A stretch of 64,000 nt of DNA. Source: Lineus longissimus (Eukaryota; Nemertea; Pilidiophora; Heteronemertea; Lineidae). Every line of letters starts with the position of its first letter. Positions within the stretch are counted from its first letter, which is position 1. The position numbers and the translations under genes were made by a program. Location: contig NC_088325.1 of assembly GCF_910592395.1 (NCBI RefSeq), positions 14,386,109 through 14,450,108 of the forward strand. The letters are read 5' to 3'. Below are positions 1 through 64,000 of the stretch, one piece after another. The notes under the pieces were generated by a model. It ran no database searches. It saw only the letters and a list, made by a program, of their open reading frames with translations, and had not been told where the DNA came from.

Positions 1-1389
1 AGTGTATTTACAGGGTGTGCCAATAAATATCCCATATGTTCTGTGGTTGCACTGAAAATAGACAGGTTATTAGATTTTCCATCCATGGTTTTGTCACTGC
101 ATCGCTCCTTACTAAACACAAACTGTGTCAAAAATCAAAGTAAAAGTGCCGTGGTTTGGGTCTCTGACAAGCGGTCGTGCTCCCGGGCTCACCAGTTGAA
201 AATGCTCAGGTTGTAGTGCTGATTGAGCAGCTAATCTGAGTTCCAGTTCCACTGAAAGCTCTCAGCATAGACTGGGCTAAGAGTTAAAGTAGGGTGACAA
301 TCTCAACAGTTGTTGATATCAAGACCAGTAACCCAAAACTTGCAAATCATACTTTTGGGACAGACAAGATGTCGAGACGCGATGAGATAAGGGGCCGAGT
401 GAGGGCTTTTTACTTAAGGGGTACGCCGTTCATAATTCCAGGAAAATAGAATTGCAGTTCTACACAATGCTGTAGAACAGTTATTATGCATACGAGTTTG
501 CTGAAACTGGGTGCTTCTGGTATTTGTAATTCTATACAACAGCAGTGCCAGGGTGAAATCTATATTTGGTACATATTTGTGCAATTGGAAATTTTAAATT
601 CAATTACAAACTTCTTGTTTTTAACGAACGGTGTAGGATTTAAGGGTTGTGATTCTTGATCATCAACGACTGGTGAATTTGATGAAACTGAATGAAAGGC
701 CCTATGGCACAAGTGCATTAATTATGGTAGAACAATGGAGTAACCTTAAATTTTGTTTTCCAGTCGCTCACCGATACGGGCAGACAACTGAGAGTCGAGT
801 GGATTCAGTGGATCGAATGGTTGCGCTGAGGGATGTCCATGCACAGGAGTGACGAACCACAGTTCAGCAAACGATGCCTTGACAGACCAATTCAAGGAGA
901 ACCTTCTCTAAGATCAGGAAGGGAACGTGTTTGCTGTGTGGATGGATTGAACACTTAAATGTCCGTCATTCTAATAGACGATAATGACAATCTTCTATAG
1001 ACTATAATGACAATCGAACTCCAAGGGACTCTCTGGACTTAGGGCTTAGAGCTACGGCCATAGAGCCCTGACATGATATCCTGCAGCCACCACGAGGACA
1101 GCCATTCTCAATGTCGTACATTCAGAAGGATGCCATCACACGGTAATATAAACTTATAATCAATTTCAGTTTTCAAATGTTCTTGATTATGTGTACCCTG
1201 ATTGAGAGATCGAGACCTCTCTCTTAATGAACAGACTTTATCCAACGTTGATTTTGTGATACCAATTACCGTGTTATTTACGTCAAACTTGCCGTGATGA
1301 TAGTTTGAACCAATCTTGATTTATCAATACACTGTTGCGAAATGTGCAAAAAGAACTAGACTTTAGACTTCAGTTAAATTGCATAAATT

Positions 1390-2319
1390 GCATGATAAAA
1401 TAATTTGCCCCTGTGACACTCTATCCTGGGACAGATATTCCTGCTACACCAGAATCCTTCACAATCATAGTGCCCCATCTTACACATTTTCTTAAGGTGG
1501 GCATGTGACAGGGTGTGGTCTACTTCTGGCCACCATCAGTCCACTGGGAGCTGGATTTGGGACAAATATCCTGAGCCATCTGTGGAAAAAATATCCAGTT
1601 AGACCAGGCAGCAGCTACAAATGATAACAGTCACAACTTCATCACAAGTCTGCATCTCCCAATAATCCCAATCATCACAGATTCCTTGTTTTGTCGACTT
1701 GGAATCAGCATTGTACGAGCTGAGGTCATTGGTCCACATCCAGGCAGTGACCAAGCTGACAATAGCATCGGGCTCTTACGAAAATCAATGACGCACCTCT
1801 CCACAACAGAGGTCGTTATGATATACAATCTTGTGATGTCACACAATATGCTGACCTTCATGGACAAGTGCAGAACTTTCCTTTTCTGGGAATGGCCAGC
1901 CAAACATGCATGGAGCCATAGTAGCCTCATGTGATGTGATATCAGCCGAAGAGTTTCGGGATTGTTTTCAAGTGCTCAACGTGATTACACTTCACAGTAA
2001 TGATGAGCAGTGCATCTCTGATCTTCTTATCTTACTCAAATCAGATTGGTTGTAAACGGGATAAATTAGATATACACTTTACAGTAATGAAGAGCCGTGC
2101 GTCTCTGATCTTCTTATCTTACTCAAATCAGATTGGTTGTAAACGGGATAAGTTTTTTATGTCCTCGAGTCATAATCCTAGACTTACAAAGTCGAAGGAA
2201 AGACATTGGGAGCTTGAATCACGTTGAATTGCATGATACTGATAGAATAATTTGCCCCTGTGACACTATATCCTGGGACAGATATTCCTTCCTCACCAGA
2301 ATCCTTCACAATCATAGTG
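1390..2319 (+). repeat. Pair of diverged direct repeats (1390-1472 and 2231-2319)
   Basis: Two segments of about 85 bp share the word order gcatgata, aataatttgcccctgtgacact, tatcctgggacagatattcc and ccttcacaatcatagtg, with small indels. They are direct copies about 840 bp apart. No coding potential is seen, so they are probably parts of an old dispersed element. Confidence 0.6.
1987..2154 (+). repeat. Two-copy tandem repeat, period 87 bp
   Basis: The unit starting at 1987 (acacttcacagtaatga) is repeated at 2074 (acactttacagtaatga). Both copies run through gatcttcttatcttactc and on to aacgggataa with only a few differences. This is a simple local duplication. The open frame crossing it is a by-product of the repeat. 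Confidence 0.8.
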
Positions 2320-4485
2320 TCCTATCGGAATCCTATCCTATTGGAAAACTGCCCAGGCCTTAATTTGCAATAAGCATGAATATCAATTGCTACATTGAGC
2401 TGTTAACGACTGTAGTGGTACCTTTAGGTACCGGTAGTGTCGGTCAGGGTCTCTATAGCACCACACACCTTAATCTGTCAAACAACAATGGGGCTAGACA
2501 CTTTTTCTAGGGGGACATTGTCAACTCCTATGTCTGCCCAGTTCAACACCAGTCGATAGTGCTACTCATCAGATTCGTGAATTGAAGACCGCTCTACGTA
2601 GTGCCGACCACACCAAATATCAATACGGGGTGGGCCAGAATCATTAAATGAAATTATGTTGAGGAATACCTGGGGTAGTCTTTCCCATTGGTCATTTTCC
2701 CTGAATATTCCATTGCATCTTGGCAAGGAATTCATCATAACTGATTCAGAACATGTGAAAGTGTTTTGTTTTAATAATATAAGCAGTTTTATGGCGACAC
2801 CTTTTTCCGCCCGACAGTGTAAAGATTGGTTAAAACTATCATCTGTGCAATTCTGATGAAAATCGCATCGTAACTAAAACTCCTGGATTTAGAATGCCCG
2901 CACTTTTCAGTGTAGGTAACAAGCGCCAACGAAGCCTCGCTTTGAGTTCAGCGGTTTTGGTCAGGCCGCTTGGGAACGTGCAACTTCTGTATTGACCGTC
3001 TGACGGAAACTGCGAAGGTGGAGCTAAACCTCGCCTACATCATGTTTGTTTACTGGCGTGAATTGTCTACTGGATATCTATACTGCGAGACAATGGCCCC
3101 TTGACATTGAATATCAACTCCGCATGTGCACCTATGTCCAGCCTTTAATCATTTCATGTTGTCTTTTTTTCAGCATGGTGAAACATCCCACGGAAGGAAG
3201 GAGGTTGTTCCCCACGCCGTCAGTCAATACGACGGTCAGATTGTATTTTGTCACCGTAGGCCTTATCGTTTGATCAAAATATCTGATTGAAAGGTGATTT
3301 AATGAAAATTCAAATTTTTCTGATGGTGAGAATTTATTCACCTTGCTTTCTACAAGGATAGATTCTTTTGATCTATGCTTGGTCATGACCATGATTTATG
3401 CCATGGTTCAAAATCTTTCACTTATTAAAGGAAGAAATTGAAATAACCATTATGGGGGGTTGGGTTGTTTCTGACTGACAAGGGAGCCAATGTGGCTCGC
3501 CTGAACCAAAACAAAATAATTTTCAAGGAAAATTTTGTGCTTAAGATAAAGAAGGAAGAACAATTTAAGGTGGGTGGGTTGTTGGTTGCTACCAGAGGAG
3601 CCAACAGCCGCCTTGGACCCTGAAATTCTTTTCAGGCAAAACTTATCATTCTGCTTAAAAAATCACCGAATTCATCAGATATTCATTTGATTATATCCAT
3701 CCCTTTAGACATGGGGTCCATGTGTTGTTGTTTCGCTGACCCCACGAAACAAGAACACATGTGTCTGATGGAACCGTAGGCTTTTCATTCCGTTTCTCGA
3801 TCTCATCAGTATCATAGAATTAACTGACATGGCCTGGGCTCCGATGCCCTGGACCGTTTGTCACACTGGCTGGCTCAGTTGCTCAGTACGTGAATGCCTT
3901 CATGCTGGAGACAACTGACCAATCGCCCAGTGATATGTTGAAATTGAATTTTCCTACCTGGGCAAGGCCCGGTGCCAAAAAATCTTAAAATACCAAAACA
4001 TCTTTACAATTGAACTAAAACAGTTGGTTGAAATATCACTGTTTTGGTGAAAATGAACCTTGCCAGAATATCAAGTTTGAATTTTTGATATTCTTATGAA
4101 AAGTTTTAAAGACTGGTCCTTCCCTAGCCTTTGTCGTCAGTGTGTGTTCTCAGCACCAGCATTCGACAATGGTGGCATGCATGCATGTTTTGTAACCATG
4201 GTTACGACTGACCTTTTGATATTCTTTTGAAAACTTTTGAAAAATTTGACAAACAAGACTGATCTTACCCTAGTGGTCAAAACAGTTCAGTCTTTTAAAA
4301 ATTTCTGTTCAAAAGACCTTTCATTGTAAGGGCATTGTCATGATCTGTCGGTGAGGAAAGTATTTTCTGAACCCGTCATGACAATTTAGGTTAGATCTGA
4401 TACTGAATTGATCGAGAAAAGTGTAATTGTAAAACGTCAACTTTTAGACGTTTGTCCTGTATGAATGTATTTGTAAATCCTGTGT

Positions 4486-4530
4486 GTAAAATAAATATTT
4501 GTAAAATAAATATTTGCAAAATAAATATTT
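4486..4530 (+). repeat. Three tandem 15-bp units containing AATAAA
   Basis: The unit gtaaaataaatattt occurs at 4486 and 4501, and as gcaaaataaatattt at 4516. Each unit carries AATAAA. This could be a multiplied polyadenylation signal of a plus-strand transcript ending here, or just an AT-rich minisatellite. No upstream coding exon was found to support the first reading. Confidence 0.6.
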
Positions 4531-5122
4531 ATAAAATGTCTAAATGAGATCTAAGACTCTATGACTTGGCAAAAGTATGGAAAACCCAGCTTTCAATCTT
4601 TGCCCTGTCAAGGTCACCTCTTTTGTCATGCAAATCAATGTCAGAACTGCTCCTTTTGTCATGCTAAGTGGCAGCCAGCTTTGTCCAGTAGCCATGAGAA
4701 ATGTGGTTCTTTTGTTATTCAAATTAGGTCCTGTAAGTCATTGGCAGTGACCAAACCTATTGTCAGCTCGCATGACTCACCTGAGGGCATGCACAATAGG
4801 TTTTAATACAGCTATTCATGTGTAATAAACATGAATGCATGAAGAGGTTGATAAACTCAAACCATTGTGGTGGAGTAGTTAGAGTCTATTGTGTTTGATC
4901 TCAATTTAGCATTGTGTTGCAAGGACACTTATCAGTGGTTCTTTGTGACATCTTGTAAAGAAGTTGACCATGTCTTGAGGGGATAGTGCTACTTTCCTCT
5001 ATCCTGGTTCTCTTCTGGTATTGGGCTTTCGGAGTGGTGCAGCAAAAAATAATGGACTATGATCATTGTAGAAACTATAATGTACAATGTATGAAGTCAT
5101 CAAACATTTGCACCTGTCACCT

Positions 5123-5238
5123 GTGTGATGGAGATGGCGACTCCCTCCGATTGCGTAGGTTTTCTCCCGGTATGCGGGTTTCCTCCTACACAATATTCCA
5201 ATTCGTCATGTGTCTTCGTTGGAATGTACAACAATAAA
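5123..5238 (+). mobile_element. Possible 3' tail of a retroposon (LINE/SINE type)
   Basis: The block with ggttttctcccggtatgcgg followed by gtttcctcctacac and ending in AATAAAG (5233-5238) resembles 3' tails of dispersed retroposons that are common in marine invertebrates. No open reading frame or clear boundary is visible. The identification rests only on resemblance of this short block, so it is weak. Confidence 0.25.
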
Positions 5239-5618
5239 GTTTTTTGAAAGAGAAACAGTTCTTTTCTTATTGACTCACCTCTTACATGAAGGACACCATC
5301 ACGAATCGAAACTTTTCATTGGAGTCGTTGTGCTTACCAGATTTTGACCTTGAACAGTAGGTCAAATAAAAAACCCGCTTCCGATGTCTTGCATCCCAAT
5401 GGAAGCAGGAAATGACACACTTTTAGTGTTGTCAGTTTCAGTCATCCCTGAGGTCATCTTACCTAGTGGATTATGCATAAAGTTACAATGGCCATAACCA
5501 CTGTTGGACTACAAGCATACGGACCTTTGCACCCCAGGAGAGGAGTCCATTGATCACAATCTTTGTTATGCAGGGTAGTTCAATACCACACTACACTCGA
5601 GCTGTTTTCATACTTGAT

Positions 5619-6059
5619 AACACCAGTGGCATCAAAATGTGCCCTTGTACACCCTAAATAACAAATGACGTTACCATTCGCCAGTTCTTGCTGTGTGTAC
5701 AGCAGGTAATGCTTACAATACGCATGTCCACAGTAAATTAACCAAAGACAAACGTCAGACACTTCACTACTGTGCATCCTTGCATACATTGTATTGACAG
5801 GTTTAAGCCAGTTGAGAGGTGTACTTGAAACAATGACACAACTAGAGATAGCCCAGCTGACCAGATAGAGAATTCACTAAAAGAGCTCTCTCATCTCTCA
5901 TACTGGCTAACACCAGAGGCATCAAAATGTGTCATTGACTGTTCTTGTGTGTACAGCAGGGCATGCTTGCGATGCATTTGTCCACAGTAATAACTAAAGA
6001 CAAACGTCAGACACTTGCATCCATTGTGTCGACAGGTTCAAGCCAGTGGAGAGGTGTGA
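5619..6059 (+). repeat. Direct duplication of a 150-200 bp segment
   Basis: Segments 5619-5823 and 5909-6059 share aacaccag.ggcatcaaaatg, gtgtacagcagg, gtccacagtaa, agacaaacgtcagacactt, tgacaggtt.aagccag and gagaggtgt in the same order, with deletions in the second copy. This is non-coding and of unknown origin. Confidence 0.65.
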
Positions 6060-6339
6060 CCAGATGGAGTAGTCACAAAAACAGCTCTCTCATCATTGTA
6101 TCATGGCCTCAGTCACAGCCTCCCTCTCCCTCCACCATGGACACCAGATTCCCTGCATTTATTTCGCACAACAGTGGCAGCCCTGATAGGAAGATAAACA
6201 GGATGACAAAATTAGGCTGCTGCAAGAGTCTTCCCTGTGGTACTCTGCTCTCTGGCTCTATGACCGAGGTGCTCAGTCCATGTCCGTGCCGGAGTGGGAA
6301 TAGATAACCAGTAACAGCAGGGCCCTGTCTAATCATTTC

Positions 6340-6480
6340 TCAAACCAAAAGAATTTAAGAGGTGGTGAAATGCACTCCTTATTACAACCCTCAAATTCAC
6401 CAGCCACAGAAGATCAGGTAGGTATATTGCTACTAAAATCTACTCCCAGCTAGAGTACGGTCAATTGATCGGCGACTGTG
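6340..6480 (+). repeat. Dispersed repeat, second copy near 36.6 kb
   Basis: This block has aaaagaat..aagaggtg, atgcactc.ttac, caattcaccagccaca.aagatc and cagtacggtcaattgatc-like words. They recur in the same order at about 36596-36725. The two copies are about 30 kb apart and moderately diverged, as expected of a dispersed element whose full extent is not clear. Confidence 0.5.
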
Positions 6481-7641
6481 ATGACTATGATTCAGAATCT
6501 GATAGCTGAACATGCTGAATCAACCAGCAATCGGGAGACCAGTGGCTCAGTGGTAGGCCACATGGGATCTGTTAAGCTCAAGGTGACAGATGAGAATTCA
6601 CTGATAATCCCTGATTGCCTGATCATACACGGTGCGACCAATCTAATTCAATAGTTGACGGACACTGTCGGATTAGATCCGGAACTGATTTTAGCAGGTG
6701 ACCTGAAACCTTAGTGGTACAATCGGGGCATCCCAAATAGAAAGTTGGGACAGCTCCTAGCTGGCGTAGTGGTCATCAAGCCTCTCCTATCACCACCTGA
6801 GGTATTCGATAATTGGAGGTGTAGTATAGGAAGTATGGTAGAACCACCCTTGGCCGTCACCTTTCTAGTAAGGGACAACCTCTCTATTTTAAAGGACTCT
6901 AGTTTTGATCCCAAATAGGTTGTTTCCATTCAATTTGATCTAATTAGGACACCTCTCTATTAAGTACAGCACTGTTCAGTCGCGAGGGTGTTCTTAATAG
7001 AAATGTTCTACTGGACAGGCCTACCAATCAGGAAGTTCACTCCGCTCATAAGCAAGCCTTTTCAATGATCTCCAACATCTTTTAACCTTAAAGGCCTTCT
7101 TTCTCGTCTCTGTTGAACCAGCGATCGAATGTGTCCAACGAAATATTAGACAATAACTCGTTTTATTTATGATACTTTATTCTGGGTCAAAATAAAAATA
7201 CCTGTATACATACATATTTTAGTTTAAACAGACTATCAAGCAGTGGGAGCTCCTGGTTATTGAACTATAGGCGTTGACGGAGATCAATGAATAGAACTAA
7301 CAATAAACTTTTCAAACTGAGATATTCAGTTCAGGGCCAAAATACATGTACCAATAAATGTATACAAAGCAGTGAACTGAGAAATATAATACTGCACGTT
7401 TATTATCATGGAATAATGCTATAGGAATGATCTGACTAAGTATCGTGTCTTACTCATCGTTGTAGAGAATCTAACACATTTGTCAAGAGACAAACCCCGG
7501 CTTTTTAACTGCTGACGCCGTCCATCATCATAATCATCATCCTACGCATCCGGAACTCACTCGGACCGTGGAAAGGACCGGAGAGGAACATACGGATGAA
7601 GCTGGTATTCGCGAATTGCATGCTATAGACACGGATTAATC

Positions 7642-10600
7642 ATGTTTCTGAGATTTCTGGGATATTTCTTGCTGCTGTCACTTACTGAAGGTAATTTCAC
7701 AACACAGTATATTACATGCAAAATGTTTTTATAGCGACTTGGGTTGTTCGTACATTGAGCTACTCGATACGTAAGACTCACCCTCGGACTCAACTCAGAC
7801 ACTGTCTAAATAATTGTCTCGCGACTTGATCGAGATTCTAATCTAGTTCTAATGGAAGATCTGATTGGGGGTTTCGGTTAGAATTTCTTACCAGATCACC
7901 AAATGTAATTTGCCCTGTGTGGCGTTCCCCGTTTTTTATTTGTTCACTAATTACGTTGCCTCTTTCTTTAATTGTGACTAAAAGATACTACCATGTTTAA
8001 TATCGCTCAAAGGAGTGCCCTGGGCGCACCATTGTTGTGGTTTTAAAAACAATTCCGTGTTCAAATTTCCATTCTAAGAGGCCTTGGTCACAGGATATCA
8101 TTATGTTTAATGGAAACGCGTTAAACCTCCGCCTCGGATTTCGGTCTGCATTTTTGGTCTACCCGAGCGGTCTTGATTATACAACCAATGACATCCAGCT
8201 CGGTATTAATTCCTTAAGCCACCTCCCCACTCGAATTCAAATCTTCAACAGGAGTTACGCCACCAACTTGCCAAACTCCATTATCTCCTCCTTCCACACT
8301 AGGTCTACCGACACCGACAACAACTACAGTGCCAACTTCAACACCAACGACTACAACCTCACCATACTCTACAACTACCTCAAGCTCAGGAGGTGGTTTT
8401 CCCGGCAAGACACCGACCCTTCAAGTAGCCACATCAAGTTCATCGATAACACCAACACTAATGATTCCAATCTGGACAACAACCTCACCTTACTCTACAA
8501 CCCCATCGAGCTCAGGAGGTGGTTTTCCCAGCAAGACACCGACCCTTCAAGTAGCCACATCAAGCTCATCAATAACATCAACACCAACGACTACAATCTC
8601 GACTACAACCTCACCTTACTCTACAACCACATCAAGCTCATCAATAACATCAACTCCAACGACTACAATCTCGACTACAACCTCACCTTACTCTACAACC
8701 ACATCAAGCTCATCAATAACATCAACTCCAACGACTACAATCTCGACTACAACCTCACCTTACTCTACAACCACATCAAGTTCATCAATAACATCAACAC
8801 CAACGACTACAATCTCGACTACAACCTCACCTTACACTACAACCACATCAAGTTCATCAATAACATCAACTCCAACGACTACAATCTCGACTACAACCTC
8901 ACCTTTCTCTACAACCACATCAAGCTCATCAATAACATCAACACCAACGACTACAATCTCGACTACAACCTCAACTTTCTCTACAACCACATCAAGTTCA
9001 TCAATAACATCAACACCAACGACTACAATCTCGACTACAACCTCACCTTACTCTACAACCACATCAAGCTCATCAAGAACATCAACACCAACGACTACAA
9101 TCTCGACTACAACCTCACCTTACTCAACAACCACATCAAGCTCATCAATAACATCAACACCAACGACTACAATCTCGACTACAACCTCACCTTACTCAAC
9201 AACCACATCAAGCTCATCAATAACATCAACACCAACGACTACAATCTCGACTACAACCTCACCTTACTCAACAACCACATCAAGCTCATCAATAACATCA
9301 ACACCAACGACTACAATCTCGACGACAACCTCACCTTACTCTACAACCACATCAAGTTCATCAATAACATCAACACCAACGACTACAATCTCGACTACAA
9401 CCTCACCTTTCTCTACAACCACATCAAGCTCATCAATAACATCAATACCAACGACTACAATCTCGACTACAACCTCACCTTACTCTACAACCACATCAAG
9501 CTCATCAATAACATCAACACCAACGACTACAATCTCGACTACAACCTCACCTTTCTCTACAACCACATCAAGCTCATCAATAACATCAACACCAACGACT
9601 ACAATCTCGACTACAACCTCACCTTTCTCTACAACCACATCAAGCTCATCAATAACATCAACACCAACGACTACAATCTCGACTACAACTTCACCTTTCT
9701 CTACAACCACATCAAGCTCATCAATAACATCAACACCAACGACTACAATCTCGACTACAACCTCACCTTTCTCTACAACCACATCAAGCTCATCAATAAC
9801 ATCAACACCAACGACTACAATCTCGACTACAACTTCACCTTTCTCTACAACCACATCAAGCTCATCAATAACATCAACACCAACGACTACAATCTCGACT
9901 ACAACCTCACCTTACTCAACAACCACATCAAGCTCATCAATAACACCAACACCAACGACTACAATCTCGACGACAACCTCACCTTACTCTACAACCACAT
10001 CAAGTTCATCAATAACACCAACACCAACGACTACAATCTCGACTACAACCTCACCTTACTCTACAACCACATCAAGCTCATCAATAACACCAACACCAAC
10101 GACTACAATCTCGACTACAACCTCACCTTACTCTACAACCACATCAAGTTCATCAATAACATCAACACCAACGACTACAATCTCGACTACAACCTCACCT
10201 TTCTCTACAACCACATCAAGCTCATCAATAACATCAACACCAACGACTACAATCTCGACTACAACCTCACCTTTCTCTACAACCACATCAAGCTCATCAA
10301 TAACACCAACACCAACGACTACAATCTCGACTACAACCTCACCTTACTCAACAACCACATCAAGCTCATCAATAACATCAACACCAACGACTACAATCTC
10401 GACTACAACCTCACCTTACTCTACAACCACATCAAGTTCATCAATAACACCAACACCAACGACTACAATCTCGACTACAACCTCACCTTACTCTACAACC
10501 ACATCAAGCTCATCAATAACACCAACACCAACGACTACAATCTCGACTACAACCTCACCTTACTCTACAACCACATCAAGCTCATCAATAACACCAACAC

Positions 10601-12064
10601 CAACGACTACAATCTCGACTACAACCTCACCTTTCTCTACAACCACATCAAGCTCATCAATAACATCAACACCAACGACTACAATCTCGACTACAACCTC
10701 ACCTTTCTCTACAACCACATCAAGCTCATCAATAACATCAACACCAACGACTACAATCTCGACTACAACCTCACCTTTCTCTACAACCACATCAAGCTCA
10801 GGAGGTAAGATAATGGAAAGAAACACAAAGAGCAATCGAGCTTTTTTTAAAAAGGGTCTTGTAAATGTCCGCTTTGGTTTATTTACTGCTTGAGTTTTAT
10901 TTAAATTCTTGCTGGCAAGATGGCGTTGTCTCAGATAATTGCTTCTTTTCATCGAGATTAGTTCTAAATCGTAATTCACAAGCTGTAACTTGATTTAGTC
11001 GTCAAAGTTACAACATTCTATAATTTAGATGAATCGAAGCTCTCCCTAAACTCCTACTTTAAGTCGGTGTCATTGAGGAGCACAGTATCCTTATACTGTA
11101 TCTTTTATTCTCAAGAACTAAATACGAGTGTCTTTCTCGTCATTACTCTTCAGACGTGATTATCCGAGTTTCTGTTGGTTTGGCTGTACCTCTGGTCATT
11201 GTCTCAGCCATTCTCATTTCACTGATAATAATCTTGTGGAGGTAAGTTGCCAGCATTGATCGATTTCCTCAGTCACATTCGGGTAGTATTGGCCAATCAG
11301 AAAAGCTCATTTCGTCAGCCTCGGCGGAGCTTCATTTTACCGTTGGTATTAACAAATAAGAAGCCCTCATTTATACTTCAACGGAGTTGTTCGCAGAAGT
11401 AAGTCAATCACAAAAGCTAAACAATAATGGGTGCTATGGATTGTCATTCGATCTATATCTACATTTTGAAAGGACTTTTAAAAACGTAAAATAAATTTTG
11501 TTGTTAACCAAAGTTTTTGCTTTCGTTTTCAGAAATGGAGTTATTGCCCGCCTCTGCAAATGTCATTCTGGTGGAAACACAGACGTCGACGAAGCTGCAA
11601 AAAACAATGCCAATGGCCTCACTTCCGGTGCAAATGTTGAAACAGACTTTGAAGACGTCTCTGGGTCGACTTTTGCCAATCATGCGTTTGTTGATGACCA
11701 AAATGCGAGTCTCCCCCAGATTTCAGATATTGGTGACTTTTCCGACGTGAATATGCCAGACATAAAGCCAACGGATAATCACAATGACAGGATGCCTACT
11801 TATGAGAACATTGAAACAAATGGAAGGAGTCAAGGCGGGCGGGCCTTGGGCACAAACACTCGGCGCCAGGAGGTACCAGCCCCAACGGATCGTGATGTTT
11901 CTCTTTACGCAGAAATAGGAGACACTGGCGCCAGTAGGCTATGCGTTTTGGCAGTAGCTGCTCCCGGGGAGGAAGACGAATCAACCTACGCCGAACTTGA
12001 GCCGGTAGAGCGCTCAGTATATCTGAACTTGCGTCACACGGGTCTTGCTCAGTCCAAGTCGTAA
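7642..12064 (+). CDS. Gene A: mucin-like type I membrane receptor with ITAM tail
   Basis: Four exons are proposed: 7642-7690, 8219-10804, 11154-11241 and 11533-12064 (1084 aa). Residues 1-16 form a signal peptide (MFLRFLGYFLLLSLTE). Residues 17-878 are a Ser/Thr/Pro-rich stalk made mostly of about 31 copies of a 24-residue repeat, expected to be heavily O-glycosylated. A membrane helix lies at about 884-907 and a 177-residue cytoplasmic tail follows. The tail has TYENI (Tyr998), an ITIM-like SLYAEI (Tyr1033) and an ITAM, YAEL-x7-YLNL (Tyr1060 and Tyr1071). The stalk frame is chosen because it starts like the stalk exons of B and C (SPLEFK, then PPTCQ) and joins the membrane exon in phase. A longer open frame through the repeats is out of phase. 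Unlike B and C, no lectin or CUB exon fits in the 528-bp first intron. Likely role (inference): surface sensor or adhesion protein signalling through SH2 proteins. Confidence 0.8.
8565..10800 (+). repeat. 72-bp coding minisatellite of gene A (about 31 copies)
   Basis: A 72-bp unit repeats in tandem without frame change. In the coding frame it gives 24 residues around STPTTTISTTTSPYS plus a run of T and S. Copies differ at few sites, mainly TAC/TTC (Y or F in SPYS/SPFS), tca/cca (ITSTP or ITPTP) and tct/tca. Two related but more divergent units with GGGFP lie just upstream (8385-8560). The period is a multiple of three and carries few stops, so other frames on both strands stay open across it. 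Copy number is likely polymorphic between individuals. Confidence 0.95.
11987..12031 (+). other. ITAM-coding segment of gene A
   Basis: The segment codes YAEL, seven residues (EPVERSV), then YLNL. This fits the immunoreceptor tyrosine-based activation motif YxxL/I-x6-12-YxxL/I. In animals with Src and Syk family kinases, dual phosphorylation of such a motif creates a docking site for tandem SH2 domains. The second half, SVYLNL, also fits the ITIM consensus on its own. Confidence 0.8.
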
Positions 12065-12857
12065 ATGATTGTGTAATCATTCCGAGACATTCTGCAGTAT
12101 CTGAAGAAGTTTTTTACAATGCTTTTTAACATTTGTAAATTTCAATGATGACTGCTCTCAAAATTTGTCCACTGCATTCTATCACGTGGAAAGCAATGAA
12201 CACATAACATCACTTTTAACATCACTTGTCAATATATTAGTTTAATACATGTAGAATTGATATATATTTCATGATAATAAAAACAGATTGTGTAACACCC
12301 AATGTACGGTGTTGTTAATGTGTCCTTGTTTGCTTATTCGCCACTTGCCTCAAGAAGCTTTGGTTTTAGTCGTATTTGGCCAATCAGAAGGCCTCACTCT
12401 TGTTAACCGCGCCCAACCGGCATGGTACAGGGCGTCCGATTGGCTAAAGTACGACCGAAAGGCCAAATAATGAGCAGGTTGTTGGATTGCAGCCATGACT
12501 CCTTTGTGATTTCTTAAGCTATATAAGTTAGTCCGTGTGTGGGTTTTCTTGTTTCGAAACTTCCTGGTCTTGTTACATCAAACGATAATTTCAATAAAAG
12601 TATTACAGAATAAACTTTCAAATGGCATTTACCATTCAGAGTGACATTCATCATTTATCATTCAAAAGACGGCATTTCCTTCTTAAAAATGAGAAGACGT
12701 CTTTTCAGGGCAGTAGGCCCTGTGTTCATAGTGTTTAGAAAATCGAGGTCGGTGTATGTTGGAAATCATGCCTTACATAAAAGTTTACCTCCCAAAATAC
12801 GAGATCAGTTATAGGATCCTTTTTCACAGTTCAGAGTGTTATAGATAAGGATTCATC
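12065..12857 (+). other. 3' flank of gene A and 5' flank of gene B
   Basis: The first part is the 3' UTR of A, with AATAAA at 12276-12281. The segment 12065-12475 is closely repeated after gene B (16019-16435). The segment 12485-12857 is closely repeated before gene C (about 17353-17720). The latter includes a stretch (about 12692-12815) that codes a peptide ending in SLPPKIRDQL, like the end of LINE reverse transcriptases. It would be part of the leader of B. A candidate promoter is listed separately. Confidence 0.6.
12369..12527 (+). promoter_or_regulatory. Candidate promoter of gene B: inverted CCAAT pair and TATA-like box
   Basis: Two arms of about 20 bp form an inverted repeat: 12369-12388 (with ccaat at 12380-12384) and 12435-12455 (with attgg at 12439-12443). 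A TATA-like tatataag follows at 12520-12527, about 330 bp before the start codon at 12858. CCAAT boxes in both orientations a short way before a TATA box are a common promoter layout. No transcription start can be proved from the sequence. Confidence 0.4.
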
Positions 12858-15800
12858 ATGTGGCTGCCGGCGATACTAGGATATTTCTTGCTTCCTTATC
12901 TTGCTGAAGGTAAGCTGTACATTAATTTTCATATTTTCGTGCATACATGTCATACAATAATCTATGCCACACCATTTAAAGATATGACTTTACACTTGAT
13001 TACGTCACCGTAGTTTTAATCACGAAAGAGCAGATCTACGTGCACCAAAGACGATGTGTGCCGACATTGTCTCAAAGTTGATGAATTTGCAGCCCTTACA
13101 ACGTACAATAGCAATAGTATGTCGGCAATTGATTAATGTATAGACCACAGGTGGACATGCATTCTATTAGTATAGTACCCATATAAAGTACTGTTGACGA
13201 GACGAAAAAACACACAATATTTCAGCTATTTTACCAGTTGGCCGTCACATTTGGTAGTCCATCATTTTATTTCAGGTGCTAATAGAATATTCACTTGCTC
13301 TCCGGGACGCTTGACGGTGACATGTGATGCAGGGAAAGTCATACTTGTAAAACAAGTGCACCGTGGCTCTTATAGAGGCGCTTTCGATTCCTCCCATTGC
13401 AAATACCAAGGTGGTGATGGGTTTGAAACAGCCGATGGTAATTCAAAACAGGTTTGGGAGGAGTGCAATCTACAAAACACGTGCTCTGTTCTATTCATCC
13501 AACCGGGGAATTATTATCTGGAAATGGTTTATGAATGTGGTGAGATAATTCTTTGATCAGTGTTGATGCGCCATTCTTTCGTTATAATCATTACGGGTGC
13601 CCGAGAACAAGAATATACGTATGTAGGGTTAGAAAAACGAAATGACCTCTGACAAAAGCCAGGTGTTGATATCCTCGGTCGAGGCGGAAGATCCGGAAGG
13701 TTCTGTTCTGCTACTCTGCGTTCGACAATCCAAATTCCAGTAGTATGGAGTGTAGGCCTACACTTTCGTTCGAATTCTCCGGTAAACAAAACCTGCATCC
13801 ATCTTATGTGATAAACACTGGTTTACATTGTGTAACGATGCTCGATTCGCCTATACTTGCTGATATTTTCTAAAAGAGTCTTACATTTCAGTTTATAAGA
13901 GTAACATCGAAATGCTAGATATCTGCGATACTGGCGGTGGCACGCGATTAGTGACAAAGCATGGATACATCTACAGTCCCTGCTACCCGAACTTGTCGAC
14001 GTGGACAGAGTCATCAAATTTATATTGTAGGTGCAGTGGGACGTTAGCTTCCGGGGGAACGGACGACATGACTATCAGTGTCTTCAACGCATTTCAAGGA
14101 ACAGACGAACTGGGTATCAGATGGCATAGTATCACTAATGAACCGGTGACATTTAAAAGTACATCACGAAGCTTCAGGACGGTAAGAAGCGCCACCGGGA
14201 GTTTCCACCTTCGATTCTCTTCTACTTATGTAGGATTTGATTGGAACAGAGGTTTTTGGTTAGAATTTAAAGGTAAGACAATCCTGGTTGGCCAAATAGA
14301 ACGTAAAAAGAATGGAACGAAACAAACTACCCTTTGGAGGCGCGGATCCAGAGTCTTGTAGATGTCCTGAGGTCGCTTTTGGTTCGCCGAATTGGAGGCC
14401 GGAATATGGGGTCTTCCACAACAAAATTGGGAAATCTATGAACGTGCTCTTAGATTGCGATTTCAGATCAGAAATATTGGGTGATATGAATAAAGACTAG
14501 CAAATGCTTTTATCTAAATCTCCATGTGCATTTACACGAGGCCTTCCTGTACAAAACCGGAGTAAAAGCATTTGCTAGTCTTTATTCATATCACCCATTG
14601 ACTCTGGCCATTTCATCTTTATTCAGCACTGTTCAGGGTCTACAATTGTTATATATGTTCTTCTATACAAGTTCTTTAAATTTGCAGCGGACTCCCCACT
14701 TGAATTCAAATGTTCAAATCGAATCGTTGTACCACCAACTTGCCAAGCTCCTATACCTCCTCCAACCACGACGCCGACGACGCCGACGACGACGACGACG
14801 ACGACGACAACAACAACAACAACAACAACAACATCAACAACTACAACAACTCCAACCACAACCACGCCAACCACAAGCTCAGGAAGTGGTTTGCCCGGCG
14901 TGAAGACAACGATCCACGAGACAGCAACCACATCAAGTTCATCACCGACTAATGCGACCTCCAAAACAGTTGATAGGTCTGAGTTGAGTGAACGAGGTAA
15001 TAAGGCAATGGAATGGACATCGAGATTAGTTATAAATTGTAGTTCACAAGCTATAACTTGCTTCTGGTCGTCAACTTTTAGTCGTCAAAATTTAGATGAA
15101 TCGAAGCTGTCCTGATAGACTCATACTATACATGAAGATGTCGGAGTCATCAAGGAGCACAATCTAGTTTATTTTTAAGAAGTAAATCTCTCTCTCGTAA
15201 CTGGCCATTTTTGCATTGTCAGAGATGTTCATTTTTCGCCCGCCTTCTCACATAGATTTTGGTACATTTTACTCTTCAGATGTGAATATCCCAGTGACTG
15301 TTGGATTGGCTGTACCTCTGATCATTGTCTCAGCCATTCTCATTTCACTGATAATATGGAGGTAAGTTGCCAACATTCACCAATTTCCTGAGTCACATTC
15401 GATCTTTCAACAACATTCTGAAAGGACAAGGACTTTTATAGATTTTAAAAATACGTTTAACCATAAGTGTTTGCTTTCGATTTCAGAAACGGAATTATTG
15501 CCCGACTCTGTAAATATCATTCTGGTGAGAACAGAAACGACACCGCTCAAAACAATGCTAATGGCCTCACTTCCGGTAGGCCTGTCTACGAAAATGTTGG
15601 AAGAGACTATGAAAACGTCTCTGGGTCGACTTTGGTTAATCCAGCGTTTGTTGGTGACAAAACTCCGAGTCTCCCCCAGTTTTCAGATATTGATAACTCT
15701 TCCTACGTGAATATGCCAGATATAAATCCAACGGATAATCACAATCAAAGGATGCCTACCTATGTTAACGTTGAACCAAACAGCAGGAGCCAAGGTGCTG

Positions 15801-16018
15801 AGGTCATTCGCACCCATCGTCAGCAGGCACCACCGATTGGTGGTAGCTGTCCTTACGCAGAAATAGGAGACACTGGCGCCAGTATGCCAAGCGTTGGGGA
15901 AGCAGCTGCTCCCGGGGAGGAAGACGAATCACCATACGCCAAACTTGAGCCAGTAGATCGCCCTGAATATATGGATTTGCGTCACATGGGTTTTGCCAGT
16001 CCCAGTCAAGAGGATTGA
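12858..16018 (+). CDS. Gene B: SUEL-lectin/CUB/mucin receptor with ITAM tail
   Basis: Six exons, all in phase: 12858-12909, 13276-13539, 13892-14272, 14688-14996, 15280-15361 and 15487-16018 (539 aa). Residues 1-17 are a signal peptide. Residues 18-105 resemble a SUEL/rhamnose-binding lectin domain (LTVTC, G-x-VILV, GSY, CSV and YLEMVYEC), but with six rather than the usual eight cysteines. Residues 106-232 are a CUB domain (HGYIYSPCYPN, then WNRGFWLEF). A Thr-rich stalk covers 233-335 and a membrane helix about 340-362. The tail (363-539) has Y-x-N-V/M motifs (Tyr397, 404, 436, 455; Grb2- and PI3K-type), YAEI (Tyr486) and an ITAM, YAKL-x7-YMDL (Tyr513 and Tyr524). The head is nearly the same as in gene C, while the tail and 3' flank match gene A. 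Likely role (inference): carbohydrate- or protein-binding surface receptor that activates kinase signalling. Confidence 0.85.
15935..15979 (+). other. ITAM-coding segment of gene B
   Basis: The segment codes YAKL, seven residues (EPVDRPE), then YMDL, matching the ITAM consensus with canonical spacing. It aligns with the ITAM of gene A. All four key positions (Y, L, Y, L) are kept although the residues between have changed, which suggests selection on the motif. Confidence 0.85.
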
Positions 16019-16623
16019 TAGCGAAGTAGATATTTCTGAGATAGCTGAATAAGTGTTTTACAGTACTTTTTTGCATTTTTGTATATTTCTATGATGGCTT
16101 CTAAAAATTTGTCCACTGCATTCTATCACGTGGTAAACAATGAACACATGACATCAATTTTAACATCACTTGTCAATGTATTAGTTTAATACATGTAGAA
16201 TTGATATATATTCCATGATAATAAAAGCAGATAGTGTAACACCCAATGTACGGTGTTGTTAATGTGTCCTTGTTTGCTTATTCGCCACTTGCCTCAAGAA
16301 GCTTTGGGGTTTTTAGTCGTATTTGGCCAATCAGAAGGTCTCACTCTTGTTGACCGCGCCCAACCGGCATGGTACAGGGCGTCCGATTGGCTAAAGTACG
16401 ACCGAAAGGCCAAACAATGAGCAGGTTGTTGGATAGCAACGAAAAACTGAATGCTTCCTTACGGCCAAGAAATGTTTAGAACGAATTCAATTCTAGGTCA
16501 TGACAACAAGATATTTGGAGATTTCGCACAGAAAACGCAGCAAGTAGAAAATGTCCTTTTTCAAATGAAACTTCAAAGACTGAAACATTCAAATACACTC
16601 ACTTTGCCAAAATCTTACAAAGG

Positions 16624-16947
16624 ATGACCAAGAACGAGCAATTTGAAGGGAAACACTCACAAGTTTTCCGAGCCATTTTCAGCCTTCTTCGCGCGTGCCC
16701 CCTACATGTGCCAATGAAAGAAGCATGTTTATTTGAAGGGACTGCTGGAGCCAAACCCACGGTCTGGGTGGGAGAATTTTCTGAGGGTGCATCGCACAAG
16801 GACTGCATATATGGGAACCGCAGCTTTTCTATCCCTGGTCTAAGACTATCGAACGCTTTGCCATGTGCATTGCGAACAGTAACATACATTGAGATATTCA
16901 AGGCAGAGTTGAAGACCTTTTTATTCCAACGGGTGGTGGCGCATTGA
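16624..16947 (+). mobile_element. LINE reverse-transcriptase C-terminal remnant
   Basis: A 107-codon open frame ends in YGNRSFSIPGLRLSNALP, then IEIFKAELKTFLF. This is the typical layout at the C-terminal end of non-LTR retrotransposon ORF2 proteins (GxRxFSxxxPxxWNxLP, then F-K-x-x-LKxxLF). No catalytic FADD-type motif is present in the window, so only the 3' end survives, as expected of a 5'-truncated insertion. It lies inside the roughly 915-bp insert that splits the 5' flank of gene C compared with that of gene B. Confidence 0.65.
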
Positions 16948-17401
16948 GCGTGATATACCACAGAAAGTCCCTGTAGAAATATCTGTTTTATTTTTTATTT
17001 TTATTGTAAGAAATGGACAAAAGTGAGTTTCGGCGATAGCGTACGGTAACACTAACACTATAACTGCATTATTTGAAAACTACTTCAGTTTAGTGGAGTG
17101 TGATGAGAGAATTAGTCGTAGAGAAACGTACCTCTTTAATACGACCTCCAAGCAGAAAATGTAATGCTCACTCTATTCATCAGTCCCTGTCCATTTTCCT
17201 TTAAAAAGCAGAGAGTACATCAATATCGGTTAATATTACACATTTTCTATGACAGATCATTTATCTTTTTGCAACCACATCTTTTCAAACCGTATTGGCA
17301 ACATGCCTCTCTATGGTAGTTGGATGATCATGTCAAAAAGGCCAAGCCTTTTCAGCCACGTCTCCTTTGTGATTTCTAAAGCTATTTAAGTTAGCCCGTG
17401 T

Positions 17402-17677
17402 GTGGGTTTTCTTGTTTCGAAATATCTTCCTGGTTTGAGTTCATCAATCGAGAATTTCAATAAACGTGTCGCAGAACTTTCAACTGGCATTTACCATTCA
17501 GAGCGAGACTCATCATTTATCATTCAAAAGGCGATATTTTCTTCTTACAAAATGAGAAGACGTCTTTTTAGGGCAGTAGGCCCTGTGTTCATAGTGTTTA
17601 GAAAATCGAGGTCGGTGTATGTTGGAAATCATGCCTTACATAATAGTTTACCTCCCAAAATACGAGATCAGTTATAG
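17402..17677 (+). other. Upstream open frame in the gene C leader
   Basis: This 91-codon frame ends in NSLPPKIRDQL and stops 43 bp before the start codon of gene C. The same sequence precedes gene B, but there the frame is altered upstream. The ending resembles the NSLP-x-x-IR segment of LINE ORF2 proteins, so the leader may derive from a retroelement. If transcribed in the leader it would be an upstream ORF able to reduce translation of C. It is not proposed as a functional protein. Confidence 0.35.
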
Positions 17678-17720
17678 GATCCTTTTTCACAGTTCAGAGT
17701 GTTATAGATAAGGATTCATC

Positions 17721-20700
17721 ATGTGGCTGCCGGCGATACTAGGATATTTCTTGCTTCCTTATCTTGCTGAGGGTAAGCTGTACATCAATTTTCATATTTT
17801 CGTGCATACATCTTATACAATGATCTATGCCACACCATTTAAGGATATGACTTTACACTTGATTACGTCACCGTAGTTTTAATCACGAAAGACCAGATCT
17901 ACGTGCAGCAAAGACGATGAGTGCCAACATTGTCTGATAGTTAATGAATTTGCAGCCCTTACAACGTACAATAGCAGTAGTATATCGGCAATTGATTAAT
18001 GTATAGACCACAGGTGGACATGCATTCTATTAGTATTGTACCCATTTAAAGTACTGTTGACGAGACGAAAAAACACACAATATTTCAGCTATTTTACTAG
18101 TTGGCCGTCACATTAGGTAGTCCATCATTTTATTTCAGGTGCTGATAAAAAATTCACTTGCTCTCCGGGACGCTTGACGGTCACATGTGATGCAAGGAAA
18201 GTCATACTTGTAAAACAAGTGCAGCGTGGCTCTTATGGTGGCGCGTTCGATCCCTCCCATTGCAAATACCAAGGTGGTGATGGGCTTGAAACAGCCGATG
18301 GTAATTCAAAACAGGTTTGGAAGGACTGCAATCTACAAAACACGTGCTCTGTCTTATTCATCCAATCGGGGAATTATTATCTGGAAATGGCTTATGAATG
18401 TGGTGAGAAAATTCTTTGATCAGTGTTGATGCGCCAATATTTCCTTATAATCATTACGGGTGCCCGAGAACAAGAATACATATAGGGTTAGAAAAACGAA
18501 ATGACCTCTGATAGAAGCCAGGTTTTGATATCCTCGGTCGAGGCGGAAGATCCGGAAGGTTCTGTTCTGCTACTCTGCGTTCGACAATCCAAATTCCAGT
18601 AGCATGGAGTGTAGGTCTACACTTTGGTTCGAATTCTCCGGTAAACAAAACCTGCATCCGTCTTATATGACAAACACTGGTTTACATTTTGTAACGATGC
18701 CCGATTCGCCTATACTTGCTGATATTTTCTAAAAGAATCTTACATTTCAGTTTATAAGAGTAACATCGAAATGCTAGATATCTGCGATACTGGCGGTGGC
18801 ACGCGATTAGTGGCAAAGCATGGATACATTTACAGTCCCTGCTACCCGAACTTGTCGACGTGGACAATGTCAACACATGTATATTGTGAGTGCAGTGGGA
18901 CGTTAGCTTCCGGGGGAACGGGAGACATAACTATCAGTGTCTTCAACGCATTTCAAGGAACAGAAGAACTGGGTATCAGATGGCATAGTATCACTAATGC
19001 ACCGGTGACATTTAAAAATACCTCACGAAGCTTCAGGACGTTAAGAAGCGCCACCGGGAGTTTTCACCTTCGATTCTCTTCTACTTATGTAGGATCTGAT
19101 TGGAACAGAGGTTTTTGGTTAGAATTCACAGGTAAGGCAATAATTATATAATGTTAGACCAAACCATCAATCCAAAGAAACCTACACTCGAGATTCAGAA
19201 AGAAAAGGGAAGAATAACGCCGACACGAAATAAACTACCAGATGCAACTATTTTATCGTACATAAAGCCTGCATGGAACGGGTCTGCTATATTTCTGTTT
19301 GATGACGGTGTGATCTTTACCAACATTCTATCCTATGCAATTTTGTGTCTAAATTTGCAGCGGACTCCCCACTTGAATTCAAATGCTCAAATACAGTAGT
19401 AACGCCACCAACTTGCCAAGCTCCTGTCCCCCCTCCCACCACAACACCGACAACAACAATAACGACGACGACAACAACAACAACAACAACAACGACACCA
19501 ACAACAATAGCAACAACTACAACTACAACAACTCCAACCACAACCACGCCAACCACAAGCTCAGGAAGTGGTTTGCCCGGCGTGAAGACAACGATTCCCG
19601 AAACAGCAACCACATCAAGTTCATCAAAAACTGATGGGACCACCAAAGTAGATGATGAGTCTCAGTTGGGCCAACGAGGTATGGAAAACGAATATCTGCT
19701 TAGTTAAATCACCACATTAACTCATGTATCATATTTGCCAGCAGATTATTAGAGCTGCCTTTACCGGTAATCATTTTCATCAGCAGAATATTTATGAGGT
19801 CCTGTCAAGTAAGCCACTCGGAAACCCCTCACTCCGCTTATTATCACCTCGCTGGTGAAGGGACATGATTCATGCCTCAGGGTCAATGATTGGGTAATTT
19901 GAGAGAAGGTCTTAGAAGTTTTATTTGAGGAAAACACTAACTTGAGTACTGTCGCGTGCAGCTCCTGGTCCGATGTTTCGTGTGAAATTCGATCTCGACT
20001 TCAGAGGTTACATAAATAGTTTAGGTCCTTCCGTTCCTTGGTTCTACTGACTGATGATGTCTCACTTCTATACACACTCTTCTTGAAGGTTTCGATTCTT
20101 CCCTGCCTTACATTCTTTCTCACTTCTGTTGTGGACCCGAACAGTAGCATGCACATTGAAAATCATACTACAACATCTACTTTTCAGATATCATTGCCAT
20201 CGCTGTGGGCACCATCATACCACTGATCGTCATTGCTGCCATTGTAGCAACTGTGCTCATCATTCTGAGGTGAGAGAAGTTCTTGATTCTGTACAACAGT
20301 CAGTTGATAAGTCGGACTTGCCCTTCCTCCCCTTCTTCTTCGTCTAAGCACACGACAGCAGCATTCAAGTCACTGCTCTATGAATCTGACGACTGTAGCC
20401 ATCCCAAAGTTTGCCAGTGGTCTAAACATCCTCGGGTGACATTGAGGCATTCGTGTCTTTCGTCAACAGAACAATACTCACGCAGTGGCTGGTATGGCAA
20501 GGTACTGAATGATTCGTAATCTCGTGAAAGTGATACCAAAATGTAAAACTGGCCCAATGGATATAGATTCTGTCAATTTAATAGAAACACTGACTTCTCA
20601 TTGACTCCAACACCATCATTACGATACATTTTCTATTGTGCAGGAAACGACGACAAGCTGCAGAAGCGAAATCCAAAAGCAAAGAAGAACTGGTACCGAA

Positions 20701-22504
20701 GGCTTCTGTCGTGGGTTTCAGTATTTCTCTCGTCAACCCAAGCTGTGATCCCGAGTCAGGGGAGCAAATACCCCAACGTGTGGAGGAAACTGAAACTGAC
20801 ATTGCAGAAGACGACCCGTCGTCCCTTTACTCTTTGGAAAATGAAGGGGCGGTTACGCTTAAGTTTGGGAATCCCAATGGTGGAGCTGTGGAGGATGTTT
20901 TACCTCCTCGTGATAATGTCAATGTTGGCCAACCTAAGAAGCCTGTAGTGCCGGCGCCGAGAAAAACGACGGAGTCGAAGAAGGATACTTGTCCACGTGA
21001 TTCCGAGGATCCGTCGTCCCTTTACTCGTTGGCAAATAAAGAAGCGGTTCCGCTCGAGTTTGGGAATCCCAATGGTGAAGCTGGGGATGATGTTTTACCT
21101 CTTCGTGATAATGTCAATGTTGGCCAACCTACGAAGCCGGTAGTGCCGGCGCCGAGAAAAACGACGGAGTCGAAGAAGGACACTTGTCCACGTGATTCCG
21201 AGGAAGGTGGAAATCCTGCTGATGCCGTGTACACAGAGGTAGTTAAGAAAGGCAGCAGAGAAAAAGCTCCAAGTAGCAAGAAACTTGCTGAGGGTGCTGC
21301 CGCCTCTGAGAAACAAGCATCTTGGCCACTGAAACTAATCACAAAACCGAAACCCGCGACGAAACCTCCGTTAAATTCCCTGAAGGATACTGGTCCCAGT
21401 GAGATCGAGGACGACAGTCCCAAAGATGTTTATGCCAAAGTCGAAAAGAAAGATAGAAGAGGACACGTTGGTTTTGTAAATCAGGCGCTTGCTGGTGAAG
21501 ATTCCGTGGCAGAGGTGAGTTGTGCAACTGGTGGTGCAGGGGCGGGAGAGCGTGACCTCTACACCCAGCAGGTCAATAAAAGTGCCAAAAGGAAAGTCTC
21601 TCGACCCGAGGAACCGAACATTGACATCAACCATGTCGGCATTTCAGAACCACCGAGCGATGCTGTTTATGCGCAAGTTGATAAGACAGCTAAACCAAAA
21701 ACGCCGAAAAAACCACAAGTTCCCAGGCATATTATCGGTGGAGCTCAAAATGCGTCGAAGAGAGCAGAAGATGCTTCTTCCGGTGACGTCTATGCGCAAG
21801 TTCAGAAAGAAAAGAGGGCAACGTCGCCACGTGGTGAGGCCTCAAAATATGACCACTTAAACTTTGATATAATCGCTCAGAAGAAAGTTTCAGATAAGAC
21901 TGATTTGTACAGTAGTGTTGATGATGTTGTCACTTCGACACTTGATGACGAAGGCGACGAGTCCTCTGACGGCGAAATATACGGTCCTGTTAATGCTGAC
22001 CATGACGAGGGTCTCTACGGTCCTGTTAATGATGACGGTGACGGGGATCTTTACGGTAGTGTTGATGATGTCGGTGACGAGGATCTTTACGGTCCTGTTG
22101 ATGTTGACGGTGACGGGGATCTTTACGGTAGTGTTGATGATGACGGTAACGAGGATCTTTACGGCAGTGTTGATGATGACGGTGACGGGGATCTTTATGG
22201 TAGTGCTGGTGATGACGGTGGTTATGGTTATGCATACGCTGAGGGTCGAGGTTTTGATAGATCTGACCCGGATTATGGCGAGGTTGGTGATATTCAAGAT
22301 GGCGGGCCGATAATGGAACCAGGTGACGATACATATACATTGATTCCAAATAAATCCACTGTTCAGCAAACTGGTGGAGGATCTCAACTTCCCTTTGAAA
22401 CTGACGATGATACCTATGACCATGTTGCATTGGAATTTGCAAGAAATCCCAAAGTTCAAGAAGACGAGAGAAGATTAAGTGATCAGGGCGATACAGAGGC
22501 TTAG
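17721..22504 (+). CDS. Gene C: SUEL-lectin/CUB/mucin receptor with long repeat-rich tyrosine tail
   Basis: Six exons: 17721-17772, 18139-18402, 18751-19131, 19361-19678, 20188-20269 and 20644-22504 (985 aa). Residues 1-17 (signal peptide), 18-105 (SUEL-like lectin) and 106-232 (CUB) closely match gene B in length and sequence. A Thr-rich stalk (233-338) and a membrane helix (about 341-364) follow. The 620-residue tail is unrelated to that of B. It has a 65-residue duplication (SSLYSL to CPRDSE), several VYAQV, VYAKV and VYTEV motifs, seven tandem copies of an 11-residue acidic repeat centred on LYGSV/LYGPV, and terminal DYGEV, TYTLI and TYDHV. All tyrosine motifs favour YxxV, so a different set of SH2 partners than in B is likely. 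I know no orthologue. Confidence 0.8.
20813..21202 (+). repeat. 195-bp coding tandem duplication in the gene C tail
   Basis: Segments 20813-21007 and 21008-21202 code two 65-residue copies. Both begin DPSSLYSL, contain NVNVGQP and VVPAPRKTTESKKDT, and end PRDSE. The second half of the unit is almost unchanged between copies. Each copy adds one YSLE/YSLA tyrosine motif and a proline-rich VVPAPRK segment that could bind SH3 domains. Confidence 0.85.
21971..22222 (+). repeat. 33-bp coding repeat: seven LYG(S/P)V units in the gene C tail
   Basis: Seven units of about 11 residues follow one another: a tyrosine in IYGPV, LYGPV, LYGSV, LYGPV, LYGSV, LYGSV and LYGSA, each separated by acidic D/G/E/N residues. 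Acidic residues before a tyrosine favour Src/Syk-type kinases, and V at +3 is common in SH2 ligands. A repeated docking site of this kind would give graded recruitment of one partner (inference). Confidence 0.85.
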
Positions 22505-24443
22505 CAGTTCGAAATAAGAAATCTTCGTAGCTTAGAGTAACCAGACTCTAAGGTCGTAGTCTCTATCTTCAGATGCATCCTTAAGCATTATGAGATGTAC
22601 ATGTACATGTATGTGACTTTCAGGTTTTGTGCGTGATTGCTCGAGACTGCCAATAAGATTTTAACGGGACTACAGGCAGTTATATGGGGTCAAATCGGTC
22701 ATGATGGCTGCCATGCTGAGTGTTAGAACTTGCTCTGATTTGATTATGTACTGTGAGATATATACTAGAGACATCTACTGGCAATTCTGTGTATCTTTAT
22801 CTGGTCCACCAGGCGCCTTTGCCTTTAGTCTTTACTGATACTTTGTGTCCAATATATTCTTGAAAATGAAGGAACTGTATACGGGTGAAAAACTTATGTC
22901 ACATCGGCTTATCTCTCCTATTCTAGAAATGTACAGGTTGGGCGGATGAGTCTTTTTCCAATACCAATGCTGTGTAAATTGAGGCCAACAATTTACTAAA
23001 TGCTTTGTGAAATTGACACTACTGTAATTGTAATTTGTCGTGTTATGATTTGTGGCGTGTAAATCTGGCCGTGTACATGTATATGACTGGTGGCCTTTGT
23101 CATCTGGTCGTGTATCACCAGTAGATTGTATGATTATTGTGAAGTAAATAATAAAAATCACTTCTCAATACTGGCATTCATAGTGCGTGCCTGCATGCGT
23201 GACTGCCCTGTGTATATGCCATTCACTAGGACAGCCTACATGCTCTCAAATACTACATGCACTGAGACACTTCTTGCAAACATATATGGGCTGTTCCTTC
23301 TTTGTCAGTTGCTAGGGAGGTTTGAGAACAGCGATCTGCCAAAATATTGTAGGCCCCAACTACATGTAGATCTCATAAATTCCTGCATAAATATAATGTA
23401 CATCTCACAGTGGCATAATATATGAATAAATATCTATGAATAAGAACAGAACTGAGTTTCTTGTTTTCACGTGATATCACGTGCTATGTTAGATGGACAG
23501 GCAAAAAACAAGCCTAAAAGACCGTGACAACATTTGATTCAGGTAAGTTAGGCACGACAAATCATTGTTCTGCCTTCAAGCATGGCTGACCGTGAAACAC
23601 TCTACCTAATATAGAGAATAACTTCCCTGAAGCCATGAAATGATTTCCCTTTGTTATCGACAACACTGATTGGGCTAAGTTTTTGGTTGGCCCCCGACGT
23701 AGCCTGATTCGTTAACTTCCTGGTCAAGGAAAGTTGGTATCTAAGATTTGCTTGAGGAGGGGTTCAACATGTGATGACACGAGATCATCACTTTGCCCCC
23801 CCCCCCCCATCTCTCCCCGGTATCCGCCCCTGGAAAGGAGAACCAAAATGCTGTTGGCCTTCTACAGTGATCGCGTAGGATGTCTGGCCAGGTTTTGTTG
23901 GCATTGAATAGCATGACTTGAATATCATTTGAAATGTTATATCATGAGAAAAACAAAACCAAGTGCATCAACAACCATAAGTGCTTTGATGCATTTAGTC
24001 TAGTTGGTACAAATCGAGATGGAAAGATTATTATTCAAGAAATAGTTCCAACATTAGTATATCTTTAAAAAAAACTGAAAATTCCTAGTACATTTGAGTT
24101 GACCAAAATATCCTTTAAGCAATGGTTCTACATAAATTCTGTCAACAAGTACACAATAGACATGTTGACAAAGTGCCATCAAATATATTCGGCGTTGTGA
24201 GAAGGAAGGTGGTTTCGATCTATAACGCATATCTGATGAATGCAAAACTCGCGTCGATATCTTTCAAACTGATTAAGAGAGCGCTATAAAGTGTGAGTTT
24301 GATCGTCACATACAAAGTCAACGAATCATTTGCATGGCTTGATTTTCAAAATACGAGTAAAGATTGGCTCGATTCAGGAAATCGTCTTCTTCAACGCTTC
24401 TCTTCGTGTCTACTTGTAGCGTCTTGTTGATGTTTGTCGGTTG
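22505..24443. other. 3' UTR of gene C and intergenic region before gene D
   Basis: AATAAA at 23150-23155 could end the gene C transcript, giving a 3' UTR of about 650 bp. A further aataaat lies near 23423. There is a short tacatg repeat at about 22597-22612 and a run of 13 C near 23802. No coding exon is recognised. A TATA-like box just before gene D is listed separately. Confidence 0.5.
24285..24291 (+). promoter_or_regulatory. TATA-like box upstream of gene D
   Basis: The word tataaag lies in gcgctataaagtgtgag, about 155 bp before the ATG at 24444. It is the best core-promoter candidate in the flank, but no start site can be assigned. Confidence 0.3.
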
Positions 24444-26999
24444 ATGGCTTCCTCAACAGCTGCGATGATGTTCCTGTCATCACTCCTACTTGGAATGGTG
24501 CTGGATCTAACTCTTGCACAAGGTGAGTAACCTCGTAACAAAAAGAAATCAGTCAAATTCTTCATCGAACTGCTGTACCCTTGTCTATCATTGACTTTCG
24601 ACATGATTAATTCATTGGTCTTCGGGGAACTGACCTATGTAGTGTAGGATGCTCGGGAGCGATCAGCCCATGAAGGAACATAGGCTAACATATTTGAAGC
24701 TTAGAACCCACATGTCTCACATTACAGAAACCACAAAACCGGAAGTGATAGCTGTTGCGGTACTGGTGCCTCTTTTCCTCATCATAGCGGTCCTGATAGT
24801 GGTTTTCGTAGTATGTAGGTAAGTTTGGTTTCAGTTATACTGTGTCTCCGGCTGTATCCACCCATTCTCCAAACAGACATAGTATTCAAACGTATTCTCT
24901 CTGCGATTATTGGCCCAATGTTGTGGCGTCAATGACACGGTGCATATGGTAATTGGATTGAGTTAGCCACCTAGAAAGGTAGCATTTGGTGTTTCTGACT
25001 GATGAGAGACAAGAGGTCCCCTCCCCAGCTACCCAATACACCGTGAATAAGACTACATGTACATCATCCAGTTGCTTTTCTTAGGCTTCGAGATCGCGAA
25101 GTTCCTTACGAGCTCTCTCTGGTCTGCTTAATAGTGAGGTGGGAATTGGAGATGCTCGTACCCCAGTGTTTGCACTTGAGGCTGCATGTAACTTTTGTTA
25201 AGAGAACTACATGTATACGGTTGTTTTGCTAAATACCACTATCGCTCCTCATTAATAAGCAAAGTTTATTTTTCAGACGGAAAGTCCTGCAGGAAAAAAG
25301 AGAGGAAATTTTTTCGGGATCAGGTGATTCGGAAAATGATGCGATAGACACCGGATTAAGTAATGGATATGTTGATGACGATATAATGGAGAAGGAGGTG
25401 GCAGCGGTGGATGTTATGCGAATGCATGGATCAGCAGAGTCAGAAGATCCGGGACATGGATGTAATGGTCCTACAGATGAGAGGTTGAGTTCAAATGGAT
25501 TGCTAAAGGGAGAGGGTTGTGTTGTCAGGACGTGTACAGAGGAGAATGTAGTTGTGCAAAACGGAGCCTTAGAGAGAGATTGTGAAACGATTTCGTCTGT
25601 AGAGGAACAGGAAAAGGAATGTGATAACAAACTGTCGGTGAACGATGAAACTGACACGGGGCTTGTTGGTGCAGAGGATGGCGGCAGTGATGTTGGTTTG
25701 GATGCGGGGAAGGATTGTATGAAAGAGAATGCTGGCGATGACATTGGAGGAGAAGTGCAGGGGACAGAAGCAGTCCCAGTATTAAAGAATTCGACCATGA
25801 ATGAGAAAAGTCTAGGTGGCGGTGTGACAGACAGTCTGTTGGGGAGGGAAACTGGTGTGGAAGTAGAAAATCTGGAGGTACTGATAGATGGCGATCAAAA
25901 ACAGAGCTGTTTTGAAGGCAACTATGCGACAGTAGGTGAAGAACAGTTTGGAGACGATGTTGAAAAAGAAGATGATGTGGGGTTTGGAATTGAGGACGGA
26001 AATTCACCAAGGAGAGACTTGGGTGAAAGTGACGAATATCTTGAGCAAGAGGAAGACAACTATGCGACAATTGGTGGCGATGTTGATGTTGAGACAGAGA
26101 ATAGTGGATCGGGAATAGAGAATGGAAACCTTGCCGAAGGTATGAGTGTTGAAAAGAAAAAAGAGAAGATTTTCCTTAATCGTTTCAAAAGATCAAATGG
26201 TGGCAGCCAATCTGTTACATCCGCGAACCAGCCTGTTGAGGAGCCAGTCTATGCTGCTGTTGACCTGAGTAAAAAGAAAAGGTCAAGGTCAGAAAAAGCT
26301 GCGGGCGAGGCTAAGTTGAAAGTGGACGAGGTTGCATCGAGTGACGATACTGAAATGTATTATAGACTTGACAGAAACAGGGCGTCCAAATCGAAAGAAG
26401 GTCAAGGGCAAAATGATGACAAGGCCATGCCAAAAGGACGCGTAAGTGACATGAGTGGAAGAGAAGAAACAGTTTTGATTGAGAATGATATATATTCGCA
26501 AACGCCACCTGGTTGGCAAAGAAAAGGCAGCGCTGCAGACAACAATAGGGCGAAAAATGGTGTGTCAGACGGGGCCCACGATGGGGCAGGTTCATATAGT
26601 GATGAAAAACAGCGTAATACAGAGGAACTGGATGACAGGCTAGAAGGAGAACACGAAGAACCTGGCTATGAAAGCTTTGAAGGTGAAGACTCGGCCGCGA
26701 CCAAGGCTGTAAATTTGAATGCGAGGTATCACAATTACACCGAGGTTGATCTAATCTTAAATACGGACGACGAGGTCAAGAAGTCAAAACCACGGGTTCC
26801 TAACTTCAGGCCAGAAATTCCTCCGGCGAAACAAGATGGCGGCAGCTACGTTGACCCTGATTATGAAGCTTTCGGAAATGACGTACCGGAAGGGGGTGTT
26901 GACCCTGACTATGCGAGTATGAACAATTCAGATAAAGAGTCGGAGGAAGACCATTATGCAACCGTGGGTGGTGAGGCAAGCCGGGAGGATCAGTCATAG
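24444..26999 (+). CDS. Gene D: LAT-like transmembrane adaptor with many tyrosine motifs
   Basis: Three exons: 24444-24522, 24728-24818 and 25277-26999 (630 aa). Residues 1-26 are a signal peptide ending in LTLAQ. Only about seven residues (GETTKPE) would be outside the cell before the membrane helix (about 34-55), which ends in VVCRRK; the cysteine at the inner face could be palmitoylated. The 574-residue tail is acidic with a basic centre. It carries NYATV, NYATI, VYAAV, MYYRL, IYSQT, GYESF, NYTEV, SYVDPDYEAF, DPDYASM and HYATV. A tiny ectodomain, one helix and a long tail of tyrosine motifs is the design of the vertebrate adaptors LAT, LAX and PAG. No sequence relationship to them is claimed. 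The membrane exon has the same size and phases as in A, B, C and E. Role as an adaptor or scaffold is inference. Confidence 0.75.
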
Positions 27000-28852
27000 T
27001 GTGTCCAGTTGTGATGAAGTGGAGCTTTCACTTTTTTATCCACACCAAACCAACATGCTGTGTATATATCGCGATTCACTTTGTGACTTTTTGTTGCGCG
27101 TATATTGTATTAGAAAGATATATTTTCCATAGATACATGTATAAATATACTAAGAGCCTTGATTGGTCGGATTGAGTTGTTTGTCAACCAATAGAACCAG
27201 CGACCTGTAGGTTTGAATGCCCTGAAAAAACACTGGAGAATTGACTGTGAGTCATCTAATTTTCTTTTTACAGAGAAAACCTCTGAATATTGGTTTTTTT
27301 TGATGTACACGATTTACTTTGACTTAATGATCATGGCTAAGAATGGAATAACTTCTCCAAATCACGTGAGAGAGGGCCTAGAATCGGATGGGCGTGATCC
27401 CGGTCACATGATCGGGGACTTTCAAGTCGTGTTCACCAGATTACTTCCTGGTTCATATATTATGGAACACGCATCCTGTCATAACAAGTGGTTTAAATTA
27501 CGTGTATACTCTGCCGGTCGATATTTTGGATACGAGGCAGGAGTATCAAAAACCTGATCTCAGGATGTGGACGATATGTATTTCGTAAAAGCCGAGGAAA
27601 GTACCTGTCACAATAAAAAAATTTACTTCTCATTTTTATAAACGGGTCGCTGCAGCTTTCCTTTCATGTAACGAAAGCTTATATCCCCTCATGGGATAGC
27701 GTTCGCATCTTCGGCCCTGCACACAAACCAAATGAAGGCGACTGTCTCAGGGTTTGTGTGTTGGGTCGGAGAAGCGAACATTAACCCCTGATTTCCTCAG
27801 GATGATATCCTCTTAGGTGACCACAACGAGGAAGCACCTGTGTCAAGTCAGCTCCAAATTTTCCAGCCCTAATTAAGCCGACTTGACCAGGCAATGACGC
27901 TGTAAGTTCGATATGCAGTCCTCAGGGTCTATTTTAGAGGTAGCCTTAGCCTGAGGCAAGTCTATGTCTCGGAGAGTTGTTTGCCGAGTCCACAAGGTGA
28001 TGTCATGAGGCCCAAGCTGTCTGAAAAGCTGATAAATTTACGACTGACGCATCATGATCACAAGACCATCATGTCACGTCTAGTTTTTGTATTTTCTAAC
28101 CAACTTCCTGGTCTTAACAATGGCAACAACAAATTTGATATTATTCTTCATGACAGCCTGTACGAAAATAGGTTCTTGTCTTTTTGATCAGTGTGTTATG
28201 ATGGGTCTGGCCTGAATTTATCAAAAGAATGCACATGACAGGCAGTGATCGTCTAGATCATGATGATATACTAGTATCGTTGGAACATTCCTTGCAGACA
28301 ATACAAGTACATGTACATTACATGTCAATTTTCAACTTGCTGTTAAGGCGTATCTCCTACGACATATACGATGTCCTCAAGTCATACGCAAGTTAATGAA
28401 TGGAATCCTATTGCGGACACACTATTGTCCACATGTTCAGCAGGCCTAATCCAGCTGACTGATCTGCGCCAGACTCATGAATAGGAAATGAGACTTCATT
28501 TTCACTGCCCGAGAAAATGTAAAAAGTAGGCTGAATCGTTTGGGATTACATATCTGATGAGCAGTGCTGCATGAAGGATATTTTAGTTCATTGTCCGTGA
28601 ATTCTAATAATCGTTTGTCGAAAAGTTGTTCATGTCGTGACAATTGAGTAACATCGCAGTCAATACGTTTGTTTCTAAACCATAACATGTATATCCAGCG
28701 GACGGATTAGTACCCTCAAATGCCTGACCGGCCAGCACTGAACGATCTGTCATCAACCTCCACATTGAGGTTGATCCCATTGGCATGACAGGTGACAATA
28801 TAAAAAGGACAACTCGTTATTTCGTACGTTGCGACAACGAAAATTCAGCAGC
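27000..28852. other. 3' UTR of gene D and intergenic region before gene E
   Basis: AATAAA at 27612-27617 is the likely end of the gene D transcript. The rest shows no exon with good splice sites. A small stem (caacctc and gaggttg, about 28755-28775) lies just before the TATA-like box of gene E. Confidence 0.5.
28799..28806 (+). promoter_or_regulatory. TATA box of gene E
   Basis: The word tataaaaa followed by gg is a good TATA match 47 bp before the start codon at 28853. A start site about 25-30 bp downstream would give a very short leader. This is the best-placed TATA box in the cluster. Confidence 0.5.
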
Positions 28853-31800
28853 ATGAAGGCTTCGAAAGTGATAGGAACATTTTCGTTAATGTTCGTGATG
28901 GGGCTTCCAACCCTCGCTCAAGGTGAGTTATACCTGCAAGAGACTAACATGCACCATCATATTTGATTAGGAAATGCGTGTCCAAAGTAGTCCACTCTAA
29001 AGTTTAAATATAAACATGTTTGACCTTGAAGTGATTTTGTATTCCTAACACAAGTATATGCGTTAAAATTGTCCTCTCCGCGTCGGACGCCCAACGAAAC
29101 GAATGAAGGTCCCCCGACGAATACCCCTTCTAGTTATAAACCTTCAGTGAAATTCCCGTTGTGGTCAAAATGGACGGTGAAGATGTCCCCAACATTTTAA
29201 TACTCGTAATGGAAGATATTTAAAACAAACACGCTTTTATTGTTTGTTGTAAAAAAACCTCGGCCCCTCATCCGACATCGTACTGATGTCTGAGAGAAGA
29301 TTCTAAAAAGTTTTAAGGAGATCGAGACAAAGAAAGCAACAAAATTCATAAACTGATGTGTTGTGGAATTTTCATCTACTTTACGAAAGGGGGAGGGGTG
29401 TGGGGATCTTTACCGAAGGATTTTCGCAAGGGGAATCTTTACTGAGAGTAGCCTATGAATGCATACGTTCTGGCTGGCTTATAGGGTCTAGGTTGCATGC
29501 AAATGCTTCCTTCTAATGTTGAGGAATTTTTCATTCCCTGAACCCCGCCCCTTTCGAAACAGCAAACTGCCCTTTACCAAACCTTCATTTCAGGTGGATG
29601 GGATGATAATAATAATTATAAGACTTATATAGCGCTAAATCCAACTGGTTTCAGTCGCTCAAAGCGCTTCACATTATTACCCTATAGCTATTGGCCTGTA
29701 CATTCGTGGCTCAAGCTCTACTCTCTGGGAGTATTACTCTCTGGGAGTATTATGAGAGTGGAGCAGGTGGTCCAAATGGTCAGCCTGCTGTGACACCCAG
29801 ACTCAGTTAAAGAGTCGCTTCAGGACCTGTGATAGCAAATTGGGTGTTAGTGATAATTGCACCCCTAGGAAAGTTGAGGCGGAACACATGTTTTGCTATG
29901 GTAAGGACTTGTAGCATTGTCGAGCGCTCGAGTTATGGAAAATATATTCAGACATCCAGAAATAAAAAATTTGATGCCCTTTCCAAGCCGCTGCAGATTC
30001 CAGCTACGCTCCCTTCTTTGTCTGAAAGCATTAGTTTGGTTTATTTTAAAGCATCAGATTAGTTTATTTGTTTCGAAATTAATAACGTTGAATATTATCC
30101 TATGGATGTTTATTTCAGAACTTCCTGGCACGCCGACCATCCAGGTCAAAGGCCGAAGTGGAGGTCCAGTTTATTATGTAGATAAAGGCGTTACCATTTC
30201 CATGACCTGCAAAAGTGACCCAAGCGACGTTTGGGCCACTTGGTCTTGGCCTTCTTATGAATGGTACACGTTATCGAGCCGGCAACGTTTGAAAGTGGCG
30301 GCCTCAGCGACTGTGAACATAAACAGTACCGGAATCTACCAATGCCGCGTTGGTCGGACCAAAAGAGGCGTCACATTGTGGAGTTATTTGAGTTATTCCA
30401 TAGCACTCGTCGTGAGAGGTAGATATCCTCTTCGGGGCTAATTAGAGGAGTGTCAACTTTATAACATTGGGCGCAACGAAGGCGGAAGAGCCAGAAACTT
30501 AAAGCGCCTGGCAACCCCAAAACGAAAAAGGAAACCGGTACATCCATCGGCTAGTTTTAAAAATTCTTGGTGACATGCATCCGTGCCCCAATATGATCAA
30601 TTTTGATGAATGATATTTTTTATGACTGATCAAATGTATTTTCTCTCGTTTAGAGCCGGATGACTCCGAAACGCCTGACAACCCAAAAATAATTTGGTTT
30701 CCAAAAGGACCCATACACGTTGGTGACACTATCACTATGATTTGCCTTGCTGATCTTGATGGAAGACAACCAGATGATTCGTTCATTACATGGCATAATC
30801 GTGAAGCAGATCAGATACTTTCACCACACCTACACACATCGACGGCTGATCAGGATTATATACGTATATTTTCTAAGAAAGTGGAACTTGCCGATTCGGG
30901 AAATTACTCCTGTCGAGCTATTTATGATGAAGATGAAAAGACCAGCAAAGAAGGAAAACTTGTGATTATTGGTTAGCAAACGCTAAAGAGTGTTTTTCAT
31001 CCTTTTTAATCAGGGTTCCAGAATTGGTCTCACTTACCTTGTTCTATCCCAATCTTTCTTTTATACCCAAACCTGCCACGGTAGAATTGGACGAATCATG
31101 CATGATTTCAATCGCCATGATCACGGAATATTAAGTTAGTACTTTGCTCCAGTGCTCAGGAAAAACGAAAAACCAAACATAAACACGATTTTGTTGGATT
31201 TCGTGAAAATGGTGTCACTTGCAAACCATCCTTAGTAATAAATGAACCCGCAAATAAAATGTTCAAGTAATTGTAACCGGGTTATCGTTCCAGATTACCC
31301 TACCATCACTGACTGGCCAGAACATTCCACACTCGCCGTCGGGGATGCACTCTCATTGAAGTGCAGTACTACAATTGCTAGGGGATCACTCCCATCGTAC
31401 CGTTGGTTCAAGGATTCCGCCGTGCTTCCACAATCTACAACGGCAACCTATTCGAAACAAAACGTGGAAACATCTGATGCCGGAGAATACTTGTGCAGTG
31501 TAGATGAAAGTGATGGTTCAGCTAGCAACAGCACTGTAAGGACACTCTTCGTAAAAGGTAGGTCTAACTCAAAATATGAACTTGACCGTAAAACTCACAT
31601 GGCAATCATATCAGTTTCTTGAGAAGGTCATATCATATTCAGGCCACAGCAGGAAACCAAACAGCCTCAGACGAAGAGACCATGCCATATACCTAGCACT
31701 ACTACGGAAACGACGTCAACTCCCAAGGGTTACACAACAGAAAGCAGTGGTCACTCGAGGTAAATGATAACAGTCCCCGTCGCTGGGAAAAATGCGGCAT

Positions 31801-34495
31801 GTTCGATGTTATCTCTAATGAATGATGTTATTGGTCGCAGAAGCAGAAACCTGGAAGAGGAATTGCTCCACAATGTGGACGAAGTGGATGAGTCGAGACC
31901 CAAAAGCTCGCATGGAATACCGCAACCAATTCTGTGCTGAGATCAGCTCCCGGGGAAAAATCAGGAACTGGACCTTAGAGTTAGAGGATCGTGCCAAACG
32001 AGGTAAGAAAGAGAGGTCGCTGTCCACAGTGACCAAAAGGATTGGCAGGATTACAAATTTGCCTTTTGAAGACATTACATGAACTTCAGAGGTGTCGATT
32101 TCTGTGAACAACGTTACGATTTGTACTTTCTTGCAAGCTGTGCTTCTTCTAAAGAATCCATTTATTTTCACCAATTTCAGCCTCAACGTTTGATGCATCG
32201 TTCCGGTCCAGAAAGAAGACATTCACCAAAGCCTTACTTAACCAATCATCGGACGACTTTAAAGCTCTCAAAACCGAATTCACGCACCTACTGCAAAAGG
32301 TTTATAAAGATTCCGACAACGCTACTAGCGATCTGGTGAAAGAGGTTAACATTACAGGATTCAAGTAAGCACATCTAGACACAACAATAAACCATTGATA
32401 ATGGAGTAACCTTAGGATGAAGGAAAGGTCGAAATTTGTGCAAAGGTTTCTGTCTAGTTTATCTCACGTTAAAGAGTATGAAGGCCTTCTTACGAGACGA
32501 CTGGTGAGCGTAGTATCCACACGATTAGCAACCTCTTATCTTTGCTTCCAGGCAAGGCAGCGTCATTGTCCACTTCCGTGTTATATTGTACACCGCAATG
32601 AAGGTGACAGACCCTGTCGCCAATATTTCCAAAACACTGGCCGACTATCTCAACAAGCATACGGCAGATGCTGAGGAGTATGGTATCACTCCTTCGTCTG
32701 TTACCAGTTCAGGCGAATGCATGGCAGACCAGTCGACTGCCTCTTCGCGAATTGCAAATACGCAGAACAAAAGTGAGTTTTTTTACACTTTTCGAGTTGA
32801 ATCGACTTTCGACCATTCCTCAAGCAGGAACAGTGGAACTCTGACGGCCGATCTTTTACGCCGAACACGCATGAGGTGTATGTTCTGATTGGCCAATACA
32901 TGATTGGAGGTTCCAAATTCATGTTGACTCACATAAACTTTCGTTCGTTCCAGAAACTGAACACGATCCCTATGCAAACCATTTCGCCGATCAGTCGAGG
33001 TATTTGAGTTTTCCATCCGAAAAACAAGAATCAATCTGCCAAATCACCCTCCAAAGACGAACGACGCGCACTCCAACACCCAGTCAGCAGTGATGCATTT
33101 GACCTAAATCTTGTCCCTGACCTTAATCTTGAAACCCTTTCAATTTCAGCCGAGGTCATCCTAGCCGTAACCTTGACCTTCATTATGCTTCTGGTTGTTG
33201 TCGTTGTTGTGCTGGTCTTTTTCTTATTAAGGTGAGTATAAACAGATTGTTGAAGGTTGCTTCAACTATCGATTGATCGAAGTTACCAAAATCATGATAT
33301 TTTAGATGGCATCGTCGAGAAGAGGAAATGTACTGCACGTTTTCTAGTTGCCTTTTTACCTTTCTTCTTACATTCGACGACCGCATCAAAACCTTGGTTT
33401 TGAAGATAATACGATTTGAGCTGACGTCCTCAGCTCAATCTCCAAAAAAGGCAGTTTTGGCAGGAATCTATAGGACTATAGTCATCATCTGGCCATCTTG
33501 CACTTGTCGTAAACAACCTCGCAGGTTCCAGCGAGGGGTGAGCGCTGTTTCGATATTTACGACCAGTTTCGCATTCTTAACAATTTTTTTTCACTTTTTT
33601 CAGACTGAAACGATCCCTCCTCGAGAAGGAATCACTGGGAGAAAACGTGGCATTTCATGCAGACGGCAACGGCAGTGGCCGGCCAGCTGTGATTGTGAAA
33701 GACAGAACGATTTCTCACGCGAGAAGTGACTTCGATCCGTACGCCGCGCTCGGGGATAAGAATGTCTACGCCGACAATGAATACGGGAGCTTAGGCGAAC
33801 AGAAAAGGATCGCCAGGCCTAAGGGCGACAAAGACAATGCTGCATATGCGTCAGAAGATGGGGATTATTTGGATATAATTGGAGACGGAAGGGTGGTTTC
33901 TCCGAGCCTGCAGGCAGAGTTAGAAGACGGATACCGGGTGAATGAGGCTGACGCACCGGAACCTGGGGGCGAAGGTGCTGAGTCCGTCTATACCTTGGCA
34001 GAAGGCACCGGTGACGTCTATGCAATTCCTGACAAGGAAATAATGGGCAAAAGCGGAGCCCCGGTGTTTTCCCAAGCCTTTGGAACGAAACCTGAACCAG
34101 TACCAGGAAAGACTACGTCATATGAGACCCAAGACGCAGCAGTGTATTCGCTAGAAGGAATTCCCCGCGGCAAACCCAAACCATCGCAGTCTTCTCTTGC
34201 CAACCATGTGGACGATGACAGCGCCGAGGACTACTCTCAACCGTATGGGCGCGCACCTGGCGCAAAGTACCCGGATAAGAACAAAAAGGGATTGCAAGGA
34301 AACGTTTTGTCTAGCAACGGTGATGGAGACGAGTACAGCAGACTACAACTCCCAACACTTACCAAGCCAAGTACGATGCAATATTTGGAGAAGAAACCGA
34401 AGCAAATGAAAGGTTTAAATTCTGCACAGGAAGATGTCCAGGATGATGATGAGGCGGACTATGAGTACAGCACGGCGTGCGAAGTGATTCCATAG
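28853..34495 (+). CDS. Gene E: three-Ig, WxxW-like, SEA-domain receptor with tyrosine tail
   Basis: Exons proposed: 28853-28922, 30119-30418, 30654-30971, 31294-31557, 31643-31759, 31841-32002, 32181-32364, 32552-32772, 33150-33231 and 33604-34495 (869 aa). Residues 1-23 form a signal peptide. Three Ig domains occupy 24-123, 124-229 and 230-317 (TGIYQC, SGNYSC and AGEYLC around the second cysteine). A short basic exon (318-356) is uncertain. Residues 357-410 have WTKWMSRD, like mucin-type WxxW domains. Residues 411 to about 530 are a SEA domain (ASFRSRKKTFTKALLN, then GSVIVHF), with GSVIV at the usual self-cleavage site. The membrane helix lies at about 547-571. The 297-residue tail has PYAAL, EYGSL, DYLDI, VYTLA, VYAIP, VYSLE and EYSRL. 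The exon pattern around the membrane helix equals that of genes A-D. Ligand unknown; cell-surface recognition is inferred. Confidence 0.75.
29590..29830 (+). repeat. Dispersed repeat in the first intron of gene E
   Basis: The block begins with an ataata run, then agacttatatagcgct and, about 40 bp on, caaagcgcttcac. This is an imperfect palindromic pair (agcgct/agcgct) of the kind seen in small dispersed elements of marine invertebrates. A short direct repeat, tactctctgggagtat, follows. Boundaries and family are not determined. Confidence 0.35.
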
Positions 34496-36884
34496 ATATC
34501 TGCATATCTTTATTACTCGCTAGTTATCATATATCCAAGGCATAGGCCTCATTCACATAGGACGATGTTCGGGAGAAATTCTAGTAGTTGGAGAGATGTG
34601 TAATGTGTGTAGTGCAGCGTAACCTTTTTTTATATAACAGTATTATTCCAGCTCGGTTACAGATCCTTACCCAAGGAGACCTTGAATATCAGTTCCAACT
34701 GGACAAGCATCTTGTGAAGGTCATGTAAGAAATCGTTATACACGCACCAAGAGACGTAGAATTTCGAGTTGGAACTTGGAAAACCTGTCCGTTATGTACG
34801 AGGATCCGGGTTATGCGAGTCCGGTATATGCAAGGTTTACTGACAAAATATTTTTTGGTGCAGCATATATATTCTGCTAGCTATAATGGATTATCTAAGA
34901 AGCTGTAATGCATATTGCTTATTTATACTCAAGTAATGCTTTGTAAAACCTTTCTACGACAGACCTGGTGAAGACTCGGTAGTGTCGTAACATAGCTCCA
35001 ATAGTTTGGTTGATCTACAAAATTGATGAATGTACATTGCACTTCTCTCTTTCTGATATCCATCTTGATCCACTCAGCAACTTCCCTTTCTTGTTGCATC
35101 GTAACGTTCTAATTGATCAATATTCTTTCTGTCAAATGCCTTGAATTTGCCTTTGTTACGTAGTGATGAATACGTACAGCTCTATCTAATCATGCTATTA
35201 GTTACTCATGTTACGCAGTTATAATGCCCTGTCAGTAACAAGTTGTTATCATACCGCACGGCATCGTCAAAACGTAATGACTGGTGGTTGGATTACTAAT
35301 TGCACGCATCTCGGAGTTTCAAATTCCATAAGCACACCGGGTATAAACATTAATGTTTTACATCGGAAGCCCAGTCGAGGTCACGCGGTGAAGCATCACG
35401 ACACTTTTGCACTGGATAACATATCATGCTAAGGCTGGAGACTACACTCCCAAAAAGCTGTGGCGTCTACCAAGTCTTTCCTCCGAGTGACGTCGAGACA
35501 TCAATTAACCGATGCGACGGAGTGTAACTGGAACTTCCAGAGCTTTTGGTTGCGGTGTTGAACCTTTCGCACACGGTTTGACGGAGTCCATGGCCGAATG
35601 ATGAATGGGGATGTCGCCAGATCATTGGTGTTTGTTGACCTCAGGGATAAGTGTTTCGAGATAACGCCTGGCTGGCACTTGTATTAGCTACAGAGTTAAC
35701 GTGTCAATTAGGGCGACACAGATACGCCTTTGAAAATGTGCATAAGTTTGGCGACCGGTGCACATTTCCTGATACAAATACATTATCGTAGAATGGCGGT
35801 TTGATGCTGCGGTGACATCCACAACGTTCCCAATGAACCTTAGCTAGGCAAAGAGAAGTATTTTTCATGAGACCACATGTACAGTTGTTCCATAAATCTG
35901 TCCAAAGAGCTACATTTTAATTGCAAGAAGAGCTGTTGGTGTTTCGACAGGAAAATCTTGCTTATAAACCACATTGATGTAACTGATCCTGTTCGTAGAA
36001 ATTGATTAAAAGACGCGAACAAGAGCAATTAGATCAACGGCGTTGTTAAGCGAAGAACGCTTGGAATAGGGAACACAGTGGCTCACACTCCAAAGCTTGT
36101 CAGTGGTACCGGCTGCTAAGGTACATATCAGTTACTACATGACTGCACTCCAGTGAATGCAGCTAGTTCTCAACAGTTCGAAATCCTGTCCACACTCCCG
36201 CGAGACCCCTGGGGGAGGGGGGGGGTCGTAGTTTGGGGTCCTGCCCACACTCTCTAAACCCCTGACGGAACAAGGCTATAGCCCTCAGTCAGACTGCCAA
36301 TGGTTTGACCGTCGGGGATGACCTGCCCCGACCTCGGGCGTGGTGACTACGTACTACAACACAACAAGCGTCAACCATCCAGGCTTTCAAACTCTTCAGA
36401 ATGAGTCGGTTCCCCTTGATGGCGACGAATGTATGTTGACATAACCCTCGCTGGACTCGGTGGTAGACAAACTGGTTGACCGAACTTGCGTGGAGAACAG
36501 ATTTCAGGCAACAGTAGACCCGTCCGATCGTTTGTTTTTGGTGAAATTGAGGGGTGTAAAGACTGAGGACGCACTAGTAGACTCGTCCAAATCTTTCTCA
36601 AAAGAATCATAGAGGGGTGCAATATTAATGCACTCATTACACCGTTCAATTTCACCAGCCACAAAAGATCGGGCGGGTCCTGATATCAGAATTCTGTTCT
36701 CCACACTAGCACAGTCAATCGATCTTATAGGTACCGGTGAGACCCGTAATGCAGAATTCAGCTCTTTTGCCCACGTTCACGACCGGAAGTCTCCCTAAGT
36801 TCTTGTTTCGGGAGTTTCTGTACAGATAACTAACGACAATTGGCGGAGAATCGCCTTCTTCGAGCTGGAGATTCAGCTGAAAGA
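34496..36884. other. 3' UTR of gene E and intergenic region before the GPCR
   Basis: No exon is recognised. The region contains a G-rich run near 36212-36226 and, at about 36596-36725, the second copy of the dispersed repeat seen at 6340-6480. The leader of the GPCR gene is expected in the last few hundred bases. Confidence 0.5.
36596..36725 (+). repeat. Dispersed repeat, second copy
   Basis: Shares aaaagaat, gaggggtg, atgcactcattac, ttcaccagccaca.aagatc and cagtcaatcgatc with 6340-6480 in the same order. It is diverged, and its nature is unknown. Confidence 0.5.
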
Positions 36885-38227
36885 ATGGCGGACGATACAA
36901 ACACATCGGTGACCATATGGACGGATGGTGATATACCAAGATACGAGGATTTGAGGTTAGCTCTGATTTGGGTCAAACAGATCCTCCCCACCATTACAAT
37001 GATTGTCGGGATATTTGGCAATACTATTTCTCTCATGATCTCTACAAATAAGAAGTATAGACGCATCAGCACAATGGTATACATGAGTGGTTTGGCGGCT
37101 GTTGACAATCTTTTTTGCATGGTCATGTTGGTGATCGCCTGTTTTATCAATATTGGCTATAATATAAAATTGCCGCACAAGACTATCATAAGCATGTGAG
37201 TATAACATATATCAGTCAAAACAACTTATTGGTACCAATCGTCTCACCAGATGGCATAATGGCGTATGATATACGCCATTATTACATAATATGTGCACTC
37301 GCCATTTTGTAATATCGCATCATCCGGACGAAGCAGGATTCTGATTGGTGGAGAGAAGCTCAAAATGGTGGCAAGGATTGATCGTCACGGTATGCCGTTG
37401 GTATGCGTGATGCACGTGTTTAGCTAAGTGGTGAAGAGGGAAACCATGGAGTCTGCAGTAGGCCCTAAGATATTCTCTCCTCATTCATTTAATTCTTATT
37501 TTCTTCCAGAGCGTTACAAGGTGCCTTGTACTCGTTCGCAATCAGTTCGAGGCTAATTCTCGCAGCCATGACAGTCGACCGCGCCTTCGCAGTGATGTTT
37601 CCGCTGAAAGCCAAGGTTTTATGCTCAGCCTCGAGGGCGAAGAGAACAGTCATTATTTTAACTCTACTCTCGGTGACATGGAACGTACACTTTTTCTTCA
37701 TGGCTGAATTTCAGTTTGAGGGAACAGAACATGAAATAATCCTCTATCCTTATTTACCCGCTTTCCCGCTCGTAGAACAAATTGTTTCCTTCGTCACTTT
37801 GGGGCTCGGGGTTATTATTCCTTTCGCCGTCATCATCATATCAAATATTTTGATTATAACACATTTCAAGCGGGCAAGTATTTCACGAAATAAGATGGCC
37901 GAATCGGAAGCTGGAAAAGCGCCTGAAAACGGTCATCTTGTTAGAATGCTAATTTCTGTATCTCTAGCGTTCGTTATATTATGTCTGCCGTACAGCGTCA
38001 AAGATATCGTTATGATTTTCCCAGAGATGGCCGCTATTTACGACCTGAGCGACCCCTATTGGGTTTGGCGGTTGAGTGTAATTCATGAATCGTTTGCGGT
38101 TTCTACGACTACAAATCATGCTGTGAACTTCTATATCTACGTTCTCGGGGGCGGCCAGCGGTACAGAACTGAAGCAAGGAATGCTCTGAAGTGCACGGCC
38201 CGCACTAATGGAAGGAGGAATTATTAA
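36885..38227 (+). CDS. Rhodopsin-like (class A) G-protein-coupled receptor
   Basis: Two exons, 36885-37195 and 37510-38227 (342 aa), joined in phase 2. The N terminus is short with an N-glycosylation site (NTS). Helix 1 carries GIFGNTISLMI, helix 2 LAAVDNLF, and the end of helix 3 has TVDRAFAVMFPL. This is a DRA triplet in place of the usual DRY/DRF, followed by the class A P in loop 2. Helix 5 is GVIIPFAVIIISNILI, helix 6 has FVILCLPYSV and helix 7 NHAVNFYIYVLGG, a variant of NPxxY. These features fit invertebrate peptide or orphan receptors. I cannot name a ligand. An in-frame TTG-initiated extension upstream exists, but the ATG at 36885 gives a normal N terminus. A partial copy of the last exon lies downstream. 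Confidence 0.85.
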
Positions 38228-38318
38228 CGTGCATGCATCCCTACTGTGGCATTGTCTGCTAAGAAATGCGATCCAGCATGGCGTCGTCGGCACGGCACGG
38301 CCCATTAATACATTCTCG

Positions 38319-38516
38319 TCATGATTATCCCGGAGATGGCCGCTATTTACGACCTGAGCGACCCCTATTGGGTTTGGCGGTTGAGTGTAATTCATGAATC
38401 GTTTGCGGTTTCTACGATGACAAATCATGCTGTGAACTTCTATATCTACGTTCTCGGGGGCGGCCAGCGGTACAGAACTGAAGCAAGGAATGCTCTGAAG
38501 TGCAGCCCGCACTCCA
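38319..38516 (+). pseudogene. Partial duplicate of the GPCR helix 6-7 region
   Basis: This segment repeats 38011-38206 of the GPCR exon almost base for base (helix 6 end, loop, helix 7, start of the C-tail). There are a few substitutions, such as tttccca to atcccgg and acgact to acgatg. It begins after about 90 bp of unrelated sequence. It lacks helices 1-5 and a splice acceptor in phase, so it cannot make a receptor. It is either a local duplication remnant or an unused alternative 3' piece. Confidence 0.75.
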
Positions 38517-39508
38517 TTCACACATTCTCCTCATTGCGATTCACTATCCCGCTCCTTATAGACACACAACCGGTATAGAACGTATGCTGATGATGCCTGG
38601 CTACTGACACCAACCAGCAACCCCACGGACAACATGCTATACCCAAAAACTAGGTTTTCACCACTATAGAACACCTGTACTGGGCGGACCGGGTTTTTTA
38701 AAACCGAAGACCATTTTCAGCAGGATCACGGTTAACGTTAATGCAAGCGACTACCACAACAGATATTTTGTGACGCAAATTATTAAAAGAGTTCTAATTA
38801 TAAAAGTACGCACTTTTTTTCTTGTTTAATAACTATCTAATTGTTAATTTTATATTTTTATTATATATAAAATGTTAAAATATTGATAATCTAGTATCAA
38901 ATTGGTATTTTATTGAACTATGGAACATGTGAGTTTTTAAAAATCGCCTCACTTTTGTAACTCAGTTGATTTAAAAAATAAAATGGCGAACTTTCTTTGT
39001 TCATTCCCGCATTTAGAGCATAAACCTCAAATTTCTATGTGAAGTCATTGTTTCATGTCTTCAAAATTTCGTCCATATCAGATATCGATACATGTTTTAT
39101 TGTTAAAAGACTTCAATTTTGAATTTTTGCGTAGATATTTTGCGTATTGGCGTGGCAAAAGAGAAAGCGCATCAAATCAATCAATTAATGACCAATTCAA
39201 TGCCAATGGCAATGCCATCATCAAAACTGTTTCTCTTTCTGCCACTCTGTGGTGGCCATGGTGGCTGTGCGTTTGGAAAGCCAGCTGAATTGGAGTCAAC
39301 CAATGCATCGTTTAGGTTGCTTCGATTGTTGAAATTCCTTATCAGATATGCATCATTCATCACACCACTCCTAGTCCTATTGTCCTAAATGTTACCCTTA
39401 AAAGCATGTCTATTGTCACTAATGTCAGTTGTTTCAGTTCCTTAAAAGATGCATTTTTTATTTTTACAGCTGCCTTGGCCCTTGACATGCTTGAAACTCT
39501 TATGAAAG
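38517..39508. other. Intergenic, AT-rich; 5' UTR exon of the zinc-finger gene at the end
   Basis: Mostly AT-rich sequence without exons. A splice acceptor (tttttacag, ending at 39469) starts the exon that contains the zinc-finger start codon, so at least one non-coding upstream exon probably lies before it. Confidence 0.45.
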
Positions 39509-41258
39509 ATGTCTGAACTGAGCAACAGTGGCGCTGGTGATAGGAGTGTGAAGTCGGTGAATCCGTGTCTCGGACAGCATAAAGGCAGCAAAGATGACTT
39601 TGATGAATCATCTGGGGTTGATATCAAGAAAGAACCTGATGAACTGGCCTGTGGTCTCTATGGTTCATATGAACCACATCCTTCCATTGATGCACATGAT
39701 CAGTTGACGACTGCTAATTTCAAAACCGGGCTGGACTCCATTGATCAGTTTAGTTCAAACATTAAAACGGAGGTCGACTCTTGTGATGAGTTTAGTTCAA
39801 ACATTAAAACAGAGGTGGACTCTGCAGAAGGTGATGCACATGAGCCCGATCATGATCCAGCTCGTGATCTAGGCGAAGTGAAGGTAAAGTGTGAACCAGC
39901 TGATGACTATGGATTTGAGCCAGGTTCAAGATCTGATGAGTTGGAAGAAGCTGGAACTGATTTGGGGCCGGTTCCGCTCAACCTGATACCGGCTGCAAGA
40001 AGCCAAGGTCTGCTGAGAATTGACATTGAAGACCCGCTTCACCCTGTACCTCGTGGAGGTCGTGTGAAGGAGGAGCCTCTGGAAGGAGACATGGAGGAGA
40101 GCTTGTCTGGTTTCGATGGAGATGCAGCCTCCGGTGATGTAAGTTTATATTTTAAAAGGCAATAGAGTGCTGTCATCTTGTATATGCGCCATCGATGTTG
40201 ACAACACCTGAACTGGAATCTGATTTGGATTAGAAGACGTATCTACGCCATCTCATTTCTGTACTACTAGAGCCTTCATCTGATATGATCCTGTGATTAC
40301 AGAGTTTGGCAGAAGTACACGCCTACCTTGTTCTTGCCAGCATTTTCTGTCTTGAATTTGAAGTGTCATCACAGCCAGCTCAAACACCACCAGCATGTAA
40401 TTGCCCTTTTAAAACTTACGTTTATTCTATTCTCTTCCAGCAGAATATGGAAGATGATGAAACCGGTAAGTTCAGTTCTTTTTAAAAATCATTCTGAGTT
40501 CAAAGGGAAAATGTGGTGATGCCCATTTGTCATCAACCAGATGTCAGATGAACTTACTTGTTGTCTTGTTGTATCTTGCAGTTTCAACGTTTGACTACAA
40601 TAGTGAAATCAAGTCTAAAAGACAAAGAAAAGAGGCTTTCTGTTCATTCACAAGCTTATCACGTAAAAATAAGAGTGCTGTGGAGAATAAGTCTTATGAC
40701 TGTGGCCTCTGTGGTCAGTTATTCATAAAGAAGAGTCATCTGGCTCAACATGAACGTATTCATACAGGAGAAAGACCATTCAGATGTGACCAGTGTAATA
40801 AGGCATTCAACACCCACAGTAATCTGGTACAACATAAACGAATTCATTCTGGTGAAAAACCATTTGCCTGTGACCAGTGCGATAAAACATTCACACAGAG
40901 TAACCATCTCCTTCATCATAGATACATCCATACAGGAGAAAGACCATTCAAATGTGACCAGTGTGATAAAACGTTTACTACTAAAGGTAATCTTGTGAAG
41001 CATACTCGTATTCATTCAGGAGAAAGACCATTTGCCTGTGACGAGTGTGATAAGATGTTCACACAGAGAGTTCACCTCAACCAGCACAAAACTATTCATA
41101 CCTGTGGTAAAACATTCACCGAATCTGGTTTTGAGCAACATATTCATACAGGAGAGAGACCATGTTCATGCGACAAGTGTGATGAAACTTTCACACAGAA
41201 AAGTAACCTTGATGAACACCAGCTTATTTGTCATTCATTAGAAAGGCCTTTGTCTTAG
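39509..41258 (+). CDS. C2H2 zinc-finger protein with SUMO-site-rich N terminus
   Basis: Three coding exons: 39509-40138, 40441-40465 and 40582-41258 (443 aa). Residues 1-210 are acidic and contain several sumoylation-type sites: IKKEPDE, NIKTEVDS twice, VKCEP and VKEEP. A 25-bp micro-exon follows. The third exon has an acceptor-proximal VSTFDYNSE segment and about seven C2H2 fingers with TGE(K/R)PF-type linkers. The sixth (CGKTFTESGFEQH) has lost its first cysteine pair and the seventh ends irregularly. It is likely a nuclear DNA-binding regulator. Seven bases after the stop there is a strong donor (aat/gtaagt at 41265), so the transcript may splice on. A second homologous finger exon lies downstream (41811-43657). 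Confidence 0.8.
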
Positions 41259-41810
41259 TACAATGTAAGTCAGTTCATTAAATTTGAGGAATACATTGTG
41301 AGCTTTCTATGGCTGAAGTACAATAATATTGGGACTGAGAGAAGCTGTCCTTCATAGAGGTGTCCTGATTACTGAGGTCAGATTGTACGGAGAGGACTAG
41401 AGAGGGTGTCCTGCTAAGAAAGGTGTGTGCTAAGATGGGCTCTGTAAGGATCATGGGAGTATTCATATCATGGAAACGTGTGTAGATGGCCAATTTAGAG
41501 AGCGATTTAGAAATAAATGAAATCATATTCAGTTGAATATGGTTTGTTGGAATGTGGTTGTTAGCTTGTCTTTCCATGCCAAGTCCCTGCAGTTTGAATG
41601 TGTGGATACATACACATGGATATTTTGACCAAGATTGCAGATGTGGGTATGGGAGCCAGGTGGACCCAATTGCCCCACACTTGGTAACAGAACCACATCG
41701 CCGCTCCAGGGATATTTTGAGCTGAGCACTGAGTTTGTCCCTGAGGTCTGCCCCTGTAAGACTCTCAGTTAGATTAAAAAACTTATCAGATCTTTTGTTG
41801 TATTTTGCAG

Positions 41811-43657
41811 TTTCATCCCAACTGGACCACAGCGATGAGCTCAAGTCAAAGAGTCCTGTTAGAGAGAATGATCGGTCCAATGCAATGGAAGAGCCAACTG
41901 TGATGAAGTCACATGTCTGTCACCTTTGTGGTAAAGCATTCAAGCGGAGATATGATTTGACACGACATGAGCGGATCCATACAGGAGAGAAGCCATTCCA
42001 ATGTGACCAGTGTGATAAGACCTTTGTGTGCAGTAGCGATCGTACGAGGCATGAGCGTATTCACACTGGAGAAAAACCATATGCCTGTGATCAGTGTGAT
42101 AAAACATTCACGTGGAGTATCTCTCTAAATCAACATCGATTAACTCATGAATCGGGCACAGAGCGACCTTTTGCCTGTGATCAGTGTGACGAAACATTTA
42201 AATGGAATAATGCTCTAAATAGACATAAACGTGTTCATACAGTAGAAAAATCAATTGCCTGTGACAAGTGCGAGAAAACATTCAAAGATGAAGTTTCCCT
42301 TGCTAAACATGAGTGTATTCATACTGGAGAAAAACCATTTGCTTGTGACTGTTGTGATACAATATTCAAAGATGAGAATGAACTTACTCAACATGTATGT
42401 ATTCATGCAGGAGAAAAACCATTTGCCTGTGACCAGTGTGATGGAACTTTTTCATGTAGTAATGCTCTTAATCAGCATAAACTAACTCATACAGTGAAAC
42501 AACCATTCAAGTCAGACAGTCTGATGAGCAAGGAGTGCGGTTCTTTGCTCAGGGATTACCAGATTGCTGTAGAGAAGAATAAGCCTTATGTCTGTGGCAT
42601 TTGTTCTAAAGGATTCGGCCAGAAGTATGATCTAACTCGCCATGAGCGTATTCATACTGGAGAGAAGCCATTCAGATGTGTCCTGTGTGGGAAAACTTTT
42701 GGAAGTAATAGTGATCTCACTAGACATAAACGTATTCACACAGGAGAGAAACCATTTGCCTGTGACAAGTGTAATAAAGCATTTAAAGACAAGGGTGACC
42801 TTTCTAAACATAAGCGTATTCACACTGGAGAAAAACCATTTGCCTGTGACCAGTGCGATAAAACATTCACATGGAGTATTTCTCTAAATCAACACAGACT
42901 AACTCATATCGCAGAAAGACCATTTGCTTGTGACCAGTGCGATAAAACTTTCAAGTGGAGTAGTGGTCTCTCAAACCATAAAGCTATAATTCATACCGGA
43001 GAAATAAAAAAACGAGTCGCCCGGCCTCGGAAGAAGGCAACTATAACATGGACAGTCACTGTCAATAGTGGGCTTTGTACTGACAAATCAAAATCAGCCT
43101 TGTTGGGTGATAGTGATCTGTTGGGACCGTATCATATCAAGGGAGTAGAAAGAACATATACCTGTGACGAGTGTGGAAGGACATTCACACAGCGTAACAG
43201 CCTCAATGATCATAAACGGACTCACACAGGAGAAAAACCATTTGCCTGTGATGTTTGTAATAAAACGTTTACGCAGAGTAGTACGCTTTATCAGCACAAA
43301 CGGACGCACTCGGAAGAAAGACTGTATGCCTGTGACCGGTGTGGAAAAACATTCAAGTGGAGTAGTGCACTTACCAAACATAGGCGGACCCATACTGGTG
43401 AAAGACCATTTGCCTGTGACCTGTGTAATAAGACATTTACGCAACGTGGCAGTCTGAATGAGCACAAGTTCATTCATACTGGAGAAAGACTCTTTGAATG
43501 TAACAAGTGTCACAAAACGTTTATACAGCGCAGAGGGCTTCATAAGCATAAATGTCCCATGGCCCATGAGATTAGACTCCCTCTCAAAGGAGACATCCCC
43601 ATGCTGGAGAAAGACGATTTGCCTGTGATCAGTGTTACAGATGCAGTGGTCACCTGA
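41811..43657 (+). CDS. Second zinc-finger terminal exon, about 17 C2H2 fingers
   Basis: The exon starts after ttgttgtattttgcag, nearly the same acceptor as that of the exon at 40582, and begins VSSQLDHSDELKSKS, matching VSTFDYNSEIKSK there. It enters in phase 1, so it could replace that exon after the same 5' exons, giving an 833-residue protein. If it is a separate gene, the first in-frame ATG after the acceptor is at 41885. Fingers come in three blocks, 1-7, 8-12 and 13-17, parted by finger-free linkers. Fingers 3 and 11 are nearly alike (TFTWSISLNQHRLTH), so an internal block was duplicated. Finger 17 is irregular at its end. Confidence 0.75.
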
Positions 43658-44150
43658 TGAAACATAAAGGCTATCAAGGAAGACTGTATGCCTGTGGTCA
43701 TTGTGATAAAAAAGGGACTTGACGACCTTCTTTCAATAGTGTCTTCATGAGTGTAATCCAAAGTCCTACTGCTGAGAATATTGATTATTTGTTTAGATTC
43801 TGTAAACACCATTTATGTTCTCAATGAATAATTTGTTAACAATCTATGAGTTGTTCATTGCCTTTTGAGAATGCTTGAGTTGAAATGTATGTGTCTGTGA
43901 AAGATTGTGACAGTGTCCCACATCTGACCAGATTGTGACAGTCGTCCCACTCTCACTGCTCATCTGTGAAGGTGAAGACAGCTGCCCATGGGCCATTTCA
44001 ATTGGTTACCCTTCGCTGGCGTAAGACCAACTGCCTTGTGTATGCACGAATTGGGAAAAAGTCTACTCTTACCGGCTTAACTAGACCAAAGGCCAACTGA
44101 GAACCATCATTGTGTACATAAGTTGGTGACAGTCTGATCTCTCTTGTGTG
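43658..44150. other. 3' UTR and diverged edge of the satellite
   Basis: The 3' UTR of the zinc-finger transcript, with no clear AATAAA. Around 43905-43950, words such as gattgtgacagt and gtcccac look like decayed versions of the satellite core that follows. Confidence 0.45.
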
Positions 44151-47100
44151 AAACTGCCTGATTTGATTCGACCTGGTTGTGACTGTCTCAACTCTCTCAT
44201 CGTGTAGGCAACATGCTTGAGCTGCATGGCCGGTGTAACAGTAACAAATGCCCCCATGGAAAAAACGTGTGAGCGGTTGTGACTGTCTCAACTCTCTCAT
44301 CGTGTTTGCAACATGCTTGAGCTGCATGGCCGGTGTAACAGTAACAAATGCCTCCGTGGAAAAAACGCGTCAGCGGTTGGGACTGTCTCAACTCTCTCAT
44401 CATGCTTGGGCTGCATGGCCCAATTCGGTCTCATCCTGACTATCTGATCACAACGTGTTGGAAAAGTTGTGGAGCTGCCAGTCCGGTTACGTGACCATGG
44501 TCTTAATAACCAAGCAACACAACCTGTCCTACAATTATTAGGGAGTGGGAGAGGGACTTGCACAATCTGGTCTGGGCTCCTCGATGTCCATGAGTTAATT
44601 CAAACCGTCTGAAACAAGCCAGAGACACAGTCTGTGCTATAATCAATACGAGGTGAGACAGTCACAACCAGACCGTATCAGACCTGTCAATCCCACCAAG
44701 ATACCAACAGTGCGAGAGCTGCGATGAACCAAACTGATTGGTCTGATTGTGGCTGTCCCATCTCTCACCATTTGAAAAAAAAACGGTCTGTTTGTGACCG
44801 TCCCGTCTCTAAACGTGTTAGCGGTTGGGACTGTCTCATCTCTCTCACTGTGTTGGCAACAACGAATGACTCCGCCAGGTCAAAGTCGGTCTGGTTGCGA
44901 CTGTCTGTTCTCCCCTAAGGTGTGTTGGTAATACGACGTACATGTAGCTGCCAAGTCCGATTCAGTCCAGTTGTGACTGTCTCAGCTCTGACAGTGGCGC
45001 TGCCATTCTGCCATCTCAGTGCGAGAGACGAGACAGTCACCAATAGAGGCAACCAGACGACGGGAAAGATTTGCCACTGAATCAGTCCTGTTTATCTCTG
45101 CTCTCTGATCGTCGGTCTGGCTGTGACTGTCTCATCTCCCCTAAGGTGTGTTGGTAATACGACGTACATGTGGCTGCCAAGTCCGATTCAGTCCAGTTGT
45201 GACTGTCTCAGCTCTGACAGTGGCGCTGCCATTCTGCCATCACAGTGCTGTTGGTGACTGTCTGATCTCTCTTGTGTGAAACTGCCTGGTTCGATTCGAC
45301 CTGGTTGTGACTGTCTCAACTCTCTCATCGTGTTTGCAACATGCTTGAGCTGCATGGCCGGTGTAACAGTAACAAATACCCCCATGGAAAAAACGTGTGA
45401 GCGGTTGTGACTGTCTCAACTCTCTCATCGTGTTTGCAACATGCTTGAGCTGCATGGCCGGTGTAACAGTAACAAATGCCCCCATGGAAAAAACGTGTGA
45501 GCGGTTGGGACTGTCTCAACTCTCTCATCGTGTTTGCAACATGCTTGAGCTGCATGGCCGGTGTAACAGTAACAAATACCCCCATGGAAAAAACGTGTGA
45601 GCGGTTGTGACTGTCTCAACTCTCTCATCGTGTAGGCAACATGCTTGAGCTGCATGGCCGGTGTAAAAGTAACAAATGCCCCCATGGAAAAAACGTGTTA
45701 GCGGTTGGGACTGTCTCAACTCTCTCATCGTGTTGGCAACATGCTTGGGCTGCATGGCCGGTGTAACAGTAACAAATGCCCCCATGGAAAAAACGTGTGA
45801 GCGGTTGTGACTGTCTCAACTCTCTCATCGTGTAGGCAACATGCTTGAGCTGCATGGCCGGTGTAATAGTAACAAATGCCCCCATGGAAAAAACGTGTGA
45901 GCGGTTGGGACTGTCTCAACTCTCTCATGGTGCTTGGGCTGCATGGCCCAATTCGATCTCATTATGACTATCTGATCACAACGTGTTGGAAAAGGTGTGG
46001 AGCTGCCAGTCCGGTTACGTGACCATGGTCTTGATAACCAAGCAACACAACCTGTCCTACAATTATCAGGGAGTGGGAGAGGGACTTACACAATCTGGTC
46101 TGGGCTCCTCGATGTCCATGAGTTAATTCAAACCGTCTGAAACAAGCCAGAGACACAGTCTGTGCTATAATCAATACGAGGTGAGACAGACACAACCAGA
46201 CCGTATCAGACCTGTCAATCCCACCATGATACCAACAGTGCGAGAGCTGCGATGAACCAAACTGATTGGTCTGATTGTGGCTATCCCATCTCTCACCATT
46301 TGAAAAAAAACGGTCTGGTTGTGACCGTCCCGTCTAGATCTCTAAACGTGTTAGCGGTTGGGACTGTCTCATCTCTCTCATTGTGTTGGCAACAACGAAT
46401 GGCTCCGCCAGGTCCAAGTCGATCTGGCTGTGACTGTCTCTTCTCCCCTAAGGTGTGTTTGGAACACGACGTACATGTGGCTGCCAAGTCCGATTCAGTC
46501 CAGTTGTGACTGTCTCAGCTCTGACAGTGGCGCTGCATTCTGCCATTTTAGTGCGAGAGACGAGACAGTCACAACCAGAAGCAACCAGACGACGAGAAAG
46601 ATTGGACACTGAATCAGTCCTGTTTATCTCTGCTCTCTGACCGTCGGTCTGGCTGTGACTGTCTCTTCTCCCCTAAGGTGTGTTTGGAACACGACGTACA
46701 TGTGGCTGCCAAGTCCGATTCAGTCCAGTTGTGACTGTCTCAGCTCTGACAGTGGCGCTGCATTCTGTCATCACAGTGCTGTTGGTGACTGTCTGATCTC
46801 TCTTGTGTGAAACTGCCTGGTTCGATTCGACCTGGTTGTGACTGTCTCAACTCTCTCATCCTGTTGGCAACATGCTTGAGCTGCATGTCCGGTGTAACAG
46901 TAACAAATGCCCCTATGGAAAAAACGCGTTAGCGGTTGGGACTGTCTCAACTCTCTCATCATGCTTGGGCTGCATGGCCCAATTCGATCTCATTATGACT
47001 ATCTGATCACAACGTGTTGGAAAAGGTGTGGAGCTGCTGTCCGGTTACGTGACCATGGTCTTGACAACCAAGCAACACAACCTGCCCGACAATTATCAGG

Positions 47101-50100
47101 GAGTGGGAGAGGGACTTGCACAATCTGGTCTGGGCTCCTCGATGTCCATGAGTTAATTCAAACCGTCTGAAACAAGCCAGAGACACAGTCTGTGCTATAA
47201 TCAATACGAGGTGAGACAGTCACAACCAGACCGTATCAGACCTGTCAATCCCACCAAGATACCAACAGTGCGAGAGATGCGATGAACCAAACTGATTGGT
47301 CTGATTGTGGCTGTCCCATCTCTCACCATCTGAAAAAAACGGTCTGGTTGTGACCGTCCCGTCTCTAAACGTGTTAGCGGTTGGGACTGTCTCATCTCTC
47401 CTATTGTGTTGGCAACAACGAATGGCTCCGCCAGGTCTAAGTTGGTCTGGCTGTGACTGTCTCTTCTTCCCTAAGGTGTGTTTGCAACACGACGTACATG
47501 TGGCTGCCAAGTCCGATTCAGTCCAGTTGTGACGGTCTCAGCTCTGACAGTGGTGCTTCATTCTGCCATCACAGTGAGAGAGACGAGACAGTCACAACCA
47601 GAAGCAACCATACGACGTGAGCGATTGGACACTGAATCAGTCCTGTTTATCTCTGCTCTCTGACCGTCAGTCTGGCTGTAACTGTCTCTTCTCCCCTAAG
47701 GTGTGTTGGTAATACGACATACATGGAGCTGCCAAGTCCGATTCAGTCCAGTTGTGACTGTCTCAGCTCTGACAGTGGCGCTGCCATTCTGCCATCTCAG
47801 TGCGAGAGACGAGACAGTCACAACCAGAAGCAGCCATATGACGGGAAAGATTGGACACTGAATCAGTCCTGTTTATCTCTGCTCTCTGACCGTCGGTCTG
47901 GCTGTGACTGTCTCTTCTCCCCTAAAGGTGTGTTTGTAACACGACCTACATGCAGCTGCCAAGTCCGATTCAGTCCAGTTGTGACTGTCTCAGCTCTGAC
48001 AGTGGCGCTGCCATTCTGCCATCTCAGTGCGAGAGACGAGACAGTCACAACCAGAAGCAGCCATATGACGGGAAAGATTGGACACTGAATCAGTCCTGTT
48101 TATCTCTGCTCTCTGACCGTCGGTCTGGCTGTAACTGTCTCTTCTCCCCTAAGGTGTGTTGGTAATACGACATACATGGAGCTGCCAAGTCCGATTCAGT
48201 CCAGTTGTGACTGTCTCAGCTCTGACAGTGGCGCTGCATTCTGCCATCACAGTGCTGTTGGTGACTGTCTAAACTCTCTCATCGTGTTTGCAACATGCTT
48301 GAGCTGCATGGCCGGTGTAACAGTAACAAATGCCCCCATGGAAAAAACGTGTGAGCGGTTGGGACTGTCTCAACTCTCTCATCGTGTAGGCAACATGCTT
48401 GAGCTGCATGGCCGGTGTAACAGTAACAAATACCCCCATGGAAAAAACGTTAGCGGTTGTGACTGTCTCAACTCTCTCATCGTGTTGGCAACATGCTTGA
48501 GCTGCATGGCCGGTGTAACAGTAACAAATACCCCCATGGAAAAAACGTTAGCGGTTGTGACTGTCTCAACTCTCTCATCGTGTTGGCAACATGCTTGAGC
48601 TGCATGGCCGGTGTAACAGTAACAAATGCCCCCATGGAAAAAACACGTTAGCGGTTGGGACTGTCTCAACTCTCTTATCGTGCTTGGGCTGCATGGCCCA
48701 ATTCGGTCTCATTATGACTATCTGATCACAACGTGTTGGAAAAGGTGTGGAGCTGCTGTCCGGTTACGTGACCATGGTCTTGACAACCAAGCAACACAAC
48801 CTGCCCTACAATTATTAAGGAGTGGGAGAGGGACTTGCACAATCTGGTCTGGGCTCCTCGATGTCCATGAGTTAATTCAAACCGTCTGAAACAAGCCAGA
48901 GACACAGTCTGTGCTATAATCAATACGAGGTGAGACAGTCACAACCAGACCGTATCAGACCTGTCAATCCCACCAAGATACCAACAGTGCGAGAGATGCG
49001 ATGAACCAAACTGATTGGTCTGATTGTGGCTATCCCATCTCTCACCATTTGAAAAAAAACGGTCTGTTTGTGACCGTCCCGTCTAGATCTCTAAACGTGT
49101 CAGCGGTTGGGACTGTCTCATCTCTCTCATTGTGTTGGCTAAAACGAATGGCTCCGCCAGGTCTAAGTTGGTCTGGCTGTGACTGTCTCATCGCCCCTAA
49201 GGTGTGTTTGCAACACGACGTACATGTAGCTGCCAAGTCCGATTCAGTCCAGTTGTGACTGTCTCAGCTCTGACAGTGGCGCTGCCATTCTGCCATCACA
49301 GTGCGAGAGACGAGACAGTCACAACCAGAAGCAGCCATACGACGGGAAAGATTGGACACTGAATCAGTCCTGTTTATCTCTGCTCTCTGACCGTCGGTCT
49401 GGCTGTGACTGTCTCTTCTCCCCTAAGGTGTGTTTGCAACACGACGTACATGTAGCTGCCAAGTCCGATTCAGTCCAGTTGTGACTGTCTCAGCTCTGAC
49501 AGTGGCGCTGCCATTCTGCCATCACAGTGCTGTTGGTGACTGTCTGATCTCTCTTGTGTGAAACTGCCTGGTTCGATTCGACCTGGTTGTGACTGTCTCA
49601 ACTATCTCATCGTGTTGGCAACATGCTTGGGCTGCATGGCCCAATTCGGTCTCATTCTGACTATTTGATTACAGCGGGTTGGAAAGGTTGTGGAGCTGCC
49701 AGTCCGGTTATGTGACCATGGTCTTGACAACCAAGCAACACAACCTGCCCTACAATTATCAGGGAGTGGGAGAGGGACTTGCACAATCTGGTCTGGGCTC
49801 CTCGATGTCCATGAGTTAATTCAAACTGTCTGAAACAAGTCAGAGACACAGTCTGTGCTATAATCAATACGAGGTGAGACAGTCACAACCAGACCGTATC
49901 AGACCTGTCAATCCCACCATGATACCAACAGTGCGAGAGATGCGATGAACCAAACTGATTGGTCTGATTGTGGCTATCCCATCTCTCACCATTTGAAAAA
50001 AAACGGTCTGTTTGTGACCGTCCCGTCTAGATCTCTAAACGTGTTAGCGGTTGGGACTGTCTCATCTCTCTCATTGTGTTGGCTAAAACGAATGGCTCCG

Positions 50101-50570
50101 CCAGGTCTAAGTCGGTCTGGTTGTGACTGTCTCTTCTTCCCTAAGGTGTGTTTGCAACACGACGTACATGTAGCTGCCAAGTCCGATTCAGTCCAGTTGT
50201 GACTGTCTCAGCTCTGACAGTGGCGCTGCATTCTGCCATCACAGTGCGAGAGACGAGACAGTCACAACCAGAAGCAGTCATACGACGGGAAAGATTGGAC
50301 ACTGAATCAGACCTGTTTATCTCTGCTCTCTGACCGTCAGTCTGGCTGTGACTGTCTCTTCTCCCCGAAGGTGTGTTTGGAACACGATGTACATGTGGCT
50401 GCCAAGTCCGATTCAGTCCAGTTGTGACTGTCTCAGCTCTGACAGTGGCGCTGCCATTCTGCCATCTCAGTGCGAGAGACGAGACAGTCACAAGCAGAAG
50501 CAGCCATATGACGGGAAAGATTGGACACTGAATCAGTCCTGTTTATCTCTGCTCTCTGACCGTTGGCATT
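44150..50570 (+). repeat. Complex satellite with higher-order repeat structure (about 6.4 kb)
   Basis: Three block types alternate. Block 1 is a 100-bp unit (gactgtctcaactctctcat to catggaaaaaacgtgtgagc), with six tandem copies at about 45304-45907 and further runs at 44175-44390 and 48270-48660. Block 2 is about 480 bp and starts ctgcatggcccaattcg at 44412, 45938, 46970, 48688 and 49630. Block 3 units of about 225 bp contain gtccgattcagtccagttg and gacactgaatcagtcctg. Block order repeats, so these are five higher-order units of about 0.9-1.7 kb. The core gtgactgtctc and its reverse complement recur throughout. Open frames inside are products of the repeat, not genes. Confidence 0.9.
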
Positions 50571-53500
50571 ATGTTGGAACAGTCAGGCCTTGTTTGGTCT
50601 GACTGTCTCATATCTCTCATCAAGTTGGCAAAGCAGTAGAGGTTCAATTCTTTATGAATGTGACTGAAGCCCGATTCAGTCTTTGACCATGTGCGCAGTT
50701 TGTCCGTATGAGTGAAGACAGTCCCCCTTTTTGCGTTGACGACAATTTCGTTGATGGCCGGGACTTGACATCAACTTGTGACCAAGCTCGATCTTACTGC
50801 TGGCTTACTGCTCGGCTGTCCCCCACTCTCACGAGGTGAATGGCCAGAGGGAGCTTCACCCTGTCTTCATGTACCCAGTTCATCCGTCTGACTCGATCGC
50901 GAGTTGTCGCTACAGTCTTACAGGTTGGACATGGCATCAAGATTACAGTGTGCCGAGTCGGAAGCTCTGTCAGAGGCAGAAGGGTCCCGATGTTGTCTCA
51001 GGTCAGTGCATGGGGTCCTCAAAGTCTTTATAATGGTGATCCCTACCCAAGTAAGGTGCCTGGGTCTGTCTTCAAGGTTCAACGAGATGAAAGATCTTTT
51101 AGCAGTGGAAGGTTACTGATGTTGTCCAAGGTGCATGAGGTCCTCAAGTCGCACTAGGGTAGAGATGGGGAGGGATCCTCCCCTACATGTATGGTACCTG
51201 AGTCTGTCTTCAAAGAATAGCGAGTTTGAAGCTCTGCCAAAGCAGAAGGGTCTTGATGTCGTCCCAGGGGCGTGAGGAATCCCACGTACATGAGCTACCT
51301 TAGGCCGTCCTTGGCTATATGAGCTACTTCATGTAGACTACTGTAGTTTCAAGTAGGTTGCTTGAGTTTCCAGTGGGCTCTTGAGCTGTCTCTATGCCCT
51401 GGTCAGGCCTGTTTTCAAGTGTAGAACGAGACAGCAGGTCTGCCAATGACAGACAAGTCCCAAGTAGATTGGATGTACCAGGATCATGGGTTGTATCAGG
51501 TACATCCCATGTCAAACTTGAGGTACATGAGTTGTCTCAATGGCAGATCGATCCGCCTTCAAGAGTATCCTACTTAAAAGTAGGATAAAATCTCGAGATC
51601 GAAGGCTCCAGCTTACAGTTCAGTGACACTAGTTGTCCTTGTCTCATACTGAACGAGACGAGATTGTGACAACATCCCTCGTGTTTTCGGCTTGGTATTA
51701 ACCATCCAACTGGCGTAAATAGCCAGGCGTCTCTACACTGTTTCTTGAGACATCTTAGAGATCAGTTCTGTGCCTCACTTGATAATTACATCGAAATTTC
51801 CTTAATGACAGACCATGGCTGCATTTAATCAAACAAACAAACTTGTGATGTATATTAATACGATATTACAATACTTTATTCTGAAGAATACATGATTATT
51901 TTAACACGGATTGGGATTTGTTCGTTATCTAAGCACATTCTTATCACCTGACACACTATCATTCTGAGAGAAACATCGAAATGCCTGTAGTCAATTAAAG
52001 TGCCAAACTATTTCAAATCACGTGTGGATCTTTTTTGTGACCTTTTCAGCAGGGCTTGAATGTGGTTAAAAGTGATTTCATTTCACGACGACCAGTTGCA
52101 CTCAGGATGCATGGGTCTCGTGGTGTTAGGAGAAATCAAAGTGACTCCAAAACTACATGATTTCAGGGCAAAATTGATGCAGCATGCCAGTATGTTGATA
52201 TATCTCTCAGAATGAGGCTGGAATACTGAGTAACTATATAAACACCTCGACCATCTAACGATGAGAACAAGAGGGAGGGACATTTAGACCTATGACTGCG
52301 CCATCCTATACAATGAAAGAATTGGCCCATTGGAATATTCTACCTGTCAGTATAGCAGTGTCTGCTTATGACTCACTTGTACACAGTCAGAGTGATGATG
52401 GACGAAATAGGACTTGAGTGAAACATTCAATACGGAGTATTTAAGCCTTTTAGATGTAGCTGGCAGTCAAATGAAAACATTAACTGTGACATAATGTTGT
52501 GGAGATTTAGAGAAAACATTAGCAGTTATGTTTAATAAATACATGCAATATAATAAATACAGGTAGAAGATAATAGAATAAATGCATTAACAGTGAGCTA
52601 GATGATAACACAGAGTCAGACGTACTTAAGAGAAAACTGGAGGTATATGTAAACACAAGTTTGATTGACAGAGTGAAAAATTATTAAACAAAGACTACAG
52701 CAGACGAGATAAACACAAAAATAAACAGACTTTGTACATGTACAATAGTAATACAGAAAGTATTGAACAGTATAACCACAGCAACAGGTATATGTAAACA
52801 CAAGTTTGATTGACAGAGTGAAAAATTATTAAACAAAGACTACAGCAGACGAGATAAACACAAAAATAAACAGACTTTGTACATGTACAATAGTAATACA
52901 GAAAGTATTGAACAGTATAACCACAGCAACAGCATAATTGTCTGGAAAAATGCAGACTTAAAACCACTGACTATATAGGCTGTAAAATGATATGATAAAC
53001 ATGTTTGAATAATCATTAAAACTTTTACAAGGACTGAAAATTCAGTACATGAAATGAAACTCTTCTAGGTTTCGGATGACTGTATTATAGCGACTGATTA
53101 GGGAGGCCTGCGTAGAAGGCTCCATTCTGAGAACATTGTATACATGACTTAGTTAGTAATTGATGACTGTCAGTAGGCCTATAGATGATATATTTACAAA
53201 TATAAATATAAGGACATGGTGTCTTCCATAATGCAGGAAGAAAACAAATTCACATCTCATTAATTGACAAGACGAACACAGAGACAAGATAAGACATTTT
53301 ATCACAGTTTCTAAAATTAAATGGTGAATAATTGGAATTATAATCTCATTTACTTTAAATATTATGACAAAAAATCACAGGAATTCTGGAATGTTTATAA
53401 GTAGCTTGACAAGAAAATCTGTAACGCCAAATTTATGGAATACCGTAGTTTATATACAATCAAATCTGAAACCCATCCTAAAATACATTCCTACAACTAA

Positions 53501-54303
53501 CTATTTGTAAATACAAATATATCCTTACAGCAGTTTTTCAGCTGTCACTAGTCCAGATAATACTTATGCTAATCCTTAAAACTAATTTGGTCATAAGAGT
53601 AAACTATATCTAAAATTATGCAGCATAATATAAACTGTAAAACTGGATGGAACTGCTGATGAATAAACATCAATAAAGATATGTAAAATTTACAACGAAA
53701 TTGGACAAAATATATACTGCACATGTCCATGTACAGGGTGTTCCTGTATTCCTCAAAGGTACAAATCTGTTGTTCAAATGGCCTCAAGTTAATGCAAACA
53801 GTGAAATGGTGCATTGTATGCTGAATCTTTAGCAGTATCACTGTCAGTATCACTAAGATTGTCTCAGACAAGCAGTTCAACTTTCGTTCAGAATCTTGAA
53901 TACAAAAGCATCAGGCATGTTCATTGGCTCAATGTGTTCAACAAATTTCTTGTGATGGTCTAAAAAACAGCTGCCAGGCCCCATACATCTGAAACCCAAA
54001 CAGCTTCATACTAAAAAAACCTAAGCCTTGAACTACATTTTACATTCAGGCTTCTCTTCACATTGTCAAAACGTCTCTACCCTGCTCCAAACATGTTTCA
54101 TACTTTCCCATATCAAATGGCATAAGGAAGCTAAACAACTCTAAAAGACACTACATCAGGCTCATATAAATCCACAACCATTTAACTGATTAGTTCTGCA
54201 CCTCACCAAAAGGTGCACCACTCACTGGAGGCTATTTAGTATCAACTGATACTGGAACTATCCAAACTGCCAGTTGCTATGGCCACTTTGTCTAAGGAAC
54301 ATG
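50571..54303. other. Gene-poor repeat-bearing region; probable 3' UTR of the minus-strand gene
   Basis: From 50571 to about 51600, decayed relatives of the satellite occur, with a diverged pair of gaagctctgtc...gcagaagggtc segments near 50960 and 51228. From 51700 the sequence is AT-rich and unique apart from the 145-bp duplication at 52643-52932. The right-hand part up to 54303 is probably the 3' UTR of the minus-strand Ig/FN3 gene. No other exon is recognised. Confidence 0.45.
52643..52932 (+). repeat. Two tandem 145-bp copies, apparently identical
   Basis: The unit starts gtatatgtaaacacaag at 52643 and again at 52788, and ends gtataaccacagcaacag before each junction. I find no difference between the copies by eye, so the duplication is very recent or an assembly artefact. 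Confidence 0.9.
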
Positions 54304-57300
54304 TTAGAACATGGCAGCTGTTGCTGTGTCAGCCTCACCAGGCATGTGACGGTAGCTTGATATCCGCACAGAAGTGTAGTCCTGTTCGTCATCACTTACA
54401 ATCCTCGAGTCTGGAATCTTCTGAGAGGTCACACCGGAAACGGTGCTAAACGTCGCTGACTTCTTCTTGTAGTGTTTGGATGGTGGTTTGGGGGACGCAG
54501 ATAACTGTCTGGAAATGTAAAACAAGATTCACTCACAATTCCATAACAGTGGCATTATCTTGTGACTAAGGGATGTCCAACTCATTACCTGGGTTCCCCA
54601 CAGGGATGGGTACTTCCCAAAGATGGTAAACCATCTGGTCTTGGAGAAGGCTTGATGGAATATTAGAGGATGCATTAATCTGCTTGCCAGCAGAGAGCTG
54701 CTGTCAAACAAGAATGTCCTACCTGCGTTCCCATTCTGACTCTGCCTTCTTCAAGACTTTCAACTTCTGTTCTTTCTCTCGTCGTTTGGTGGCCATATGT
54801 TCCTCGTTGACGGTGGCATATAATGGATCTTCCACGGTCACACCAGGGGGCAGGGTAAGCCGGGGTTTATTATTGGCATAGACGTTAGAGTGATAGTCAC
54901 CAATCTCTGCATAGCTGGGCTCGGAGTCTTTCTTGGTCAGGGCTGGAAGGGGAGAAATCATTTCAAGATCCTTCTAACTCTTGTTAGGAACAGCTTTACT
55001 ACAGGTGCTCCTTACCTATTCCAAGGAGGTGGTTGGAGATATATTCTCCTGGGAATCTAAAGGATATTTCTGGAGGTGCGTGCTTGCCTAAGATTATTCC
55101 CATATGCTGTCAAGCCTTGAGAAGAACAAAGTGGCGAGATCTGCCGGACAAAACCTATGTCTCCCATATTGGTATTAAACAACCCTCTTTGAAATGTTCT
55201 CTTTTTGACCCGGGCGGAGGAAGTTGAGAAATGCCAATTTCAAACATCTGCAACAAAATTTCAATGGATGTGTCCATACCTTGTTTATTTCTTTCCTCCT
55301 GTTGCTGTCCTACTGGATATGGCACTCGGTCACTGTCGTGAACAATTTCCTGAAACAACCAGTTGAAATACATCACTCAACGTCGACTGACTCATAAGCT
55401 TCACTTTTAGAGCCAGCGATAACTTGCCTTGGAGGGCAAGTGCTAAGGGCATGATGTCGTACCAACTGCCTTTTAACGTCAATGTGAAAAGTTTGTCATT
55501 ACTTACTGACATTGGTTGTATTCCACTCATACAGTCACTCCATATGATGGGCCGGCCCAGGTCTCTTGCTTGCGATCATTCTTTGTCATATGTACTGGTA
55601 TAGTTTATCCTCTAGATAAAATGTCCTCCTAACTCAATCTTTTCTCCATGAACAACTCTCCTCAACGGAAGAGGCTAGAGAAGCAGGTCAAGGACAGATT
55701 GCCGCGAAAATTTATAAATAGTTTGGGAAGCTGGCTTGACATCCTGACAAATCCGGCCATCGATCACTCGATATGTGACCTCGATATGTTTACTCCCTCA
55801 ATCAGAAAGATGCGTAAGGAGTAGGCCCTGTTTGCAAGAGGATGCTGCAAGAGGATGTTATAAGTTTCCCGAACTATTTATAAATTTTCGCGGCAATCTG
55901 TCCTGGACCTGCTTCTCTAGTCTCTTCCCTCCTCAACTAACTTAAAATTCCCTCTACCCAAAAGTACACACAGATCTGTGATGTCATCACTACATGAGCA
56001 CAATGTCATTATTTGTGTGTAAGTGGTCTGCTAGTGGCCCATTGCTAGGTCAGACTGGCCATCATAAACCCCAATTAGTCCTCAAAGAATAGGCTTCATC
56101 TTTCCTAAGCTTTAATAAGAAAAGTCTCGACTGTAGGCCTAATCTCTAGTTCTGACAGTCCTTGGGTGCTCTCATATCTCACTAATCTAGGATGCTTTCT
56201 CTAAAATGAGCAGCCGTCACAGAGGATAATATGCTTACATGAAGTTCATACTCCGTCTGAGCCCCAACGCGGATCCTTGGAATGGAGCCGTGGGGAGATC
56301 GCGCTCGAGGTGGTGGCAATGGCACATGCAGCTCCTCCATTGGCTGATCAGTCACATCTAGTGGTTGCCGTGACAACAGGACAACATCAGGATCCTTCGA
56401 TCTGGAAACAAGAGGAGTGAAATCACGTGTGAGGTGTTTTTGAATAGAAATTGACACCAAACTGAAGCTACAGGTGCACGCGGTTGTCTCATTCAAAGGT
56501 TTCCCCTTGGTGAATTGGAAAATATAAAAGAAGTGTCACTCCAAATGTAGCAATTTGAAAACCTGGTAGCGGAACGAAAAAAGAATCTTGTGCATGCACA
56601 AAAGACAATCCACACTAGCTGAAAAGGAAAGTGCCACGCCCAAAAACCTGATCGCCCAAACTCACAACCAAAACCTGCATGCATTAATCCTCTGGACTTA
56701 CGAGGTTGAGTTAGTGTCACATTCCACCCCTGTGTTACAGACTGTGTCACTCAAGTCACTGTCTTCGCTGATGTCCCCGTCCTCTTCGTCGGAGCTAAAG
56801 TAAATCCTGTGGGAATGTTGGGGTGTTAGAGGTTAGTTATTGGGTGAAGCCAAGCCTGAAGTGACTGAGTTCATGTTACTGTGTTAGACTGACGTCTGAG
56901 CTAATCATCAAGGTTTCCACAAGAGAAGATGAGCTTATGTCTGTAGATGGAATGTTTATACCGGTAACTAAGAAACATGACTGTTCTGACATGAACAATT
57001 GATCAGACACGGTACATGTAAGTTATGATCTCCACCCGTAGTTAGAAAAGCCTTTTTTCGGATTGCCATGGAACATGAGGGGGGAGCGGGGGGCGGGGGA
57101 GGGCTCTAACTAGTCATCTGGGAGAAAGAGAATTTGGTTTGGTTTACATCTAGACGGGACAATATACCAGGCCAGGAGGTATCTGAGGCCTTATTTTGGT
57201 TTCAGGATTGCTGAAAAAGAAGGTGAGGGCCTAGCCTATAATCTATTCACTCTGTTGGTTAACCCAGTCACTTGAGTGACTACCAGGACCACTCCCTAGC

Positions 57301-60300
57301 TATAACCACATCATGCTGCACAGTAAATAACTGCCCACCTCTCTTCAATCACTGACGGTTTCCTTCTGAAAGTTCAGTCAAGAAAGAAGTTATTTCCAAC
57401 AAGAAACATGTATTGAATGATATCAAATGCATGCAACTTCATGCAACTGAAGCTGAAAAAGGCCGAGTGATCAACTTGAACCTATTCAGGACTGACGCAA
57501 GCATCCTTTGCCAGTGAGAGTCACACAAATAGTTCTTGTGGCGTTACTGGTGGAAGTGGGACAGCATTGGCAGATCTGCCGTGGACGATTCACATCAACT
57601 CAGATATCACACGAAGCTATACTCACTTGAAGAAGACGTCCGAATCCTTTGCGTTGATCTTGACTGACTGTGACTTGTGTGACGTCTCAACAGCATTCGT
57701 AGGGTAGTATTCATCCGGCGTGTCATAGTACCCAACGTTATCGTAGACGGCAGACGTCAGGTCATAGAAACCGCTCGCTCTCTTGGTCTTCTTGTGGCTG
57801 ACCGCTGGTTCGAAGGTTTTGGTCTGTTTGGCCTGTTTTGGTGGCTTCTGTTTTGGCTCGTCTTTGTAGTAATGGCTGAAAGTAGAGGAAACACAACTGG
57901 ATTAGTCACAACAAACATCTTATTGTCTCTCAAGTATAAACTGGGCCCAGTTTTTCAAAACAAGCTTTCTCACTAACGCTGGCATTAACTGACTTGGCTT
58001 TATCTCAACCTCAGAGCTGTGTGAGTTACAAGATAACGTGATGCATATCTTACTTTTCCATGCCCTTGGGAATCTTGAGTTGTCTTGGTTTGCCCTGCTG
58101 GCCATGACTCGGGGTGTCGTAAAGCAAGTCCATCTGTTTCTGCTTCACCTTCCTCTGGCGTATACAGCAGCAGACGATAACGACAATGATGACGAAAACC
58201 AGGATGACGCAGCCGATGATGATGCCGATCAGGGCTCCAAGGCCGAGGGCTGCTGTACTGGCTAGCGGCCCTGAAAGAGTGCATAAAGAGTTTGAAAACA
58301 TCACCAGCATGATGACAAGGAGGATTGTAAAGTGAAAGATCGTTTATATTTATTTGATAGCAATGGGTGATGAGGAGTATAACCCTGCCAATGAAGATAC
58401 CAAACAGGCTTCGAGGACATGAGAAAACGGATAAGACTTTCTGAGTTCACCTGGGTTTGTCGTGACTGAATATCGTGGTGAGAAAGGTCCAGTGCCGTAT
58501 CTATTATAGCCTGCCACCTGTAGGCTATAACTGGTACCACTCTCCAACCCAGTCAGCGTGACATTACTGTCGGTGGTTTTCTTTTGTAACGTGGCCCTCT
58601 TCCTTCTGCGTCCTGTCTCGGGGGAGTAGGAGATGATATAGCCTTGAACACCGTACACCATGTCCAGGGCTTCCCAGGACAGGGAGACTGAATCAGGACC
58701 AGTCACACGGACTCCAGACTCAGATATCCGTGGGGACTCAGCTGGTGCTGAAAGTCATGACAGAATCATGTTGATAACAAAGTCAATGGGTACCAGCTGA
58801 AAACATCATTGAATATCTTACAATAAGACAAAGCGTGTTGCACTTTCAGTCAGTCAGGAAATTAAAGTTAGAACAAGCATTCGCTGTGTAAATACTGGCC
58901 GATTTTCTGCCCCTGCAGCCAAGATGGATTGTTCCAATCCTGTGGCAAGGAAACTTACGTGTTTCTCTCAGTGACTTTTCAATGACGACAGGCTTGCTCC
59001 ACTTCTGTATGAGTTTATTCCCGGCCCTCACCTGGACACGATACGTAAGAGATCGATCGAGGTTCTTGATGATGTGTTCTTTCCGCTGTTTGTTGTCAAG
59101 AAAGGCAGTGATCAGAGCGGAAGTGGCGTTGACTACTTGATGGCTGACCTCATACACGATGTTCACTGAAAGAAATCATGCTTTATTTTAAAACACCTTG
59201 ACTGGGACCTCCGACATTCTTCGACACTGAGAGATGGCGAGGACTATAGTGGTAGTTTCTTGCAAGCCATTCAGGACCAAGTTCCAGGCTATGGTTCTCC
59301 TTCATGGGTGATAACCTTCATTACAAGCAGCCTGACACTGGTATCTTGAAGACCTAATAGGTACCTGCTGTCCCCATAGTACTCACCTGGATCCCCATTG
59401 AGCTGACTAGGAGCCAACCAGGACAGGCTGATGCTATTCTTCCCATACACTGCTGCAACATTCATGGGCTCCCCAGGGGCTCCCTCTAACATCGTCACCG
59501 CATCAGACAACGGCCCGATCAAACCTGGCCCAACACCATTCTCACTCTGAACCTCAAACTGATAACTCTTGTAAGGTAACAGTCCCTTTAACACAGCTGG
59601 CGACTTCTCAACTTTGACCTTTGACTTGGCTGCTGCACCAATCAGTGTGGAGTAGACGTGATAAGCTGTGATCGGAGAATGGTTGTCTAAACCGTCGGTC
59701 CACGTAATTGTCACGGAATCTGATTGGATGTTAGAGATGGTGGGTTTGGACGGAGGATCAGGTAATGTAGGTACTGAAACACAAATACCAGATGTATTCA
59801 AAATAGCATATCTTAGAATTAATTCAAACTTGTTGTTTCTCAGATCATTTCTGTTGTCAGGTCAAGTTTGGTACATGACACTTGCCCCAGAAAGTGAGAC
59901 ACTGTCCAATCACAACTGACAGAGCCATTCACTGAAACGCTCTCGACATTTTTCCCATTCATCATACGAATCTCTGTAGGGAACTGGTGAAGCATAGACA
60001 TGTAGACCTACCTGAAAAGTTCTTCTTGTCTTCACCATTCACATTCACAGCCAAACAACTGTATGATGTCGTCACTGCGGGGCTTGTTATCTCCAAAGAA
60101 CCGCTAGCAAGTATTCTGTGATTAGGAACAGCTGTGCCAGTAATCTCAACAGTGTCCTTGAAGTATTTGATAGAGGGCACTGGCAGTCCTACAGCCTTGC
60201 ATGTGATGGTTAGGAGTGTACCATTGGCATGGGATTCAGCCACACTGAGGGAAGGCTGACCTGAAAGATGATGGCTTTTACATTAGACCCCGGCCGAGGC

Positions 60301-63300
60301 AAAAGATTCCTGTCATTGGAATCCTGAGAATCTTCTACATGCTTTTAAAAGCTGCAATGTTATCAAGACACTGACCAAAATCATTATCATCTGAGGATGA
60401 GGATACTAAGAGGTAGTGCTAGCTTGTGTAATAACTCCACTCTGAGCATGTGTATTTTAACTTCAAGTGAAAGTTGTGGACAGACTGGCCTATTAAGGAA
60501 ACTTACCAATGACATAAAGCAGCACTGATGCATTCACACAACCAAGGTCATTACAAGCAACACACAACCATCGTCCAAAATGCTCCTTCACATTCACGGA
60601 GACGATCTGCAGGAAACTCCCACCCAGGACGTAATCAGACGATGATCTTATTGGCGTTGGCGGGACTGACGGTGACAGCCATGACAGCTTAGGGGCGGGG
60701 TCGCCCTGTGATTGGCAGGTTAGACTCACTGTCTGATTGGCTGAGACCTTCTGTGGGCTGTTGGTGGATGTTATCTGAGGAGGCACTGAAAAGACGATGC
60801 GATAAATTTAGCTGGAGAAAAATTCTGAAAATTTAAAGTTCACACAGAAAAAGTTGGAAGTGATGAATATAACAGTACGACCAGGACATACTGATTCGAT
60901 GGCAGTTTTCTCATGAATGGTCATGTCGAAATTTCTGTTCGTGACACCTGAGAAGAATCACCATTGGTCCTACCTTGTACGTTAAGAAATGCAGCCACTT
61001 TTGTCTCTCCTGCCGAGTTCTTGGCCACGCAGACGTACCAGCCTTCATCAGCTTGGGAGGTTCGCTGCAAAAGAATGTGGATTTGAGCAACTGAGCTGTG
61101 TTTTGTGAATGGCGGTATTTGTGATAAAACGCATGTGAAAAGGTCCATAACAACATGAACTGATGGGGCCTATTTTGATAGTATCAGGAACTGAGTTATC
61201 CATTTCATAGCCCAAAGAATCAGTCATTTACCAAAGATGATATCAAGAAGATTATCATACCTTGATTTTGAGAGTTCCATTTGATGAGACAGTAGCCAAC
61301 GCCCCCTGTCCTGTCTGACTGATCCCGGGCTGTAACAGGCGCCCCGTGCTGCCGTCACGATCCGACGTGTACCACAGATACATCGGAGTCTCCCTGGCCA
61401 CAGCCTGGCAAGGTATCTCCGTGGGGTGGGTCATGTTCACTGTGGTGTTGGTTGGTCGGGTGACAAAGACTGGGATATCTTGGAAAGAAGGTGGTTATAA
61501 TCAATGAATGGTCATGTTGAGGGGTTTCAATGCCAATTAGCTTTTTGGTCCAATTTCTGTTTCCTGCTTTAGGAAACAGGTGTTGCACGAGGAAACAAAC
61601 ATGTGTTACACAAAGAAGGACGTATCAAACCAAGCAGCCCATAGAGATTATGTCTACCTACCCTTGAGTTGCACAGATCCAGTGGCCGAGATGGACAGGA
61701 GCTCATTCTGAGCGACGCATGTGTACTCTCCCAGCTGAGAGGTGACAATCTTGGTAATGGACAGGGAATGGTTGGCGTGGATCATCATATTCAAATCTGT
61801 AGGAAACAATGCAAGCATGATACAGATATGTCTTTGTTTCTTCTGTGATCTGCCTCCTGGGTGATGATGAGAATCAATGCAGTTTCTATGATGCTTAACA
61901 GAGCACCACATGCCCAGTGACTGAGTCTTTGGCAGATCATATTGTGAGCACGCAGTTCAGAAAAGGTAACATATTTAGCTATCTAAAAGATAGTAAACAA
62001 CCAAGTTGAATACCACGACAGTTCATCCAGAGATATGGACATTTCATGGTCTTCCCAAGGCCCAACTGGTCCCTATTGCATGCAAGACAGGCCGGCAGCC
62101 CGGAAGCTCCTCAAATATACTCACCAAGAATCAGAGGCTTTCCCTCCCTCTGCCAGCTCACAGTAGGTACAGGATCACCGAGAGCAGCACAAGGCAATAT
62201 GACATTGTCTCCAAGCTTGATGATCAGCCGGGGTGGTGTGTACCGGAACGTTGGAGCAACTGTAACGAGGTTACATTAATGAAGTTTTCAACTTTACTGC
62301 TGAAGTTTTCATCAGCTTTCTTTGACTTGGCGCCAAGAGGCGATTCTCATACAGTCCCATCCTGACTAACTTTAACTGGTTAACGTAAAAGGTCTGATTC
62401 CACTTTACAGCCTGAGACAACAACTTACACTGAAATTTATCCACTGCCTCGGAAACCACTTGGTTTTCCTGCTGTAAAGTCCGAACTAAACTTCACTCAT
62501 TCTTACTGGTAAGGGCTTATCGATCAGTGGGGCGTTCCATATTTTCTTGACTTAGAAACCCTACAGGTATCATGACTTACCAAACACAGCCAAAGTCATC
62601 ATGTCCTGAGCAGTACCAGCTGAATTACGTGCCAAGCATTTGTAAGTGCCCGAGTGACGTTGCTTAACATTGTTGATAGTCAGTGAGCCGTTGCTGTGTA
62701 TCCTGAATACTGCTCCATTAATGACGGGCGTCTCCTGGGTTTGAGAGTAGCGTGACCACGTCACAACAGGGTTAGGGTAGCCCTTGGCATTGCATGGAAT
62801 CATGGGGCTCGACCCCTCCGCAACCTTTTGGTCCGCTGGCGCATGAGTCAGGCTGGGCTTCACTGCAAAGAAATCAAGATGAAATGGATGTTAAGGTCAT
62901 GTTCTGGACCACAGCTGATACCATCCTAAAGGTTAAGGCCCTGCATCCATTATTTGAACATTGTGCTTTGATCCTTTTCCAACACTGAACATCACAAGAC
63001 ATCGCTTGTGATATTCAGCATGTCAGTTTACTATAACTGACTGCTACACCTTTTGAATGAGACGTATCCCAGAGCTTCCTTAATACATGGTGCATATGCC
63101 ACTGGAAGCAAACACCAGGTCAGAAACATGAGTAGCTTTCTGGTGGCCCTGAACAAGGATAATCAACTATTAGAAATTACTCACCATAAACTGTCAGGAA
63201 TGCTTCTGCTGCGACCGTACCGAACTCATTCTTTGCAAAACATTTGTACTTCCCAGCATGCACCTCCATCACCGATGATATCAGCAGATTACCACTGGCA

Positions 63301-63727
63301 GTGATCGTAATGCCGTCAGTTGCATTCTGGGAGCTCAAACTTCCTGTAATGGGAAGAAACAAGAACATAAAGAAATCACCTTCAAAGATTGGTCACATGA
63401 CACGTCACTGCTTTCATAGAAGCATTTGTCTTTACTATTTTGTTGTGTGGTGCTGGAATAGATGACGCATACCTAAAAGACAACCTTTTCTCTTCACCTC
63501 TGTTAGAACATGAGATTAAGATTGAACCTAAACTTAAGTGAAACACAATAGAATTCTACACAGCATCACCCAATGGCTAGCTTCTCGACATTTAGTTTTA
63601 CCTGACTGAGGTGTCTTCCACACTATTCTGGGCTGTTTAGGTAAGGCAGTAGCTGCACATGTCAGAGTGACTGGGTCGCCTTCCTTGGTGGTAGTGTCCT
63701 TCGGTGTGGCAGTGAAAGAAGGCACAG
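54304..63727 (-). CDS. Ig/FN3 transmembrane receptor, N terminus outside the window
   Basis: Nineteen exons on the minus strand, all phase-consistent: 63602-63727, 63185-63343, 62581-62862, 62125-62259, 61662-61796, 61261-61478, 60974-61064, 60507-60785, 60012-60260, 59387-59773, 58959-59165, 58451-58747, 58054-58270, 57627-57875, 56702-56806, 56239-56401, 55280-55349, 54723-54942 and 54304-54508. They give 1263 residues plus a stop. Six Ig domains (GKYKCFAKN, GTYKCLARN, GEYTCVAQN, GWYVCVAKN, RWLCVACN and SYSCLAVN) are followed by three FN3 domains, a membrane helix (GALIGIIIGCVILVFVIIVV) and a tail of about 360 residues. The tail has YDLT, VYDNV, SYAEIGDY, VYANN, LYATV and DYTSV motifs, an acidic patch and a proline-rich PLPPPRARSP. 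This layout fits adhesion/guidance IgCAMs; echinoid- and turtle-type proteins are possible relatives, but I cannot choose. The first codons and signal peptide lie beyond 64000. Confidence 0.85.
55667..55928. mobile_element. MITE-like element with 60-bp inverted repeats and 9-bp target duplication
   Basis: The ends ggaagaggctagagaagcag at 55667 and its near-perfect complement ending at 55928 form terminal inverted repeats of about 60 bp. They include ggacagattgccgcg and aaaatttataaatagtt. The element is flanked on both sides by the direct repeat ctcctcaac (55658-55666 and 55929-55937). Long inverted repeats with a 9-bp target duplication point to a Mutator-type non-autonomous element. It sits in an intron of the minus-strand Ig/FN3 gene and has no coding capacity. 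Confidence 0.85.
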
Positions 63728-64000
63728 CTGAAATAAAGGTCTTCGAGTCAGTCAATGGGTGATGCCCTTAGCAGGTTCCACAGGCCGAGTTTCAAGAGGA
63801 CGTCTTCTCGGGTCAAAGGACCATCAAAGGGACTTGTGTCTAGCTTGGATGAAATAGTTAGGCTTCAAGCTGCTTTGCTGAACTGCGATGGCATACTCAA
63901 GTTGAACAAGTGTACCTGTTGATGGCTGGTAAACACACCAATAAAAAGTTATGAAACCTTATCATGTAAAACCTCACAGATCTCCCTTGAACCCAACCCA
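63728..64000. other. Intron of the minus-strand Ig/FN3 gene
   Basis: The exon ending at 63727 is entered in phase 1, so coding exons must continue at higher coordinates. I see no exon with both splice sites in frame in these last 273 bases. Confidence 0.5.

Follow-up and report, generated by a model that had tools for sequence, protein, structure and literature searches.

The analysed window is a stretch of 64,000 nucleotides from the nemertean Lineus longissimus (NC_088325.1, positions 14,386,109 to 14,450,108). It includes five consecutive genes on the + strand, designated as A to E, which extend from the ATG of A at position 7642 to the stop codon of E at position 34495. All five were modelled as open, single-pass type I proteins with GT-AG introns, and the spliced frames follow a common phase plan (5/5). 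The signal-peptide exon ends in phase 1, the ectodomain exons, if any, are of phase 1-1, the membrane exon is of phase 1-2, and one tail exon is entered in phase 2. Because A, B, and C share copied parts, the common plan does not represent five independent cases. The initial annotation had described five same-strand, single-pass type I neighbours, and the open frames and the shared plan agree with it. Signal peptides were assigned by eye, without a predictor. The outer parts consist of a mucin in A, of SUEL-like, CUB-like, and mucin parts in B and C, of almost nothing in D, and of Ig and SEA domains in E. A search of Rfam at gathering thresholds gave no match.

Gene A (7642..12064, +) is an open spliced frame with the phases 1/1-1/1-2/2. 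Its exons encode the signal peptide (7642-7690), the mucin (8219-10804), the membrane span (11154-11241), and a tail of 177 aa (11533-12064). The acceptor at 8219 is weak and was picked by homology to B. The mucin exon contains a 72-bp repeat, corresponding to 24 aa, in 31 copies, and this array is open in frame 2 as well as in frame 0. Modest evidence suggests that frame 0 is the reading frame, since it runs on into the exon conserved with B and shows richer synonymous variation; the synonymous share of the codon changes is 19/43 in frame 0, and 8/43 and 1/43 in the other frames.

Gene C (17721..22504, +; open spliced frame, GT-AG) encodes a signal peptide (17721-17772), a SUEL-like exon (18139-18402), a CUB-like exon (18751-19131), a mucin exon (19361-19678), a membrane exon (20188-20269), and a tail of 620 aa (20644-22504). 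Gene B (12858..16018, +; open spliced frame, GT-AG) has the corresponding exons at 12858-12909, 13276-13539, 13892-14272, 14688-14996, and 15280-15361, followed by a tail of 177 aa (15487-16018). A LINE-like fragment was recognized by eye between B and C.

Self-comparison of the window shows that B is a hybrid, composed of the 5' half of C and the membrane exon and tail of A. The first block (12487..14999, +) is a copy of 17350-19681, the 5' half of C, with 93.7% identity over 1801 columns up to 14282 and 84% over 14677-14999; intron 3, located between both matching stretches, has no match to C. The second block (15018..16438, +) is a copy of 10950-12491, which in A spans the membrane exon, the tail, and the 3' flank, and it matches in three pieces with 81, 87, and 84% identity. 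The matches to C stop at 14999 and those to A start at 15018. The tail of C has no DNA match to the tails of A and B. The comparison covered rows of at least 60 columns outside the A array, and it set aside those that begin at 39-44 kb or lie inside the region beyond 43.9 kb. These tandem identities are an addition to the initial annotation, which left them out. A single duplication event is too simple as the origin of B: the 5' half is 93.7% alike and the 3' half 81-87%, which requires two or more events, or gene conversion afterwards.

The SUEL lectin and CUB domains originally assigned to B and C were not recovered at the Pfam cut-off. The matches to Pfam SUEL_Lectin (PF02140) are 14.9 bits (E 0.036) in B and 17.8 bits (E 0.0045) in C, below the cut-off of 31.4 bits, and Pfam CUB gave no match in the exons of B and C up to E 10. 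A G-x-I-x-SP-x-YP / GFWLEF pattern in the CUB-like exon was recognized by eye alone. Neither the B ectodomain nor the profiles of the SUEL-like and CUB-like exons matched a PDB sequence. AlphaFold predictions from two-row B/C alignments reached pLDDT of 36.9 (SUEL-like) and 36.6 (CUB-like), unusable for fold search. All 10 cysteines are kept between the lectin- and CUB-like exons of B and C.

The three Ig domains and the SEA domain assigned to gene E stand, and both are above the Pfam cut-off (Ig_2, 81.3 bits in 3 stretches; SEA, 36.1 bits, E 7.7e-9), with the exon of the first Ig domain by itself below it (19.9 bits). Gene E (28853..34495, +) is LOC135502080, and it is the single gene of the cluster matched to an annotated protein. 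It is identical to NCBI protein P0001 over 830 residues, with zero differences when NCBI's exon set is used (28853-28922, 30119-30418, 30654-30971, 31294-31557, 31841-32002, 32181-32364, 32552-32772, 33150-33231, and 33604-34495, all +). In the NCBI model, the membrane exon is spliced to the tail exon at the junction modelled here, and 31841-32002 is an additional linker exon. The SEA domain is split over exons with phases 1-2/2-1. A candidate TSP1-like cassette exon (29757..29900, +; phase 1-1) is absent from the NCBI model, and its match to Pfam TSP_1 is 13.1 bits (E 0.11; cut-off 21.6). The protein search with E, in which 7995 candidates were scored, gave 19 matches; full-length coverage was seen only for E itself, against 10-16% for the remaining 18.

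Searches of the protein database that contains E did not retrieve B, C, or D in their modelled form, and these genes may therefore lack an annotation, carry a different one, or not be expressed. The profile search (1027, 1754, and 789 bits for B, C, and D) scored 7966 candidates among proteins of ~542-1724 aa, and the search with residues 18-240 of B covered proteins of ~297-943 aa, so that models of other lengths would escape either search.

Gene D (24444..26999, +), recognized as an open spliced frame with GT-AG introns and by hydropathy, consists of exons for the signal peptide (24444-24522), the membrane span (24728-24818), and a tail of 574 aa (25277-26999). Its outer part comprises ~7 residues between the signal peptide and the span, with the cleavage site placed by eye, and its tail contains 16 Tyr. 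The very short outer part, the one span, and the long tail with many tyrosines constitute a LAT-type build. D differs from LAT in having a signal peptide, again assigned by eye, in the single Cys at the inner membrane edge, where LAT has a Cys pair, and in the Grb2-type YxN-hydrophobic sites, of which D has 0. Homology to LAT, PAG, or LIME was rejected, as no Pfam family is above the cut-off and the build alone is alike. DAP10/DAP12 share with D the short outer part and the signalling tail, and D was rejected as a protein of this kind since its span has no charged residue and its tail no ITAM.

All five tails had been described as full of YxxV/L/I motifs. These motifs account for 4/4 tyrosines in A, 6/8 in B, 15/22 in C, 6/16 in D, and 4/17 in E. 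Among 5000 shuffled tails each, the observed count was reached by 3 for A, 0 for B, 0 for C, 91 for D, and 1148 for E. The enrichment is strong in A, B, and C, with the count of C inflated by internal repeats, weak in D, and none in E; by this test the description is right for the first three genes, borderline for D, and wrong for E.

The ITAM consensus is Yxx(L/I)x6-8Yxx(L/I), as given in the available part of its source (PMC10525366). It is found as YAEL-x7-YLNL in A (11978..12031, +; ESTYAELEPVERSVYLNL) and as YAKL-x7-YMDL in B (15926..15979, +; ESPYAKLEPVDRPEYMDL), in both at the end of the tail and in the strict form ExxYxxLx7YxxL. By chance, the strict form appeared in 1/4000 shuffled A tails and 4/4000 shuffled B tails, and the loose form in 4/4000 and 20/4000, respectively, the ITAM of B not being independent of that of A since the tails are paralogous. 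Among 34,075 residues of six-frame segments (>=60 aa), Yxx[LI]x6-8Yxx[LI] has 3 matches, 2 of which are these ITAMs. The tails of C, D, and E have 0 matches each to the consensus; when the spacer is loosened to 6-12, one match is found in the E tail, as in 260/5000 shuffles. The tails of A and B are identical at 106/170 residues (62%), and all 4 motifs of A stay YxxPhi in B. The identity of the 24-residue ITAM block, 16/24, is not clearly above that of the whole tail.

Other tyrosine motifs are also present. The B tail has 4 YxN-hydrophobic sites (0/4000 shuffles). The ITIM form [SVIL]xYxx[VIL] is observed 3 times in A (0/4000), where two overlap the ITAM, once in B (832/4000), once in C (2248/4000), and 0 times in D and E. 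A 36-bp repeat in the C tail (21980..22220, +) encodes YG[PS]V, one per 12 residues, and yields five overlapping YxxV-x8-YxxV (0/4000 shuffles), whose copies repeat one unit. The ITAMs, the YxN sites of B, the array of C, and the adaptor-like D bear out the proposal of receptors or adaptors with tyrosine-motif tails; the innate-immune or allorecognition complex also put forward in the initial annotation is an inference.

In another reading, possible but doubtful, the genes encode phosphotyrosine-signalling glycoproteins of epithelia or mucosae, which would respond to adhesion, shear, or dead-cell clearance and have no immune or self/non-self role. The long Thr/Ser mucin exons of A, B, and C and the SEA domain of E would suit such proteins. 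YxN and YxxM docking motifs are general SH2 sites, not specific to immunity, and ITAM-like motifs are also used by clearance receptors outside classical immunity. The full ITAM in A and B argues against this reading, being best known from immune receptors according to the part of the source available (PMC10525366).

Read in the other frames, the five tail exons contain 4-79 (+ strand) and 2-25 (- strand) stops. In A, C, D, and E, the tail frame has a codon-use score (0.049-0.112) above the intergenic maximum of 0.005, which a second frame of C (0.025) and of D (0.035) also exceeds. The B tail scores -0.023, just under the 95th percentile and not clearly above two other frames of this tail. For the lectin- and CUB-like exons codon use is uninformative, and an antisense frame of the CUB-like exon scores higher. 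The B/C comparison of the lectin- and CUB-like exons gave 29 nonsynonymous changes (489.5 sites) and 9 synonymous changes (149.5 sites), a ratio of ~0.98. Omega is 0.88 for the A/B tail and 0.40 for the B/C mucin exon, and dN/dS is 0.8-1.1 across the compared lectin-like, CUB-like, membrane, and tail exons. With values of ~1 in the lectin- and CUB-like exons and 0.88 in the tail, constraint is not demonstrated. Two of the 5 indels between the A and B tails break the frame, both C-terminal and past the ITAM. Among 5000 neutral runs, 495 and 347 stayed open at full distance and 1524 at half. Stop avoidance, in-frame indels, and dN/dS make a weak argument for coding constraint.

It is rather unlikely that the cluster consists of partly decaying tandem duplicates, with live genes at A and E, and with B, perhaps also C and D, as by-products of duplication that are not expressed or were modelled wrongly. 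The absence of B, C, and D from the searched database, the dN/dS near 1, the B tail and lectin/CUB exons without codon-use support, and the LINE-like fragment seen by eye between B and C are consistent with decay. However, every frame is open, including those of the C and D tails, which occupy 620 and 574 codons in one exon each; the codon scores of these two tails exceed the intergenic maximum, the cysteines in the lectin- and CUB-like exons of B and C are kept (10/10), and omega is 0.40 in the B/C mucin exon.

An allorecognition or histocompatibility locus, by analogy of the Botryllus fuhc or Hydractinia Alr type, appears improbable in Lineus, which is not colonial. The clustering and recombination of type I genes whose tails carry tyrosine motifs, and the similar dN and dS in the lectin- and CUB-like exons of B and C, would fit such a locus, and so would, from the accessible parts of two papers, the Botryllus FcoR tails with ITIM, hemITAM, and YxxI/L/V (PMC12065747) and the xenograft rejection of Lineus (PMC2248247). 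However, dN/dS near 1 fits relaxed constraint equally well, xenograft rejection is not allorecognition, no Ig domain was recognized in B or D, and the outer part of A is a mucin repeat.

The cluster would be best explained, with a probability of about 0.5, as a small type I receptor family that serves innate recognition, accompanied by a bare transmembrane scaffold, with phosphotyrosine signalling. Judged from sequence, it is probable that these are phosphotyrosine-signalling receptors, and an innate-immune role would be about an even call. A and B resemble immune activating receptors, and D resembles a membrane scaffold with next to no outer part. When A or B is clustered by a ligand, a Src-family kinase would phosphorylate the ITAM, on which a Syk-like tandem-SH2 kinase would dock, and the YxN sites of the B tail would recruit Grb2-like adaptors. 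C and D, with many tyrosines, would act as docking scaffolds, D in the manner of LAT. E would stand apart as an Ig receptor, and its SEA domain (GSVIV) possibly undergoes self-cleavage. Syk kinases are indicated in oocytes of the nemertean Cerebratulus by inhibitor evidence, reported second-hand in the available part of one paper (PMC2820527). The words CUB, tyrosine, and Syk have 0 occurrences in the main text of the immune survey of L. ruber (PMC9835746), and neither an account of nemertean ITAM genes nor a recognition gene named for Lineus was found in the accessible portions of the open-access papers searched.

The introns flanking the membrane exon are of the same phase in 5/5 models, and thus an outer part can be coupled to a tail in frame. 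Tandem duplication would join the outer part of one gene to the tail of another, as for B, so that the locus could create new receptor-tail pairings. A more speculative extension is a protostome "receptor workshop", where a single locus combines ITAM receptors with a receptor bearing a YxxV array and a LAT-like scaffold. Unequal crossing-over would exchange recognition halves and tails between neighbours in frame, with B as a caught example, and the locus would provide the LAT-like function noted as absent in ascidians and amphioxus.

If expressed as modelled, these genes give a ribbon worm activating receptors in which a textbook ITAM is combined with mucin or lectin-like outer parts, beside a LAT-built gene. 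B illustrates how a new receptor-tail pairing can originate through tandem duplication. Lineus is a classical graft-rejection animal, whose xenograft rejection has a three-month memory component in the accessible part of the report (PMC2248247). According to the available parts of the papers, no LAT was found in ascidians (PMC12065747) or in amphioxus, where the authors ask if an unidentified membrane molecule replaces it (PMC5431462); D would be a concrete candidate for this role.

Among known systems, the SEA-domain mucins and Ig adhesion proteins resemble E in a SEA domain beside the membrane and in Ig domains, and E differs from them in its tail with 17 tyrosines. LAT, described with a short ectodomain and nine tyrosines, and other vertebrate transmembrane adaptors resemble D in the tiny outer part, the one span, and the long multi-tyrosine tail (PMC10525366, in the part available). 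Tyrosine-motif tails of this kind are already known in invertebrates, from CgIgIT2, Botryllus, and Hydractinia, in the portions of the papers accessible here (PMC11999971, PMC12065747). CgIgIT2 of the oyster Crassostrea gigas, a lophotrochozoan precedent that recognises Vibrio and LPS, resembles A and B in spanning the membrane once and in carrying a classic ITAM itself; it has five outer Ig domains instead of mucin or SUEL/CUB-like outer parts, and the available part of the paper (PMC11999971) does not describe a LAT-like gene clustered with it. Botryllus FcoR/fester and Hydractinia Alr are likewise grouped type I genes with long ITIM, hemITAM, or YxxI/L/V tails, the FcoR genes lying beside partner genes (PMC12065747, in part). 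FcoR proteins have Ig/sushi outer parts, and polymorphism is known in these systems, whereas A to C of Lineus have mucin, SUEL-like, and CUB-like outer parts, and the two-tyrosine ITAM in A and B sets the cluster apart from both FcoR/fester and Alr.

The five consecutive genes A to E on the forward strand (A, 7642–12064; B, 12858–16018; C, 17721–22504; D, 24444–26999; E, 28853–34495) were modelled by hand from splice signals and reading frames. The reading frames are open in all five models (A, 1084 residues; B, 539; C, 985; D, 630; E, 824), and every intron is GT-AG. Every model follows one phase plan: phase 1 at the end of the signal exon, 1-1 for ectodomain exons, 1-2 for the membrane exon, and a tail contained in one exon. 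The SEA domain of E, split over 1-2/2-1 exons, is the exception; since A, B and C share duplicated parts, these are not five independent cases. One strong membrane span was found in every model. Signal peptides were called by eye, and only that of D passes the hydropathy threshold used for spans. The acceptors at 8219 (A), 13892 (B), 18751 (C), 29757 (E) and 31294 (E) are under the listing threshold, although 31294 is confirmed by the NCBI protein. The single-pass type I build with a last-exon tail, proposed in the initial annotation, is retained for all five genes; the membrane exon is joined to the tail exon in the NCBI model of E, and the same joining is predicted for A to D, at 11241/11533, 15361/15487, 20269/20644 and 24818/25277, respectively. 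The stretch with the 72-bp array of A (8001–10890) contains two open frames, 891 and 935 codons in all.

Gene E matched 19 proteins. One of them, LOC135502080, an uncharacterized protein from Lineus longissimus (the bootlace worm), spans its whole length; the remaining 18 are limited to 10–16% of the query. Translation of the window with the NCBI exon set (28853–28922, 30119–30418, 30654–30971, 31294–31557, 31841–32002, 32181–32364, 32552–32772, 33150–33231, and 33604–34495) shows no difference from LOC135502080 over 830 residues, which identifies the window as DNA of L. longissimus. An in-phase thrombospondin type 1 (TSP1)-like exon of E (29757–29900; 13.1 bits, with the Pfam cut-off at 21.6) is absent from the NCBI model, and may be a cassette exon or unused. 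In the outer part of E, three stretches of Ig and one SEA domain exceed the Pfam cut-offs, as had been read from the sequence. The GSVIV in this SEA domain is similar to the sequence at which mucin SEA domains cleave themselves. The published L. longissimus assembly is given as GCA_910592395.1, with an alternate haplotype (PMC8593623), GCA_910592375.1.

The modelled B, C and D proteins are apparently absent from the database in which E is found. The B ectodomain had no match among 919 candidates listed, and a profile built from the three proteins yielded, among the matches listed, only a marginal bird neurofascin (E-value 3.2e-4); this profile scores C, B and D themselves at 1754, 1027 and 789 bits as a control, which indicates the absence. 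The absence is real contrary evidence, with its weight reduced by possible incompleteness of the database and by limited candidate lists and lengths.

The outer parts of B and C had been assigned to SUEL lectin and CUB domains. The first domain scores 14.9 and 17.8 bits against a Pfam SUEL cut-off of 31.4, the second has no CUB match in the Pfam search, and AlphaFold models from two-row alignments of these exons were unusable (pLDDT 37 each). These assignments are therefore reduced to SUEL-like and CUB-like, on weak grounds. In D, about seven residues separate the signal peptide from the membrane span, in agreement with an outer part of almost nothing.

DNA self-comparison showed that 12487–14282 of B matches 17350–19141 of C at 93.7%, and 14677–14999 matches 19350–19681 in the 5' half of C at 84%; intron 3, between these pieces, aligns poorly (106 of 217 identical). 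The match to C stops at 14999, three bases beyond the mucin exon of B, and a match to A starts at 15018: 15018–15112, 15269–15401 and 15457–16438 correspond at 81–87% to pieces of A 10950–12491, comprising the membrane exon, tail and 3' flank. Sequence comparison thus indicates that B is the outer half of C on the tail of A, in frame because both parents have a common phase-1 intron. Divergence is about 5% in introns 1 and 2 of B/C, 19% in the A/B tail and 9.6% in the 3' flank, and a single event without gene conversion does not account for this inequality. A forward frame at 16504–16944, between the A-like copy (ending at 16438) and the C parent copy (starting at 17350), looks by eye like the C-terminus of a LINE-type reverse transcriptase, and an insertion may therefore separate B from C.

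The B/C SUEL-like and CUB-like exons carry 29 nonsynonymous changes over 489.5 sites and 9 synonymous changes over 149.5 sites. This ratio does not depart from neutrality (Fisher P 1.0) and greatly exceeds a purifying omega of 0.3 (P 4e-8). Omega is 0.85, 1.12 and 0.40 in the lectin-like, CUB-like and mucin exons of B/C, and 0.82 and 0.88 in the membrane exon and tail of A/B. All 10 cysteines are kept in the two B/C domains, and charge is altered in 10 of 26 differences. This pattern fits either diversification or relaxed constraint, which are not separable on these data. Under random mutation to the observed distance, the tail stays open in 495 of 5000 runs for A and 347 of 5000 for B (1524 runs for A at half the distance). 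Three of five A/B tail indels are in frame, and the other two lie past the ITAM. Codon use supports coding for the tails of A, C, D and E, with a second frame of C and D also above the intergenic maximum; the B tail is not clearly supported, and the lectin/CUB exons are not supported at all.

The tails had been described as full of YxxV/L/I motifs. This description stands for A (4 motifs, reached in 3 of 5000 shuffles), B (6; 0) and C (15; 0, the independent number in C being overstated since shuffling breaks up its internal repeats), is weaker for D (6; 91) and fails for E (4; 1148). A strict ITAM (ExxYxxLx7YxxL) ends the tails of A and B, a form that shuffling gave in 1 and 4 of 4000 cases; being paralogous, the two ITAMs represent a single origin retained twice. 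They account for two of the three loose ITAM matches, Yxx(L/I)x6-8Yxx(L/I), found in six-frame segments of at least 60 aa, which total 34,075 residues. With just 106 of 170 residues identical between the two tails, all four motifs of A nonetheless remain YxxPhi in B. Within the ITAM block of 24 residues, 16 are identical, which is not clearly above the rest of the tail. YxN-hydrophobic motifs are Grb2-type sites. The B tail has four (YENV, YENV, YVNM, and YVNV; 0 of 4000 shuffles) and the A tail two (3 of 4000). A 36-bp repeat in the C tail places YG[PS]V at 12-residue intervals, an ITAM-like spacing with V replacing L/I. The motif scan found neither an ITAM nor a YxN-hydrophobic site in the D tail, and one hemITAM-like match in that of E (225 of 4000 shuffles). 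The C tail also includes a 195-bp in-frame duplication (20816–21204) repeating an SSLYSL...VVPAPRK block, proline-rich and possibly SH3-binding.

Downstream of the cluster, a GPCR-like gene lies at 36834–38578 (+). Its 37493–38224 matches 7tm_1, no family matched 36834–37196, and 38316–38513 is a tandem copy of 38007–38206 (96.5% in DNA self-comparison). Two C2H2 zinc-finger frames with 7 and 17 zf-C2H2 stretches (40470–43654, +), satellite-like arrays with units of 98–100 bp and 225–227 bp (44175–50563), and, on the strand opposite to A to E, a frame containing two stretches of fibronectin type III (59289–59861, −) follow.

ITAMs are reported to be phosphorylated by Src-family kinases and bound by Syk-family kinases, and LAT to be a scaffold with a short ectodomain and nine conserved tyrosines (PMC10525366). 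In the proposed scheme, A and B would act as activating receptors and E as an Ig receptor that may undergo SEA cleavage; C and D, the latter nearly devoid of an outer part, would serve as scaffolds for multiple docking. Inhibitor support for a function of Syk in the oocytes of nemerteans is reported second-hand (PMC2820527). A possible immune use of A to E is suggested by the ITAM receptor reported from oyster (PMC11999971) and by graft rejection with memory reported in Lineus (PMC2248247). A Vibrio challenge design has been published for L. ruber (PMC9835746).

In the open-access literature searched, no description was found of mucin and SUEL/CUB-like receptors that end in ITAM tails, of a tail-swapped hybrid receptor such as B, or of a LAT-built neighbour gene in an invertebrate; LAT is reported missing from ascidians (PMC12065747) and amphioxus (PMC5431462). 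Clustered receptors with tyrosine motifs are reported from Botryllus and Hydractinia (PMC12065747), and since a lophotrochozoan ITAM receptor is also known, the cluster belongs to a kind already known.
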